NCBI GenBank assembly: GCA_033558025.1
Contig: JAUCEF010000007.1
Location: forward strand, 2,976,001 to 3,040,000
Length of the DNA: 64,000 bases
Reading direction: 5' to 3'
Source: Phytophthora sp. 'mugwort'
Lineage: Eukaryota; Oomycota; Peronosporomycetes; Peronosporales; Peronosporaceae
Shown here: positions 1 through 64,000 of the stretch, in pieces
Position numbering within the stretch: the first letter of the stretch is position 1
Layout of the letters: each line of letters starts with the position of its first letter
Made by a program: the position numbers and the translations under genes
The notes under the pieces: model-generated
What the model was told of the DNA's origin: nothing
What the model saw: only the letters and a program-made list of their open reading frames with translations
The model's database searches: none

Positions 1-1296
1 TGATGACTGGACACCAGAAGGATAACAGGGGTAGAGCGCCCTATAATTGCTCTGCCCTCAGGGGCATCAAGCTTCCAGAACGAAAATAGGCACTTAAGTT
101 AGCGCGCGAAGTGTATCTTATTGATGTGTTTCTTCGGAAGCGCTACTACGAGTCTATGCGAGTCCCCAAGTTCAACCCAACAACAAGATCAGTCCTGATT
201 GTCTCGCTGAACGATGAGACCGTTATATAATCGATCTTCTCCATGGCTCAAAACTGTGGTTTCGGCGCTTTACGGGCTCGCAATTGAAAGTGATCAACGG
301 TGCTATCGACGTGATGGCGCCCATCCAATGGAGAGCCGACACTCCCGAGATCGTCGGAGAGGAGATACGTCAAGTATCGGAAACGTTGCTGCAACAAGAC
401 GTCCTTTTGTCGAGTCGCTGCCTCTCTTGCCGGTCGTGGAGATGTCAGAGCAATTCACTGAAGATGCTTCGGCTATCGATGTTTTGTTGCTGGGTGAACT
501 GCAGCACATTGTTCTGGTTGGTGACGGGGAGGCTATACTGGATTCTGTGCGTCTGGACGGTGACGCGTTAATGAAGCTTATTGTGGATCCTGCGACCGAT
601 TGGACGGTCATAGTCCGTCCAGCTATTGATTGCTCACATAGCCCCCCCCCAGTTTCCCTTAGGCTAGAAGCTCAGAAATTGCTTTCATCAGGTGAAGATT
701 CTAGTCTAAATATATTTTCGTGAAATTATTGAATACATAAGAAAATTTTCATAGCTGCCGGTGCAAGCTTCCGCGCTGTACTGAATCCATTATTCTAAGG
801 TTGATCGTACCACCGAAAATAGCCTGTGCGCGTTTGGGATCGACGGAAGTTTACAACAATCTTTGTTAGGAGGAGTAGTTGTTGGCGCAAAGGAAATTAC
901 ACTAGTCCATACTCTTCAACACTAAGCACCAATATCTCAAGCTCACAGGATTTCCGATCATTGGTAATCGACTTTTTAGAACACTGTACCATCGGATTAA
1001 AGAGGCTACTTTCACAGAAAGGAGCGAACGTACGAATGGTAAGCCGAGTCATCGGAAATGATGCCAAACTTTCCGGGGAGCCCTGCGAAGACGATCAGGC
1101 AGACAGTTGCCTTCCGCGATGGCCAATCACCGTTTATAGTAAATCTAATGGCTGGGACGGTGTCGACACCCGACACCGTCTCATCAATCAATCAGAGTCA
1201 AATTTGCCTACTGCTTTCTGCGCTAACAGTGTAATCCAATTAACGGGCGTTTCACCGTTACACCTGGTAGCACTTCATAATCGGTCCAACGGCCAA
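1..1296. other. Repeat-derived stretch without a supported gene
   Basis: An open frame of 169 codons on the plus strand (214-723) and several shorter ones occur, but none shows a family motif I recognise. The stretch lies directly upstream of a broken gypsy gag and may be its decayed leader or older transposon debris. I see no LTR ends, tRNA or clear promoter. Confidence 0.35.
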
Positions 1297-2792
1297 GATG
1301 AACGACACGTCGACGAGCGACGCGTTCAACATTGGAGGTGCGAACGGCATCTCGCTCGAGCACGCCAGCTTCGCTCACCTGCCGCTGATCGAGTGGGAGG
1401 CGTTTTCACCGCCTCGCTGCAGTATCCGGCGAAGGCATCATCAAGACATTGCTGGCCACCGACACGAAACAAGATTAACACTTGGTCGCCCAGTCGTTCA
1501 TGGCACATGAACTCGCCGACCTTCGTCGGCGAGTGTCGACTTCGCGTTGCCCAAGAACAAGACCGACATCGTGAAGCTCGATGTCTCGACCTACAGCAGT
1601 GAAGGCGCCGCTCGCCTTCGCCTGAGCCGGTGCTTGTGCGAGGTGGACATCGCTGCCGTAGCTCGGCAGCTGTCTACCACGCTCGCGAGAACTCGCTTCC
1701 TCCTCTCCCAGTTAGGGGGAAGGCGAAGCAATGAGCACTCGGCAAGCTTGTTGCTGACGCCACCTGCTTCCCAATCATGGCTTCCATGAAGTCCGACTTG
1801 CGGCTCGCGTTCGAGCCGCCCCAAGCCGAGAAAGTACAGCAATCAGCCTTCTTGGCGCTGAAGCAGGGACGCCTGTCCATACTCGGGTACATCCAGCGTG
1901 CCCGTCACCTCATGTCATGCGTCACGGCGACGCACGTCCACGTCTTTGTCTCTGGCATGAACGCTGGTTACCAGCGTTTCTATTTGGCGAGGAAGACCCC
2001 GAACACACTGGAAGAGGCTTCGCGGTTGCACTTCGCGAAGGTTACAGCGTGGCGGCATCGCAAGCATTCGACTTCTCCCGTCCTCTGGCGACAGCTGAGC
2101 CAGAGCCGACACCCGTGGAAATCGATGCCATTCAACAACACTACGGTGGACGTCGGGAGACGACGTCGTTCCAACGGTCGCCTCATTCCTCGACGACGCG
2201 TGGGTCGCGTCCGATGCTGTGCTTCACTTACCGGAAACCGGGACACCGCGCGGCGGAGTGTCACGCGACGGCGCCTGTAGTGGCGAACAGTCACAATCGG
2301 GAACGACGTCGCTGCACCAAACAATGGCGACACCCAGTAGGAGCGAGGAGCCCTAATGGGCGTGGAAGGAGAAATGGGTCTCTTGTGGCAGATCCTCCGC
2401 CTAGCCCTCATGTGCTTCGCGCACAACGCTTTGCCACCACCTTCGGCAGCGCATCGAGACTAATCATACTCAATCTCCATATTGAAGGCGTACAGCGCCC
2501 GATACGTACACCGCTGTATTCGGGCGCGACAAACAACTTCGTTCGCAACGATAGTTTGTCGGTGTCGCCGACGGACATGCCTATTCGCAAAGGTCCTGGC
2601 CACATCGTCAAGTATGCTGACGGTAAACCCCGCCGGCGGCTCCGGCAGTCATCCATCTTTGCGTACGAGTTCGATGGATTCTCTGGATCGGATGACTTCC
2701 TTGTGATTGAGCTGGGAGGCTACTTCGATTGCGTCTTTGGAATCCCGTGGCTCGCTCGCCACCAGCCACGCATCGACTGCTTGACACGTTAA
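1297..2792 (+). pseudogene. Ty3/gypsy element 1: gag and aspartic protease remnant
   Basis: Gag-protease part of an LTR retrotransposon polyprotein, spread over at least three reading frames. The capsid-like part lies at about 1547-2110. A gag zinc knuckle near 2218-2262 reads [14 protein letters not shown], so the second zinc cysteine has become tyrosine. The retropepsin region follows at about 2460-2790, with a YSGATNNF sequence where active enzymes carry D-S/T-G. The flap-like and GIPWL segments of the fold are still readable. Loss of the catalytic aspartate, loss of a zinc ligand and the frameshifts show the copy is dead. It continues downstream into the pol remnant on the same strand. 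Confidence 0.8.
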
Positions 2793-3017
2793 TGCGGTGT
2801 TAGCATTCCTGAGCAGAACACCCAACGTTTGGCCACACGTTGCAGTCATGAATCCAGACTCCATGACCACTGTTGCGCCTGAAGTGAGCGATCGCCCTTC
2901 ATGTGCAGTATGTGAGAGCGCAACTTGAGCCGGCCCTGAGCAGGACCCTTAGGATGAGTGTGACGTGGTCTAGCAGGCGTAGCCGCGTCCTGATGAGCAG
3001 TGGTTCACGAGTGAGCA

Positions 3018-3372
3018 AGTCGTGGTTGAGCATGGTCTCCCACACACGGTAGAACAGGGGTTCCCGCGCGTGGCCGAGCGGGAGCTCCACAAATTTGATC
3101 ATGTTGGTGTGGTTGAGCTCGGTCTTCCCCGCGCTGTCGAGTATAAGCTCCAGCAGCGAGAGCTCGCTGAAGTTGAAGAAGTGGTAGAGCGTTGCCTCCT
3201 ACTTGCTGCCGAGCATGGATTCCCGCGAGTGGTTAAGCGGGAGCTCCCTGATGAAGGGGACGCGGTCGAGATGTGCGACCCGCGTCCATGCGCCGATGAA
3301 ATGTCTCGACGCCCAAGTCCAGCAGATGTGGTCGAACGTGGGTTCTTACAGTCTGTTGTTGCGGATGCCATT
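3018..3372 (+). repeat. Degenerate coding repeats in the gypsy linker
   Basis: The open plus-strand frame repeats a short unit of the type VExGLPxxVE / AExGFPRVVxREL at least four times, for example near 3028, 3055, 3109 and 3208. It sits between the protease and reverse-transcriptase parts of element 1, so I read it as a repeated, probably non-catalytic linker of the polyprotein. Unit lengths vary and the copy is decayed. Confidence 0.5.
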
Positions 3373-3779
3373 TAAGTCCCGTCCCTCGTCGCGGCTGTCG
3401 TACGGCCCGACGACCTCGCACCGTGTGGGAAGACTCACTTGCTACTGAGTCCGAAGTCATTTCGGTCCTGATGTCTGCACCGCGAACATGTCTCCGCGCG
3501 TGCAAGACGTCGAGACCGCACGGCCTCTTGCGACGCTGCTGCCATCACTACGCTACCCGGCTTGTCGTGGAAACTGTTCCTCGGGACTTGAAGGGCGGCG
3601 AGACCGTGCAAGTGTGCATGATCGAAGCGGGTGACGCTGTTCGCTCGCAGCGGTCGAGGTCAAGGTCGAAGCCTCCGCGTCCGACGCTCGCACGCACCCG
3701 AAAGGGGCAGAGTAGAAGTGCACTCGCGTAGCGCGCTGCTCTGCCCAGTCGTTGCCGGCACTAGAAGCGTCCGGCAACC

Positions 3780-5910
3780 TGTTGCTTCCCTCGTCGCAAG
3801 CTCATTGATGTCTTTCCGGACAAGGTCCCAGCCGCCTTGCCACCAGACCGTGGAGTTCGGCATGAGATCGATCTCACGCCTGGTGCGAAGTATTGCATGA
3901 CGCGGCAGCGGCCACTTCCACGCGATCAACTCGGAAGCCATCGACTCCTTCTTCGAGGGTCAGCGTCAGGCTGGCCATGTGCGCGGGCGTTTATCGCCGC
4001 AATCCAGCCCAACGTTACGCGTAAGGAAGGCCACCGGTGGATGGCGGATCGTTTACGCCTTCAACAAGCTGAACGATGCCACCATCCCGACACAGACCCC
4101 GATTCCGAGGAATGACATGGTGTTGGATACAGCGCAATTGACTTGATGGACGGCTTCTACCAAATCCTGATGCACGAAGACGATGTGCCGTTGACAGCTG
4201 TCAGCGCGCCTAGCAGAACGCTGTGAGGATGGCTCGTAGTGCCGCAGGGGGCTCAACAACACCCAGGCAACTTTCAACCGGATGGCCTCCAACCTGCTGC
4301 GACCATTCCGTAACATTGCGTCAGCTACTTCTATGACATCTTTATCCACAGTCATGCCGAGCGCGGAATGTCCGATGTCGAGGTGCATCTGAATCACCTC
4401 GGTCACGTGTTCGAGTGATGCGAGAGTACAAGCTGTACTCCAGCTTGAAGAAGTGTATCTTCTGCGCTCCCGAATCCCAGTGCTCGGGAGCTACGTCAAC
4501 AAGGAAGGCGTCCATGCTGACCCGGAGAAGGTAAACGCTCCTCAAGGCCGACGCAACGTGGTCATGGCGTCCTGAGCACCGATCTGCCTTCGACGCGTTG
4601 AAGCAGAACTTGTCCACTGCGCCCGTCTTGACGTTGGCCGATCATTCGAAGCCCTTCCATGTGGCGTGTGACGCCAGCGACTTCGCGATCGGATGCGCGC
4701 TTATGAAGCACGACGATGAGGGGCACGAGCGAGTGGTGAGTTACCAGTGGCGTCAACTGAAGCCAGAAGAGCGGAATTACCCTGTCTATGACAAGGAACT
4801 GCTGGCCATGCGCTACGCACTCACTAAGGTTCGGGTTTACCCCCTGGGCGAAAAGACGTTCGCCCTGTACACCGACCACGCATTGCTACGGACAGCGACG
4901 AAGAGCCCCCACTTGTTCAAGCGCATGGCACGCTGGCTATCGCTCTTTTCAGAGTACAATTTCGTCGTTCATTGCAAGCCTAGCAAGACCAACATCCTCG
5001 CCGACGTGCTCTCACGTCGGCCGGACTACGCGCAATCGAGTCGCCATGCCGTTGGTGTCGAGAACGATGACGATTGTGCCGTGGGTATCACCGAGGACGC
5101 CGCTACAGTTGCGATCGCAGCCGCGTAGAGTCAGACGCGGCGTGCTCCGAGATGATCAAGTACTTACAGGATCCATCCGATACGGCACGACGCCGATTGT
5201 CCCGGCGCAGTTGTGCTCGCGTCGATCGGTACATTTTTGGACAGGACTCTCCTGACTTACTGTTGTGACCGAGAGGACCCTCTACGCATCGTCGTCCGGC
5301 TTGAGGACGACCTTCGCGCTCGCCTGCTCCGCGAATTTTACAACTCGCCAAGTGGCGGAAACCTCGGCCGCGAGAAGACATTCGCGGCGCTTCCACACGA
5401 TTTATATTGGACCCACCTGTACAAGTGGGTCAGGAAATGGGAACGCTCCTGTGAAGCGTGCCAACGTGTCAAGCCAGCTCCGTCGAAGCACGCCCCGCTT
5501 CGACCCTGCCGGTCCCCCATGACACATGTCACTCGGTGAGCATAACTTCGTCTTCGGTTTTTCTCGAGACACCCAAGGTCGTACGGGTGTCGTGGTCTTC
5601 GTTAACAGATTCAGCAAGATAGGGCATCTTGCTCCCGTAGCACCTACTATCACCCCGGTCCCGACTGCGGCGATCTTTATCGACATAGTGTATCAACACC
5701 ATAGCATCCCGACCTTAATCGTGTCCGATCGAGATCCCCGCTCCACAGCTGCGTTTGGGCAGGAACCCTTCAAGCGCCTCGGCACACGGCTGCAATGCCC
5801 ACTGAAGCCCACCCGGAGACGGACGGCCAGAGAGAGAGCGCGAACCGCGTCCTCGCGGACGTACTGCACAGCTACGCTACGTCATTCAAGTCATAGAGTA
5901 CGTTCTTAGC
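3780..5910 (+). pseudogene. Ty3/gypsy element 1: reverse transcriptase, RNase H and integrase remnant
   Basis: Pol section of the first element. Reverse-transcriptase pieces are readable in changing frames from about 3830 (PPDRGVRHEIDLTPG) to 4500. The RNase H-like part is intact over 4598-5128 (DASDFAIGCAL, YTDHALLRTA, ILADVLSRRPDY). The integrase zinc-binding part is at 5213-5520 (CEACQRVKP), and its first histidine region reads SGGNLGREKT where relatives usually have a histidine. The integrase core follows at 5526-5800 (VSDRDPR). The copy then loses similarity near 5910. Frameshifts throughout make it non-functional. Confidence 0.85.
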
Positions 5911-6429
5911 CTAACAGTAGCAGAACCTTTACCCTCGGTCTCATAAGCGGCGAAGCCATCTTGCTGGAAGCAGACAGTTCAACTCACTGTCATTTTGGTG
6001 ATGGACGGATTGATTGTAAGTTGGACATTTGATCCATCCGGTAGAGATCCGGTTCGTCTACAAAGAGCGGCCGTCTGATTCGCGGCGACACGTACGGAGC
6101 CGCCACGGCGCAGCTCGTCATCAACCGTCTGGGATCACTTAAATTCTATCTGCAGTGGAACAGTGTAAAATATTACCAATACTGTATTGTACTATCTGAA
6201 TTTCTGCGAGACCTGCTGTGCTGTATGGGCTTTCGAGCCCAAATCGTTAAGTGGATTGTGCTGAGTATCATCGCGCTGCTTGGCCTCGTTTTCCACTTCC
6301 ACAGCCGCCTGCATCGCCTCAGCTGCACTGAAGGACCTGAGGAAGTGTCTGGGCTTAGCCAGCAACCTCCATAAGTACAGAGAAGCATACGCGGGTCTGG
6401 CTAGACTCTTGTCGGATTTTCTAAAGAAG
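5911..6429. other. Junction between two gypsy remnants
   Basis: No intact gene. Short plus-strand pieces look like retroelement polyprotein, but the frame is repeatedly broken. The 5' part of element 2 (LTR, gag, protease, most of the reverse transcriptase) is missing, so a deletion or nested insertion breakpoint lies here. Confidence 0.4.
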
Positions 6430-8553
6430 GATACCGACTGGCACTGAGAGCGTGAGCACCAGGAAGCCTTTGATAATATCAAGATAAGCCTTCAGAAGCC
6501 GCCTGTTCTGGCCTACGGGACGAGACGAAGCCGTTCAGCGTCGTCTGTGATGCATACGATTATGCAATCGGGTGTGCATTGCTGCAGCACGATGCAGCAG
6601 GACGTGACCGAGTGATCTCCTTTCAATCCAGGCAGCTCAAGGGGGCCAAACGGAACTACCCCGTTCATGAAAAGGAGCTGCTTGCCATGAAGTACGCCCT
6701 TGTCAAGCTCCGGGTGCACCTCCTGGGATCTCAGCCCTTTGTGATCTACACAGAACACGCATCCTTACGTACGGCGACGAATTCGCCCCATTTGCCCCAA
6801 CGGATGGCGAGGTGGCTGTCCTTCCTCGCGGAATATATAGCTTCCGCGTCGAGTACAAGCCTGGCAAGCTCAACGTGCTTGCCAATGCGTTGTCACGCAG
6901 GCCGGACTATGCGCTGACGAACATAAGTCGCGCCATGACCGATCTATATGATCAGATACGCATGGCGTTCGGGGCAACGAAGCCCTGGCACCTTTGGTGC
7001 GTTTCCTGGCCGCTGGCAAGGCAGCTAAGGCCGAGGGCACACGCCACGTCAGAGAGCCCGGCTCCATCGATACGAGTGAGCCGATGACCTGCTCTGCTCT
7101 CGAGTGGAGCCCCATGAACTCCCACGGGTAGTCGTACCAACCGACGAGGATCTCAAGTTTGACATCCTTCAGGAGGCGCACGATGCGCCGTCCAGCGATC
7201 ACTTGGGCCGCGAAAAGACCTTCCAATCGATCTCTAAGTACTTTTGGTGGGCCCACATGTACAGGTGGGTCGCACAGTACGTGAAGACATGTGAAACATG
7301 TCAGCGGGTGAAACCCGCCACGCACGCCTCGTCTCCTTTGCAGAGCCTGCCTTGTTCCAGCGGACTGCTGGAACGGTCGGTGAGTCTGAATTTATCTTTG
7401 GACTTCGAGACGACGGCCACGGAAACACCGGCATCTTGGTGTTCGTGTGCCGTCTGAACAAGATGGCGCTTTTCGCCATCATGGTCTGCCGGAGATGATT
7501 GGCTTGGATCCTGACCCCGCGGTTTACGGCTGCGTTTGGGCGAGGGCTGTTCCAACTACTTGGTACGACGCTGCACATGTCCACTGCCGATCATCCCCAG
7601 ACGGATGGGCAGACGGAGCGTGTCAACCGAGTGCTTGAGGACACTCTACGCAGTGTCTGTGCGGAGGCTCCTAGCACTTGGTCAGGACGCCTGCCAGTAG
7701 TTGAGTTTGCACTCAACAATGCGGTTCACGCATCGATCGGGTATATCCCGTTCTACCTGAATGGCTTACGCCATCCATGGGTACCGCTCACTTTGCGAGG
7801 CAGCACCCCGTCTTTAGTTCTAAGTGGTGGAGAGGCTCGGGAAGCGCTTTCCTCCCAGGTCTCGGATATGAGACCGGTTTCCTTGCGGAAACAGGTGGAG
7901 TCTTTTATAGACACCAGGCTGAACGTAATCAGTCTGTCCGTGGTGCCAGGGGAGCGGCACAGGACAAACAAAAGGAGTACTCTGACAAGAAAGGAAAAGG
8001 AATCTTAAACGTGTTTAATGTGGGAGATTTAGTCCTACTAGACACTAGGAACTTGCCACTCGCCACGGTGAGTTCCGTTGGAAGCAACAAGCTGAAGCAC
8101 CGCTTCATTGGACCCTTTGCGGTCCTGGCCAGGCATGGTGCGGCATATACCATTGACCTGCCTAAGTCGATGACGACCCACCTGACGTTCTACGTGGGCC
8201 GTCTGAAGCGGTTCCATGACCCGGGGGGCTCCCAGACCCCAGCTCTACAAAGCGAGGCTGCGACTCTTGTCTCTGAGCGCGCCCAGAGCCAGAAGCCCAG
8301 GTCCCTTGCGGGGCCGCGGAAGGGGCTTCATGCGAAGGAGCCCCGGGTGCATACGCCGAATATGAGCCATATTGATACGTCTGGGAGTACGCAGCAGGCG
8401 CTCCCGCCTGGGGCACAGGCTGCAGAAGGTCCCGAACGAGACAACTCCCGTTGGACTCGGTCCCTGGACGACCAAAAGGCATCCAGATGTTGGAAAATCT
8501 CGTCCACGTCATTCGTACGACGGTCGACCCGTCCTTCAAAGGCCGACAAGTAA
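6430..8553 (+). pseudogene. Ty3/gypsy element 2: RNase H, integrase and C-terminal chromatin-binding region
   Basis: Second pol remnant, clearly a different copy from element 1. RNase H is at about 6520-6920 (CDAYDYAIGCALLQHD, YTEHASLRTA, LSRRPDY). The integrase zinc-binding region is at 7104-7320 (SSDHLGREKT, CETCQRVKP), here keeping the histidine lost in element 1. The integrase core C-terminal half is at 7499-7760 (TADHPQTDGQTERVNRVLED), including the catalytic glutamate. A GPY/F-like and chromodomain-like tail follows at about 7990-8230 (VGDLVLLDTRNL, HRFIGPFAVLAR). At least three frameshifts interrupt it. An intact frame runs on to 8553, past the conserved part. Confidence 0.85.
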
Positions 8554-10295
8554 TCGGCGAGACGATTCACGTCGTTACGAATCGGCCCAAGGACCCCAGC
8601 GCTTTCGGCCAGGGCGGCAGCAGCCCCGCCGTCATTAAGTCCAAGCGCAATCTCAAGCGCAAGGACTCGACGACGAAGAGTGGTGTCTTCAGCGACCCGA
8701 GGTGGAGCCGAAGGCGGTACACCGGGTCCTGAGCTGGACCGGAGGGGCGGCGCCTCATACTCGTACTCGTTCGAGGGCAGCACCGCCTCTCCTCGACCGT
8801 AATGAGGAGTCCCGTGAACGCGCTGCTCCTGGAGCACACGCTCCACGTGGAAGTGGAGGGGGTACTCAGAAGCCGAGTGCTCCTCGGAGCCGTACGAACG
8901 GCTCAAGGCTGACTGCCCGAAGGCTGTTGCAATCTGGGAACAGAATCGGCGGTGGCTTCGTAAGTAGTTCGAGCTTTCTTGCCCGAATGGGGTGTGGTCG
9001 TAGAACCAAGACCATACCCGCGCTCAGCGTGAGCGCTAGAAGTGGAATGCTTCTGCAGTTCTCGAGAGAGCTGCCGTTTGCCTACCACACGGGCAAAATC
9101 AATACGCAGATCTCGGAGGTCAAGGATGGCCTTCAGGGTGAGATCCCGCCGGACAACCTCGAGTTGTCCTTGTGAGCAGCGCGTAGCTGCCCCCTTCCAA
9201 AAGACGGCCCCGGCCTCTTAGAAAGAGTCACAGTGTGGGAGCATCACGGCTGGATTGCCCCACATAGGTCGCAGTTCCGACCGGAGCTCAGGCTTCTTTC
9301 GCCGGCTCGTGAACTCCTTGAGCGGGATGTTGTGCGGTGCCAGGAGCACGCACTGAGCGATGCTCATGTTTTGGAACAGGGGATGTTTGGCCACCAGGTG
9401 GCGTTCATAAACGCCCCGAGAAGAGCGCCCGCCAAGAAGCACGCAAGGCGGTTGAAGCTGACCCATGTATGCGTCAGCTCCGTGGGACTCCTCACGAGGG
9501 AAGTACCTGGGAGCGTAAGGCAGTCCCCCACGAACAGGTGAGGAATACCTCACATGCGACCGGGTCGCCGGGGCCCGCACTTATGGCGAGCAGCCTGGTA
9601 CTCCGACTGCTGCCCGTCGAGATCGCTGGGGATCTCTCGGCCGACTTCGCCCTCTTCCTATTCGTCGGACAAGAGCTGAAGAGGGTCTTGTTCGTGAACG
9701 TGATGGTCCCAGAGGCTTGCTGCTTCCCGGTCTCCAATACTTCACGGATTGGAGACGGCGAAGCAGCACGCCTCTTAAGGCTGACTTCCGAGAGTGCTGC
9801 AGCCTTAACGCGGGCGGTTACCTCAGCGAGAGTCAAGTTCTTGACCGGAGAACGAGGTTTCTTTTCGTCCTCCTTGGGTGAGCCTGGGGGGGAGGAGCTC
9901 CCCTGTCGCTCGGACGTCTTCGGTGCGGCTTTATCGTCGCCATGATGGCTAGACAGCGGGGTAGAGGACCCAAACGAGTCTGACTGACTCGGCTCGTCGT
10001 CAGACCTTTTGACGAGCGGGATTCATTTCCCCCATGAATGGGCCTCATAGTCCACGTGGGGCTCAAGGTCCTCCTCAGGCGGTTCTGGTGCCTTGAGGGC
10101 CACCTTGGATGTCACCTTGGTAAATCCCTTAGCGGCCGAGCCTTTGCCGGACGGCTTAGAGCTCTTAGCCTGCTGCTTGGAAGCAACATGTGTGACAGGC
10201 GCTTTCGCACCGCTGCCAGACCGAGTCTTGGTCATGCTTGAGGCTGACGTGGAAGCCGAAGAAGAAGAAGAGCACGCGGAAGTGCTCGGGCTCAA
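8328..10295 (-). pseudogene. Antisense gag-like coding stretch between pol and 3' LTR of element 2
   Basis: Minus-strand coding potential runs almost the whole way from the 3' LTR back to pol. From 10295 to 9492 one frame is open except for a single TGA at 10023-10025. It encodes a Ser/Lys-rich low-complexity start followed by a charged region (SPKEDEKKPRSPVKNLTLAE). After frameshifts it continues through 9580-9218 (ERHLVAKHPLFQNMS) to a 192-codon open frame at 8906-8328. That frame contains an Arg/Leu/Ala-rich helical segment (TLRRRVLALEIALGL) suggestive of a coiled coil. I recognise no enzyme domain. It may be an extra antisense gene of this gypsy lineage or the gag of an oppositely inserted element. 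The breaks show it is decayed. Confidence 0.5.
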
Positions 10296-10410
10296 AAAAG
10301 AAATCAGCCGGCTGCGGAAAGCAACCGCAGCAAAGTCGATCTAATTCAACTGGAGAGTGAAAGGCGACGATTTCCTTTCACTCACCCTGGATGGTCGGTA
10401 AACCGAACCT

Positions 10411-10423
10411 AAGCGGTGGAGGA
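10411..10423 (+). promoter_or_regulatory. Putative polypurine tract
   Basis: The purine-rich run AAGCGGTGGAGGA lies immediately before the TGTAAC end of the LTR, where plus-strand DNA priming is expected in LTR retrotransposons. Its place and strand agree with the plus-strand pol genes upstream. Confidence 0.55.
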
Positions 10424-10737
10424 TGTAACGGGGTTACATGAAGAATGCCAAGTCACCCTACAGAGCAGGTTTACCCAAGTACTAAGTGATGTAGCCAACA
10501 TCACTATGATGTCACGAATAGGTACCACACATATGGTACAGTGACCTCAGAACCACTCAATAGGATAATATTTAGGGAACTTTATAGGTGACTAATAGTT
10601 AGCATGTAGACGCATTAAAAGGGGTCACCTATAAATATATTCAGTCTTAATTCTACCTAATTTTGGTAACAGTCCCACAGGCCAGGGACTAGTGAACTGC
10701 CATTCACTGAGAGTTTGTATACTCTCCGGAAGTTACA
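10424..10737 (+). repeat. 3' LTR of gypsy element 2
   Basis: A 314-bp segment starts TGTAAC and ends GTTACA, the short inverted TG...CA ends expected of an LTR. It follows a polypurine tract and contains a TATA-type sequence (CTATAAATATA, about 10629-10639), fitting an internal plus-strand promoter. I found no matching 5' LTR upstream in the window, so the element is 5'-truncated. The 3' end rests on the terminal symmetry only. Confidence 0.6.
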
Positions 10738-10869
10738 CTTCCTGTGCGCAAGGTGTTGTGTGCCCCGTCGCACCGGCAGTAAACGCCTCCGCTCCGCTCG
10801 CAGGGGCTCCTTCACTACTCTCCCTATTAGGTTAAAAACTGAGCTACCTACGCCTCGGCTTCGGTAGAA

Positions 10870-10884
10870 CCCCCCCCCCCCCCC
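10870..10884. repeat. C15 homopolymer
   Basis: Uninterrupted run of fifteen C on the plus strand, followed by GG and four more C. Length is prone to slippage and to assembly error. Confidence 0.9.
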
Positions 10885-10989
10885 GGCCCCGCTAGATACG
10901 AAGAGGTTTACTCCGCTCGGCAGCCTTCTTATCCAATGGAAATGACTTAAAAAGCGTGACGGAAATAAATAGGATACTGCTGACAGTCT

Positions 10990-11253
<264 letters not shown>

Positions 11254-11807
11254 GGTTGCTCCCGTTGATGTTTAGTAACGGTACACATACGTGATTTCAT
11301 TAGACCTCTTTATTAGGTAGTGACGCCCCATTCGTATACCGGCACAGAACGAAGAATTCCCTGTGACAAAATGGTACGAAAGTTTGGTTGCTGTTAGCAC
11401 GGGAGTATGGCAACTGAGTATCTTGCAATCAGTTCCTGTGAGGTGCCATAGAGCTGATACTGTGAGTGCGCTTCGGTATAGCACGAACGGCCAACTTTTA
11501 AGTGAGCCAGTCTAGTTCACTTCGCAATCTGCCTAATCGTGAATCAGCATCATTCCATGCGCCACTTCCTCGACCCCTACTTCGTCTGTCAGCACCTCTA
11601 AGCGCCAGCCCGCTCCACTGCAGCCCGAGCGACGGATCGCCCAACACCAGGACGAGATCCCGCTCTGCGACGCACCTCTGGGCGTCCTCATGCCCATCGA
11701 AGACCACACGGCACGAGTTGAATGCGTGCAGCTCGCCGAGCGTATCTACCGCTACAGAAGCGTGAGGCGAAGCGTGTCGGGTAGACGTGCTCACCATCCC
11801 GCGACCT

Positions 11808-12795
11808 CTTGCCGATAAGCGACGAAGGGGAAGACACGCCGCACCCGATGCTGGACATGTTCCGTGAGAGCATCGGGAGCGAGGGTGTGTTCCGCATGAC
11901 AAACTTTACGCCCTCCGAGATTGTCAGGATCTACGGGTTTGTGGGGGAGACATGGTGACGAGGTGGAATGTCGGCCGCGGCAACGATGCAAACACAAGGC
12001 GGTAGACGTGTGCTTCATGACGATCAACATCTTGAAGAACAGAGGCGATATGGCCGTTCTCGCGAACTCATTCGGCCTCAAAACGCCAACATTTGAAAAC
12101 GAATTGTGCACTTCCTAGAGCTACTCTCCCCGCACCTATATGACCTCTATGTAGTGCACGCAGCTCGGTCAGACACGATGAAGAGGGTGGTGCTATTAGG
12201 CCATGTATTTGGCCACTATCCAGCGGCGTGCTATGCGGTCAACGTCACATTCCAACAAGGAAACATGCCAAGCGGCACGCAAGCGAGCGTACGACGTACT
12301 AGAGTGCCGAACACAAGTTCCACGGTTATAAGACCGAGGTGTCCGTCATTCCGACGGGGTTGGCGATAAACCGCTCTCACTACCGACCCGGATCCGTTGC
12401 AGACATCACTATCTCTCGCGAGAGTACGGATTTTCACGAAGTTCCAGCAGCCAAAAAGGTTGCCGAAGATGACCACCCAAATGGCGGCCCTCTTGAGCAC
12501 TTCCCTACGTCGTGGATCATGCTGGCCGATAAAGGCTATCAAAGCCTCGCCGACGTATACTGCGTGGTCTATTTTAAGCGTCGGAGCCCGACAGCGCTGA
12601 CAGTGGAGGAAGAAGCAATCAACCGCTACATCTCTTCAGACCGCGTCGTAGTTAACAATTAGTTTGGGGGATTATGCACGCTATGGGCCCTTTGCAGCGA
12701 CAAGTACCGATGCCAAGAGAGCAATTACGAAATGTACTTTCGTGCATGGGTAGCTCCCACGAACGTACAAGTACGTGCTCACCCACTACGCGCTG
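11808..12795 (+). pseudogene. DDE transposase remnant (Harbinger/IS5-like, DDE_Tnp_4 type)
   Basis: Pieces of one transposase lie in order on the plus strand in several frames. The N-terminal part is at about 11810-11950 (MLDMFRESIGSEGVF, FTPSEIVRIYGFVG). The core is at 12180-12660 (CYAVNVTFQQG, YKTEVSVIPTGLA, GSVADITI, MLADKGYQSLAD) and the tail at 12660-12790 (LCTLWALCSDKYR). In related transposases the first core motif carries an aspartate; here the corresponding residue seems to be N in AVNVTFQ. The other acidic positions (VADI, LADKGYQ) are kept. A stop (TAG at 12660-12662, following VVVNN) and frameshifts make the gene dead. No terminal inverted repeats were identified. Confidence 0.72.
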
Positions 12796-12942
12796 ATGAT
12801 GGAGTCCACTGCGCTAATTATCTTCGTCGCCTCAATTATATCGGAACTGCGCGGCTGCAAACAAGACGCTAGGCTAATCGGCGTGCTCGTGAGCGTCGAC
12901 TGCTTCGACTCGCTACGGAAGTGCCATCGGTCGATTAGCGAA

Positions 12943-13046
12943 AGAGCAACGATAGCGACAGCTCGACTCAGTGTAGTATGGCATACTCATACTACAATAT
13001 GGCATACTCATACTACAATGAGTCGAGCTGTCGCTATCGTTGCTCT
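12943..13046. repeat. 104-bp near-palindrome with inner tandem repeat
   Basis: Outer arms of about 37 bp (12943-12979 and 13010-13046) are inverted copies with one mismatch, starting AGAGCAACGATAGCGACA. Between them, reaching into the right arm, a 21-bp unit beginning TATGGCATACTCATA occurs twice in tandem. The element could extrude as a long hairpin and resembles a very short foldback or MITE-type element. It lies about 150 bp after the dead transposase. Confidence 0.85.
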
Positions 13047-16023
13047 GTATTTAAACTCAAAAGCGAGGGAGGCGTACTACGTCGCTCGGCCAACAAACGA
13101 CAATAGACTTGTGTTGAAGAGCGCACGACCTGTAGGATGTAGCCCGATCCGCTGACGCATGCACTAACGTCGGCTGCTTCATTTGATGAGAGGCTGTGCG
13201 ACATATTTTCCTTCCGCGCGGCAATCCAGTGGTGAGTGCTGTAAACGGCGAGCTCACTAATTGCCGAACACACAATAGTTATGGTGGCTGTGTAAAAATA
13301 GTTCAACGAATACTGTCGTCAATCCAGATCGACGACGATGATCCCGATTTCCTTTTGGGCTGGGAAGTGGACCATTGGAGCGCCTTTTGTGGATGCGGTG
13401 AACGGTCTGGCGTAGCCCAAGCGCCTCCGTGGTAGCGGACGCGACCGATCACAACACGAGCTTTTATACATGACCTCGTCTATAGACATCAGCCAATGGC
13501 AGGAGGTCGCTTTGGGCGTGTGCTGCTGGCGCCAAAATAGGCCAGACCAGTTCGCCGCCGTTTCAGAGACGCTGGTTTCCCTCCAAAACGATGGTTTCGT
13601 GCAAGATGCCGTGCAAGTGGCGCTTCCGGTGGACAACAAAAATGCCTATCGATACCTGCCACAACGTGTTACCGCGCCGAGCCGAGAGTGCGTGTGCACC
13701 CAAACAAGCTCCCACCGTCGCTTCAAATGGATAGATATTGTGTCGGCTATTCATCTGACCAATGGTGTTTGTAAGTGTATCGACCACCGCAGTGCGTGTG
13801 CTCTGAAGGGTTATTCATAGTGATGTGGCCAGATCATGTACTGCCTTGGTGTATATCATTGCGTCAGAAAATCTCGTAAAAAGTCCTCGGCTGGTGTCAC
13901 GATGAACGCCATTGATCCGCGACAATTGTGTCACACTGCAGAATTTCATTATATATCATCTATGTACTGATCTGCACGTGCAAGAGCAGAACAAAGCAAG
14001 ATCGTCAGTCGAGTTTACGCTCAGAGAGCGAGTCGCCGCCTGCATACTTTCCACGGTTGCACAAGCGCCTGCTGCAGCAACCCACAGACAACAACTGCAT
14101 CTTCATGGTCGCGCACCGCGAGGGTGCCCTTGGGTAAAAGGATATCACAGACCACACCGATAAGACAGATCAATTCTGTTTTTATTTTACCGCACAAGCA
14201 ACAAGCCCAACCCAGAGCCTCCACTTGGTAGCACATCCGATTCGACGCACGCTCCACGTGCCATTCCAGTACCAGTTCCCGTTACGGTTCTAAGTCCGTC
14301 TTTGTTCTTCAGCTCGCGTTGCTGAGTGCACGCCTTCGTCCTGTCTGGCTCGTCGTACGTCCATCTCGTACGTCCAGCTTTTCCGATACGCCGCGTGCGT
14401 CCCCATCTCCGCCGTCTTCGCCTGGCTCGCCAAACGCTTGCATTTCTCGACCGCCAAAGTCCGCTTGCTCGCCGTTGCCGTCGCTGTATCCACGGTGCCT
14501 TCCGCTTTATTTTCGGGGGGAGGAGGCCATCTTCGCAGACGGGCATCGCACGGTCCGCCGCGTCGCCTTCTTTGAATTCCATGACGAACTCAGTGCCACA
14601 ATCAAGCCCTACATGCGTATTGTTGACGCAGAACACGGTGGTCAGATCGTGTAATACGGGCGAGCTCTGTAGCCTCGCTAACAAGGAGAATATGTAGATT
14701 TGTTCATACGAGCTTATCGTTTGAAACGCACGTCATCTTGGCCAATCGCGGCTGCAGCTGTCCAGGAACCCACTTTGTGCACAATCCCTCGCTCCGCCAA
14801 AAATCGCTTTGCTTTCAGGTACTGGTACAGCTCTGGTAGAAACGGGAGGCCTTCCACAACCATGAACCTTTGTGGTAATGGAGAAGAAGTGTTCTCAGTA
14901 GTTGCAGGATCTCCTGGCGCTAGAAGCTCGAGGCATCTTACGGTAATCCTCGAGAATGTGCAAGTGAATGGGTGGGATTCTTGCAGAGGTCTAAACGAAT
15001 CCGAGTCCTGATTGGCTGGTCAGGATTCTTAGGAATTCGTTCCGTTATCTATGTGAGAAACACTATTATTATTAATAATAATAGTAATATAATAATCTAT
15101 CCCTCACTTGTCAACCACCAACCCACACCATGCCCGGACCTCGTACTGGCCAGTAGTGTGGTCTCCGCCGGCAACGGACAGCCGACTTACCCAGACGCAA
15201 CACGCATGAGGACACCTTGTCCACAGAGCGACCGCCCGCCTGCACGTGAGGTCCACCTTAGCTCCCCTATGTCGACGAAATGAACGCGGTTAGCAGCTGG
15301 AGCTGGTTTGGCATCCCACAAAGCGCAACGTGCAGCTCATCGCCAACGCATCGGCAGATGTGCGTGCGTATGTTCAAAAATCAAGATGCGATTTTAGGCA
15401 TAACTTGAGGGGAAATGCACCGGAAAGCGCCGCCTATACATGGACTGATGCATTAACTGGTTTATCGACGATATCAGCGCAGACACACTCCTTCTCCATG
15501 TAGTTCAGTTAGAGTGCCGGTAGCGTTGAAGACATTGGGGCTGAGCCGTTCCTGTATCAACGCTGCTGATTCAGCAGTGCTGTGTCACCGAGTCGGTGAC
15601 CACCGGCACAGCACGATGCGATGATCGTTTGCTCTGTCTTTGACGAGATCTCGCTGCATGCTTGCAAGTGCTGAGCTCACCAAGTCGCTCTAATAGGCAC
15701 GTTGCGCCGTGACGCGCCTCCCAATCCTGCAGCCTTTGCCTAGAGACGGAGACAGTACGAGCTAGATGTAAACAGATGCCGTCCTTAGCTCATCGTGTCT
15801 CCGTCTCTAGGCAACTGTTGCAGGATTTGGATACAGTGTATGCATGAATATGCCGTGGTTGCTGAGTAGGCTTGGGTTAATCTTGTGAAATTAATGTCGT
15901 CAGAAACTCGGCGATACACATGTACTGTCAACCGGCGGCACGGCTGCAACATCAATCCGATCTCACTTTTTAATTCGCCTCCTGTCTCCCAAGTCCACTT
16001 CAATCAACGCTTGAATCGTAACC
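13047..16023. other. 3-kb gene-poor, repeat-derived stretch
   Basis: Open frames up to 165 codons occur on both strands (for example minus strand 14187-14684, Arg-rich). Their composition looks out of frame and no domain is recognisable. An AT-rich run of TAT/TTA repeats is at about 15062-15100, and an inverted repeat at 15723-15827 is listed separately. Nothing supports a functional gene. Confidence 0.45.
15723..15827. repeat. Inverted repeat, 32-bp arms
   Basis: Left arm 15723-15754 and right arm 15796-15827 are inverted copies. The innermost 19 bp (TTGCCTAGAGACGGAGACA) match exactly and the outer 13 bp have a few mismatches. The 41-bp loop has no coding signal. It ends about 200 bp upstream of the transporter start, so it could be a small foldback element or part of that promoter region. 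Confidence 0.8.
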
Positions 16024-17508
16024 ATGGCAGGCAACAAGTTCCTCACGTTAGAGGACCTCAAAATTGCCTTCAACGTCTTCTGCTGCGTCTACGGCGTTGG
16101 AACGCTTGGTATGCCCGGTAACTTCTCCCGCGCCGGGCCTGTGCTCGCCATTATTGCCATGGCCTTCATGGCCTTTGCCAACGTCTACGCGTCTGTGGCC
16201 ATCTGCCGCGTCATGCTGCTCGCCCCCAAGTCTGTGCGTACGTACGGTGATCTGGGCGCCTGGGCCGCTGGCAAATGGGGTCATTGGTTCGCCGTCGTTT
16301 CGCAGATGGCGTCGTGCTTGCTCGTGCCCTGCGTGTTCCTCGTGCTCGGCGGCTCGCTGCTCGACGGACTCTTCCCTGACGCCTTCAGTCAATCTGTCTG
16401 GATCATCCTCATGGCGCTCATGTGTCTGCCGGTCTGCCTGATCCCGACTCTAAAGGAAGGAGCGGGTGCCGCTTTCGCCGGCTGCCTCGGCACCATTATC
16501 GCCGACGTCATCGGTGTTGCCGTCGTCATGTACGGCATGCGCGGCCACCCGTCCGTGCCGACGCCCGAGCTCAGGTTTTCGCAGGTGGCTGGTGTGTTCG
16601 GCAACCTGTCACTGGCGTACGGCGCTGGCGTCGTCATCCCGGCCCTGCAGCGCCAGCATAGCGATCCCAAGCGCATGCCGCGCGTCGTCTTCTTCACGAT
16701 CATGCTCATCTCAATTCTTTTCCTCGTGCTGGCCAGCACGGCCTACTCGGCCGTAGGCTGCCAAATTACGGGCAACCTGCTTTTCTCCATCTACCCGGAC
16801 TCGGACACGGGTCTCACCACGCTGGGCTTCAAGTCCGACTGGGGTGCCGTCGTGCTCGCCTACCTCTTCATGCAACTGCACGTGACTATCGCCTTTTCAG
16901 TGCTGCTCAACCCGCCCTTCTACCTTGCCGAACGTATACTTCTCGGCATGCACAAGAAGAAAGAAGGCGATATCGAGAACGCCATCAGCTACGCCGACGC
17001 CTCCACGCCCGCCAAGGACTCGGTCGCCAACCCGTCCGTGAACGTGTCGGAGCGCAACTCCAAGATGTCGTACGTATCAGTGGCGGACGCCGAGAATCCA
17101 CACTACGGCGATGAGGACGCCGAGGCTGCCGAGTACCGCGGCGCCAACGCCATTAAGTACGTGCTGCTGCGCGTGACAATCATTGTCGTGCTGGTAATCT
17201 TGTCCATCGTGCTGAAGGACCACTTCTCAGAGCTGTCAGACTTTGTGGGCGCATCATGTATCTCGCTCAACAGTATCATCCTGCCGATCGTGTTTCTGCT
17301 CAAGAAGTGCTGGAACACCATCCCAATGTACGAAAAGGTCCCGGCACTGGTCGTGGTCGTGGTGTGTTGCATCCTAGGCTGTTACGTGACGTACACTTCG
17401 GGCAAGACGCTGTTCTCGCCCACGGACTCGGACACAGAGTTCCCCTACTGCGACTCAGAGTTTGAGAACAAGGTCTACTACAACTACACAGCCGTGCACG
17501 GAGCATAA
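16024..17508 (+). CDS. Amino acid/auxin permease family transporter (AAAP, Aa_trans)
   Basis: A 494-residue polytopic membrane protein predicted to move neutral or other amino acids across the plasma or vacuolar membrane, coupled to H+ or Na+. The N-terminus carries the AAAP first-helix signature (VYGVGTLGMPGNFSRAGP, about residues 18-35). About eleven hydrophobic segments follow. A long hydrophilic, Ser/Asp/Glu-rich loop (about residues 315-380) precedes the last three helices, and a polar tail ends the protein. Length fits the family. The ATG has a good context (GTAACCATGG) and no intron is needed. Substrate cannot be read from the sequence. It is convergent with the minus-strand gene at 17699. 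Confidence 0.93.
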   Translation: MAGNKFLTLEDLKIAFNVFCCVYGVGTLGMPGNFSRAGPVLAIIAMAFMAFANVYASVAICRVMLLAPKSVRTYGDLGAWAAGKWGHWFAVVSQMASCLLVPCVFLVLGGSLLDGLFPDAFSQSVWIILMALMCLPVCLIPTLKEGAGAAFAGCLGTIIADVIGVAVVMYGMRGHPSVPTPELRFSQVAGVFGNLSLAYGAGVVIPALQRQHSDPKRMPRVVFFTIMLISILFLVLASTAYSAVGCQITGNLLFSIYPDSDTGLTTLGFKSDWGAVVLAYLFMQLHVTIAFSVLLNPPFYLAERILLGMHKKKEGDIENAISYADASTPAKDSVANPSVNVSERNSKMSYVSVADAENPHYGDEDAEAAEYRGANAIKYVLLRVTIIVVLVILSIVLKDHFSELSDFVGASCISLNSIILPIVFLLKKCWNTIPMYEKVPALVVVVVCCILGCYVTYTSGKTLFSPTDSDTEFPYCDSEFENKVYYNYTAVHGA

Positions 17509-17698
17509 AAGTTGTTATTAGCTATACCTATAGGTAGATGCACGCATCGCTTCGTTGATAAATGGTCCAAAATGTATTTTTGAAAGTTTACAAGTGTAGC
17601 GTCTGAACAAATCAAAAATAATATGATCCAAAAGAATCTAGATAAACTGAGCGAGCATTAGATTACAAGTCGTTAACCGCTATTCGCTACCTGATATT

Positions 17699-18529
17699 TC
17701 ATGCTACAACTTTCTCTCCTGTGTCTCGGTTGACGTAGTACTTCGTGTATCGGCCATATCTGACCAGGACCCATCGCACCTCCCACGAGGTCTGGCATGA
17801 GCTGCCAGCAGGACTTTGCGCCATATTGCATTTGACCCAGAGAGACGTCTGCTTCTCCGATTTGGCATCGTCCACGCCGGCTGGCTTCATCAGATCCACA
17901 ACGCTGGACTCGGACTCCGTGGAAACCTTCTCCACCTTCGTATCACGAGTCTTTTCCTCAAGTGGAATAGGCTCTTTCTCCTCGATATCTTTAACCTCTT
18001 CCTCGACAATTTTCGATTCCTCCACGACGTCGTTTTCCGGAATCGTCGAGCAATCAGTTAAGACCGTCGGCGCTTCAGACGTGAGGTCCTCACTCTTAGC
18101 TCTACGCTTGCCCGACAAGAACGGGTTGCAATTGTTAAGCAGTCGGTCGGTACTTGCTTTTGGGAAGCCGCTGCCCAAGTGTTCGTCTAGGACAAAGTTG
18201 GGAGCGGACTCCCAGTTTGCAAGCGCTGCCACTCGCACTTTTTGAGAAGTAGGCAGCGTGTAGAGCGCCTTTTTGCCCGTATTAATCATCTTGCACATGT
18301 CGTTGAATGCGATGTGTTCCCTTCCGTCCGCTTCACTCTTCGTGGCCGAAAGATTCGCGTCGGCGAAAGATTTCCGTCGAGAGTTGTTGGTCATCGCCAC
18401 GTCGTCCTCGACTCCTTGGCAAAGCAAAAGCTTGATGGTGTACTTGGCCACGAGTTGCCACATCTTAAGCGCGGCGCGGGTCATCTGCGCGCGTGTCTTC
18501 TTGCGCAAAAATGTGCCTTCGACCTTCAT
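17699..18529 (-). CDS. Acidic protein with C-terminal W-x3-RYGRYTK motif (unknown)
   Basis: A 276-residue protein of no family I recognise. It starts with a basic, amphipathic helix (RAALKMWQLVAKYTIKLLL, about residues 18-36). It passes through a Glu/Lys-rich, probably disordered middle (about 165-235) and ends with VRWVLVRYGRYTKYYV. The same plan, with a basic helix, an acidic middle and a WxxxxYGRYxK end, appears in the 190-residue protein at 21544-22116. These two genes flank two PX-like genes on the same strand. The YGRY tail could be a small aromatic beta-hairpin, WW-like in composition but too short for a full domain. Function is unknown. Confidence 0.7.
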   Translation of the reverse strand: MKVEGTFLRKKTRAQMTRAALKMWQLVAKYTIKLLLCQGVEDDVAMTNNSRRKSFADANLSATKSEADGREHIAFNDMCKMINTGKKALYTLPTSQKVRVAALANWESAPNFVLDEHLGSGFPKASTDRLLNNCNPFLSGKRRAKSEDLTSEAPTVLTDCSTIPENDVVEESKIVEEEVKDIEEKEPIPLEEKTRDTKVEKVSTESESSVVDLMKPAGVDDAKSEKQTSLWVKCNMAQSPAGSSCQTSWEVRWVLVRYGRYTKYYVNRDTGEKVVA

Positions 18530-18994
18530 GTCGTCCGTCGTCTCTGCGTTCTCATTAGTTGTTGTTGGGCTCCGTGTTGAATTGGAAAATGGACAACCTA
18601 GCAGTCAATGTGGATCGGCACTTTGAATGTCAATGCGACACGTATTGGAAATAATGTCCTTGTCATTGCCGAACTTGCATGGATGACAACAAATCCTGAG
18701 CCCAGCTGGCTTAGATCGGTCTCAGCTAATGTCGAGGCTATCGATCTTGCTTTGATGTTATTGCCCCAAAGTTGGTGGCGATGGGAATACTGGCTGCCAA
18801 AATATAAACACATGGCATATCAAATTTTGTGACAATATTTTAATGAAGTGTAGCCATCTCTTCACAACGTCGCCTGCTGGAAGGCGTCCAATTACATACA
18901 ATGCCTTGGTATGGCTAGGATAAATTACAGGATGAAAAATTAAACATATGATGATCGCGGCGTGTAGCTTTTCTTGACTTTCGTGTCGCTGGTT

Positions 18995-19885
18995 TCAATC
19001 GCTTAGGAACGTCTCGAGGAGCGTCGGCAGCGACTGGTGCAAACGGCAGTGGCGGTCGCGCTGAGCTCGCGACTGCGCAAAGTCCATGAGGTCGGTGAGG
19101 AAGCGCGCGAGGATCTTCTTGCGCTTGTTCTTGGTAGTCGCTACCCGCACGAACCAGACCGGTTGGGCAGCGTGGAACCTGGCGTACGTCTGAAACTGGC
19201 GGCAGTACTGACACAGGAAGTGCGCGTTCTGGCACGAGACGGCGACCGCCTCGTGCCGGAGTTGCGCAAATTCGGAGAATCGGCGCCGCACGCACAGGTC
19301 CGGGTGACGCTCAAGGGGCTCGTGCTCCGACGTTGAAGCAGTGGTTGGGGTCGCGGTGCTCGCCCGTGACGCGGAAGATAGCGGCGGCCGGAGCTGTGCC
19401 AATGGCGGCGACGAGGTGCGCATGGTCGGGATGTTGGAGGCGGTTGGGCAGAGCGTGTAGCCCTCCACCACGTAGAGCGTGGCGCCGTCTCGCACGCTTG
19501 TCTGAGTGTCAACAATGCGGATCTGATCCAGGTTCGAGAGGAACTCGATGGACATCGAGGTCTGCGAGCGGTCGCGTGGCGCAGACGATGATGGCGTGAG
19601 GTTTGTCCGCGTGTTGAGCGCTGGCAGCCTGTTCAGCTTGGGCGTCGCGCGTGTAGAGCTCAGCAGCGCTTTGTGGTGCGCCCGTTCCGTCGGCAAAGGG
19701 CATGGCTGCATGGTGCTGGCGGCCTCGGAGCTTGTGGTAAACGTGGTGGACACACTAGTCATGGTATCTTGCGTTCTCATGTTGGTGTATGAGGTGGAGG
19801 AAGCGGAAATGGCGTAGAGAGCGCGGGTGGCGCAAGCAGCCACGCGAAAGAGTACTGTACTGACCAGTTTTGAGCTGCAAAACAT
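18995..19885 (-). CDS. PX-like protein with C-x2-C, member 1
   Basis: Member of the window's thirteen-gene PX-like family. From the first ATG it has 296 residues; later in-frame ATGs at 19780 or 19762 would remove a hydrophobic start and are equally plausible. The domain begins around residue 110 (SMSIEFLSNLDQIRIVDT). The phosphoinositide-type motif RRRFSEFAQLR is at about 200-210 and keeps the basic pair. C-Q-Y-C follows at 225-228, then the helical part (KNKRKKILARFL) and the end HCRLHQSLPTLLETFLSD with the third cysteine near 280. A Ser/Thr-rich insert (about 150-190) separates the first strands from the basic motif. By family logic it would bind membrane phosphoinositides. That is inference. 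Confidence 0.78.
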   Translation of the reverse strand: MFCSSKLVSTVLFRVAACATRALYAISASSTSYTNMRTQDTMTSVSTTFTTSSEAASTMQPCPLPTERAHHKALLSSTRATPKLNRLPALNTRTNLTPSSSAPRDRSQTSMSIEFLSNLDQIRIVDTQTSVRDGATLYVVEGYTLCPTASNIPTMRTSSPPLAQLRPPLSSASRASTATPTTASTSEHEPLERHPDLCVRRRFSEFAQLRHEAVAVSCQNAHFLCQYCRQFQTYARFHAAQPVWFVRVATTKNKRKKILARFLTDLMDFAQSRAQRDRHCRLHQSLPTLLETFLSD

Positions 19886-20538
19886 GGGTACAGTACTACT
19901 ATGGTTCCTAGTGTAAGTAAGCTTCCGCCCTGTACCTACAGTAAATTGTCATGGTGCACTCATTATTGGGGCAATGCAAGAGAAATCTGCCATCAAGATC
20001 TAGTCGTCGCAGCAGCTATAGCATGAGGCTGGTTATCGACCCGATGAAATGCTCCCATCATCAACATGGGTGGAAGCTTCCAGCCATCTCTATAGAAGGT
20101 GGCTGCGACGCGTGAGCTCTGCGTGTGAGCCTTGGCTGACCGTTCGACAACGACGCAAAATGTTGCTGATGATGGTCATTCGTCCTCGGTGAGAGCAATC
20201 GCCGTCTTCAAAGCGGTGCCTCCATTTGCCGTCGTTGGCAGCAAGTGCGAAGCGTCTCATCGCTTGCTGATGTGATCTCCATCGTACATACCACGTCAAA
20301 AAGTGTAGGTCCTTGGGAGACGATGCTGATCTGAGTTCTTCGAGCTGATATGTACTGGTGGCAGTGCCACTGGCACGTGCAAGCCATATTCTATAGTGCC
20401 GAATTGATGATAGGCTCCGCGTCGCAGCGCATGAAGAACTCGTAGAGGGAAAAGACCGAAGAATTCGGTAAAGATGATGTTTATCTTGCGTATAATCAGC
20501 TTTGGGCATTAACTTATTGGTACTCTGTTCGCTTTTGC
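19886..20538. other. Intergenic region between PX-like members 1 and 2
   Basis: About 650 bp. A minus-strand frame of 183 codons (20090-20641) covers most of it but begins inside the PX-like gene in another frame and has no recognisable motif, so I do not call it a gene. It should contain the promoter of member 1 and the terminator of member 2. Confidence 0.4.
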
Positions 20539-21228
20539 CTAATACTTGGCGCCCTGCAGCAGAAATGCGCTCAGCACACTGGGCACTAGCTGCTGCGCTT
20601 GACACATGCGCTTGCCAGTCTTTTGTACTCGTCGCTGGCACAACGCGACCAAGTCATTGCTGAAAGTCTGCAGCACCTGCTTAAGCTTCTGCTCGCCGCC
20701 GAATCGCTTGATCAGTTCGCGCGGTTGATGGCTCGAGAATCGAATGTACTCCACGAACTTGAGGCAATACTGACAAGAGCACTGTCTCTCCATGCTCACA
20801 CAGGACGATACGTTCCTCTGCAGCTCGTCGAAGTCGCCGAATCGGCGCTCCACCCTGAACGTCGGGCAAACTGCTGCTACCCGCTCTTTGCTCGAGCTGG
20901 GCTTGCCGACGGGAAGACGCGACGTGGGCAGGCTCAAGAACACGTCCAGCATAAACACCAACCTGTTGCCTGCATCGGTCCGCGTCACGTTAATCTCCAC
21001 GCGTTCGACGCTCCACAGGAACCCTAGTGGAAGAGACGCAGTCCAGCGGCGATGCGCCTCAATTTTGAGCCCCAAATGCGGCTGCACTCCTTCCGCTGTG
21101 ATGCTTAGCGTTGGCGTGAACGACACGGATATAAGCGGATCACCGTTGGGCGACACAGGCACCAACAGTTTCGGGTGCAGCCCCATTTCGGACAGCGCGT
21201 TCTCGCTTCGTTGGCAAATAGCTGCCAT
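20539..21228 (-). CDS. PX-like protein with C-x2-C, member 2
   Basis: 229 residues. N-terminal strands run through EAHRRWTASLPLGFL and SVERVEINVT to FMLDVFLSLPTSRLP (about 57-105). The motif VERRFGDFDELQ is at 126-137 with the Arg pair kept. C-S-C-Q-Y-C is at about 150-155, and the third cysteine near 209 sits in CQAQQLVPSVLSAFL. Spacing from VERRF to the second cysteine of C-x2-C is 30 residues, exactly as in members 1, 3, 4 and 11. Its closest relative in the window is member 3 at 46.8 kb (shared EAHRRW and FLxSVxRxEIN segments), 26 kb away. Inferred role: phosphoinositide or other lipid-headgroup recognition. Confidence 0.78.
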   Translation of the reverse strand: MAAICQRSENALSEMGLHPKLLVPVSPNGDPLISVSFTPTLSITAEGVQPHLGLKIEAHRRWTASLPLGFLWSVERVEINVTRTDAGNRLVFMLDVFLSLPTSRLPVGKPSSSKERVAAVCPTFRVERRFGDFDELQRNVSSCVSMERQCSCQYCLKFVEYIRFSSHQPRELIKRFGGEQKLKQVLQTFSNDLVALCQRRVQKTGKRMCQAQQLVPSVLSAFLLQGAKY

Positions 21229-21543
21229 TATTGTGTAGCTTGATCTGGGTGAAATGGCTAGTAAACTATCTAGTGAGGGAATCTCTCGGTAGTCCAGCGA
21301 GTGCAGGGAAGGACGTTTGCGGGCACCATAATCTCTTGGCCGCCATCAACAGCCGTCATAATCGTACCACCAGTCTGTTGTACATGTACCAAGCGTTAGA
21401 GTTTACTAATAACCGTTGATTACGACCGTAGATATTAATAATAACCAGAACAAGTTGGAGTCGACCGAGACTGCTATGATAGGTAGCAGTATCAACTTAG
21501 TACAATGTGTTCGCATAAATTATTGTTTACTACTTACATCAAT

Positions 21544-22116
21544 CTACTCCTGCACCTTCACGTAGCGACCGTATCCAATGCAGATCCATTTCGCGGTCTT
21601 GGTCGAGGAAGTCGAAGCTCCTCGGTGAACTCGCTGCTTCAAAAACTGGCGAGCATTCGCGACGGCAGTGTCCTCGTCAAGCACGTTCTCGGACACGTCG
21701 CTGCCCGCAATACTATACGAATCGGAGGTGTCCGTGGCCGCATCCGAGTTCTCATCGTCGTCCTTGCTCGGGAGCATTTGACCTTGCTCGTTCTTTGACA
21801 AACAGTAGCCCGTGACTGCTTCGAGGTCCGCGAGCGAGACGATACCCGACGCGACTACTGAGAGAGCAGCTTCACGCAGGATCGAGGCCTCGTCAAGATC
21901 GACTTCTTCGTCTTCAGACGTCGGTCTCGATGCATTGCTAGTACTGTCATACATACTGTCGAAGTGGTTTGTGGCGTCTTGAGACTTCCTGCGCAGCTTG
22001 CGAACGCGCTGGACCGCGAGCTTCCAGAGCGTTGCAACCAACCGGGCGGTCCACAACGTGGTGGCCAACTTTGAGGTCAACAACTTGGTCGGCGACGAAG
22101 GTCGCGAGGCTAACAT
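21544..22116 (-). CDS. Acidic protein with C-terminal W-x3-GYGRYVK motif (unknown)
   Basis: 190 residues, no known family. A basic amphipathic start (KLATTLWTARLVATLWKLAV and RVRKLRRK, about 16-44) is followed by an acidic stretch (TSEDEEVDLDEASILREAA). A helical part (SGIVSLADLEAVTGYCL) comes next, then a Ser/Asp-rich linker and the end WICIGYGRYVKVQE. The tail and overall plan match the larger protein at 17699-18529, so the two form a small family bracketing PX-like members 1 and 2. All four genes lie on the minus strand. The helix could contact membranes; that is a guess from its composition. Confidence 0.65.
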   Translation of the reverse strand: MLASRPSSPTKLLTSKLATTLWTARLVATLWKLAVQRVRKLRRKSQDATNHFDSMYDSTSNASRPTSEDEEVDLDEASILREAALSVVASGIVSLADLEAVTGYCLSKNEQGQMLPSKDDDENSDAATDTSDSYSIAGSDVSENVLDEDTAVANARQFLKQRVHRGASTSSTKTAKWICIGYGRYVKVQE

Positions 22117-22817
22117 GGCACAGAAGATGAGCGCTGCTTGTCCTTTTCGAAAGTGAAAGGGACGGCAAGGCTGGACGCCTAGTCAAGTTGTCCCGTTCGG
22201 ATCGTCGCACGCCGTGGCTGCCAAGTGTGCCCGTCACCTGCACCTCCAAGGGTGCCTGCAGCTGTCATGGAACATTATCACAAGCCAACCATCAGTGCAG
22301 ATTTAGCTTGCGATCCTCTCTAACGAAGTAATCGGTAGGTTAGCAGGTTATAGTATCACAAGCGAACTCCATTAAATTGCAAATCTAATCACAAATACCG
22401 CGCCTTTACGAATGTGATTCAACGGTATTTTGGCATGGGGCCAGTGCAAGTTCAGACTTGGGGCTGTAAATGATAGGCGTCCCCTCGAGCGGGACTGCTC
22501 AAGCATGTCCGGTGCTGTCACGGATGGAAAATATTCCACCCTCATTTCCCATCAGGATGCTGTATGCACTGCATATTAATGCACTGCATATTATAGTTCA
22601 TTTCCTCAAGTTATACTAGCTGCAGCTGCTGTGGATCCTGCGCCACAATTAATGCAATCGATTGCCCGCCACTTCAACTTGGAGTGATTGTTCAACAACA
22701 CAACATAAGACTTACATGTAAGTTTACTGTCTATTAATAACAGAGGTCAGCTCTTCTTTTCTTCTATTGTTCATCGTATATCGTAGTTCATCTGGCTATA
22801 ATAATAAAGAGTAATTG
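22117..22817. other. Intergenic region, AT-rich
   Basis: No supported gene. A 15-bp unit (ATGCACTGCATATTA) is repeated in tandem near 22563-22592. The rest is unremarkable and should include the 3' end of the minus-strand acyl-CoA-synthetase-like gene and the promoter of the YGRY gene. Confidence 0.5.
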
Positions 22818-25562
22818 TTAGCTATAGAGCGAGTCCAGCAGCGCCTGGTACTTGCAGTCCACGGCGCGGCGGCAAACGTCGCCCGTGTCGGGGTCCAGCT
22901 CGCCAGACTCGACGGTGAAGTCGGCAGCCATGAGGATCCACTTGCAAACGCGATAGCCAGAGATGGAGCAGACCTGAGGGAGCTCCTCCAATACCGAGTC
23001 AAAGTGGACAGCCCACTGCTGGCAGCGAATCGCTTCACCGACTGTAGTGGCCGTACTAGCGATAGAGTGGCCAACCTTAAGTGCGTCCTCATCGAGTTGG
23101 AGACCACCCGCGTGCCTGTTTGCGGCTGCGGTTCGCGACGTCACTGCACAGGTTTTGAGGAAGAAGAGTGCGCTCAGGAAGGTGCGACCGTCGCCGATCA
23201 GCACTACACGGTCGAGTTCCGGCATCAGCTCCAGCATCACAAACTCGAACGGCTGAATCGGGACCCAGTCACCCGTCGAAAGCACGAGGAAATCTCTCGG
23301 GTCGCTGATCTTGAGAAACCCAGTCGGGGTCAGGAACCCGCGCTGCCACAGACGGAGCCAGCCATCCGAGTCGCATGTCGACGTGTATTGGTCACTGTCA
23401 TCGTCGCCATCGAGCTCTGGGTCTGGGCTGTTATTACCGCTGTTAGGAGCATATCGATAACCCAGAAAAACGTTGCGTCCGCGCAGAACCGTCTCCTGAG
23501 AGCGCTCGTCACAGCGGATCGTGGTGCCCGGCAGCGCACGACCAGAACTTCCAAATTCCCACGCGTGAGGGAAATTTATCGTCGCGAAGCCGCAGGTCTC
23601 AGCAGTCCCAAAGAGCTGGTAAATGGGCGTATCAACCGTCTTAAAAAGCCGCTCGAGCTCAAAATCGAGCGGTGCCAACATGGAGTAACAGGCAGTACAG
23701 CTTTCGAGCCCGACCTTTTTCTTGATGTTGTTAAGCACAAGAGTTTTGGCAAGCATATAGCCCAAACTGCGGTGTTTGGCCCCTTTGCCCTTGGCAAAAA
23801 GAAGTTTTTGAGAGTTGTTGGTAGCGCGCGTCTTCGCCCAGCGGTAGATGGCCGCATTCACGTCCCCCTTGGCACGATACACTTGCTGGCTGAAGCGTGC
23901 CCACGTAGCGGGTGTCGCGAAAAATACAGACGGTTTGTGTTCTGTGACTACACGCGTAAGAGGTCGGTTGTACGTTGGTGCACAAACTACTGACAACCCT
24001 GCGATGAGCGGCACGTAGAACTCTACAACTTGCGACGCCACGTGGTGTAATGGTAGGTACCCGACAAGGCGATCTCGATTCATGAGCCCAAAGCTTTGCA
24101 CCAAAGCAGCAGCCGTGAATAGTACGTTATCGTGCGAAAGCTCTGCGGCTCGAATCCGTCCTAGAGCGTCGTAGTCGAAGGCCAGCAAGCAGCACTGTTC
24201 TGGCACCACGCAGGACGCGAGCAACTCGACCGACGTCATAGCGGCCTTCTCGGTCGCCAGCAAGCTGATCACAAGAAGATCCTGAGCGCCGATAACGTTG
24301 ACGCTGGCGCGCAGATTCGCGACAGCGCGGTCCAACGCAGTTAAATCGCCAAGAACTACCACAGCACGGATTGGTGGTCGCAGTTCTTCTGCCTGATCAT
24401 CCAAAGCTTCTAATGCCTCTCGGAAATTATCCTCCAACGAGTCGACAACCACGATCGTTGCTCTGGCAGCAGGAAAAATGTCGTCTCGAAGCTCACGCGC
24501 CGTCCAAGAACTGCGAACGTGAGCAACCACGCCACCAAGCGACACTGCCGCAAGGTTCACTGCTTGCAACAAAGGACTCGCTTGAGCACTGATCACAACT
24601 CCTTCTCCAGCACAGAAGCCCAATTGAAGCAGCGTCCTCGCCACACATCGTACACGTACGGCATGTTGCGCCCACGAGTAAGCCACATCCACCGGCGCTG
24701 CAGCGGACGCCGCAGACGTCGGGAACCCACGGTGAGTGCGGTCAAACACTTCCTCGCGTCCGCTGAGCGCCACTTCATCTGCAAAGCTGCCCACGGTCTT
24801 CAAGAATGTGCTCCACACGGTCGCGGGCGTAGCTGTGACTAGGGCCGCGACGGTGGTGGCATCTTCTCCACCTTCGTGTGTCACACTCAGCGCTCGAGTC
24901 CATGCTCGTCCTCTGCTGACTCGACTGTTGGCACTGCTTCGTCGGTCTCTCCCGCCCGCCACGGATGGGTCGCTCTCGATGCTGCCACGCGAGTACATGT
25001 AGCCATATGTGGACATGCTGTTGCGCTGGCCGCTGCTCGTGCGTTCGACTGTCGACTCAATTTTAATCTCACCAAAGGGGCGCGCGGGCGGGTGCGAGTG
25101 ATGCAGCATGGACGACTTCTTCACGTCCTCGGCGTGCTCGTCCTGACGCCGATGCAAGGAAAACCTGCGTCTGCGTCGGTGTGGATGGGGCACGTCCCTG
25201 GGTTTGGGCGTCCAGACGTCGCTGGAGCTGACGGACGGACGGCTGCTGCTTGAACTGGAGGCCGGCACCACCGTCGCCGTAAAGGAAATCATGTCCGAGG
25301 TCACGCGCGCGGGGCTGCCAGCTGCGGTTGTGTCGCTGCCGTTACTAATCGTCCAGGGACGCTCCGCGGCGTTATTCTTGGGGCTCGGGGCTGTCGCGCC
25401 AGTGTCGCCAGCGGTGGGGGCCGACGCGATACTGGAAGCGTCTGGACGGCATTCTCTGCGCGGTGCATGGGCCGATGCCGCCGAGGTCATGTGAGCCCGA
25501 GGCGGGAATAAATAAACTGATCTGTAGGCACGGCGGTCATGGATTTTGAAGAATTTGACCAA
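22818..25562 (-). CDS. Acyl-CoA synthetase-like protein with degenerate active-site motifs
   Basis: 914 residues, intronless, of the AMP-binding (ANL) superfamily. It is closest in layout to long-chain/bubblegum-type fatty acyl-CoA synthetases. About 240 N-terminal residues are Ser/Pro/Arg-rich and probably disordered; an alternative start is the ATG at 25490. In the enzyme part, YLPLHHVASQVVEFYVPL (about 498-515), PSVFFATPATWARF and QLFGTAETCGFATINF (about 650-665) are family-typical. The ATP-phosphate loop, normally S/T-rich with a conserved Lys, reads LAFDYDALGRIRAAELSHDN (about 455-474). The usual adenylate-ribose Asp segment reads RLWQRGFLTPTGFLKISDPRDFLVLSTGDW (in two parts, about 738-765), without the standard GD-x-G/GRxK pattern. 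It may be an inactive or regulatory relative; activity cannot be assumed. Confidence 0.82.
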   Translation of the reverse strand: MVKFFKIHDRRAYRSVYLFPPRAHMTSAASAHAPRRECRPDASSIASAPTAGDTGATAPSPKNNAAERPWTISNGSDTTAAGSPARVTSDMISFTATVVPASSSSSSRPSVSSSDVWTPKPRDVPHPHRRRRRFSLHRRQDEHAEDVKKSSMLHHSHPPARPFGEIKIESTVERTSSGQRNSMSTYGYMYSRGSIESDPSVAGGRDRRSSANSRVSRGRAWTRALSVTHEGGEDATTVAALVTATPATVWSTFLKTVGSFADEVALSGREEVFDRTHRGFPTSAASAAAPVDVAYSWAQHAVRVRCVARTLLQLGFCAGEGVVISAQASPLLQAVNLAAVSLGGVVAHVRSSWTARELRDDIFPAARATIVVVDSLEDNFREALEALDDQAEELRPPIRAVVVLGDLTALDRAVANLRASVNVIGAQDLLVISLLATEKAAMTSVELLASCVVPEQCCLLAFDYDALGRIRAAELSHDNVLFTAAALVQSFGLMNRDRLVGYLPLHHVASQVVEFYVPLIAGLSVVCAPTYNRPLTRVVTEHKPSVFFATPATWARFSQQVYRAKGDVNAAIYRWAKTRATNNSQKLLFAKGKGAKHRSLGYMLAKTLVLNNIKKKVGLESCTACYSMLAPLDFELERLFKTVDTPIYQLFGTAETCGFATINFPHAWEFGSSGRALPGTTIRCDERSQETVLRGRNVFLGYRYAPNSGNNSPDPELDGDDDSDQYTSTCDSDGWLRLWQRGFLTPTGFLKISDPRDFLVLSTGDWVPIQPFEFVMLELMPELDRVVLIGDGRTFLSALFFLKTCAVTSRTAAANRHAGGLQLDEDALKVGHSIASTATTVGEAIRCQQWAVHFDSVLEELPQVCSISGYRVCKWILMAADFTVESGELDPDTGDVCRRAVDCKYQALLDSLYS

Positions 25563-26006
25563 ACTCTTTATACAGTGGTAATAAATTTTAAGCGCTGATT
25601 GGACAGAGAGAGTTTGTGCAAACGACCAGGATTGGATACAAATATATTTATACGATTTTATTGGATGAAAAGAGCCCCCTCTGCCGCCAGATTTTTATCG
25701 GCGGTGTTATGATCCCATGTCCCAGCACCCAGCTGGTGCAATTGTGACAAGGTCAAGGTCAACGGGCACAAAGTTTTCCCTCACAACAGGGCGCGAGTGC
25801 TCGTGGCTATGGAGATTATAAGCCAAGAATTGTCACTTTGTGTCTCCTTGCAAGGTGGTGCCTTCGAGACTCGTAAATGAACCCACGTTGCAGACGAGGA
25901 CAGTGCCATCCACGACAGACACGCAGGTCCACGACGGCACTACACAAGAAACTCGGGACAACACAATCAGCAGAGCAAGACGTGGCCTGTATTGAAGCTC
26001 TATCGC
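25563..26006. other. Intergenic region
   Basis: About 440 bp between two minus-strand genes. No gene or repeat seen. It should hold the promoter of the acyl-CoA-synthetase-like gene and the terminator of the USP7-like gene. Confidence 0.5.
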
Positions 26007-29000
26007 TCAGCTTTGACGGATGTGGATGCCCGTCTCCAGCCTCCGGTTGCTGTGGTGGCGCGGCGGCGGCGTCGGGTCCGCGTGCTCCAACCCCAGGCTG
26101 CCCAGTCCCTCAAAGTCTTCGCCGCACAGCTCCGTGAGCCGCGACATGGGGAACGCGTCCAGCACGTCCGTGTCCATCTCTTCGTACACGGCCTCTAACG
26201 TCGACGCCTTCAAATCCTTTACTAGTGCGAAGTTCCACTGCGCGAACACGTCCGATGAGATGCCCATACTACACAAAAGCACACCATTCCAGAGGTTAGT
26301 CGAGCCACGCAACAAGTTCAGACAGCAGTGGGGTCTCGTACCGTTGACGTATACGCTCCTTGACGTCCCCAACGGTGTCCCGCTCGCTGAAACGCACAAT
26401 ACTTGGCACGCCATGAGGGTGGATCCACTTCTGTGAGTTGTTTTGGAAGTTGAAATGCACGACGCCCTTGTAGAACCACAATGGACGCTCCCCGTCGTCA
26501 GATATCGCATCATTCACAGGCAGCTCCTCGGAAGCATTTGGATCAGAGCCTACAGAGTACTTTTCCTCTGCATCGACATCAGTCTTGACCTGAACTGCGG
26601 CCTCTAAAAGCTTGGACACTTCTTCTTTCTCCTCTCTGGTCTCGTCGCTCAATAACTCGTACGACGGAATCTGTTCCACCAGAATCTCAAGCGCATTGGG
26701 ATCCAAAACGCTGCCAGTTCCCCAATAGCGCGATAATGCCGCGTCCTCCGTAAGTACACGCCGGATCATCGATCCATGCTGTACAACCTCACATGCACGT
26801 AACGCAGTGTCGTCCGGCAGCCCAAATCCATCTCGAATAAGCACAAGCAAGTCGCGGACCTTGTGTGTGGGCATCACAAGTACTTCAACATGGCGATGCG
26901 GCGCTACCGATGACGGTGATGCAGCCTGCTCGGTAGCAAAGCACGCGTCGTAAATGCTGAGATGCACGAGGAGCTCCTTTTTAGCCTCAATCTCCGTGAT
27001 CGGATGATCAAGCAGTTCATAGTACAGGATGTTGGTACGCTCCAGATACCCAGTAAGCAGCTCCTCCAACGTGGTTTGATCGTCCCCAGCGTAGCGCGAA
27101 TGACGTAAAGGCGACTTCATGGGCAAGTTGTTGAAAGGCGAGTGCTGATACAATCGTACAAACAGTCGCTTCGAGCCTACGAGACCTAGATGCGCCGCCA
27201 CCACGTCAATCACCTCGTCGTACACGTTGCTAAGCAAAAGTGATAGCGTAAACGATTCATCCTCTGCGTATCCATAGCGGTGGAAAGTCACCTCCACGCG
27301 GTCTAGCAAGTACTGGAAGTACGATGGCACGTCTGGATACCTTTCCACTGATCGCATCTGATGCTTGTAAAGCTTTCCCATTGATATTTGCCCTGATCCA
27401 GCTGACCCGTGGCTATGAGGGTCCCGGTTGCCATTGACATACAAGGCGCTCGATTTCGGTTGGAAGGAGTCAGTCGTAGGTTTCTCATCCACGTCAGAAG
27501 AAATGACAGCCTTCACTTCTTCACCGTCTGGGCCGATGTACGTCGTCTCAATGGCATCAGGGTCATCTTCCACTCCCAACTCGGGCTTGAGCACGATACT
27601 GTTTACTCGTTCCTCGTCTTCAGCATACTGGAAGCAAATGATGTCTCCATTCTGGATTTCAGACCCTGTAAGGGTTGCTTCCATATCAATCTCCGATACG
27701 GTCACAGGCTGAACCTCTTCATACAGCAATAACTCTGTAGTGAAGGGAATCGACAGCGCCTCGTGCAACCGATTCGCTAGCTCTGCACCAGTTATCCGCG
27801 AATCCACAACGAGGTTCCCCATGTACTCGAGTCGCTCGCCGAGTTTCTTGTGAAGGTCGTAAGACTTAATGAACAGCACGATTTCGTGGCTCTGGAGTGG
27901 CGGGGCATGGTCTACTGTGACGCTGTTGCTAGCCTCGGCAAATGCAACAACAGCGTCTCCCTCCTCCTCCTCCTCCATCTCCTGGCTACGTTTGGTCTCG
28001 TCCTCGGAAACTGTTGCTTCTTCTATCACTGGGGGCGAGAATTCATCTAAGAAATGCCGGTAAATGATTGTTGTCAATATCTTGGCCTTCTTCACTCTTC
28101 TGTGACTATGGATAGACGGAGACGATGGCGACAATAAGGGCGAAGCTGATGAAGATTCTAACGAGGCGTCCAAGATCTGGAGATATAATTTAACAGGCGT
28201 TTTTGGTGGAGTATCATCCTCAATCAGCGAGTCCACACGACAGTCATAGACGTCAGGACCAAGTGGTTGGTCGGGTCGCGTTGTGCGGTTTTCACGCGTG
28301 ATGACTTTCCACAAGCGCTGTCGTGACATGGGAATACCGGTCTCTTTATACACGCGACGGTAAAGCTGGCGGATGGACGCTGCACGTTTAATGCGGACAC
28401 GCACCGTGCTCGAGTTATTAAACCCAGAGAAATCCGTTATCTTTGTAATCCGCTTGAGTTTGGCCACACTCGTGTCCGACGCGATGCGAAGATTCATGTA
28501 CAAGTGTTCAGTTTGTTGGGCTTTCTTGCGCCGTGCCGCTGCCTTTTCCTCTTCGTGGAAGCGAGTAACCAACTCTTCTGGGATCGGCAGCGGATCGCTT
28601 TGCCAACTAGGAAGCTCGAGCTCACCTGTGGAACCAACTTCACCCTCAGAAGCGGTCACTGGCGTCTTTTCTGCCTCGACACTTGCACCAACTGCCTCCT
28701 GAATGGCACTAATGTCATTCTCGCCATCACGCACGTACACAAGCATGTATGCGCTCGAAAAACTCCTGCCAAGTGGGAGCATTAAACTGTTTGACGACGA
28801 GTTGAGTGGGAGACTACCACTGCCGTTGCTTTGGCTGGAATCGTACACTTCCTCTACTGTATGATCACCGTCTCCACCTAATACTTCTCCTGTATCCACT
28901 GATCTGAACTCGAGGCCATCCATACTACTCGGCTCGTTACTGTTTCCACCATTCCGATCCGGCGAACAAAAGAGTGAGGATGAATACAGTGGCGATCGAG

Positions 29001-30744
29001 GCTCTGTAGAACCATCTTGCGGCGTTACAGGAGTCCCTGCTGAGCCAAAATTGCCCTCAATCGCTACCTGTTCGTCTACGCGTGTGATCTGGTCGTCATC
29101 AAATCGGAACCAATCAGTGCTTGTCGCGATATGCTTCCCGGGCCGAATAAATACGTAATAATGACCGCCATGGACATCGCCACTGTGCACTAAAACGCTG
29201 TGCAAATGATAACTAAACCGTGACGATTTGTCGTTGCTGCCTTCCACTTCCTCCTTGTCTTCATTCGAGAGAAACTCGTCCAGTACGAGCGTTTTCGGAA
29301 ACTCAAAGCGATCGTGAATCTTGACCATCCCATCACGCATTGGATCGTATTCAAAGCGTTTTAGTTGAATATTAAGAACGGGTGGAAAAGTGAGAAACTT
29401 GATGCCCTTTTTGGCATCCTGTTTCCCATGTCCTTCTGCTTCGTATTGATTATCTCCATCGAGCAGTTCCACTTCCACATATTTACGGAAAGACTGCATC
29501 AAGTCCTTGCAGCCTTTCACATCGAGTTGCAAGTCGTAGAAACTTTCATCTCGGAATGACTGAAAGTCCACGTTCACACACTGTACAAAAGACCGCACTT
29601 TTCCTTCGAAAAGCTTCTGAATAGCCGAATCCACTCTTGTGCGCTTCATTTTTTCCTCTAACCGATCGCACAGAATCCGGTATAGTTCCTGCACATCATG
29701 CTGCATGAACGAGTCGATCGCACTCCAGCCAAACGAGCGCGTCAGCTCCTTTGTTGACACAGCTTTCTCTTGTCTTTGTAACCTGTAAAAAACGCGTTGC
29801 AATGCCAACGACACTGAGTCATTGGTGTCTTCCTGAGCCGTGGGAGTTTCGTACACCATTTGTCTAAACGCTCGCAAGTGAAACAGCGTTTGCAGCAGCG
29901 AATTCAAGTAACAGGTGGCTCCCTGGTTCTTCAAACCCACCATCCCTGTCTCCTCCTTCGAATCGTACGACAGCAAGTGCTGCGTCGTCTCCAACGCGTC
30001 CGTAGTCCCCTCTGCAGAGATCGTCGAGTGTAGCGGTTCCCCCACCTGCTTCTCCACCGCTGCAACGTCACCCACAAAGCTCAGACGCACCTCGATCTCC
30101 ACTTTCCCGTGCTCATCCACGTACTTATTGGTCGGATTAAGCAGTTCGCTCCTTTGGACGAACTGACTCATGCCAAACTCCGCGCTCTCCTTGGAAAACT
30201 CGTGCACGCTCGTGTGTTTAACAAGCGGTGGTTGTCCTCCCTGATTATGGAGCGCAATATTCACTTCTGCCAGTCTGGAGGCCTGCAGTTCCTGCTCGAC
30301 GAGTTCCACGAACACGCCGACAAAAGTCGGGTCTGTGGGGCTTCTAGGCTGCCAAATAAGGCGCCAGGAGGCTCCCTCAGCGTCTTTTTGTGTGGTCGTC
30401 ACGGCTCGCTCGTTGCTCAGTCCTAAAACCTGGAATCGGGCGTGGAATAGGAGCTCTGATGGCTCTGTGTCCGGAATTTGATCATCTGGGGCGGCCTTGG
30501 CGTCGCCAGGAGCCGCCGCGGCTTCGTTGGCGCTGACGACTGCAGGAGGTGAGCGCGATGTTTCCACGTCCATGGGCTCCACATCAGCGTCGGTCTGCGT
30601 GTTAAGCTTCTTGCGGCGCTGGGCCTCGGGCGGCGAGTCACCGACCGGACTCCGACGCTTCTCCACCATGCCGAGGACTGACGAGTGAGGGAGCGGGTGG
30701 TTGGAAGAAAATGGGCCGTTTTCGACCAATTGAAGAGGCCCCAT
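26007..30744 (-). CDS. Ubiquitin carboxyl-terminal hydrolase, USP7/UBP12 type (two exons)
   Basis: Cysteine protease that removes ubiquitin from proteins, in nucleus and cytosol. Domains: a MATH/TRAF-like region (about 95-230), then the USP catalytic domain with the Cys box GLKNQGATCYLNSLLQTLFH (about 279-298). The His box HSGDVHGGHYYVFIRPG follows (about 520-536), then several ubiquitin-like C-terminal domains. Exon 1 is 26342-30744. I place a 73-nt intron at 26269-26341 (GTACGAG...TGTAG, branch-like CTAAC), joining in frame to 26007-26268, which encodes the usual USP7 end (FAQWNFALVKDLKASTLE). Without the splice the frame stops at 26296. Spliced product 1554 residues, longer than animal USP7 (about 1100), partly through acidic and Ser-rich inserts in the catalytic domain. 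Confidence 0.93.
26269..26341 (-). other. Intron of the USP7-like gene
   Basis: 73 nt, GT...AG on the minus strand, phase 2, with CTCGACTAACC as probable branch site. Splicing restores the C-terminal ubiquitin-like domain that a read-through frame would lose. Confidence 0.75.
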
Positions 30745-32843
30745 TTAGACTGACTCGGGAAATCGATATACGTTTATGGAGGTCGTAGTTACTTTAAAGT
30801 TGATATAAACTGACAAAAAGAAGCTCGTCGCTTGCATACCGAAATCATATCACGAATACCGGTAACAATCCTTATGAGAGCACGACGTTTAGAGCTCACG
30901 TTGGAGGTGGCGGTCGCGAGTTCTAGCGAACTCTTACACCCTGGTCTTAGTGATTTTGGGGTTTTGAGGAACTCTCCATTAGCTGGACCACATGTTAGCT
31001 TAAGGTGTTCATTGACTTTCACGTTGTCAGCGACTGCGATCCGAGTTCGCCAACGCCACTCAACCAATCAGCGCAGCGCCATCCCGACTAAAGGTGCGAG
31101 ACCAAACGTGTTCCCGAGTTCATCGAAATGACTGTCGAAATTCGGTTGTCGCCCTACGTGTTTTCGCTTCAAAGCGTTGTGAAGCTGCCGCTCGAGCTCA
31201 AAGGCACGACAGCGTCCTGTTTTCATGATCAGAACGAAAACTACCTCGAGACCACATCCACCCGCCTCCACAACCTCCACAGACGTACGACGACCTGGTT
31301 TAGTCCACGACATTTTCAACTCGACTCGGCAGGTTTCGCTATACAAGTCCGTCGGATTTGGGCTTTTTTGGTAGGACTTCAAGTGAACCCAAAGGCTTGG
31401 CTGCAAATGCTCTCAGTATTAACCATATCGATCTCGAATACTGTTAGCTGTGCTACTACATGTAGCTCTTCGCAACGAATATACCTAAATCGCCTCTAGC
31501 TGGCATAATATCGACGGAGTGCAACTACCGACATCGGCGGAAAGATGTAACCACTTAGCCAAAGATGTGCAAGTCAACGTGTCTGTATTCTGATTAGTAG
31601 AATATATGCCGATTTTGTTCAAGTCAAACTTTGTAAAGAAATGTTAGCAGTCTACTTAAACTTAGACAATGGTCACATCTTTCCGCTGGTTACGTCTTTC
31701 CGCCGATGTCGGTACCCGGATCTTCGTGGTTTTAGGGAAGTATCAACGATGTTAAATCCGCCTACCACCTGATAACATCGTGAACAACTGTTCTTATCAA
31801 GAGAAATACATTATATGTAACAAGAACAGCGGGTAGCAAAGCCTGAATTGAATCCTACTTAGCGTTTATAGCACTGAATGAAGGGTAAACATCTCCCACA
31901 TCCCTAGGCGCTGCGTAGTGATCAATGCATTAAAAATCACGGTTTGATCCATATCACACAGTCAAGAAATGCCGCATCTGTGAGTATAATACAAAGTGAA
32001 TTTTCCCGGCATTCGACAATAACCCTCGTTTAACTGGCACAAAGGGGAGCCTCGGGTAATCCAGTTTTTCTGCCGCGTTTTGTCCGTTTTATGTCCACAT
32101 GCAACGATTCGCGACCATCACTTGCATGCATAAATTCCTCCGATACGCGGCACCAGGGTGAATAGCTTCCGCGCGGCTAGTGTGCCGCCGTTAGGCTGCC
32201 ATTATGCGTCTGCAAGGTATTATCACGTTGCCCACATGCTCAGCTAACGTTGTGCCGAGTTTGAGGCTCGACGACGGGCTGTAGACGGTGCTGGCACCAG
32301 CTGTCTCTGATGTGTCGGCAGATGGATTAACCTGTATATTCGTATACACATGAGCAGCGTGTGGCGGTCCCCCGGCGCCGATGTCGAACGCAGTAGCTTC
32401 AAAATACCAATAGCGAAGATGTAGTGGAGGCACCAGTACCTACTAAATGGCGCACTGCAGTTAGCTTGATGTCTAGACCGACAGATCGTCGATCTGGTGC
32501 TGTGGCTTCTCTGCTGCCTTTTGCAGCATGATAAAAATATCCATCCTCGCCTCTTTTCTCACTTCTCGTAACTACTAACCCAGTTTTGGTACAAAAAGAT
32601 CTGATAATTACACTTGGGTTTGTAAGGTGTCAAAAACGAGTCGACCCACCCATTGCCAATTGTTTCCATTCCAATTTACATAATCCGTTGCTAAAACCGG
32701 TTAAAACCGGGTGTACTCATTGTTTTCGGCGGCGTCTTGGCCCAGTATTTTTGCACTCTCGCATTCGCCGGCCAGGACGAAGAGAAGCCGCCGCCAGTGG
32801 GCCAGCCAGCCCATTGCCAATCTCCAGCTCAAGTCGCTCCACT
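30745..32843. other. 2.1-kb divergent intergenic region
   Basis: Lies between the divergent USP7-like and KDM5-like genes and should carry both promoters. A MITE-like element (31526-31714) is listed separately. Other open frames (up to 123 codons) have no recognisable motif. Confidence 0.5.
31526..31714. mobile_element. MITE-like element with 28-bp terminal inverted repeats
   Basis: Left end 31526-31553 (TACCGACATCGGCGGAAAGA...) and right end 31687-31714 are inverted copies differing at one base. A shorter related motif (AAAGATGTG) recurs just inside both ends, a subterminal repeat pattern common in DNA-transposon derivatives. At 189 bp it has no coding capacity. I see no clear target-site duplication, so the exact ends are provisional. 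Confidence 0.7.
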
Positions 32844-35800
32844 ATGGACTGGGACCCGAAGAACACTGACACAGATGGCTACATCTGCCCGCCATGCCCG
32901 GTGTTCTACCCCACGTCCGAGGAGTTCAAGCACCCGCTGAAATATATTTCCAGGTGCGGTAATTTATTCCCAGTACCTCATCTCCGCCTTCTTGGCCTTC
33001 AAAATTAACTTGTATTCTTGTGTGTTGTCTACTGACGTCTCTCTCTTTGTATACAGTATCCGCCACATTGGCATGCTGGCTGGTATCTGTAAGATTGTAC
33101 CACCGAAAGGCTGGCGTCCGCCTTTTGCTATCAACGAGAAGACGTTCCGCTTCCGGACACGTGTCCAGCAGCTCAACTGCATTGAAGGTCATTCCCGTAC
33201 AGAAGGTCAATTCGTGGAGAAGCTCCGACTTTTTTTGTATCAACGTGGTGAACCTATGAAGGAGCTGCCGCGTGCAGACGGACAGTTGGTCAATCTGCAC
33301 TTGTTGTACAAGACAGTGAACGCTCTTGGGGGCTTTGACGTCGTCTGTGCGACTGGCAAATGGAAGCAGGTCGTACGTCGTGTAGGACGCACGAAAGCAG
33401 CGAGCGAGCCGTCCGAGCAGCTTTGTAGCATGTATAAAACACACTATGAGACGGCATTGCTGGCGTACGAGCGGTCTAGAGACAGCAGCAGTGACACATC
33501 AGAGAACAAGACCAAGGTGAAGCTGGAAGAAGTGCAAGCTACACCTTCTGGAGCAAATGGAACGGGTGAGACCAAGGCCACCCCGTCATCGAAACCTCGG
33601 ACTCGAAGCGGAAGGAAACGCCCTGCCTCCACTTATCGCGAAGATTGTGACACAGAAGACGAGAATTTACGTGTAAAGCGTACGTTGTTTTCAGACGGTG
33701 AACACACGAGCACTGAAGAGAACGAGAACCAGTCAATTAGTTCGTCAAAGACTGTCGGAAAACGACAAGAAGATCAGAAACGAACGAGACAGCGCGATCT
33801 GGAACCTGAAGCACTGAAGCCTTTGGAAACACGCACAGTGCGACTCGGTGCGCCGGAAATTCGTGTTGGTCAAAAGTTCTTCCGGTTTTTTCCCGATTCA
33901 GGAGCTGTGTTGGCTGAAGTCAAGCGTGTTTTTGGTGGGAAGAAGCCACGTGTTGCTGTGCGGTACGTGGACGGCTCAAATGATGACATTGAGATGGCTA
34001 CAATGGAGATTTTGATCGCTAATGGCTGGGACGCCAACGCTGCTGAGCTCGCTTTTAACAGTGAAATCTGTCAGGTTTGTCTACGTGGAGACTGCTGGGA
34101 CAGGATGCTGCTGTGTGATGGCTGTAATAGTGGCCAGCACATCTTTTGCTTGGAGAATCCACTCCAAGAAGTGCCATGTGGAGATTGGTATTGTAAGGAA
34201 TGTGTACGGGACGCCATGGACCCACACAATCACAAGGAGAATCCCAAGTTTGGCTTTGATATGGGCGCTGAGATCAGTATGGCAGACTACAAGGAACGTG
34301 CGGATGCTTGGAAGCGAGAGTACTTCTCGTTATCCTCTCTTGTCAATCCGGACGAAGCGATCAATGATCAAGACTTAGAGAGCGAGTACTGGCGACTACT
34401 GAGCATTCCCATGCACGAACAGCGACTTGAAGTACAGTATGGCAGCGATGTGGACACTGGTGCGAACGGTAGTGCGTTCCCTCGTCTTGATCTGTACACG
34501 AAGAGCTTGCGTACAGTGACCAAGCGCTGGAAAAACTTGACTATGAAGGCAAAAAGTGAATACGTGCGTCAGCTTAGTGAATTTTTCTCGCATGGACTTC
34601 GTGAGGGTCTGGCAGCAAAAGCTGGTGGAGAGAACGACAAGACTGACGCGGCACAGTCGTTGGAGCAGTTGCTGGAACGCTACGCTAAGGATGATTGGAA
34701 CTTAAACAACATGCCCAAGCTTCCTGGCTCAGTACTTCAGTACTTGGATGAAGACATTAAAGGCATTATGGTCCCGTGGCTGTATGCTGGTATGTGTTTC
34801 TCTACGTTTTGCTGGCATGTCGAGGACCACAACTTCTATAGTACGAGTTATTTGCACTGTGGGGCTCCAAAGACCTGGTATGGCATTCCTTGTGCCAGTG
34901 CCGAGCATTTCGAGCGCACCATGAAGGAACTGACGCCTGAACTCTTTGGTAGTCAGCCTGACTTGCACATGCAACTGGTCACCATGTTTTCGCCCAAGAC
35001 ACTGCGAGAACACGGCGTGCCGGTTTATCGCGCCACGCATCGACCTAACGAGTTTATTGTTACTTTTCCATCAGCTTATCACGCAGGTTTTAATAACGGA
35101 TTCAACTGCGCTGAAGCGGTGAATTTTGCCACGTTAGATTGGCTGCCGTGGGGGGCCAAGTCTTTGCGGAAGTATCGCGAGTTCCGCAAGCTGCCTGTCT
35201 TTTGTCATGAAGCGCTTGTGTGTACGCTGGCTGAAACGCTCGTGGATGGCAGCAGCTTTGACTTTGAGCACACGGAGACGTCGTTACTGCCAGCAGTGGA
35301 GCAACTGCTACAGGATTATCGCGAATTCCAGCGACGTGTGGACGATGAGAGCAGCGAGATGCGTGTGATTAAGCGTGAACTTATGGCTGATTATGAGAAA
35401 CATGGGGCAATTCTTGCGGCTGATCCGGAAGCTTCGTCGACGTCTTCAACGCGACGTAATATGGTGGCTCGAGCTTGTAACAAGACTTCAAAGATGGGAC
35501 GTAGCAATTCAGTGCACGGTCATAGGGGGGCAAAGATGAAGATGTCCGAGGCATCAATGAGACCGACCAGGATGGTGTTGTGGGCTGGTCGATCCGGTAA
35601 ACACGAAGGTCTTCGCTGTGTGACCTGCAAACAATATTGCTATCTTCAGGCTGTGGTCTGTACGAGATGCCGTCCACCTCATGGAAGCAGTGGTGGCCCC
35701 ACGGTGGGATGTCTGGAACACTATCCGACAATGTGTAAGTGCAGGAATCCGGATAATTTCGTGTACTTGTATCGATACGAGGCTTCACGTCTTGAAGAGA

Positions 35801-38232
35801 TGGTTTATAGTTTACGGAGACGACTGGATGGTGTCCAAGACTGGAACACGGAATGTGACGCTGCGATTCGATCTGCTAGAGGACTTACTACCCAAACTAC
35901 TGCAGTCAAGCCGACAGTTCTCGACTTAAAGCGGCTTCTCTCGCGTGGCAAATCTTGTGGTGGTGCAGACCCCAAGCGTTTGGATTGCTTAGAGTTTGCG
36001 CTTTCTGGCGTCGAGAAGTGGGACGCACGTGCTGAACGATTACTACTGAGCTCACTCAAGCAGGAAGAACGTACGTCCCTGAGTCATGTTGAGTTCGAGT
36101 CTTTGTTGGCGGATGCTGAGAAATTACTCGTTGAGCCTTCAGCACTTGGGAAGTTGCGCCAAGTTGTAGCGGAATGGCGTGCAGTTCGATCTGACGCGAC
36201 GAGGTTGTTGAATACTGTGCAGGGTATTGTCAATGAGGAGGTTATGAAGAAAAATCGACCCAGTACTTCCTGGAGCGATGTCTCGTCATTTATTGACTCA
36301 ATGGGCGCTCCCAACGTGTTGTTACATGGCAATGTGTACTTTGGTGAGCTCTGTACAGCTATCGCCAGTGTGAGTAAACGACTGCGTGCGAAGAGGGAGA
36401 GCAATACCGACGGTAGGTTTCTCAGTGAACTGGCGCATGGACAACGGTATCTGGGCGTGCTGTGCAAAGTGAACGTTCTAGCTGCGACCATCGTGGACAG
36501 GACACAAGGAAGTACTGTCATGGGCACACCGACACAAGGACAAGTTGAACGGGTGCTGGGTGAGGTAAATGAACTGCAGTTGGCAAACCCACATTCGATT
36601 GCGAACGCTGAGGCATTGCGGAGGTTGCTAGCAGTCACTGAAATCGAAGCAGCGGAAGTGGAGAAAGCGCTGCGTGACTGCTCGAAGAGTACGGAGGAAC
36701 TAGAGGTGCTGCTACGGCGAGCGGCGTCTTTGCCCATTCCACCAAGAAATACACAGGAACTCAAGGACCGTCTCGAGAAATGTCAACTCTGGGAGCGACG
36801 TGCGCAGCAACTGGTGGCTCTCGTGTCTGGGTCGAGTGCTTGTCCCAGCTACAAGTCGATGGCGGAACGGCCCTCGCTTGAGGAGGCCGAGAGATTTTAC
36901 GCTCAAGCTGATGCCCATTTCGTGTCGAGTTCGTCACTACTGCGTCGACAAGTCCACTCGCGGTTACAGGATTGCCGTCGGTGGCACGACGCTGTCCACG
37001 CGCTGTTCCTCCGTCCGTCGAATAGTCATTTACCTCTAACTCAGTTCTTACAGACGGCGCTGGACAAGGTGCAGCACCAATCCACGCACACTGCGAGTCA
37101 GGCCTTGCAACTCCATTCGCGACTGCATTGCGTGTGTCAGCAAGTGCTCAGTGAACGGGCTCAAGTCGTCACGTGTCAACGCTGTCAGCGATATTTCCAC
37201 CCGTCGTGTGTCCCGACCTTCATGCCGCAACGTCCCAGCGATGTCTTCATCTGTGGGTCCTGCCGCCCTCAACAGCGGAAACGAACAGGCCACAGTACGA
37301 GAGCTCACGACTCGCCACCGATTTTCTGTGTCTGTCGCGGCACAGAGCAAGCGCCCATGATCTGCTGCGACTTCTGCGATGAATGGTATCATGCCGTGTG
37401 TGTGGATCTGTCGCCACTGGAGCTGGACCGGATTGAGGCGTTCCGCTGTCCGCGTTGCTCTCGGCGGCAAAACTTGTATTACATGGACAAGAAGCTGCTA
37501 CGTCGCGAGTGTTTGGGGAGACGTCCTGCACTCGCCCGAGTCGAGAGTTTCCTGACTCAGATGCAGACGCAGCTAGTGGCGTATCCTCCAGGAGCTCACG
37601 AACTCACAGCGTACGTCCACGTTGTGAAACGAGTGGAGAGCGACGTCAACTCGTTCGTCCGTGAGTTTGCAGTGAAGGAATTCTCGCCTGTTGCGTTTGC
37701 CACGCGTGACTACGTGGAGCTTGAAGAGGCTGCAGTTGTCCAGTTGATGGAGCGCGTGACGACTCTCGAAGTGGGGCTGGACACGGCACAGACTCAACTT
37801 GGGGCTGTGCACTGGTGTTTGCGAGCTTGTCGACTCGTTCTTGGTCCAAGTGATCGAGCGCCGCGATTCGCTCACCTGGTTGCACTGCTCCAAGACTTCA
37901 AGAGCCAAGAATCTGCTGGATTTGCCTTTCCTCGCGACGAGTATCGACTCATGCGGTTGACGATCGCTGAACGGGTCAACAAGGCTGCGCAATGGCTGCG
38001 TGCGACCAAGACACTGGAAGTGGAAGAGTGGAATCTCGACAAAGCCCGTCGACTGCAGCGCGAGGCGGACGAGGTGAGCGCGTACGTGGAGCTCCCAGCG
38101 ACAGAACTGCAGCTTATCCAGAACATAATAACTGGTCACGCAAATGGCGAGGAAGAGGAACAAGAGGTGACCTATGAAGAAGAACCAGTCAGTCTCAGTA
38201 CTGAGGCTTGGAAGAAGCAGAGACACTGGTAA
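32844..38232 (+). CDS. KDM5/JARID1-type histone H3K4 demethylase (two exons)
   Basis: Nuclear Fe(II)/2-oxoglutarate dioxygenase predicted to demethylate H3K4. Exon 1 (32844-32953) and exon 2 (33057-38232) give 1761 residues; the splice completes JmjN (CPVFYPTSEEF...KYISSIRHIGMLAGICKIVPP). Further domains: ARID (about 90-150), a Tudor-like segment (VGQKFFRFFPDSG, about 305-360), and PHD1 (CQVCLRGDCWDRMLLCDGC, about 374-420). JmjC follows (about 585-735) with the metal-binding HVE in CWHVEDHNF (about 623-625) and a distal His in AYHAGFNNGFN. Then come the C5HC2 zinc finger (CVTCKQYCYLQ, about 885-945), a long PLU-1-like helical region, PHD2 (about 1394-1440) and PHD3 (CDFCDEWYHAVC, about 1459-1507). 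Catalytic residues appear intact. The main frame runs in from the intron, but the JmjN logic fixes the start at 32844. Confidence 0.95.
32954..33056 (+). other. Intron of the KDM5-like gene
   Basis: 103 nt, GTGCGG...ATACAG, phase 2, with CTACTGAC as probable branch site. It splits JmjN. The intron is open in one frame, which would mislead an ORF-only annotation into an upstream false start. Confidence 0.85.
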
Positions 38233-38309
38233 GTAGTTAGCAACTTGTTCGATAATGCACACGGAAACACACTCCACGGCTTGTTATTCACACTTCGACA
38301 GGTTACCAG

Positions 38310-39705
38310 CTACTTGTTTGTAGAAGATGATGTGGTGGCCGGTTTCTGCTTGAATTCGTCCCAAAGCGCTGGAGGGAATTGCTCTAGGACACGCTCACGC
38401 ATGTGGATCTGGGTTTCAGAGTGAATCTCTTGAAAATCTTCCTGACCATGGCCAGCTTCAGTCAGCACGCGAGCGCTCTCGCTGTCACCGTACACAAAGC
38501 GCACTTCTTCGTCGTCCATTTGCTGGTGAAGTGCCACTTCGACATCAGTTTTCAGCTCCGTAAAGATCTAAAAGAACACACACACGTCAGTCGTTGACTA
38601 CAGATACTAGTGACACGGTATGAAAAAGTGTATACCTCCCAATCTGGGAAATTCTTAACCACCTAGACAGAATAAAACATGATGCCGTTAGTTCACGTCT
38701 CTATACTGAGATCAAAACAGAATAGGAATCGACGCTTACACTGAAGAAAGTCTGTGCTGGAGGGTTCTTGTATATACCCGTGAGTGGCAGTTTAAAGTCG
38801 AATAGTTTATCCGAAGCGTAGAAAACGATGTTGGCCGCATTGGGCACGTCGGACTCCTCCATCTCACGGAAGCACTTGACATGTTTGAACACACTCTGCA
38901 GCGTACGGTAGATAGATTTCGGTGCCACTGCGCGTGGGCCTTGCATGAAGCCCACAAAGTTCATGACCAAGACGCCATCTGTCGTCAACCAGTTATCACG
39001 GACATGTAACATCTCTTCACGGACGAAGAACGCAAAAGGGTTCCAGCCCGTGTATACATCCACAATAAACAGATCGTACGGGTGCTCGTTCTCCTCGTCC
39101 TTGCTCTGTACCCCAAGATCTACCGGCTTACTGGCCAAGAACTTCAATCCATCCATCACGAACGTCCGTCCATTGGGGCACTTCTCGTCTTCCTCTTGAT
39201 CCTCGTCGTGCCTCGGTCGAGGGCACCATTCATATTGAAAGTAATCCGCTGCCTGGGTCGCCACTGCACTACTAATCTCCACCACATCTACGCACCAATC
39301 ACAGCGTTAGTCTACTCAATCTACCGCAAAAACGGTAGAATTCTACCTACCCGTCGGAATGTCCATCTCTCGTAGAAAGCTCGGGACTGCGCCAATACCC
39401 AGTCCAATCTGCACTGCCCTCGTAGGTTTAGTCTCCAAGTACGCGGCACACTGCATAATGGTGAAGCCCGGGAATGCTGTTTGTTTACGCAGATACGGGT
39501 CGTCGAACTCGGCCCCGATGATGGTCTCGTCGTAGAGCAGGTAGAGCACCCCATTGCGACGCACTACCGCCACCACCGAGTCGTCCACGTCGATGCGGCT
39601 CATCAGGTCATATACGTCATCCGTCGCAGGCTCCAGGCGACTGTCTGCAGGCTGCGCAGCCACGGACGCGAGCAGTAGCGACACTAGCACTAATCGTAGC
39701 AGCAT
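38310..39705 (-). CDS. Secreted spermidine-synthase-like methyltransferase-fold protein (four exons)
   Basis: Exons 39351-39705, 38740-39287, 38636-38662 and 38310-38567 join to 395 residues. The start is a clear signal peptide (MLLRLVLVSLLLASVAAQ), so the protein should enter the secretory route. The fold is that of spermidine/spermine synthases and related methyltransferases. A glycine-rich loop (AVQIGLGIGAVPSFL, about 97-111) is followed by the acidic strand end rebuilt by splicing (DIPTDVVEISSAV), then YDLFIVDVYTG (about 190) and LTTDGVLVMNFVG. The polyamine synthase motif with adjacent catalytic Asp residues is not obvious, so it may be a non-polyamine methyltransferase relative. Exon 3 is only 27 nt (VVKNFPDWE). 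The 3' end is 77 bp from the convergent demethylase gene. Confidence 0.8.
38568..39350 (-). other. Three introns and micro-exon of the spermidine-synthase-like gene
   Basis: Introns (minus strand): 39288-39350 (63 nt, GTAGGTAG...GCGTAG, phase 1), 38663-38739 (77 nt, GTAAGCG...TGTCTAG, phase 0) and 38568-38635 (68 nt, GTATAC...TTTTAG, phase 0). Between the last two lies the 27-nt exon 38636-38662. All junctions keep frame and remove stops. Confidence 0.75.
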
Positions 39706-39898
39706 TATTTAGTGAGGGGGCAATAGACTTAAATGTCAGGAGCTTGTATACACGGCAAGTTTTTTGTGTGTAGGATACGTACCGTATACCACCTGCTACA
39801 GAAATTATGTATATATGCAGTTTAAAAAGAGGTTTGTTATACTGACGCTGTGTTAACCTACCTCATCCAGCATAATTGAAGAGTCAAAAACGACAAAC
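39706..39898. other. Short intergenic region
   Basis: Promoter side of the spermidine-synthase-like gene and 3' side of the MLO-like gene. AT-rich, no gene. Confidence 0.5.
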
Positions 39899-41893
39899 TT
39901 ACAGCAGCAGCATGTTGGGCCGACCACGGGAGTCTGATAGGCGCTGCAGGTTGAACATGTCGTGTAGAGCCTGCGAACTCACACTGGGGCAAACCATGCT
40001 CTGCATGAAATTGCCATTGACGCCGCGGTGCGACATCTGCGGGAGAACTGCGCTCCCTATGGCGACGGTCACAAAGTCCGACGGACTGGGCTCGTCCATA
40101 TTTGGCTGCGCCATCACCGGAACTTACCGTGTCGAGTTGAAAACATTGTAGTGCGACTGCGACCGCATACTGGACTGGCCTAGATCGTCGTACATCATCA
40201 CGCTGGGCCGTAGCAGCGGGTGCGGCGGCTGGTGACAGACGGACATGGTTTTGAACAGGTTCTCGTTCTGCGCCATAAGTACGAGCCGCACCACATGCGC
40301 GTACGGAACCGCCATGTCTTTAAGCTGGAAAAGCAGTTTAACGACGCTGTTGAAGCGGAAGCGCGTCAGACGGAAGCCAAACTTGGCGAGCAGCTCGCGC
40401 AGATCGTCCACGTCGATGAACCCGGAGCTCGTACTGTCTCGTGCCTTAAGTTCGGCGTGGAGATCCGAGACGGCAAGTTCTTGCTGTGTGATGTGGTTGA
40501 AGAGTGTGGCGGCAAACTCGGACCGCAGTCGTACGATCTCACTGAAGTTCTCGACCACGTCGCTGAGAGTGTGCGAATCGATGCGCAACGTGTTGCTGAC
40601 GACCACAAAGTCGTAGAAGATGTGGCGCTGCAGGATAACCGAGTTGACTACCAGTGGGAATAGCACCATGATCGTTGGGAGTGTACCAAAGTCTTCGTAG
40701 ATATCGTCCATATCGTAGAATGCACACTGCATAAAGAGTGTGATGAGGAATCCGTTGAGCACTAGCAGGAGCATGACACCGATGTGCCATCCCTTGTGCG
40801 AGAAGAACCGGATCTCGAGACTCGGAGAGCCCGGCATGATACCACTGCAACTCCGAAGTCTCTGCTTTTGGTCGTCCCGGGCTATTTTATTGACTCTAGC
40901 TTTTTTCTGGCGTTGACGCTGGAGTTCAAGCTCCTCATGATGCTCTTGGATGAAGCCCATGATCTCCAGTGCATTGTCTGCTTCCTCGTGCTTCCAGGAT
41001 TCCTCTTCTTCCTCGGCAATGGCGCTCAAGTTGGCAACGAGAGTGGCCTTATCATTGCTGAATGCGCAGGCATGTAGAAGGTGGTGCACACACGAGCGGA
41101 AGTACAAGCAGACAATGACGTGAAGCAGTAGCAAGACCCAGGCAAACATCATGAACGCTTCCACGAGCTCGTGGCTCTCAGGCATGTCAGTATCGAGCGT
41201 CTTGAGGATCTCTAGCAGCCCGCAGATCGCCCACGCCACGAGGAGCAGCACAATCCACATCGCCGGCTCCACTTCGATCATATGAGCGATCTGGTTGGCT
41301 TGAGCTCGGTTCAAGTACTTGGAATACGGGAAGAGCTGTGGCAAGCCAAAGCGGTGAAGGAACAGGCGTCGCAGTAGTCTCAGCTCGACGAGTTCCCTGT
41401 CGTTGGTTTTCTTCTTGGCCGATCTGCCGAAGCAGAAGAGCGTCTGGAAGAAAGACGGCACCGCGTCGTCCGTCTTGGCTCCGTTAACCGACTTAACCAG
41501 GTCTTGAGACGTGATCAACTCGGCGCGCTCGGCCCGGTCGTTCTGGTTGCGGAGAAGCAGGAAAACTCCCGTGGACTGCAAGATGAGCGCGAGTGCCAGT
41601 AGAAAAATGGTCAGATCAGCCACTTGGAACGCTAGCATTGTCTTGCTGTAGCTGTCGATGACGGGGATTTCCGTGAGGATCTTCAGGCCGAGACTTATTA
41701 ACCCCAGTACCATGAGTTCTCGATAGGCTTTCTTGAGCATGTGCTGGTATCTCTCAGAAGGAGGGAATTGGTGCTCCAGTTTGTGTAGTGCTTGTTTAAA
41801 GAGCACGAGACAAAAGGCCAACACGCTCAAGTGCACAAGCATTCGCCAGAATTCGACATCTTCGCCCACCTGGAAGAGGGACCCGCCTGCCAT
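39899..41893 (-). CDS. MLO-like polytopic membrane protein, copy 1, with in-frame stop
   Basis: Frame 41893-40124 gives 589 residues, followed after a TAA (40124-40126) by another 74 open codons in the same frame to 39899. These match the C-terminus of copy 2 (PSPSDFV, PSVSSQALHDMFNLQ). An N-terminal membrane helix and the segment YRELMVLGLISLGLKIL resemble the start of plant MLO proteins. About seven hydrophobic stretches follow. The cytosolic tail has an EF-hand-like SGFIDVDDLRELLAKFGFRL, suggesting calcium sensing. The stop coincides with a consensus-like donor (CG|GTAAGT). Removal of 40086-40127 (42 nt, ending CAG) would keep frame. Either nonsense truncation or a very short intron is possible. 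MLO assignment is tentative. Confidence 0.65.
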
Positions 41894-42557
41894 CTCGTCA
41901 ATTATAAAGTATAGTCACTTAACTCGAAATTCCGACGGGCTCATATCGTTGAACGTGATGTCGACCAACAGATCACCAACGATATCCTCTGCAGGTACAG
42001 ACACTAAAAAAAAAAGTCTGGAAACTCCAGAACGACGGCCCCATCTTGGGACTTTGCAGCCTTCCCACACACCCCGCAGGATCCCAAACGGGAGCATCGA
42101 CTTGACGAACGGTGCTATGTGCGCCCATAAGCCTCACCTTCGTTTCCCTATGAGTCGGGCAAATGGAGCATGATCCGTACGGTATTTAACGCAGTCGTGC
42201 GAAAGACTGGGGTGGGGCAACGACTTTGGCATCTTTCATGGTGTCGTTAGGGATAGACTAGAGGCGCTTCAAGCTTTAATTTGTGGTGTCCGATATTGAA
42301 GACAGAACCGGACATATTACGAAGTGAGCAGCTTTTGAGCTTAGCCCCCACCGAATCGCTACATGCACAATGCAGTACTGTATCAGTACAGCTTGATGGT
42401 AACTGGAAAACTGTCTTATGTCGTCGCCATTCGAAAAAAATGCTCCTACATTACGTTGGTAATGACACGTAATGAAAGTAACCAACACCGCCGGTATTTT
42501 GCATCAGGTAGATTCTACGCACTGAGATTTGTTTTTATAAATTGTATTTTACCTCAA
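41894..42557. other. Intergenic region between MLO-like copies
   Basis: About 660 bp. Contains TGAGTCGGGCAAATG at 42151, a motif also found upstream of copy 2 and of the relic third copy. No gene supported. Confidence 0.5.
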
Positions 42558-44579
42558 TTACGGCCGCCTGACGTTGGAACGCACACGGGATTCCGATAGT
42601 CCTTGCAGGTTGAAAATCTCGTGTAGCGCTTGCGAGCTGACACTGGGTCGCGCCATTGCTGTCTGCTCTGTCGTTGGCATGACGCAGCTCTGTGCAAGTG
42701 GCTGCAGCACAAAGCTGTTCACCGGTACATTGACAAAATCATCAGGACTGGGCTCCACCCCCACACTCGGCTGAGCAAGCACTGGGAGCTGACGCGTCGA
42801 CGCGTACAAGTTGTAGTTGGACCGAGCGAGCACACTCCGTTGCCCCTCGTGGTCGTACAGCAATTCACTTGGACGCAGCAACGGATGCGCTGGGTGCTGC
42901 GTGACTGGAGCGTTGTCAACGAGGTTCTCGTTCTGAGCCATCCGCACTAGACCGACCACCTGCGCGTAAGGGACTGTCGTGTTTTCCAGCTCAAACAGCA
43001 GCTTGACGACACTGTTGAAGCGGTAGCGCGTCAAGCGGAACCCGAACTTGCCCAGGACGGAGCGCAGGTCGTCCACCTCGATGAAACCGGTATCAGTCAC
43101 GTCTTGCGTCTTCAATTCTGCCTGGAGGTCTTCAACCGTGAGCTCTTGTTGGGTCAGAAGCTGGTGCAATGAGGTCGCAAACTCGGAGCGTAGACGCACC
43201 GTCTCACTGAAATTCTCGACCACGTCGCTCAATGTGTGCGAGTCGATGCGCAGCGTGCTGCTCACGACGACAAAATCGTAAAAGATGCGACGTTGGAAGA
43301 AGAGCGCGTTCAGCACGAGCGGGAGCGGGACCAGAAGCGTCGCTAGTGCGCCGAAATCGTCGTAGATCTCGTCCAAGTCGTACAGGGCGCACTGCAGGAA
43401 CAGCGTAGTAAGGAACCCGTTAAGGACGAGAAGGAGGATGACGGAGACGTGCCACGCCTTGTAGGAGAAGAAACGGATGTCGATCGTCGGCGACCCAGGC
43501 ACGACGCCATTGATATTCTCACTCTTTGAATCCTTGTGTGTGATACCAATCACGCGATAGAAAGCGTCTTGTTGATGAAGTTTGCGCTGCCGTTGAAGCC
43601 GTTGATACTCCAACTCTTCGTGCTGCTCTTGGATGCTGCTCATGATCTCCAGTGCCTTGTCTGCCTCTTCATTCTGCCAGGCTTTAGCTTCCTCCTGTGC
43701 GATCGCATTCAAGTTGTCAACAAGAACTTTCTTGTCCTCATTGTAAGCCGCCACACGGAGAAGATAGTGAACACAGGAGCGAAAGAAGAGAAAGACCATG
43801 AGGTGAAGAAGCAAGAGGAGCCACGCGACGATCATGAACGCCTCGACCAGTTCCTGGCGCTCAGGCATGTCCGTATCAAGTACTTCAAGGAAGTTGAGCA
43901 CGCCACAGATTCCCCACGCGACGGCAAGTAACACGACCCACATTATCGGCTCGACTTCAATCATATGCGAGATCTGGTTGGCTTGAGTTCGGCTTAAGTA
44001 CTTGGAGAACGGGAAAAGCTGAGGAAAACCAAAGCGACGAAGAAATAAACGCCGGAGTAGACGCAGCTCCACGAGTCTCTTGCTGTAGTTCTGTTTACTC
44101 GTTGTTTGGTTACAACAAAGTAGCGTCTGAACGATGGAAGGCCCAGACGCGTCCGAGCCATGCGAGTCTTCCATTAACTGAACGAGGTCCTGGGTTTTCA
44201 TTAATTCGGCGCGTTCGGCTCGGTCGTTCTGGTTGCGGAGTAGCAAAAAAACACACGTAGACTGCAGGATAAGCGCAAGCGCCAGGAAGAAGATGGTCAA
44301 GTCGGCTACTTGGAACGCGAGCATCGTCTTGCTGCCGCTGTCGATGTTGGGCGTCTCCTTTAGGATCTTGAGTCCGAGACTGATTAAGCCTAGAACCATG
44401 AGCTCTCGATAGACTTTCTTAAGCATGTGTTGATATTTGTCGGACCGAGGGAATCGGTGTTCCATGCGGTGCAGTGCCTTCTCTAAGAGCACGAGACTGA
44501 GTGCCAGGATGCTCAAGTGCACGAGCACTCGCCAAAACTCGACGGCTTTGCCCACCTGGAAGAGCGACCCGCCTGTCAT
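42558..44579 (-). CDS. MLO-like polytopic membrane protein, copy 2
   Basis: 673 residues, intact tandem paralogue of the gene downstream. N-terminal helix (LVHLSILALSLVLLEKALHRMEH) and YRELMVLGLISLGLKILKE (about 50-70) resemble MLO proteins. Further helices lie at about 85-110, 205-230, 245-275 and 380-440. The tail holds an EF-hand-like TDTGFIEVDDLRSVLGKFG and a conserved end (PSVSSQALHEIFNLQGLSESR). The loops between helices are rich in charged residues (QEEAKAWQNEEADKALEIM). Predicted plasma-membrane or endomembrane protein; a calcium link is inferred from the EF-hand-like loop and from plant MLO biology. If not MLO, it is an unnamed oomycete membrane family. Confidence 0.7.
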   Translation of the reverse strand: MTGGSLFQVGKAVEFWRVLVHLSILALSLVLLEKALHRMEHRFPRSDKYQHMLKKVYRELMVLGLISLGLKILKETPNIDSGSKTMLAFQVADLTIFFLALALILQSTCVFLLLRNQNDRAERAELMKTQDLVQLMEDSHGSDASGPSIVQTLLCCNQTTSKQNYSKRLVELRLLRRLFLRRFGFPQLFPFSKYLSRTQANQISHMIEVEPIMWVVLLAVAWGICGVLNFLEVLDTDMPERQELVEAFMIVAWLLLLLHLMVFLFFRSCVHYLLRVAAYNEDKKVLVDNLNAIAQEEAKAWQNEEADKALEIMSSIQEQHEELEYQRLQRQRKLHQQDAFYRVIGITHKDSKSENINGVVPGSPTIDIRFFSYKAWHVSVILLLVLNGFLTTLFLQCALYDLDEIYDDFGALATLLVPLPLVLNALFFQRRIFYDFVVVSSTLRIDSHTLSDVVENFSETVRLRSEFATSLHQLLTQQELTVEDLQAELKTQDVTDTGFIEVDDLRSVLGKFGFRLTRYRFNSVVKLLFELENTTVPYAQVVGLVRMAQNENLVDNAPVTQHPAHPLLRPSELLYDHEGQRSVLARSNYNLYASTRQLPVLAQPSVGVEPSPDDFVNVPVNSFVLQPLAQSCVMPTTEQTAMARPSVSSQALHEIFNLQGLSESRVRSNVRRP

Positions 44580-44908
44580 CTTTTTGTTTTTTTGTGGACT
44601 GAGCTAAGCTATAATGCAGCCTATTCAGGGCCCAGGAATTTATGGATTAGCGAGGCACCATCATGGGCTTTGCCTCGCCTCCTCTATGAAGCTGTCATGT
44701 GTGCTGGATGTGAGCCGGGCGAATGCCAGAATGTATCACGCTTGGGGAACTGGATGGCGTTATTAGCACCGGATACTGGGTCTTCACTCGGACTTTATGG
44801 AAACAGAAGAGGATTATAACTATCATTGCTGGTGTCTGGACTAACACGAAAGGGCGGAGGACTTGCAGCTATGTGGTGATACATGTACTTATCAGAGGGT
44901 AAGAATTC

Positions 44909-45003
44909 GAGCTCCAAATTTGTCGAAAAGTACGAGACAGAAGGCCAAGACCGTCTTCTTGAAGACGAGCAAGTGCATTAATAATACCGCCAGAACTTAA
45001 CCG
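44909..45003 (-). pseudogene. Relic of a third MLO-like gene start
   Basis: On the plus strand, CTCCAAATTTGT, AAGTACGAGACAGAAGGCCAAGAC and CAAGTGCATTAATAATACCGCCAGAACTTAA follow in the same order as the matching first-exon sequence of copies 1 and 2 (there AGCACGAGACAAAAGGCCAACAC, CAAGTGCACAAGCATTCGCCAGAATTC). The reading frame is destroyed by insertions. It is followed at about 45065 by TGAGCCGGGCGA, the upstream motif also found near both intact copies. Confidence 0.6.
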
Positions 45004-45544
45004 TCTCAGAAGATAATATCTACAAATATAGTTCGTGTAAGATCCGAGTCTTTAATAATATCATGTGAGCCGGGCGACGCTACCTTTAACGCTGGACACT
45101 TGGATCCTCCACTCGTCCACAGACGAGTAAAATACAGCAGTAGACAACGATTTGGGCACCGATAGACACATACATCGGCCTTCAGTAGACACTGCAGAAA
45201 CAATCCAGCGCGGAGCAACCGCGATTTGTCGCCAGCAACCACGGTTGCAGCGCGCGAATTGGAGAGCAACGAGAGCTAAGTCGTCATACGCACTAGATCA
45301 AGCGGCAGCTTATACATTACCAAACCACTACATGTACATGTACGTATACACAGAGGTGAAGCCGCGTTTAAGGTGAAGGAGTTAAAGATTTGCTCCAACG
45401 ATGCTGGACTAGCTTAGCCCGTTTTTTCGCTTCATTGGCAGCACTGACATCTGGCTGGTACAGCAGAACGTGCTGCTTGGAAGCTGATCCAGCGTTAAAA
45501 CTTCCTGATGCCCATGTGTTCAAGCTCTGCTGGATCGAAACGGG

Positions 45545-45640
45545 CGCGAGTAAACCTGACTCCGGTCAGGGTTCACAATAACTCGCGCGACTTAACCATA
45601 CTCCACACAATAACTCGCGCGAGTAAACCTGACTAAACCT
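45545..45640. repeat. Local direct repeats around the palindrome ACTCGCGCGAGT
   Basis: CACAATAACTCGCGCGA occurs twice (about 45572 and 45605) and CGCGAGTAAACCTGACT twice (about 45545 and 45617). Where they overlap they form the 12-bp palindrome ACTCGCGCGAGT. The region has no coding signal and could be protein-binding sites or replication slippage. Confidence 0.7.
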
Positions 45641-46168
45641 GAGAAAACGTGGCGGGTCTCTCCACACGGTGCCCAAAAAGGGAGTGCGTGCTAACCGCCA
45701 GTAGTCTGCATACCTGTGTATTATCTACCCACTTCATGTACAGTGTTGTCGATTCGTGTCTACAGCTGCTCTATTAGTGTCTATTGATGTACCAAGAATT
45801 GTCTATTGGCGACTTAGACTCTCCACAGACGGAAGCTTCAATCTTTGGTTTGTGGTGGAGAATACAACAGGATGGGCTTTTGCTTTGCCTCATGGAATCG
45901 ACTCGATAGCTTTCCGTATCAACAACCAATGCGAATCGGCTCTTCCAGTCTTGGAAGATGATGGTACGCACTAGACTGGACAATCGTCGGGAGGAGGTGG
46001 CGACCATACATTGTACAAAATTGGTATTAAGGGTTATTCCTAGTTAGTTGTAGCACGATATTTCTTATACGGCTTACGGCTTCCATCCGACCCCATTCCT
46101 TGATCTCCCACGAGCTGTGACTTTCGCGCAGACCGCGTATGCCGACGGAACATTATTGCTGACGGCAC

Positions 46169-46191
46169 GAGAGAGAGAGAGAGAGAGAGAG
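46169..46191. repeat. (GA)n dinucleotide run
   Basis: About eleven units of GA on the plus strand in intergenic sequence. Confidence 0.9.
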
Positions 46192-46816
46192 CTGTGCTAA
46201 GCGGGCGTTCCCCATACATGTTGGGTTTGGTATAGACTTTAACGCAATGCACCTCGCAAATATCCACCCGCTCTGCGTTCAGTACGCTCGGTGGTTCAGC
46301 ATCGCGTGATGCTTGCTGATCAAGCGGTGGCTGATGCTGTCGCCTGTATCAAAAGTTACCGGCGGTCGTGTTGGCGACGTTTGACTGTAACTCACGCACA
46401 ATATCAAAGTACATGTAAGTCGCTATTGGCGGTCAGACCATCGACTCTAGCGCTCGGTTAGATCGTTAACCAGCAGAATCTTTGGGTCTTCATTGCCGAC
46501 CAGGCACTGACTCGTCAGCTGACTGGTCGGCAGCGTTGACTGGTTCAGTTGTCCACACCTCATTGATGCCGCCGAAACTCGCCTTTCGCATGCAGCCGGA
46601 GTGATGGTCGTCTTTTGCTTGGGAGCATCGACAGCCAATTAGCGACGAGAGGGTTCCAGATAGCACTGTGCGTCATTGGATCCTGTCTCATGTCTTCAGC
46701 CAAACGCATCACCATTTTGAGCAAGCGACTGTATGTTGTCAGCGCGTGTCGCCGAAGAGAAGGCGGGAATGCGCCGCCACTTTCGAATTTCCTTTGAAGC
46801 GATAACAATCAACAGC

Positions 46817-47527
46817 ATGATCGCATTGACGACCATAGCCGACCACGAGCGCCCGCTTCCACTCCAGAAGCTGCAGAAGCTCATGCCGCATGACTGCGCC
46901 ATCGTGGTGGCCGCCAAGACAGACGAGGACATGGAGCTGCTGCCCTCGGTCCCGCGGCCGCAGCGCGTACAACGCAGTCTACGGCTGGACCTGGAGGCGC
47001 ACCGCCGCTGGAACACGAGCGTGTCTGTGGGCTTCCTCAACAGTGTCGACCGCATCGAGATCAACGAGACCAGTGTGGGCGAGGACAAGACCGTGTACTA
47101 CGCGCTGGAGGTGTATCTGAGCCTGCCTGCGTCGCGACTACCCACGAGCCCATGCGGCCCGGCGAACGCGTCCCCACCGCGTCACCATGCAGCGCACCCG
47201 ACGTTCAAGGTGGAGCGGTGCTTCGCCGAGTTCGAGGAGCTGCGCGAGAATGTGCTCAAGTCTGTGAGCCTCTTGCCGCAGTGCACGTGCCAGTATTGCA
47301 TGGACTTCCTCGTCTACATCCGCTACAAATACAGCCAGCCGCGCGGTATTGTCAAACTTACCTCAGGCACGGAAAAGCGCAAGCAGATCCTCGCGACGTT
47401 TATTAACGACTTTATTGTCATGGGTCAGCGTCGGGAACCGACACTTGGCAAGCGCAAATGTGAGGCACAGAAGCTGATACCAGCCATGCTGGAAGCGTTC
47501 TTGCTCAACAACGCAAGGGACTCCTAG
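46817..47527 (+). CDS. PX-like protein with C-x2-C, member 3
   Basis: Frame opens at 46733. I prefer the ATG at 46817 (236 residues) because conserved sequence begins soon after and family members start with a short leader. Strands: LDLEAHRRWNTSVSVGFL, SVDRIEINETS, YYALEVYLSLPASRLPT. The basic motif is VERCFAEFEELR, where a cysteine replaces the second Arg of members 1, 2, 4 and 11, so classic 3-phosphate binding is doubtful. C-T-C-Q-Y-C follows at the usual distance, then EKRKQILATFINDF. The protein ends KCEAQKLIPAMLEAFLLN with the third cysteine. Nearest paralogue is member 2. It is convergent with the CDIN1 gene, about 110 bp between stops. Confidence 0.78.
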   Translation: MIALTTIADHERPLPLQKLQKLMPHDCAIVVAAKTDEDMELLPSVPRPQRVQRSLRLDLEAHRRWNTSVSVGFLNSVDRIEINETSVGEDKTVYYALEVYLSLPASRLPTSPCGPANASPPRHHAAHPTFKVERCFAEFEELRENVLKSVSLLPQCTCQYCMDFLVYIRYKYSQPRGIVKLTSGTEKRKQILATFINDFIVMGQRREPTLGKRKCEAQKLIPAMLEAFLLNNARDS

Positions 47528-47640
47528 ATACGTACATATACAGGACAGCGAGCAATGCACACTTCGGCGCATTAACTATTCCACTAAATTACAAGTATTA
47601 TTATATCGCGCATTCTAACACGCCATTGATCTGGCATTTC

Positions 47641-48717
47641 TTAAAGCTCGGAAGTAGTAATAGGGATCCAATCGTCGCCAAAGTCCGTATGTGTGTTTGT
47701 AGGTCGCAACTTCACTTCTGCGCCTTCTTGCAACTTCGTCACGGACGCAAGAGGGTCATAATCCCCAGGAAGCGAGATTTCTGGCGGAAACGAATCGGTA
47801 ATGATGATGTCGCTGTCGGAGCTGAGCTGTGAAACGTGGCCGAACCAGTAGATCACCATTCCAGGTCCGTAGCGATTCACATACCCTTGCAGCTGTAGCA
47901 ACACTGAGGTATCAAAAGACAACACTAAACATCCACAAGCCAGCAGCTTTTGCTCACCTGACTCGCATTCTCCGTCTCATGCGTGTATCGATCTCCAAAC
48001 ATGGCCTTGCTGTCGATCCAATTGACTACATGCAGCTGTCCGCTTTTCGGATCTTTCACTCCGATCGGCAGCAATAGCCTCACGTCGGGTGTCTTCGGCA
48101 GGCCTTTCTCGCGAAGCATATCCTCGCTCTCAAACACCAACTGCCGGTTGCGCAGCGTCTCCAGCAACAAATACTCATACTCGACGCCCATGTTGTGGCG
48201 GACGCGGTCTGCCAGCGGCGAGCCAATCACGTCCTCGTCAATGCACTCGCGGATCTACGATTCGCACTCAATTAAAGTCAATATCTGATTGCATCAACTT
48301 CCTACTACAGTTACCTACCTCTCGCATCACCCGCGCGTATTCGTCTTCCGAGAGGCCTCGGCGGTTCGCCACGTCCAGGAGTTCGCTCTCGTCCTTCATG
48401 GCCTCCTTGAAAAAGTTGGAAATTGTGGTCTTGCTCCATCCGTACCTGGTGTCCAGCAGGAGGCGTGCCATCATGCACGGGGAAAAGCCCACAGACTTGG
48501 CGAGCTGGCACATGGTTTCCCCAGCGTCGGTGCGCGCCAAATATTTCTTTAGGGTTTTTTCCTGCCGGTGCAGACGAAATTCTGAGCGGAAATGGCGGTG
48601 CAACACCTGGCGCTTAATCACCAAAAACGTCTCCTCCGTTACGGAGAGCTGCGGTCCCATGGCGGCATCGGGGTACACTTCCAGCGAGCAGATCAGCTCG
48701 AGCTCTTTCTCGTCCAT
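47641..48717 (-). CDS. CDIN1: CDIN1/C15orf41-type nuclease (TPD motif), three exons
   Basis: Exons 48319-48717, 47958-48254 and 47893-bounded 47641-47892 join to 315 residues (human protein about 280). The N-terminal half is helix-turn-helix-like (MCQLAKSVGFSPCMMARLLL, YGWSKTTISNFF). The C-terminal half is a PD-(D/E)xK-type nuclease fold with the family hallmark KTPDVRLLLPIGV (about 187-199) and VVNWIDSKAMFGD (about 207-219), carrying the Asp and Asp-x-Lys of the active site. NRYGPGMVIYWFGHV follows. In animals this protein binds codanin-1 and its loss causes a dyserythropoietic anaemia; its role in oomycetes is unknown. The gene lies inside the PX-like array, between members 3 and 4. Confidence 0.9.
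47893..48318 (-). other. Two introns of the CDIN1 gene
   Basis: Intron 1 is 48255-48318 (64 nt, GTAGGTAAC...ATCGTAG) and intron 2 is 47893-47957 (65 nt, GTGAGCA...CTACAG). Both are phase 0. The chosen acceptor of intron 2 gives FGDRYTH...NRYGPG with the same spacing as the animal proteins; the nearer CTCAG would shift the frame. Confidence 0.8.
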
Positions 48718-48878
48718 TGGTAACCTGTATTTGCGTCGGCAACAATAATATATTGCGGAGATGGGATTGGGTGAAAATCAGTCTTTATGATTTAGACTTG
48801 GATAAATTATATTTGGAGTTTCTAGAGCGATACACTGAACTAAACTATGTGAGGTGGCCGTAGCGTAAACACTGAGGC

Positions 48879-49553
48879 TCAATCCCTTAGGAAGCTCTCG
48901 AGCAGGGCCGGCACATGCTGGTGGGCCTCGCAGCGGTGCACCGTGTTCTTCGACGGGTTCTGCGCAAGGTCGACGAAATCGATCATGAAATCCTGCAACA
49001 TTTCCTTGCGCTTTTCGACGTTGGAGTTAAGCGACATGAGCAGCCGCGGTTGGCGCAACTTGAAGCGCATGTAGCGGCCATATTCGTAGCAATACTGGCA
49101 CGTGAATTGAGCGTTGGGGCAAGTCCAGAGTTTAATCTGGTGCCGCAGCTTGGCAAAGTCCGAGTAGCGTCGCTCCACGCGGAAGTCGGGCTCGCGCGGC
49201 TCGTTGGTCTCAGACAGGCGCGTGACGGCCATGCGTGGGTTGTTGACATTCGTGGGCAGCCGCGAGTTGTAATGGAACTGGAAAACCTCCACTACATAGT
49301 AGGTCACGCCGTTGCGCTCCACGGTCTCGTTAATCTCCAGATTGTCGATGTTGCTCAGAAACGACAGCGAAAAGGACGCCGTCGACCAGCGCAGTGGCTC
49401 TAAGCGCACGGGCGTGAGAGGCGGTGCCTTGATGTCCGCTGGCATCTCGCGCTGCGACTCCTTGCGCGCCAGGCGCGGGATCAGGTTCAGCTGCAACGGC
49501 GTGTGCTCCTCCGAGGCGGTGACAATGACGAGAGGCTGCGGCATGGCAGACAA
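48879..49553 (-). CDS. PX-like protein with C-x2-C, member 4
   Basis: 224 residues and the clearest family example. Strands: RWSTASFSLSFLSNIDNLEIN, then YYVVEVFQFHYNSRLPT. Basic motif RVERRYSDFAKLR (about 125-137), with both Arg and the aromatic residue as in 3-phosphoinositide-binding PX domains. C-x2-C (CQYC) is at 152-155 where PX domains have a proline-rich loop. YMRFKLRQPRLLMSL and EKRKEMLQDFMIDFVD form the helical half. The end is HRCEAHQHVPALLESFLRD with the third cysteine near 208. Predicted to bind phosphoinositides on endosomal or vacuolar membranes; this is inference. Confidence 0.82.
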   Translation of the reverse strand: MSAMPQPLVIVTASEEHTPLQLNLIPRLARKESQREMPADIKAPPLTPVRLEPLRWSTASFSLSFLSNIDNLEINETVERNGVTYYVVEVFQFHYNSRLPTNVNNPRMAVTRLSETNEPREPDFRVERRYSDFAKLRHQIKLWTCPNAQFTCQYCYEYGRYMRFKLRQPRLLMSLNSNVEKRKEMLQDFMIDFVDLAQNPSKNTVHRCEAHQHVPALLESFLRD

Positions 49554-51095
49554 AATGGATCGGAAAATGCGGTATGCGGTTGACGGTAAATTCCAAAATG
49601 AAGGTTTCCGGCCGCTGATCGCCAGGCTGCGCGTAATCCAGCTTGAAAACGGGCCTCTCCTTCAACCTAAAGGCAAGCGTGTCTCTGCCTCGACAAGGTC
49701 CGACACGGGTTTTCAGCTAATGGAAGGGCGAAAAACATGGAGTCGGCGAGACTATTGGATAAAAACACAGCTGTATGATGGTATCAAGGTGTCATAATCT
49801 GGGGCTAGGGCTTTGTTTAGATCGCGTCCGACATAATCTGCCTCAAATGCCGTGGTGAGCGCTGCTCCAAGCATTATGGGCTTGGCCTCGCTCTGCAGTC
49901 GCGAATTGCCCTGGGTAAGACAGTGCTCAGCATCTCGTGGGCTTTGCTATCGATGATCGCGGCCAGTGCGGTGTGCCACCATCACTTCGGGTGCGGTGTT
50001 TGCGGTCATACTGTACCATGGTCGGAAAGGCGGCGCGACCAACACTCCTGGCCGCGGGTTCGTGTGACACCGGCGCGACCTTCGGAGTTCAAATCGGACT
50101 ACGCTGCAAGCCATCGCACTGCGGTCCACAATGCAATGCTAGACTGGCATTGCTATTAACTAGCTATGTAAGTCATCGCGTGGGGCTAGATGCCCCGCCC
50201 GGCGCCGTCTTGCGTGTAGCCATTTCAGCACCCCGGCGGTGCCGGTCAAGGCGTTGTGGTGGACAGATGGAGGCTCATTTGGTGCTGGATTCCTGACTTG
50301 AATCGGGTCGTGCCGTCGCCGCAAGAAAATTGCCCTCGAAGATGCAGCTCTAGAAGCCGCCGGAAAAGCGGCTGGCGCAAACCAACGTGGTGCCTGGCAA
50401 ACAACAACGGACAAGCGACGTCAGGCCGAGGCAGTGCAGGACGCCACCGCCTCGGAGGCTCCTGTCATTCTAGTCGGAACACGGCGGTGGATTTTACGGG
50501 ATGATTTGCCTGTAGTGATTGCCTCAATCGCGCTCGCGGAGGAGAGCAAACGCTTCGAAGCAAGTCCGTAAGCAAAGAGAAACTGAAGTTGCTGCGCAAT
50601 CTGGCATCTGATTGCTCTCCTCTTGGGCGCAATCTGTTTGCGCCACCGCATGGTCGTTAAGATCTGTCAGTGCCAGTGCCGCAGCTGGGTCAACGGACGG
50701 CGTTCAGTTTACGAAGACGCCGAGTGTGTCGCGGATGTGGTACCGGTAGCCCTGCGCCGTTGTACAGCATGCATTTTGCCGTTGTGACCGAGTTCGTCGG
50801 TTTGCTCCAGTGCAAGTTGCGTCAAGTCCGACGTAGCCATACGCTGCAGTGATTTCGTATCATTGCCCAGACACAGCGTGCAGGATTCCTGGCAGGGAAT
50901 TATTTGAGACGCGCGTGTGTGTGTGAGAGGAGAGAGAGAGAGAGAGCAATAGAGAGAGAGAGCAATACATTCTGCGAAGGGAGGCAATATTTTCCCGCTT
51001 ACGACAAACGAGCGGCGTTCGCGCCTCTGAAAAAACTGTGGCCACCCATATTGGGGGGGGCTCCAGTGCAATAATTCTCTCCCCACCAATTCCTG
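49554..51095. other. 1.5-kb intergenic region
   Basis: Contains an 89-codon start-less open frame (50302-50571, listed separately) and a GA-rich run near 50925-50965. Other frames show no domain. It should include the promoters of members 4 and 5. Confidence 0.45.
50302..50571 (+). pseudogene. Start-less open frame, Ala/Arg-rich (unknown remnant)
   Basis: An 89-codon frame with no ATG at its 5' end. It encodes a basic then Ala/Glu-rich helical sequence (RRKKIALEDAALEAAGKAAG) and then VILVGTRRWILRDDLPVVIA. The composition looks protein-like rather than random. It might be an exon or a retroelement fragment. I recognise no family. Confidence 0.3.
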
Positions 51096-51176
51096 TTGAT
51101 GGGACAGGCCCAATTACTTTTGATCCGTATCCCATCGCATTCCATTGGCCATCTCGCATCACGTTCTCCATTGATC

Positions 51177-51881
51177 ATGCCGGTGGAGGCAACTTCAACG
51201 CCCGTGCCAACCTCGCCGCGGGTCTTGACGCCGTCCCAAACGGCCGTCGTGGCGCTCCATGCCGCAGCTGAGAAGGCGCCCTCCCCGAATCCCCGTGGTC
51301 GCAGCGGCTCCTTCGTCCCGCTCCAGCGTCTTGAGTGTGTGCAGGTGGCCAAGGAGCTCCGCCGCGATGGACGCCGCGTCTACGTGGCTAGCGTCTTCCT
51401 TCATCGCAGGGAAACGCAACGTCGCCTCGCCGACTGTGTGTACAAGGCCACGCCAACCTCGAAGCTATCGGCCGAGGAGATGCGCGCGTTCATGATGTCC
51501 GAGCGCGAACCGGACTACTCGGTGGAGCACCCGTTCTCCGAGTTCCGCCAGCTCCGCGACAGCATCATAGCACTCTTGAGGACCAACAGAGCGCACGTGA
51601 AGACGTGCACGGACTGTCAGGACTTGCTGCGTGTGATGCGCAGCCCCCAACACCACCATTGGACGGTGAAGCGGATGTTCGGCAATACGCAGCAGCGATT
51701 CGCGCTGCTCACGGCATTTGTGAACGACCTCGTGACGCTCACGGCCAGTGCCGGCGAGCGTACGACTCGTGAAAATATCACGGAAGCTACAGATAAGAAC
51801 TGCCACGTTTGGGAACGAGTTGGGAAACTGTTGCAGGAGTTCCTCAGAAATGAGTACAAGCAGTCGCTCGGTATCATCTAA
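51177..51881 (+). CDS. PX-like protein with C-x2-C, member 5 (divergent)
   Basis: Frame opens at 51096; the ATG at 51177 (234 residues) is preferred because conserved features begin after it. First strands: LQRLECVQVAKEL and RRVYVASVFLH. The basic motif reads SVEHPFSEFRQLR, so His-Pro stands where the lipid-binding Arg pair is expected. The C-x2-C is C-T-D-C, 32 residues from the motif start. The helical part is NTQQRFALLTAFVNDLVTL and the end is NCHVWERVGKLLQEFLRNEY, with the third cysteine but without the usual IP. The fold is probably kept while classical phosphoinositide binding is likely lost. Confidence 0.68.
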   Translation: MPVEATSTPVPTSPRVLTPSQTAVVALHAAAEKAPSPNPRGRSGSFVPLQRLECVQVAKELRRDGRRVYVASVFLHRRETQRRLADCVYKATPTSKLSAEEMRAFMMSEREPDYSVEHPFSEFRQLRDSIIALLRTNRAHVKTCTDCQDLLRVMRSPQHHHWTVKRMFGNTQQRFALLTAFVNDLVTLTASAGERTTRENITEATDKNCHVWERVGKLLQEFLRNEYKQSLGII

Positions 51882-52294
51882 AGGGGCGAAATGGAAGCAG
51901 CGGATGGTTGGTTATACACTAACACTTGATCGCTAATGCCTGGATTCATTTTATATGACTACCGAGCGCTGGTGCCATCGTCTTGCTGGTGACTTGGTAC
52001 ATTGCAATCTGAGAGGCGTACGGCGAGGGGGGGGGGAGCTTTGTAACCAAGTTGGTTGTGCATTTACTATTGGGGCGATGACCTTCCGATCCTGCTTGAA
52101 AGGTTGCAGCGCTGATCCAGTGCTGTCTCGAGCTACCTAGTTTTCTTGTGGTGCGGGGCAAAAGGTTCCATGCGCCGTGTTGTTGCACGTGCTCCCAGCG
52201 CTGGTGTATTGACGAGATCATGGTCTACCGCTTCGAAAGCCAAGAAACCCACATCAATACATACATATCGCTTACATTATTTAGAAGGGGGCAT
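51882..52294. other. Intergenic region between convergent PX-like genes
   Basis: About 410 bp, with a G9-type run near 52030. No gene seen; the 3' ends of members 5 and 6 face each other here. Confidence 0.5.
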
Positions 52295-52873
52295 CTATGC
52301 TTCCGGTGTAAGGCCAAACAGGAAGTTGTGCAGCATCTGCGGGATGTGAGCTTGTCCACTGCACACGGTACGACCGTCAGTCGAAGAGTTGTGGACGGTT
52401 AGCGCGAGCAAGTCGTTCAGCAGCTTGGTAAGCTTGCGGAGCGCTCGCTCCTCGCCCAGCAGCCGCAGCGTCAGCGCTTCTGGGTCAGCACTGCCCAGCA
52501 CGTAGAGCTCGACCAGCTCGGCGCAGAACTCGCAATGTGCATCGTTGTGAGCCGACCACGCGGTGCTGTAGATGTCTCCTCGCAACAGACCGAACTCGTT
52601 CAGAGTCTTCTCCGTCCGCATCGCCGCTTTGAGGGTTCTGCCACCGTTGGGATTAGGGTCCACGCTAGTTGGGCTGTCGTTGTCCATGGAGTTGCGAAAC
52701 ACCTCCACTGTGTAGAGAGCTTTGATGCCCTTGCCAGTGCGACTCGACACGCGGATGTCCACAATGGTCTTGAGCTCCAGCAGTGCCTGTCGTCGCGCTG
52801 ACACCCACGCGGGTTCGATAGACACGGGGATCAATAGCTTCAGCTTGCACTTGTTCGACAGGTTCGGCAGCAT
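52295..52873 (-). CDS. PX-like protein with C-x2-C, member 6
   Basis: 192 residues, the second shortest of the set. It belongs to a subgroup with members 7, 9 and 10. Start: LLIPVSIEPAWVSARRQALLEL, then VDIRVSSRTG and LYTVEVF. The basic motif is degenerate (RTEKTLNEFGLLR). C-E-F-C is preceded by SAHNDAH, a histidine placed as in members 7, 9 and 10. The helical part is EERALRKLTKLLNDLLAL and the end is VCSGQAHIPQMLHNFLFG with the third cysteine. It lies about 345 bp downstream of member 7 on the same strand, as expected for a local duplication. Confidence 0.75.
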   Translation of the reverse strand: MLPNLSNKCKLKLLIPVSIEPAWVSARRQALLELKTIVDIRVSSRTGKGIKALYTVEVFRNSMDNDSPTSVDPNPNGGRTLKAAMRTEKTLNEFGLLRGDIYSTAWSAHNDAHCEFCAELVELYVLGSADPEALTLRLLGEERALRKLTKLLNDLLALTVHNSSTDGRTVCSGQAHIPQMLHNFLFGLTPEA

Positions 52874-53217
52874 CGTCGACTGTCAGCTGGACGGTCTGTC
52901 ACCGTTCCGGCTCGGATGAAAAACTGAAAGACGTTGCGAGTGCCTGGCACATTCGAGAATGGAATGAAGTACACTGCCATGCTCCATCCAAGGGATTCAA
53001 ATGCGCAGGCACGCGCGGCACCTCATCCAAACCGCACGAATGAGGTACAGCAGATATACGGATCGTGTGATTCTGACTAGCACGCATGTATGCGTCATAT
53101 ACACATGTATACAGCAAAGTCGAGTGTAAGATTTTGATTGATGGTTAACACACCCTCTAGTATACGGTGCTGTCCTGTACATGTACTTCGAACGGTAAAA
53201 GACTGTCGCCGCAGCGT
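52874..53217. other. Intergenic region
   Basis: About 345 bp between members 6 and 7, presumably the promoter of member 6. No gene or repeat seen. Confidence 0.5.
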
Positions 53218-53862
53218 CTAGGCGGTGTCAGTTGCTGCAGTGAAGAGGAACGCGTGCAAGATTCGGGGTACTGCGGTTTGCCCGGCGCAGCAGCCTCGTG
53301 TGTCGATCCCAGTGTGCTTGACGGTGAGTGCTAGCACCTCCTCCAGGAACTTTGCCAGTGTGCGCGCCAACCGCTTACCGCCTAGCAAGCCGACCAGGAA
53401 TCCGTCGGGGTTCGTTCCGAACACGACCTGGTCCGTGAACTTCGCGCAGAATTCGCAGGCCTCCGCACGATGTGCGTCGTGCACGATGTCGTACACTCTG
53501 TTACGTAGCTCCACAAACTCTAGCCATGACCGTTCGATCCGGACTGCCGGTCTCCGTACCCGCGCATCTGCTTGTATCTCGTCGCTATCTGCTCTTGACA
53601 GATCCGGACTCGCCGAATCGGCAAACACTTCAACAACGAACCAGTATTCCTTGTCCGCGCAACGGACTTGGACGGCGTCAACTTTCTTAAGCTCCAGCAG
53701 TGCATTCCGTCGCGCGGACACGATCGAAGGTGCGATCGCGACGGGCACCAGCGGCTCAAGCTTCGAGCCCAGCTTGTCAGAAAGCGGTGGCAGCATGGTG
53801 ACAGGTCGATGATTGGCTGTCGCACTGCGCTTCACGTCACAATTGGAAATGGGCGACAGCAC
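53218..53862 (-). CDS. PX-like protein with C-x2-C, member 7
   Basis: 214 residues. The N-terminal half matches member 6 (LVPVAIAPSIVSARRNALLELKKV, then YWFVVEVF), so the two are local duplicates. Basic motif VRIERSWLEFVELR: one Arg kept, the aromatic position Trp. C-E-F-C at about 136-139, preceded by HDAHRAEA. Helical part GKRLARTLAKFLEEVLAL, and end GCCAGQTAVPRILHAFLFT with the third cysteine doubled (CC). The mid-domain acidic insert (SRADSDEIQADARVR) replaces the SR[LI]PT segment of the other subgroup. Confidence 0.75.
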   Translation of the reverse strand: MLSPISNCDVKRSATANHRPVTMLPPLSDKLGSKLEPLVPVAIAPSIVSARRNALLELKKVDAVQVRCADKEYWFVVEVFADSASPDLSRADSDEIQADARVRRPAVRIERSWLEFVELRNRVYDIVHDAHRAEACEFCAKFTDQVVFGTNPDGFLVGLLGGKRLARTLAKFLEEVLALTVKHTGIDTRGCCAGQTAVPRILHAFLFTAATDTA

Positions 53863-54826
53863 ACCAAGGCGCTTGAAGCTTGCATTCCCCGCACGAGCGC
53901 TATTTTACAGTACAGTGACCACAAGCCTCTAAGGTTTCTGCCGTCGCTCATCAAACTCTGCTGTTTAGAGTGGCCGCAATTCATCTAATCCCACCGATTA
54001 GACTCTCTGGATAATGCGCAATCAAGTGCGAAGGTATACCCTACATGTACGGATACCATACGCATTCCAGTGCGAAGGTATACAGTACATATATACAGTA
54101 CTGTATATGCGAAGTGACTAAAAAAAAAGGGGATGCGCTGGGTCCTCGCTCGTCTACAACCATTTCTGAAGTGCAATTGGAGACCGTGCTGCAAGTTGCC
54201 AGACCTCCGGCCGCGATTTGGTGGTCATCCATAAATTGACCAGCAGCCTCGGCGCTGGGGCCGGACGTTGGGTGGTGTCTTGTGCCTCCCTCGTAAAGTA
54301 TCTGCTTGTACTTCAACTGATGATGGCCCGCAATGAGACAGAAACGGGAGGACCGCTGCGTGCCCTCTCCACTTCTATCCGCCGCCATATTGAGTTAGCA
54401 GCCAACCGCCACACCCAAGGCTTCCAGTCGCCATCGACCTGCCATTCGATTTCCCCTGCAGGCCACGGTGGACAAGATAGGCTACCGAGCGGCTCCGTGA
54501 CGGCAATTGCCGGCGCCACAAGAGCCTTCCGGCGTGCTGCGACTCAACGCGTCGCCTATTGCGCGCAAAACCGGAGCTGAAAAAATGTGATGGTCGGGGA
54601 TTTGGTTGCGGGCCAGTCGTTTCTGCTTGAAGCCGTCGAAGCTGGCACGTCGCATGTCCACCCGCCACGCACGCACTGCCTTACGCACAATATGGTGCAA
54701 GATTCCTGCGAACTGACCGAATCTGCAAGAGAGAAGAGTTCTCGTGGTTGTGTTGCAGTTGCGGCCGCCTTTGACACGCATTTTTGCTGGCCGATATAAA
54801 GCATGCCCCATTCTTGAAAAATCGCC
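53863..54826. other. Divergent intergenic region between PX-like members 7 and 8
   Basis: About 960 bp. A direct repeat of GTGCGAAGGTATAC lies near 54028 and 54070 with TATA-rich sequence beside it, and a TATAAA (about 54796) lies just upstream of member 8. Open frames here are short and motif-free. Confidence 0.45.
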
Positions 54827-55354
54827 TTGAAGAGGACACGTCGTAGACTTGACAACATGCTGCAGTCGCTCTCGATCCAGCCGCTGGTGCCCGTCCTGGG
54901 CGGTGACCCGTGCAACCACTCGCGGCCCGAGCCCGTCGCCAACATCCTCACGTCGCCAGACAGCTACAAGGGCATCAACGCCACCGTGCACGTGTTCTTC
55001 CGCGCGACCGCCGATCAGTCTCAGCCACAGCAGCCGCTACAGGAGCGCACCCCCGACTATTCGTTCCGGTGCACGTTCGCGGAGCTTAAGAAGCTGCGGT
55101 CGCAGATCCAGTCGACCGTGGGCCGCGGTGGCCACTGCGCGCACTGCAAGCGTGTGGCAACGTACATGGCCTACTGCTGGGAGAGACCGCGTCTGCTCGC
55201 CCCGTCATGGCAGGGCGGCATGACACTGCAGATGGAGCCGCTGACCTCGTTCCTGAACCAGCTGTTGTGCTTTGCCGCCCAGCTGGGCGCCGAGGACCAC
55301 CCGGAGTTTGCTGCCATCATGGCGCGCTTCATGCAGTCTCACGATGAAGTATAA
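54827..55354 (+). CDS. PX-like protein with C-x2-C, member 8 (short)
   Basis: 175 residues (or 165 from the ATG at 54857), the shortest member. Strand region SYKGINATVHVFFRA lacks the usual length before the motif. The motif is degraded to FRCTFAELKKLR, with Cys-Thr in place of the basic pair. C-A-H-C follows after only 28 residues. The helical part (MEPLTSFLNQLLCFAAQLG) and the end (FAAIMARFMQS) are recognisable, but the third cysteine and the IP motif are missing. The reading frame is intact, so it is either a diverged small protein or an early pseudogene. A TATA-like sequence sits about 30 bp upstream of the first ATG. Confidence 0.6.
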   Translation: MKRTRRRLDNMLQSLSIQPLVPVLGGDPCNHSRPEPVANILTSPDSYKGINATVHVFFRATADQSQPQQPLQERTPDYSFRCTFAELKKLRSQIQSTVGRGGHCAHCKRVATYMAYCWERPRLLAPSWQGGMTLQMEPLTSFLNQLLCFAAQLGAEDHPEFAAIMARFMQSHDEV

Positions 55355-55884
55355 ATTGGATCCGTTGGAAACTAAATGGCCGATGCACGCCCGACAACAT
55401 GCCGACGCCACGTCCGACATCAGGCTCAGCCAGCCATGGGCCAGCCACGCTTGCTGGACCCGTGCAGGACCGAGCGTACCCGCCTGCCATCTCGCTTTGG
55501 TTGATGACAGGAAATAGGGACGCTGAGTCGATTGCCCGTTTGCGAGCGTACCCGCCTCGCGCCAAAGGAGATTCCTTTGCGACGCAGGAGATTGGGACGC
55601 CACGCTGCTTTTCATGCAGCTCACTTGGGTATTTTCTACTGGGCGATGAGTCCGCGCAAGCGTCGAGGCTTTTGTGCTCGTCCTTTCGACTCACTTACTT
55701 TTTTTCACTCGTGCGTTTGCTTCCCGTAACACCTCCTCTTTATTAACAGCTTGCATCCTGAGCGTACCGATAGATATCTAGGAGTAATGTTAGATAAATA
55801 CAAGTTTGCTACAGAAACACAGATAGTATTCAACAGAGTGGAGAGAGTAGAAAATCGTATTCTGGCGTTGGACTTTGGTCGGGC
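55355..55884. other. Intergenic region between convergent PX-like genes
   Basis: About 530 bp. Two copies of a short segment (GAGCGTACCCGCCT near 55472 and 55546) suggest a small local duplication. No gene supported. Confidence 0.45.
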
Positions 55885-56547
55885 TCAGACACGGGGCAAG
55901 AGGAACTGGCGCACGACTTGGTGACTGCGGCCTTGGCCAGAGCACCACGGCGTGCCCTCGACGCAGGCGAAGTGGACCAGGATGTCTAAGACGTCGTCCA
56001 CGAACTGCTGCAGCGACCGAATGATCTTTCCGCGCCCAACGAGGATACGAAGCACCGTGTTCCCGAATTTATTATTGTCGCCCATGTCAAGGAACAGAAC
56101 CATCTCCTTGCAGAACTCACAGGAGACGGACGTGTGCGCTAAGTGTGACGCGTTGTAAAGAGCCTGACGGAGGTTGTCGAAGTCCGCAAGTGTCTTGTCA
56201 ACCCCGTACGGAAGGGCTGACTGTCGAGCACCTTCGCTCTTGTTCAGCATGGAACCTCTTGCGTCAAAGTCGCTTGGGCTGGTAGGCGAGGAGCTAGTAT
56301 ACACTTCAAGTGTGTAGTATCTTGTGCCTTGACGACGAGAAGTGGCACTGGAAACGAGAACCTTCTCGAGTTCGTGGAGTGACAGCAGCCGACGGTGGGA
56401 AGCTGCTGCTGCTTCGACTGGAGTAAAACGTGGCAGGACGTAAGAACTGCTGTCTCGTGAAGGTAATCGAGCCGCACTCATTCCGTGGCGTGGTGTCTGC
56501 ATAGGGTGGCTTTTTCTGAAGTGAGCCATGGGGTCATCATCAATCAT
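55885..56547 (-). CDS. PX-like protein with C-x2-C, member 9
   Basis: 220 residues. Start RFTPVEAAAASHRRLLSLHELEKV matches the members 6, 7 and 10 pattern (proline, then an Arg-rich helix into LxELxxV). Then YYTLEVYTSSSPTSPSDF. Motif GVDKTLADFDNLR: the Arg pair is lost (Asp-Lys). C-E-F-C at about 143-146, preceded by LAHTSV. Helical part GKIIRSLQQFVDDVLDIL, and end WCSGQGRSHQVVRQFLLPRV, where the third cysteine stays but the IP is replaced by SH. Probable shared fold with altered ligand. Confidence 0.73.
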   Translation of the reverse strand: MIDDDPMAHFRKSHPMQTPRHGMSAARLPSRDSSSYVLPRFTPVEAAAASHRRLLSLHELEKVLVSSATSRRQGTRYYTLEVYTSSSPTSPSDFDARGSMLNKSEGARQSALPYGVDKTLADFDNLRQALYNASHLAHTSVSCEFCKEMVLFLDMGDNNKFGNTVLRILVGRGKIIRSLQQFVDDVLDILVHFACVEGTPWCSGQGRSHQVVRQFLLPRV

Positions 56548-57319
56548 GGGTCAGACGACACGACCGACATCCGGACATTGGAGATTTCGATGCCCCGCCC
56601 GCAGCCGACCAACACTCGCCAGCCCCGGCTCTCAAGCGCTCTCAAATTTCGAGGCTCGAAAGCTTCACCGATTCCTACATACAGGTAAGTAAATTACATA
56701 GTTTTTTTTTCTTGCACTTACCTTACGTGCCTGTGTAATCTGCGCGATTGGATGGGCGACTGGAGAATCGCCAAACTCTTGTGGTGGCGCTCGCTCTTGA
56801 AGTGTCAATCAACGTTTGCTCAAACGGTCCAGTTATCGCTGCTTCAACCAACCCTGAGGTGCCTCCAGCTAGTCGGCGCAGGGACTAGCAAGTGAGAATT
56901 TGACTTCGTCAAAGCATGACTCAAACGAAGATATCAAGGACAAGCGATCTGACACTTCTTCGGCCTCATTAATTCCTTGGGCGCCTTGCAGACCAAGGAA
57001 CTAGGAGAGAAGATGCCGTCAGCTGCAAATGCGCTTGTCGACAAGTGGCGAAGAGGAATGACAAGCTCGAGGATGCGATAGCTACAGCCGAGACTTCAGA
57101 GCGAGTCGATGCAGCAAGCCATCAACCTACTGACCAACACTCAACGCTATCGTAATCTCCTCGAGCGTGTGCAGTGCACACGAGTAGAATGATTGAGCTT
57201 GCAATAATACTTTCATTATTAGAGAGGGAGGGTTTATACAGAAGCTGTTAATATCAGGCTGGTGCGAATTCCCTGCCTTGTTAACCTCAATAAGTAAAAT
57301 AGATAAGGCTGGTGTAACT
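56548..57319. other. Intergenic region
   Basis: About 770 bp between members 9 and 10, both on the minus strand. No gene or repeat seen. Confidence 0.5.
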
Positions 57320-58009
57320 TTAAGCCAGCAGGTCTGTGTCTCCGAAGAGGAACTGAAAAAACTGTCTTGGAAGCTTCTCCTGGCACGGGCAGGCATCCGC
57401 GTCGATGACGGGGCACGACACTGCTAGCATCAGCAGAGACTCGACGAATCGCTGCACCGCTTTCGTCTGCTGGTGCTGCGGTAGTACCCACGACAGCAAT
57501 GTGCCCGGTAGTACTGCTCCAAGGAGCAGGCAGCGGGCCACTTCGCTGCAGAACGAGCAAGTCATGCACGGGTGCGCTGTTTGGCAGATCTCGTACAGCT
57601 CGTCGCGGAGCTTTATGAAGTCGAGGAACTGCTTCTCCGTGTGGGCATCTGGTTGGCGGAAGAGCATGGTGCACTTCTGTCCATTTGCCGCCGCGTCGGC
57701 AGCCTTGAGGCTGGTAGGGATGCGAGTCGTGGACTGAGACGGAGTGAACACGTCGATGACGTAGCTGCACTTGCTTCCCGGGACGCGGGACACTTGTACG
57801 CGGCGGATCTGTTTGAGTTTGGTAACGATCTGCATGTGACGCGAGTAGCGCTCGGGCATGAGGTTCACAGGCGCGAGACGGGTGAGGCCGCCGACAACAA
57901 TCGTGGACGACTGCTGCTGGATATTTGGCATACTCGCGATTATATTGTGGGTGTGTCTTGGAGTCGGTGCTGGAGCGCGCAAGATGAAAAGTGAAACGTG
58001 TCGGGGCAA
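57320..58009 (-). CDS. PX-like protein with C-x2-C, member 10
   Basis: 229 residues. Start LAPVNLMPERYSRHMQIVTKLKQIRRVQVSRV (in parts), then YVIDVFTPSQSTTRIPTS, so the SRIPT-type segment is retained. Motif HTEKQFLDFIKLR has Lys-Gln instead of Arg-Arg. C-S-F-C at about 151-154, preceded by QTAHPCM with an extra cysteine. Helical part TKAVQRFVESLLMLAV, and end DACPCQEKLPRQFFQFLFG with a pair of cysteines in the third-cysteine region. A member of the 6/7/9/10 subgroup by the AH-x4-C-x2-C pattern. Confidence 0.75.
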   Translation of the reverse strand: MPRHVSLFILRAPAPTPRHTHNIIASMPNIQQQSSTIVVGGLTRLAPVNLMPERYSRHMQIVTKLKQIRRVQVSRVPGSKCSYVIDVFTPSQSTTRIPTSLKAADAAANGQKCTMLFRQPDAHTEKQFLDFIKLRDELYEICQTAHPCMTCSFCSEVARCLLLGAVLPGTLLSWVLPQHQQTKAVQRFVESLLMLAVSCPVIDADACPCQEKLPRQFFQFLFGDTDLLA

Positions 58010-58566
58010 ACTGCGACGCGCGGTCTTGCGCCAACCACATTTTCCGGTCCTGCGAACTTCAAACCGGCCCGTCTTTTAGCTGAATGCGAACTCAGCACTG
58101 CTGAATGCGAATTGGACCCCCTTTAACTCGATTGTCCTCCTCCGAGAGTTTCAGCAGATGGAATTGCAAGCGTCTACACGTCTCGAGCCACTTACCGGTA
58201 AGCGCAACACCAAGGTTGGTTGACCTAGATAGCCTTAACTGTAGCTTCACATGTTCGCCTGACTGTGACGCTTCCGTTTCACCTTGGCTACCGCCACATG
58301 ATCATTCGAGTATTCAAGCAAGTTACTGCTACAGTACTCACATTCACCGCACCGATGCATCAACAGAAACGATCTGAAGCCTGCTCGTGGACATCAACAC
58401 GGACATTGCTGACGAGTGAGACGGGCATCTTCGCTCTGCTCAAACCTGCACGGACTTTATGCCTATCACAGCGGCAACACGTACACTTCAATGTAATTTG
58501 AGATGGTTGTGTGTGTATTACTTGCTATTTTCTACGGACGACTAAGTTCTAACATAACGTCACGCC
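58010..58566. other. Intergenic region
   Basis: About 560 bp between members 10 and 11. A short direct repeat (CTGAATGCGAA) occurs near 58080 and 58101. No gene supported. Confidence 0.45.
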
Positions 58567-59214
58567 TCATGCGACGTAGCACCGCAGCTGGATGAACTGC
58601 TCAACGAGGACTGGGATGGACTGGAAACCGAGGCACCACACGTCCTGTGGGCGAGTGTTCACATCCGATTTGGGGTGCCCCACGGTATATTCGATCAGGC
58701 GGTTAATAAATTGCGATAGCAGCTGCTTGCGGGCCTTCGGGCCTGTGCAGAGCTTGATGAAGGCTGTTGGCCGACGGTAGCACGCGAACATGAACACGCG
58801 AATGGAGTCGCAGTACGGGCAAGTAGCCATTAGCTGCTGCTGCGAGGCAGCCGTCACACGCTCGCGCAAAGTCTCGAACTCGCTGAAGCGGCGCAGCACG
58901 CGGAAGTCGGGTTGCTTGTGCGCGCGGGTCTGTGGAGACAGGAGCTCCTCTGCCTGTTGTTTCGTGTTGTTGTTGTTGGTCGGGATGCGGCTCAGTTGGT
59001 GGTGCATGTATATGTCCAGCACGTAGAATACGACGCCGTCCACGGTCTTGGTGCCGCTGATCTCGATGTGATCGATATTCTTGAGGAATGTCAGTGGCTC
59101 CGAATAGCACTTTGGATACACGCGCTTGGGCTGGAGCGCCGGGGCCGACACCTTCCGCAGAAACGGGTCGTCCGCTAGGTGGTCGCAGCGAGCGTCGCTT
59201 GAGGTGGCAAGCAT
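58567..59214 (-). CDS. PX-like protein with C-x2-C, member 11
   Basis: 215 residues. Strands: EPLTFLKNIDHIEISGT, then FYVLDIYMHHQLSRIPTN. Basic motif RVLRRFSEFETLR (about 105-117) keeps the Arg pair and aromatic. C-P-Y-C at about 132-135 with the standard 30-residue spacing. Then FMFACYRRPTAFIKL and KARKQLLSQFINRLIE, ending WCLGFQSIPVLVEQFIQL with the third cysteine. Close in layout to members 4 and 13. A candidate true phosphoinositide binder. Confidence 0.8.
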   Translation of the reverse strand: MLATSSDARCDHLADDPFLRKVSAPALQPKRVYPKCYSEPLTFLKNIDHIEISGTKTVDGVVFYVLDIYMHHQLSRIPTNNNNTKQQAEELLSPQTRAHKQPDFRVLRRFSEFETLRERVTAASQQQLMATCPYCDSIRVFMFACYRRPTAFIKLCTGPKARKQLLSQFINRLIEYTVGHPKSDVNTRPQDVWCLGFQSIPVLVEQFIQLRCYVA

Positions 59215-60698
59215 CCTTTGTGATTGTCTTGCGATCTGCGTGTCTTCAAGATGGTAAGTTGAGGAATGCGGTGTGGTATCGCTGGTGCAGCAGGCGGGAA
59301 AACGCGGTGGTAGCCTTTTGCGTCATGCTAGGCATGTTGGTGAACAAAAGTTGATGTCCCACTTTCCTGGGTTTAACGTCATTAGGTCCGTATCAAAAGT
59401 TAAATGTGGCGAAATTAAATATGTGTTTCTATTGTTAATGTCGAAATGGTCCGTAAAGCGCGGTACTTTAGTTGAAGTAATGATGGATTCGGACAGGTCC
59501 CGTCTCAACAGAGACAGGTTCAGATCACCTCCATGTCGCGCACCATAGCCTAGATTACCTTTGCTAAAGAGGACTTGGCTGACAGCAAGCTGCACTATGT
59601 GGCGCTTTGCGCGGGTCACACCTTCAGCACGTACACAACACGTATTCGTACAGTGCAGGGACCAGTCCGCCACTATACTGTACACTGTCTCACTATTGTC
59701 GATATCAGCGGTTACCGCGCTGCTGTCAGATTTTGCTGCTTGGAGTATTCGCCCTGACAACGCTGACCGCTGCAGAACGTTAAAGAGGTCGACCAGCGAT
59801 GAACGCATTTTGTGCCGGGCCGCCTGCCGACAGGCTTTGCCGCGGGTGCCACAGCCCAGCCATGCTGCTCATAGCCTTGGCCACCGTGTGCGTCTAAACC
59901 TTGTGCGTCACTCCACCGCATTTGCCACGAAGACAGGCATTTAAATATATTAAACCATCCATAGCGCTAGAGCGTTTTGAGCGAGCGCCCATCGGAATTG
60001 ATGGTAAGTTTGGGGGGCAGCATTTCTTTTGCGGGGCTCACCGAAGTAAGTTCCTGTCGAAAAAGTAGTGCTAATTCGGAATTAGCACTGCAATTAGTAA
60101 TTCCATCCGTTTGCTTCGTAATTTTCAGTGTAATTCATGATCGTTGATGATTGGTCAATTCAGATTTGTGGTAATTCCCAGGATTTATACAAAACGCTCT
60201 TCCAACTTGAAGCACCTCTGTTTCACGATGATGGAAGTTCGTCACCGGTTGCTAACCGTACAGCCTTAAAATTGAAAAAACAAACTGTAAAAGCATCGGT
60301 TCGGCGCGGGCAGAAACTTCGACGGCGTCACCGCAGTTTGTGGACGATTCAGTGCAATGACGTGCTCCCGCCGACTTCAAGCTGGGCTACATTGTATCTT
60401 GAAGCCCAAGCAGCCGTCTTTGCAGCCGTCTTTGCAGGTATGTACTTATCCTGCCCAGTTCAACATGCTACTTTCACATAGTGAGCAAATAACTCTGCAA
60501 CTAGGTCTCGCCTCACGTGTATACTACAGTATACGCCTTGCGGCTCGCGTCGCACGAAACATAGCCATTACTCCCATGTAAGTAACTATTACGCACCAAC
60601 TGAATAAATATATTTATATATGCGCAGCGGGGGAGATTTGACGTCTCCCTGCTCTCTCTACACGCCACTTCTCTCGAATAGATAGTCCTCTCTCCGCT
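59215..60698. other. 1.5-kb intergenic region
   Basis: Between members 11 and 12. Frames of up to 161 codons (59323-59808, minus) and 114 codons (60137-60481, plus) exist, but neither has a recognisable motif. A short direct repeat (CAGCCGTCTTTGCA) lies near 60412-60436. I do not call a gene. Confidence 0.4.
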
Positions 60699-61427
60699 TC
60701 AGCACAGGTGATTGACTTGTCCGGTCTTCTTTAGGAAGCGTACGAGGCGGTACGGGATGTGGTCGAAGCCATGGCAGTGCGGGCTCCGCTGGCCGTCGCC
60801 GCCGCGGCCGACGGCGAGAATCACCATGCGGTTCAGGTAAGCCTCCATCATGTCCTTCCGATGGGCCTTGGTGGCCCAGATCTTCTCTACGAGGCCCGAC
60901 GGGCGTTTGCTCGAGTTGCCCACAAACGCCGTAATGTCGTCACAGTAGATGCAGCCGCGCGCGGGACGCGGCTGCTGCGCGTGCACCCAGATATTGTAGC
61001 GCAGTTTGACGAACTCGCAGAATTCACGCTCCACTTGGTAGTCTGAGTCCTGCGGGCCGGATGAGGTCATCGGCAACTCCGTGACGCTGTGGCGGCACTG
61101 AGGGGACCCGTCGGTCGTGGCGGCGGACGAACGGCGCGTGGCCGAATTTCGTGATGTCGGGATGCGGATTTCTGGGTTCTTAAGGAAGACTTGCACCACG
61201 TAACAGAGTTTGCCCTGGCGCTTAACGGTCTCGTTCACCTCAACGTGGTGAATAGCCTTGAGGAAACCCAGCGCGTCTGCTGCCTTGGCGTAGTGGCACG
61301 GCCACATGCGCAGCGGCTGCAAGTCCGGCACGAGCAGCATACTGTTGGCGCCGGGCTTTCCTGGGGGCGACGCCGGACGCATCTCCTCTTCCGCGAGGTT
61401 CTGCGTTCGATACATCATACGCATCAT
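60699..61427 (-). CDS. PX-like protein with C-x2-C, member 12
   Basis: 242 residues. Strands: ALGFLKAIHHVEVNET, then CYVVQVFLKNPEIRIPTS. A Ser/Thr-rich insert (RRSSAATTDG) precedes the motif YQVEREFCEFVKLR, in which the second basic residue is Glu. C-I-Y-C at about 159-162, preceded by PRPARG. Helical part KAHRKDMMEAYLNRMVIL, and end HCHGFDHIPYRLVRFLKK with the third cysteine. Intact frame; ligand binding probably changed because of the Arg-to-Glu difference. Confidence 0.77.
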   Translation of the reverse strand: MMRMMYRTQNLAEEEMRPASPPGKPGANSMLLVPDLQPLRMWPCHYAKAADALGFLKAIHHVEVNETVKRQGKLCYVVQVFLKNPEIRIPTSRNSATRRSSAATTDGSPQCRHSVTELPMTSSGPQDSDYQVEREFCEFVKLRYNIWVHAQQPRPARGCIYCDDITAFVGNSSKRPSGLVEKIWATKAHRKDMMEAYLNRMVILAVGRGGDGQRSPHCHGFDHIPYRLVRFLKKTGQVNHLC

Positions 61428-63123
61428 CTTGTGCTGCTTTTTGGTTTTTGATGGCTTGGTAGCTAGCTATAGCTTGTTGGTTGTAGGCTGCAGAACAGTA
61501 AATGGCTTGCGGAGGGGTCGGCACGGCCGGCCTAATCATCACCTTCTTGGAAGCGACTATACCGGATATCTTTCCTCTATTTTATCTTACATACGTATAT
61601 AGAGGAAAATGAAAAACAGAGTATGCTTAATTTCAGAAAATGAAAATTTGGGGATCTACTGAAAGAGGTATATAAATGTTCAGAAGGGGAAAGTCAGTGA
61701 GTGACCATACTGCATGTCTGATGAATGAGGTTCCCACCTCCCACGGTGCGGGTCCCACAACCAACTGCAAGGTGGCCAGAGCCGTTGCGCAAAAAAAATG
61801 ACAGGTGATGGGCATAGCGAGTTAAGCGCCTCACCACAGTGGTGACCACATGCCCCACTCGCGCTCTCGATGGCTTGTGCGCACTTCGCATCGTAGGACT
61901 GGACGGCAAGCCGAGTCGAGCATTTCCTTCTGTTACACTGGCCGACAGCATGGCGTAGGTTGCCTCACTTTTTTAAGTCAGCATCGGCGCAAAAGCACGC
62001 GTCTGGCGTGGCTTTAACGATATCCTGCACCGTCTGTTACATCGACATGGCTTCATATGGTGTGGCGGACACTACAATGCGAACCTCAACTTACTGTGAT
62101 GGACACGCTTCGGTGCGCGGGCACGCGTATGAAATTGGTCGAAGTTCAGCGGATCATGGGCATTTTTTTTTGTCTATAAGCAGCCGATATTGCTAGCCTC
62201 GGCGGTGGCGACATTCGTGCCCTTTAATAACCGTTGTTGGAAGTGTCTGGCGGGTGTTGAACATTCGACTGCCAAGGGTGACGCTTCGCTGCATTTATAG
62301 ATTTGCGACTTCTACTTGCCAGCAGGACTACAACGACTTCAACTTGTCAGCAGGATCTACATATATGTACCGCACACGACGGACGTGTGGTAATGCGTTG
62401 GTGCTCTACTGCAAGAATTTTGATGTTGCTTTGTATTCTCCTGGAAACTGCTCGAATGCTTTTCATTTTCTCCTTCTAACTTTTAAACGTTAAGAAGATC
62501 AGTAGCTGTTAGGGCAAAGGTGCAGGAATCTATCGGGGACCGACATTACATGTACCGGTATCATTTAGCTGTCGACATATTAATATTGTTTGGTTGTGGT
62601 TGGAAGCGACATCCGCGCAAGCTCGCCTTGCTTATGGAAGCAATGATCCAGTCATATCATTCTGGCTTGCCAGATATTGTGTGGTGGACTGGAGAAGCAA
62701 GTGGTCAAAACGATGCGAGTGCCTGGGTGCTTCGAAGCGTTCGTAGTTATTTCCGTTGCCAGGCCTATTGCGTTGAGATGACGAAAAACACGAATACTGT
62801 CAGCGTGCGCGGCCAGTACTTGCTCTGCTTTGATCATCAGATGGCATAAAACGCAGACAAGTCCATATTTAACACAGACACGATTCACCCCACAGCCTGC
62901 TATTTACGAGTTTAAAAAATACTATGCGAGTGTGCGCTGGGCGCTGAGAAACTTAGCCGTTGCCCGCTCGTCTTGTCTAACTATACCAATATTCTACAGA
63001 CAACATTAAGTTAATTTAGACAGCTGGTCAACACAGGGTTTTTCGGCAGGGAGAGAGAATCGCCGCAGTCGCATCACTCAGGCATTGGCTTGCCAGATGG
63101 TGTTTCCATCTTAGCCAACATTA
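61428..63123. other. 1.7-kb intergenic region
   Basis: A 109-codon plus-strand frame (62520-62849) and several shorter ones have no known motif. A pair ACTTCTACTTGCCAGCAGGA / ACTTCAACTTGTCAGCAGGA near 62308 and 62338 is a short tandem duplication. No gene supported. Confidence 0.4.
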
Positions 63124-63795
63124 TCAGGCGTCGTCGCGGAGAAACCTCTCGACCAGCGCTGGGATCGTCATGTAGCCGTCGCACGTGTAGTAGCGTTGCC
63201 GGGGCTTATCCTTGCCGCCAATAGCTAGCTCGATATACTTGTTGATGCCCTTGGCCAGTAGGCGACGGCGGATCTTCTTGTCCTTGATGAATAACTTGAT
63301 TAACAGGCGTGGCTGCGAAAAGCTAGTCACGAGGAAGTCCATGCTGTTGCTGCAGTACTTGCACGCGGCCCCACCGTCGTGCTGGCGCTGCGCGTAGCTC
63401 CATATCTGGTACCGCAGGTTGGCAAAGTCGTTGAAGCGCTTCTGAATGGTGTAGTCCGGTTCGTCTCGCCGCGACGCCTCCAGTCGTTTGTTGGTCGGGA
63501 TGCGGTTCGTGTGGTGCTTCAGATAGATGTCCACGAAGTAGTAGACAACGCCGCCGATCTCGGCGAAGTTGGTGATCTCGACGTGGTCGATTTTCTCCAG
63601 CACGCTGATGGGCTCCACTGCACTGGACGAGTGGTGTGGCGTCAGACAGACCGGAGATAGAGATGGTGCCCAGGCGCGCTCCCAGAAGTGGACCATGTGT
63701 GATGATGTGAATTGTGGCGGTGGTGGAGGAAGAAGGAAGGAGGCGGAAGCTCGCGATGCCGTTACAACAGTGATGCACCCTCCGAGTGATGGCAC
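63124..63795 (-). CDS. PX-like protein with C-x2-C, member 13
   Basis: 223 residues. Strands: VLEKIDHVEITNF, then YYFVDIYLKHHTNRIPTN. Basic motif YTIQKRFNDFANLR with Lys-Arg and an aromatic, compatible with phosphoinositide binding. C-K-Y-C at about 145-148. Then LVTSFSQPRLLIKLF and KKIRRRLLAKGINKYIEL, ending TCDGYMTIPALVERFLRDDA with the third cysteine. The most distal member seen; the array may continue beyond 64,000. Confidence 0.8.
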   Translation of the reverse strand: MPSLGGCITVVTASRASASFLLPPPPPQFTSSHMVHFWERAWAPSLSPVCLTPHHSSSAVEPISVLEKIDHVEITNFAEIGGVVYYFVDIYLKHHTNRIPTNKRLEASRRDEPDYTIQKRFNDFANLRYQIWSYAQRQHDGGAACKYCSNSMDFLVTSFSQPRLLIKLFIKDKKIRRRLLAKGINKYIELAIGGKDKPRQRYYTCDGYMTIPALVERFLRDDA

Positions 63796-64000
63796 GGGTT
63801 TGACGCTCTAGTGGCGAATTGAGAACTGAAGACCAGGTCCGTGCCACCGAAGGCTGGTATTATACATGTGGCCAAGCCCAGGTATTTATACCTCTCGCGT
63901 AATTTTCGCGCGTGTGTAGCAGGCACTTAACCATCCGAGCCCTAAAGGCGGAAAACGGCTGGGTGCCATGCTCGCGGTCTCTGCACTCGGCGCTGCGCGA
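63796..64000. other. Upstream region of PX-like member 13
   Basis: No gene. A TATTTATA sequence near 63875, about 80 bp before the minus-strand start, is a candidate core-promoter element. Confidence 0.35.

Follow-up and report, generated by a model that had tools for sequence, protein, structure and literature searches.

A tandem family of PX-like proteins with a conserved cysteine site, probably a zinc staple, in a Phytophthora genome

Thirteen small genes in the window, the whole 64,000-nucleotide stretch analyzed here (C7:2976001-3040000 in an 86.3-Mb genome of 154 contigs), are best explained as a tandemly arrayed branch, evolving by birth and death, of a set of oomycete PX domains with a cysteine staple that probably holds one zinc and with roles divided according to the lipid-binding arginines; we give this reading a probability of about 0.6. 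Its computed basis comprises PX homology and a predicted fold, cysteine conservation, the co-occurrence of two cysteine sites, a moderately supported tree group, dN/dS ratios of <1, and arginine loss. The metal and its identity, the nearness of the two cysteine sites, a cytosolic location, and lipid and protein binding are what we infer from it.

The genes correspond to 13 open reading frames (ORFs) of 165 to 296 amino acids at the positions given in a preliminary description, which had placed them in 18,995-63,795; the first ATG of member 13 lies at 63696, not 63795. Coordinates run from ATG to stop as read from the sequence, and true starts or transcripts may differ. Codon positions within member 4 were calculated from its ORF.

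18995..19885, minus strand: member 1, Cys3 PX; both lipid-site Arg present (RRF, alpha2 Arg)
20539..21228, minus strand: member 2, Cys3 PX; RRF present, alpha2 Arg gone
46733..47527, plus strand: member 3, Cys3 PX; phosphate Arg gone (RCF)
48879..49544, minus strand: member 4, Cys3 PX; both Arg present; the member with a predicted structure
49155..49172, minus strand: member 4 RRYSDF motif, residues 125-130
49089..49100, minus strand: member 4 C149-x2-C152, N-end of helix 150-162
49047..49049, minus strand: member 4 P166, interpreted as a remnant of the PX proline loop
48930..48932, minus strand: member 4 third cysteine, C205, N-end of last helix 206-220
51099..51881, plus strand: member 5, Cys3 PX; phosphate Arg gone (HPF)
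52295..52873, minus strand: member 6, CEFC type; neither Arg
53218..53796, minus strand: member 7, CEFC type; neither Arg
54857..55354, plus strand: member 8, most divergent; lacks the third cysteine; neither Arg
55885..56547, minus strand: member 9, CEFC type; neither Arg
57320..57931, minus strand: member 10, neither Arg; 73% identical copy on C12, dN/dS 0.13
58567..59214, minus strand: member 11, Cys3 PX; both Arg present
60699..61427, minus strand: member 12, Cys3 PX; phosphate Arg gone (REF)
63124..63696, minus strand: member 13, Cys3 PX; both Arg present (KRF)

The aligned members have a mean column identity of 26%, with invariant columns at L63, L133, C149, C152, and F218 (member 4 numbering). 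Leave-one-out profiles, searched against 2078 six-frame ORFs and the same 2078 reversed, recovered every member at E values of 1.2e-50 to 1.2e-10 (member 8 being the weakest), compared with 0.22 for the best reversed control, and the family is therefore real. The C-x2-C pair is present in 13/13, as first described, but its first cysteine lies 22 to 26 residues from the motif start (a count by eye for members 2 and 8) rather than 28 to 32, and the reported FL at the C terminus holds for 11/13, with FM in member 8 and FI in member 11.

The proposed likeness to PX domains was borne out by profile-profile comparison and the predicted fold of one member, despite the outcome of a plain profile search, in which 0/13 reached the Pfam PX cutoff (PF00787, 21.6 bits). 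Members 4 (19.5 bits) and 11 (20.4 bits) fall slightly below it, and a PX match at an E value of ≤0.01 was obtained for 10/59 rows of the family alignment. That the proteins form an independent small family, with an RR[YF]xDF motif arisen by chance, would accord with this shortfall and with the failure of the 13-row profile to give any significant match among PDB sequences. Such an origin is nevertheless scarcely credible: profile-profile comparison gave an E value of 7.4e-6 (probability 84) against 22 plain PX domains of the same genome and 6.7e-10 (probability 97) against the Cys4 PX proteins described below, a relative elsewhere in the genome (C7:3112342) exceeds the Pfam cutoff at 22.4 bits, and the AlphaFold model of member 4 found PX in 50/50 of the fold matches listed. 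PDB matches to ribosomal eL43/L37a (E, 0.4 to 2) were dismissed because they are confined to the stretch around C-x2-C. Weak Pfam rows of members 1, 2, 3, 5, and 6 (Sina_RING, EcoEI_R_C, Benyvirus_14KDa, Hce2, a phage zinc-binding family, and others; E, 0.02 to 0.16) and those of member 11 to families other than PX (E, 0.05 to 0.23) were attributed to chance, since each paralogue hits another family and all are far below the cutoff. Genome-wide, 75 exon-level PX matches lie above the Pfam cutoff. A second PX cluster, at C18:440598-455495, holds seven PX matches, none with the cysteine pair.

Compared with the PX domain of PF00787 (e.g., nischarin, CISK/SGK3, SNX11, and SNX19), the window family adds a helix carrying C-x2-C ahead of the loop. 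The preliminary description had the pair replacing the membrane loop, but it precedes the loop, lying in a segment inserted after helix 1; a proline taken to be that of the loop is retained in 11/13 members (44/59 rows), although the PPxP/FPxK motif is absent. A third cysteine, overlooked earlier, stands just ahead of the last helix in 12/13 members (missing in member 8), and C-x2-C is therefore one half of a two-part site. In the 59-row alignment, from which 8 of the 54 protein matches were left out, 4 of those 8 lacking C-x2-C (P0021, P0022, P0053, and P0054; 4/54), C149 and C152 occur in 59/59 rows and C205 in 57/59, at a mean column identity of 22%. AlphaFold starts the extra helix at C149/C152 in member 4 and at C86/C89 in a Cys4 relative, and the last helix at C205 and C140/C143, respectively. 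The profile alignment pairs C149/C152 with C86/C89 and sets C205 between C140 and C143.

That AlphaFold builds two helices from these cysteines with no metal would suit purely structural residues, helix caps kept by packing and involved in neither metal nor bond. This is improbable, however, given two invariant cysteines across rows so diverged, and their co-occurrence with a distant second site. Either a metal site or a disulfide, the alternatives offered in the preliminary description, would be compatible with the cysteine pattern. C-x2-C knuckles are zinc sites, and by analogy zinc is probably the staple metal. The window family has three conserved candidate zinc ligands, not the four of a zinc-binding domain, which counts against a metal staple: columns ≥90% conserved over the 59 rows contain no Cys, His, Asp, or Glu besides these, and position +3 in the window family is Q in six members, H in two, F in two, W in one, Y in one, and a gap in one. 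A set of three cysteines that lacks a conserved fourth partner, odd for zinc, would be natural for thiol-disulfide exchange, in which the C-x2-C, or one of its cysteines together with the C-terminal one, oxidizes and so locks or releases the last helix. We consider a disulfide or redox switch of this kind unlikely, although less so than packing, because the conserved four-cysteine relatives (75/78) resemble a metal site and a crude N-terminal hydropathy scan of the members gave no consistent signal peptide, making stable disulfides unlikely. On the strength of the same scan, a disulfide in a secreted protein was rejected as the main reading; the start of member 1 is hydrophobic, but its true ATG is unsure.

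Judged by sequence comparison, the C-x2-C is not private to the window family but marks a wider oomycete PX set, defined by C-x2-C or C-x3-C between helix 1 and the loop plus a cysteine before the last helix. Relative to PF00787, this set adds a third, or a third and fourth, cysteine ahead of the last helix. Fifteen other PX matches in the same genome (one doubtful) share a similar cysteine arrangement, with FP after the pair in 14/15 and FP[RK][RK] in 9 of these. A Cys4 group (P0055 to P0132), including proteins of Saprolegnia and Albugo, has C-x2-C...C-x2-C in 75/78 relatives, the exceptions being P0096, P0118, and P0127; some proteins of the group are recorded as "PX domain-containing protein" and others under different names. 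Like the window family, they have C-x2-C in the same insert, an aligned loop proline, and cysteine before the last helix, but they differ in having C-x2-C at both sites and lengths of 199 to 412 amino acids. The genome holds four Cys4 copies, and a 142-kb stretch of C5 contains three of these. All names returned by the protein searches were oomycete, many matches being nameless and the reach of the searches word limited (one search scored 7992 candidates sharing most words).

When the three Cys-rich columns are left out, a tree of 77 PX rows places all 13 members and 13/15 of the other cysteine-bearing matches in a 31-row group (SH-aLRT 95). A second tree of the same rows, without the whole insert and the C-linker (89 columns), recovers a 31-row group of the same makeup with 26/28 cysteine-bearing PX rows (bootstrap 75, SH-aLRT 92), in which the 13 members and one other such row (C7:3112342) form a clade supported at 100/99. 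Against a single origin, two cysteine-bearing PX rows lie outside the 31-row group and five rows inside it lack the pair. The cysteine label requires at least 7 changes on the tree (shuffled mean, 22.8); with only well-supported branches counted, 3 are forced.

Five PX proteins with a C-terminal RING-H2 (L045, L027, L077, L093, and L038, on C18, C1, C6, C9, and C13) fall in the same tree group as the window family, and 3/5 have the cysteine pair; they are unlike the window members in their RING, as no RING or other recognized domain was found in the latter with Pfam. The fold of the FYVE zinc finger differs from that of PX, and its likeness to the proposed staple is in idea only: zinc and PI3P in one small cytosolic module. 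Pfam gave no FYVE row for any of the 13 members. FYVE motifs are described with eight zinc-binding cysteines (PMC2837644, PMC8233823). The PX-RING gene PPTG_08353, whose domain combination is said to be specific to oomycetes, showed the strongest K+ induction of any gene in P. parasitica zoospores (PMC7409359).

Most window members lack the full set of lipid-site arginines found in PF00787. The second Arg of RR[YF], which we take to be the residue binding the 3-phosphate in p40phox, is retained in 5/13 members, and the helix-2 Arg, presumably, with the former, a phosphoinositide contact in PX, is retained in 7/13. Both occur together in 4/13 (members 1, 4, 11, and 13 only) and in 22/59 rows of the family alignment. 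The cysteines being near universal while both arginines are found in so few rows, the staple outlives the lipid site, and many window members are perhaps no longer lipid binders. The PX loop faces the membrane in ordinary PX domains, and cysteines near the loop, together with arginines missing in many members, could point to S-acylation as a membrane anchor in place of the lipid-binding arginines. There is very little to recommend this, since an anchor needs neither fixed C-x2-C spacing nor a linked distant cysteine, and the 57 aligned Cys4 PX domains, unlike most window members, retain both arginines and the loop proline (R60, R118, and P102).

The genome contains at least 27 uninterrupted family ORFs, 13 in the window and 14 elsewhere, all with C-x2-C (27/27), and at least 8 additional broken or partial copies. 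Both counts are lower bounds, obtained with members 4, 5, 7, 8, 10, and 11 and a distal copy as genome queries and with the family profile on the fetched stretches; member 8 as a query matched only itself. Nine of the extra uninterrupted ORFs are on the same contig as the window, between 2,873,340 and 3,121,748, and C2, C3, C6, C8, and C12 carry one each. These numbers agree with the oomycete expansion suggested at the outset, the named matches being all from Phytophthora, Nothophytophthora, or downy mildews; the best for member 4 are proteins of P. capsici (89% identical) and P. oleae (88%). Downstream of the window are two inverted duplications with a family member in each arm: C7:3041447-3047087 (1.8 kb, 98.0% identical, 1.4 kb from the window) and C7:3119059-3121891 (1.1 kb, 99.5% identical, 79 kb from it), which are either recent or an effect of assembly. 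Across nine paralogue pairs, dN/dS is 0.13 to 0.45 (NG86; rough, with dS up to 2.1). At the level of the coding sequences, the window family shows constrained genes undergoing ordinary birth and death.

Between members 2 and 3, the cluster is broken up by unrelated genes, for a USP7-like ubiquitin hydrolase (26296-30744, minus strand) and a KDM5-like demethylase with JmjC, ARID, PHD, and PLU-1 (33073-38232, plus strand). Two ORFs adjoining members 1 and 2 (17699-18529 and 21544-22116, both minus strand) have a common C-terminal W-x3/4-YGRYxK motif and no convincing Pfam match (BLASTP E, 4e-4 over 22 residues in a single comparison), and the motif recurs in the distal cluster at C7:3091989-3092603 (plus strand). 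The Mlo family is best known from plants; a tandem pair at 40124-41893 and 42558-44579 (minus strand) has a short N-terminal Mlo match, with E values of 3e-5 (under the cutoff) and 6e-7 (over it), respectively. At and around 4703-5128, a reverse-transcriptase RNase H fragment (E, 1.8e-19) among several broken frames resembles retrotransposon remains. In P. ramorum, a relative of member 4 (P0023) is joined to a PF14811 domain and named CDAN1-interacting nuclease 1; it may be a gene-model fusion of neighbors, and the ORF adjoining member 4 (48268-48717) has no Pfam match.

Under the zinc-staple reading, C-x2-C (or C-x3-C) would open an added helix that sits after helix 1 and ahead of the proline loop and, with one or two cysteines opening the last helix, would most likely hold one zinc in the cytosol. 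The metal would tie the loop region and inserted helix to the C-terminal helix, stiffening the loop side of the domain. The full four-cysteine site is that of the widely conserved group, and in the window family it would have shrunk to three cysteines, a conserved fourth ligand being absent. Members 1, 4, 11, and 13, with both arginines, would be predicted to recognize a phosphoinositide, for example PI3P, and the remaining members to have become adaptor modules, the same scaffold being turned to protein contacts. Tentatively, and at somewhat less than even odds, the zinc-stapled PX domain would have evolved before Saprolegniales and Peronosporales diverged, and one branch in Phytophthora and downy mildews would have grown explosively into a tandem array of small single-domain adaptors with fast-changing surfaces, in which the staple would be essential, lipid reading optional, and the open fourth metal position maybe zinc or redox controlled.

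The open-licence literature searched, passages of PMC2837644, PMC8233823, PMC7409359, and PMC3019232 included, yielded no account of a cysteine- or zinc-bearing PX domain or of this cluster. The PX label is not new, because UniRef names some relatives "PX domain-containing protein"; the novelty appears to be the cysteine site and its distribution in oomycetes. PX domains rank with the principal readers of PI3P and of endosomal identity, and the staple, if real, would alter a textbook membrane module across a whole lineage of major plant and animal parasites. Offering one scaffold both with its lipid-binding residues and lacking them, the tandem array would provide a test of what a PX domain does after lipid reading stops.
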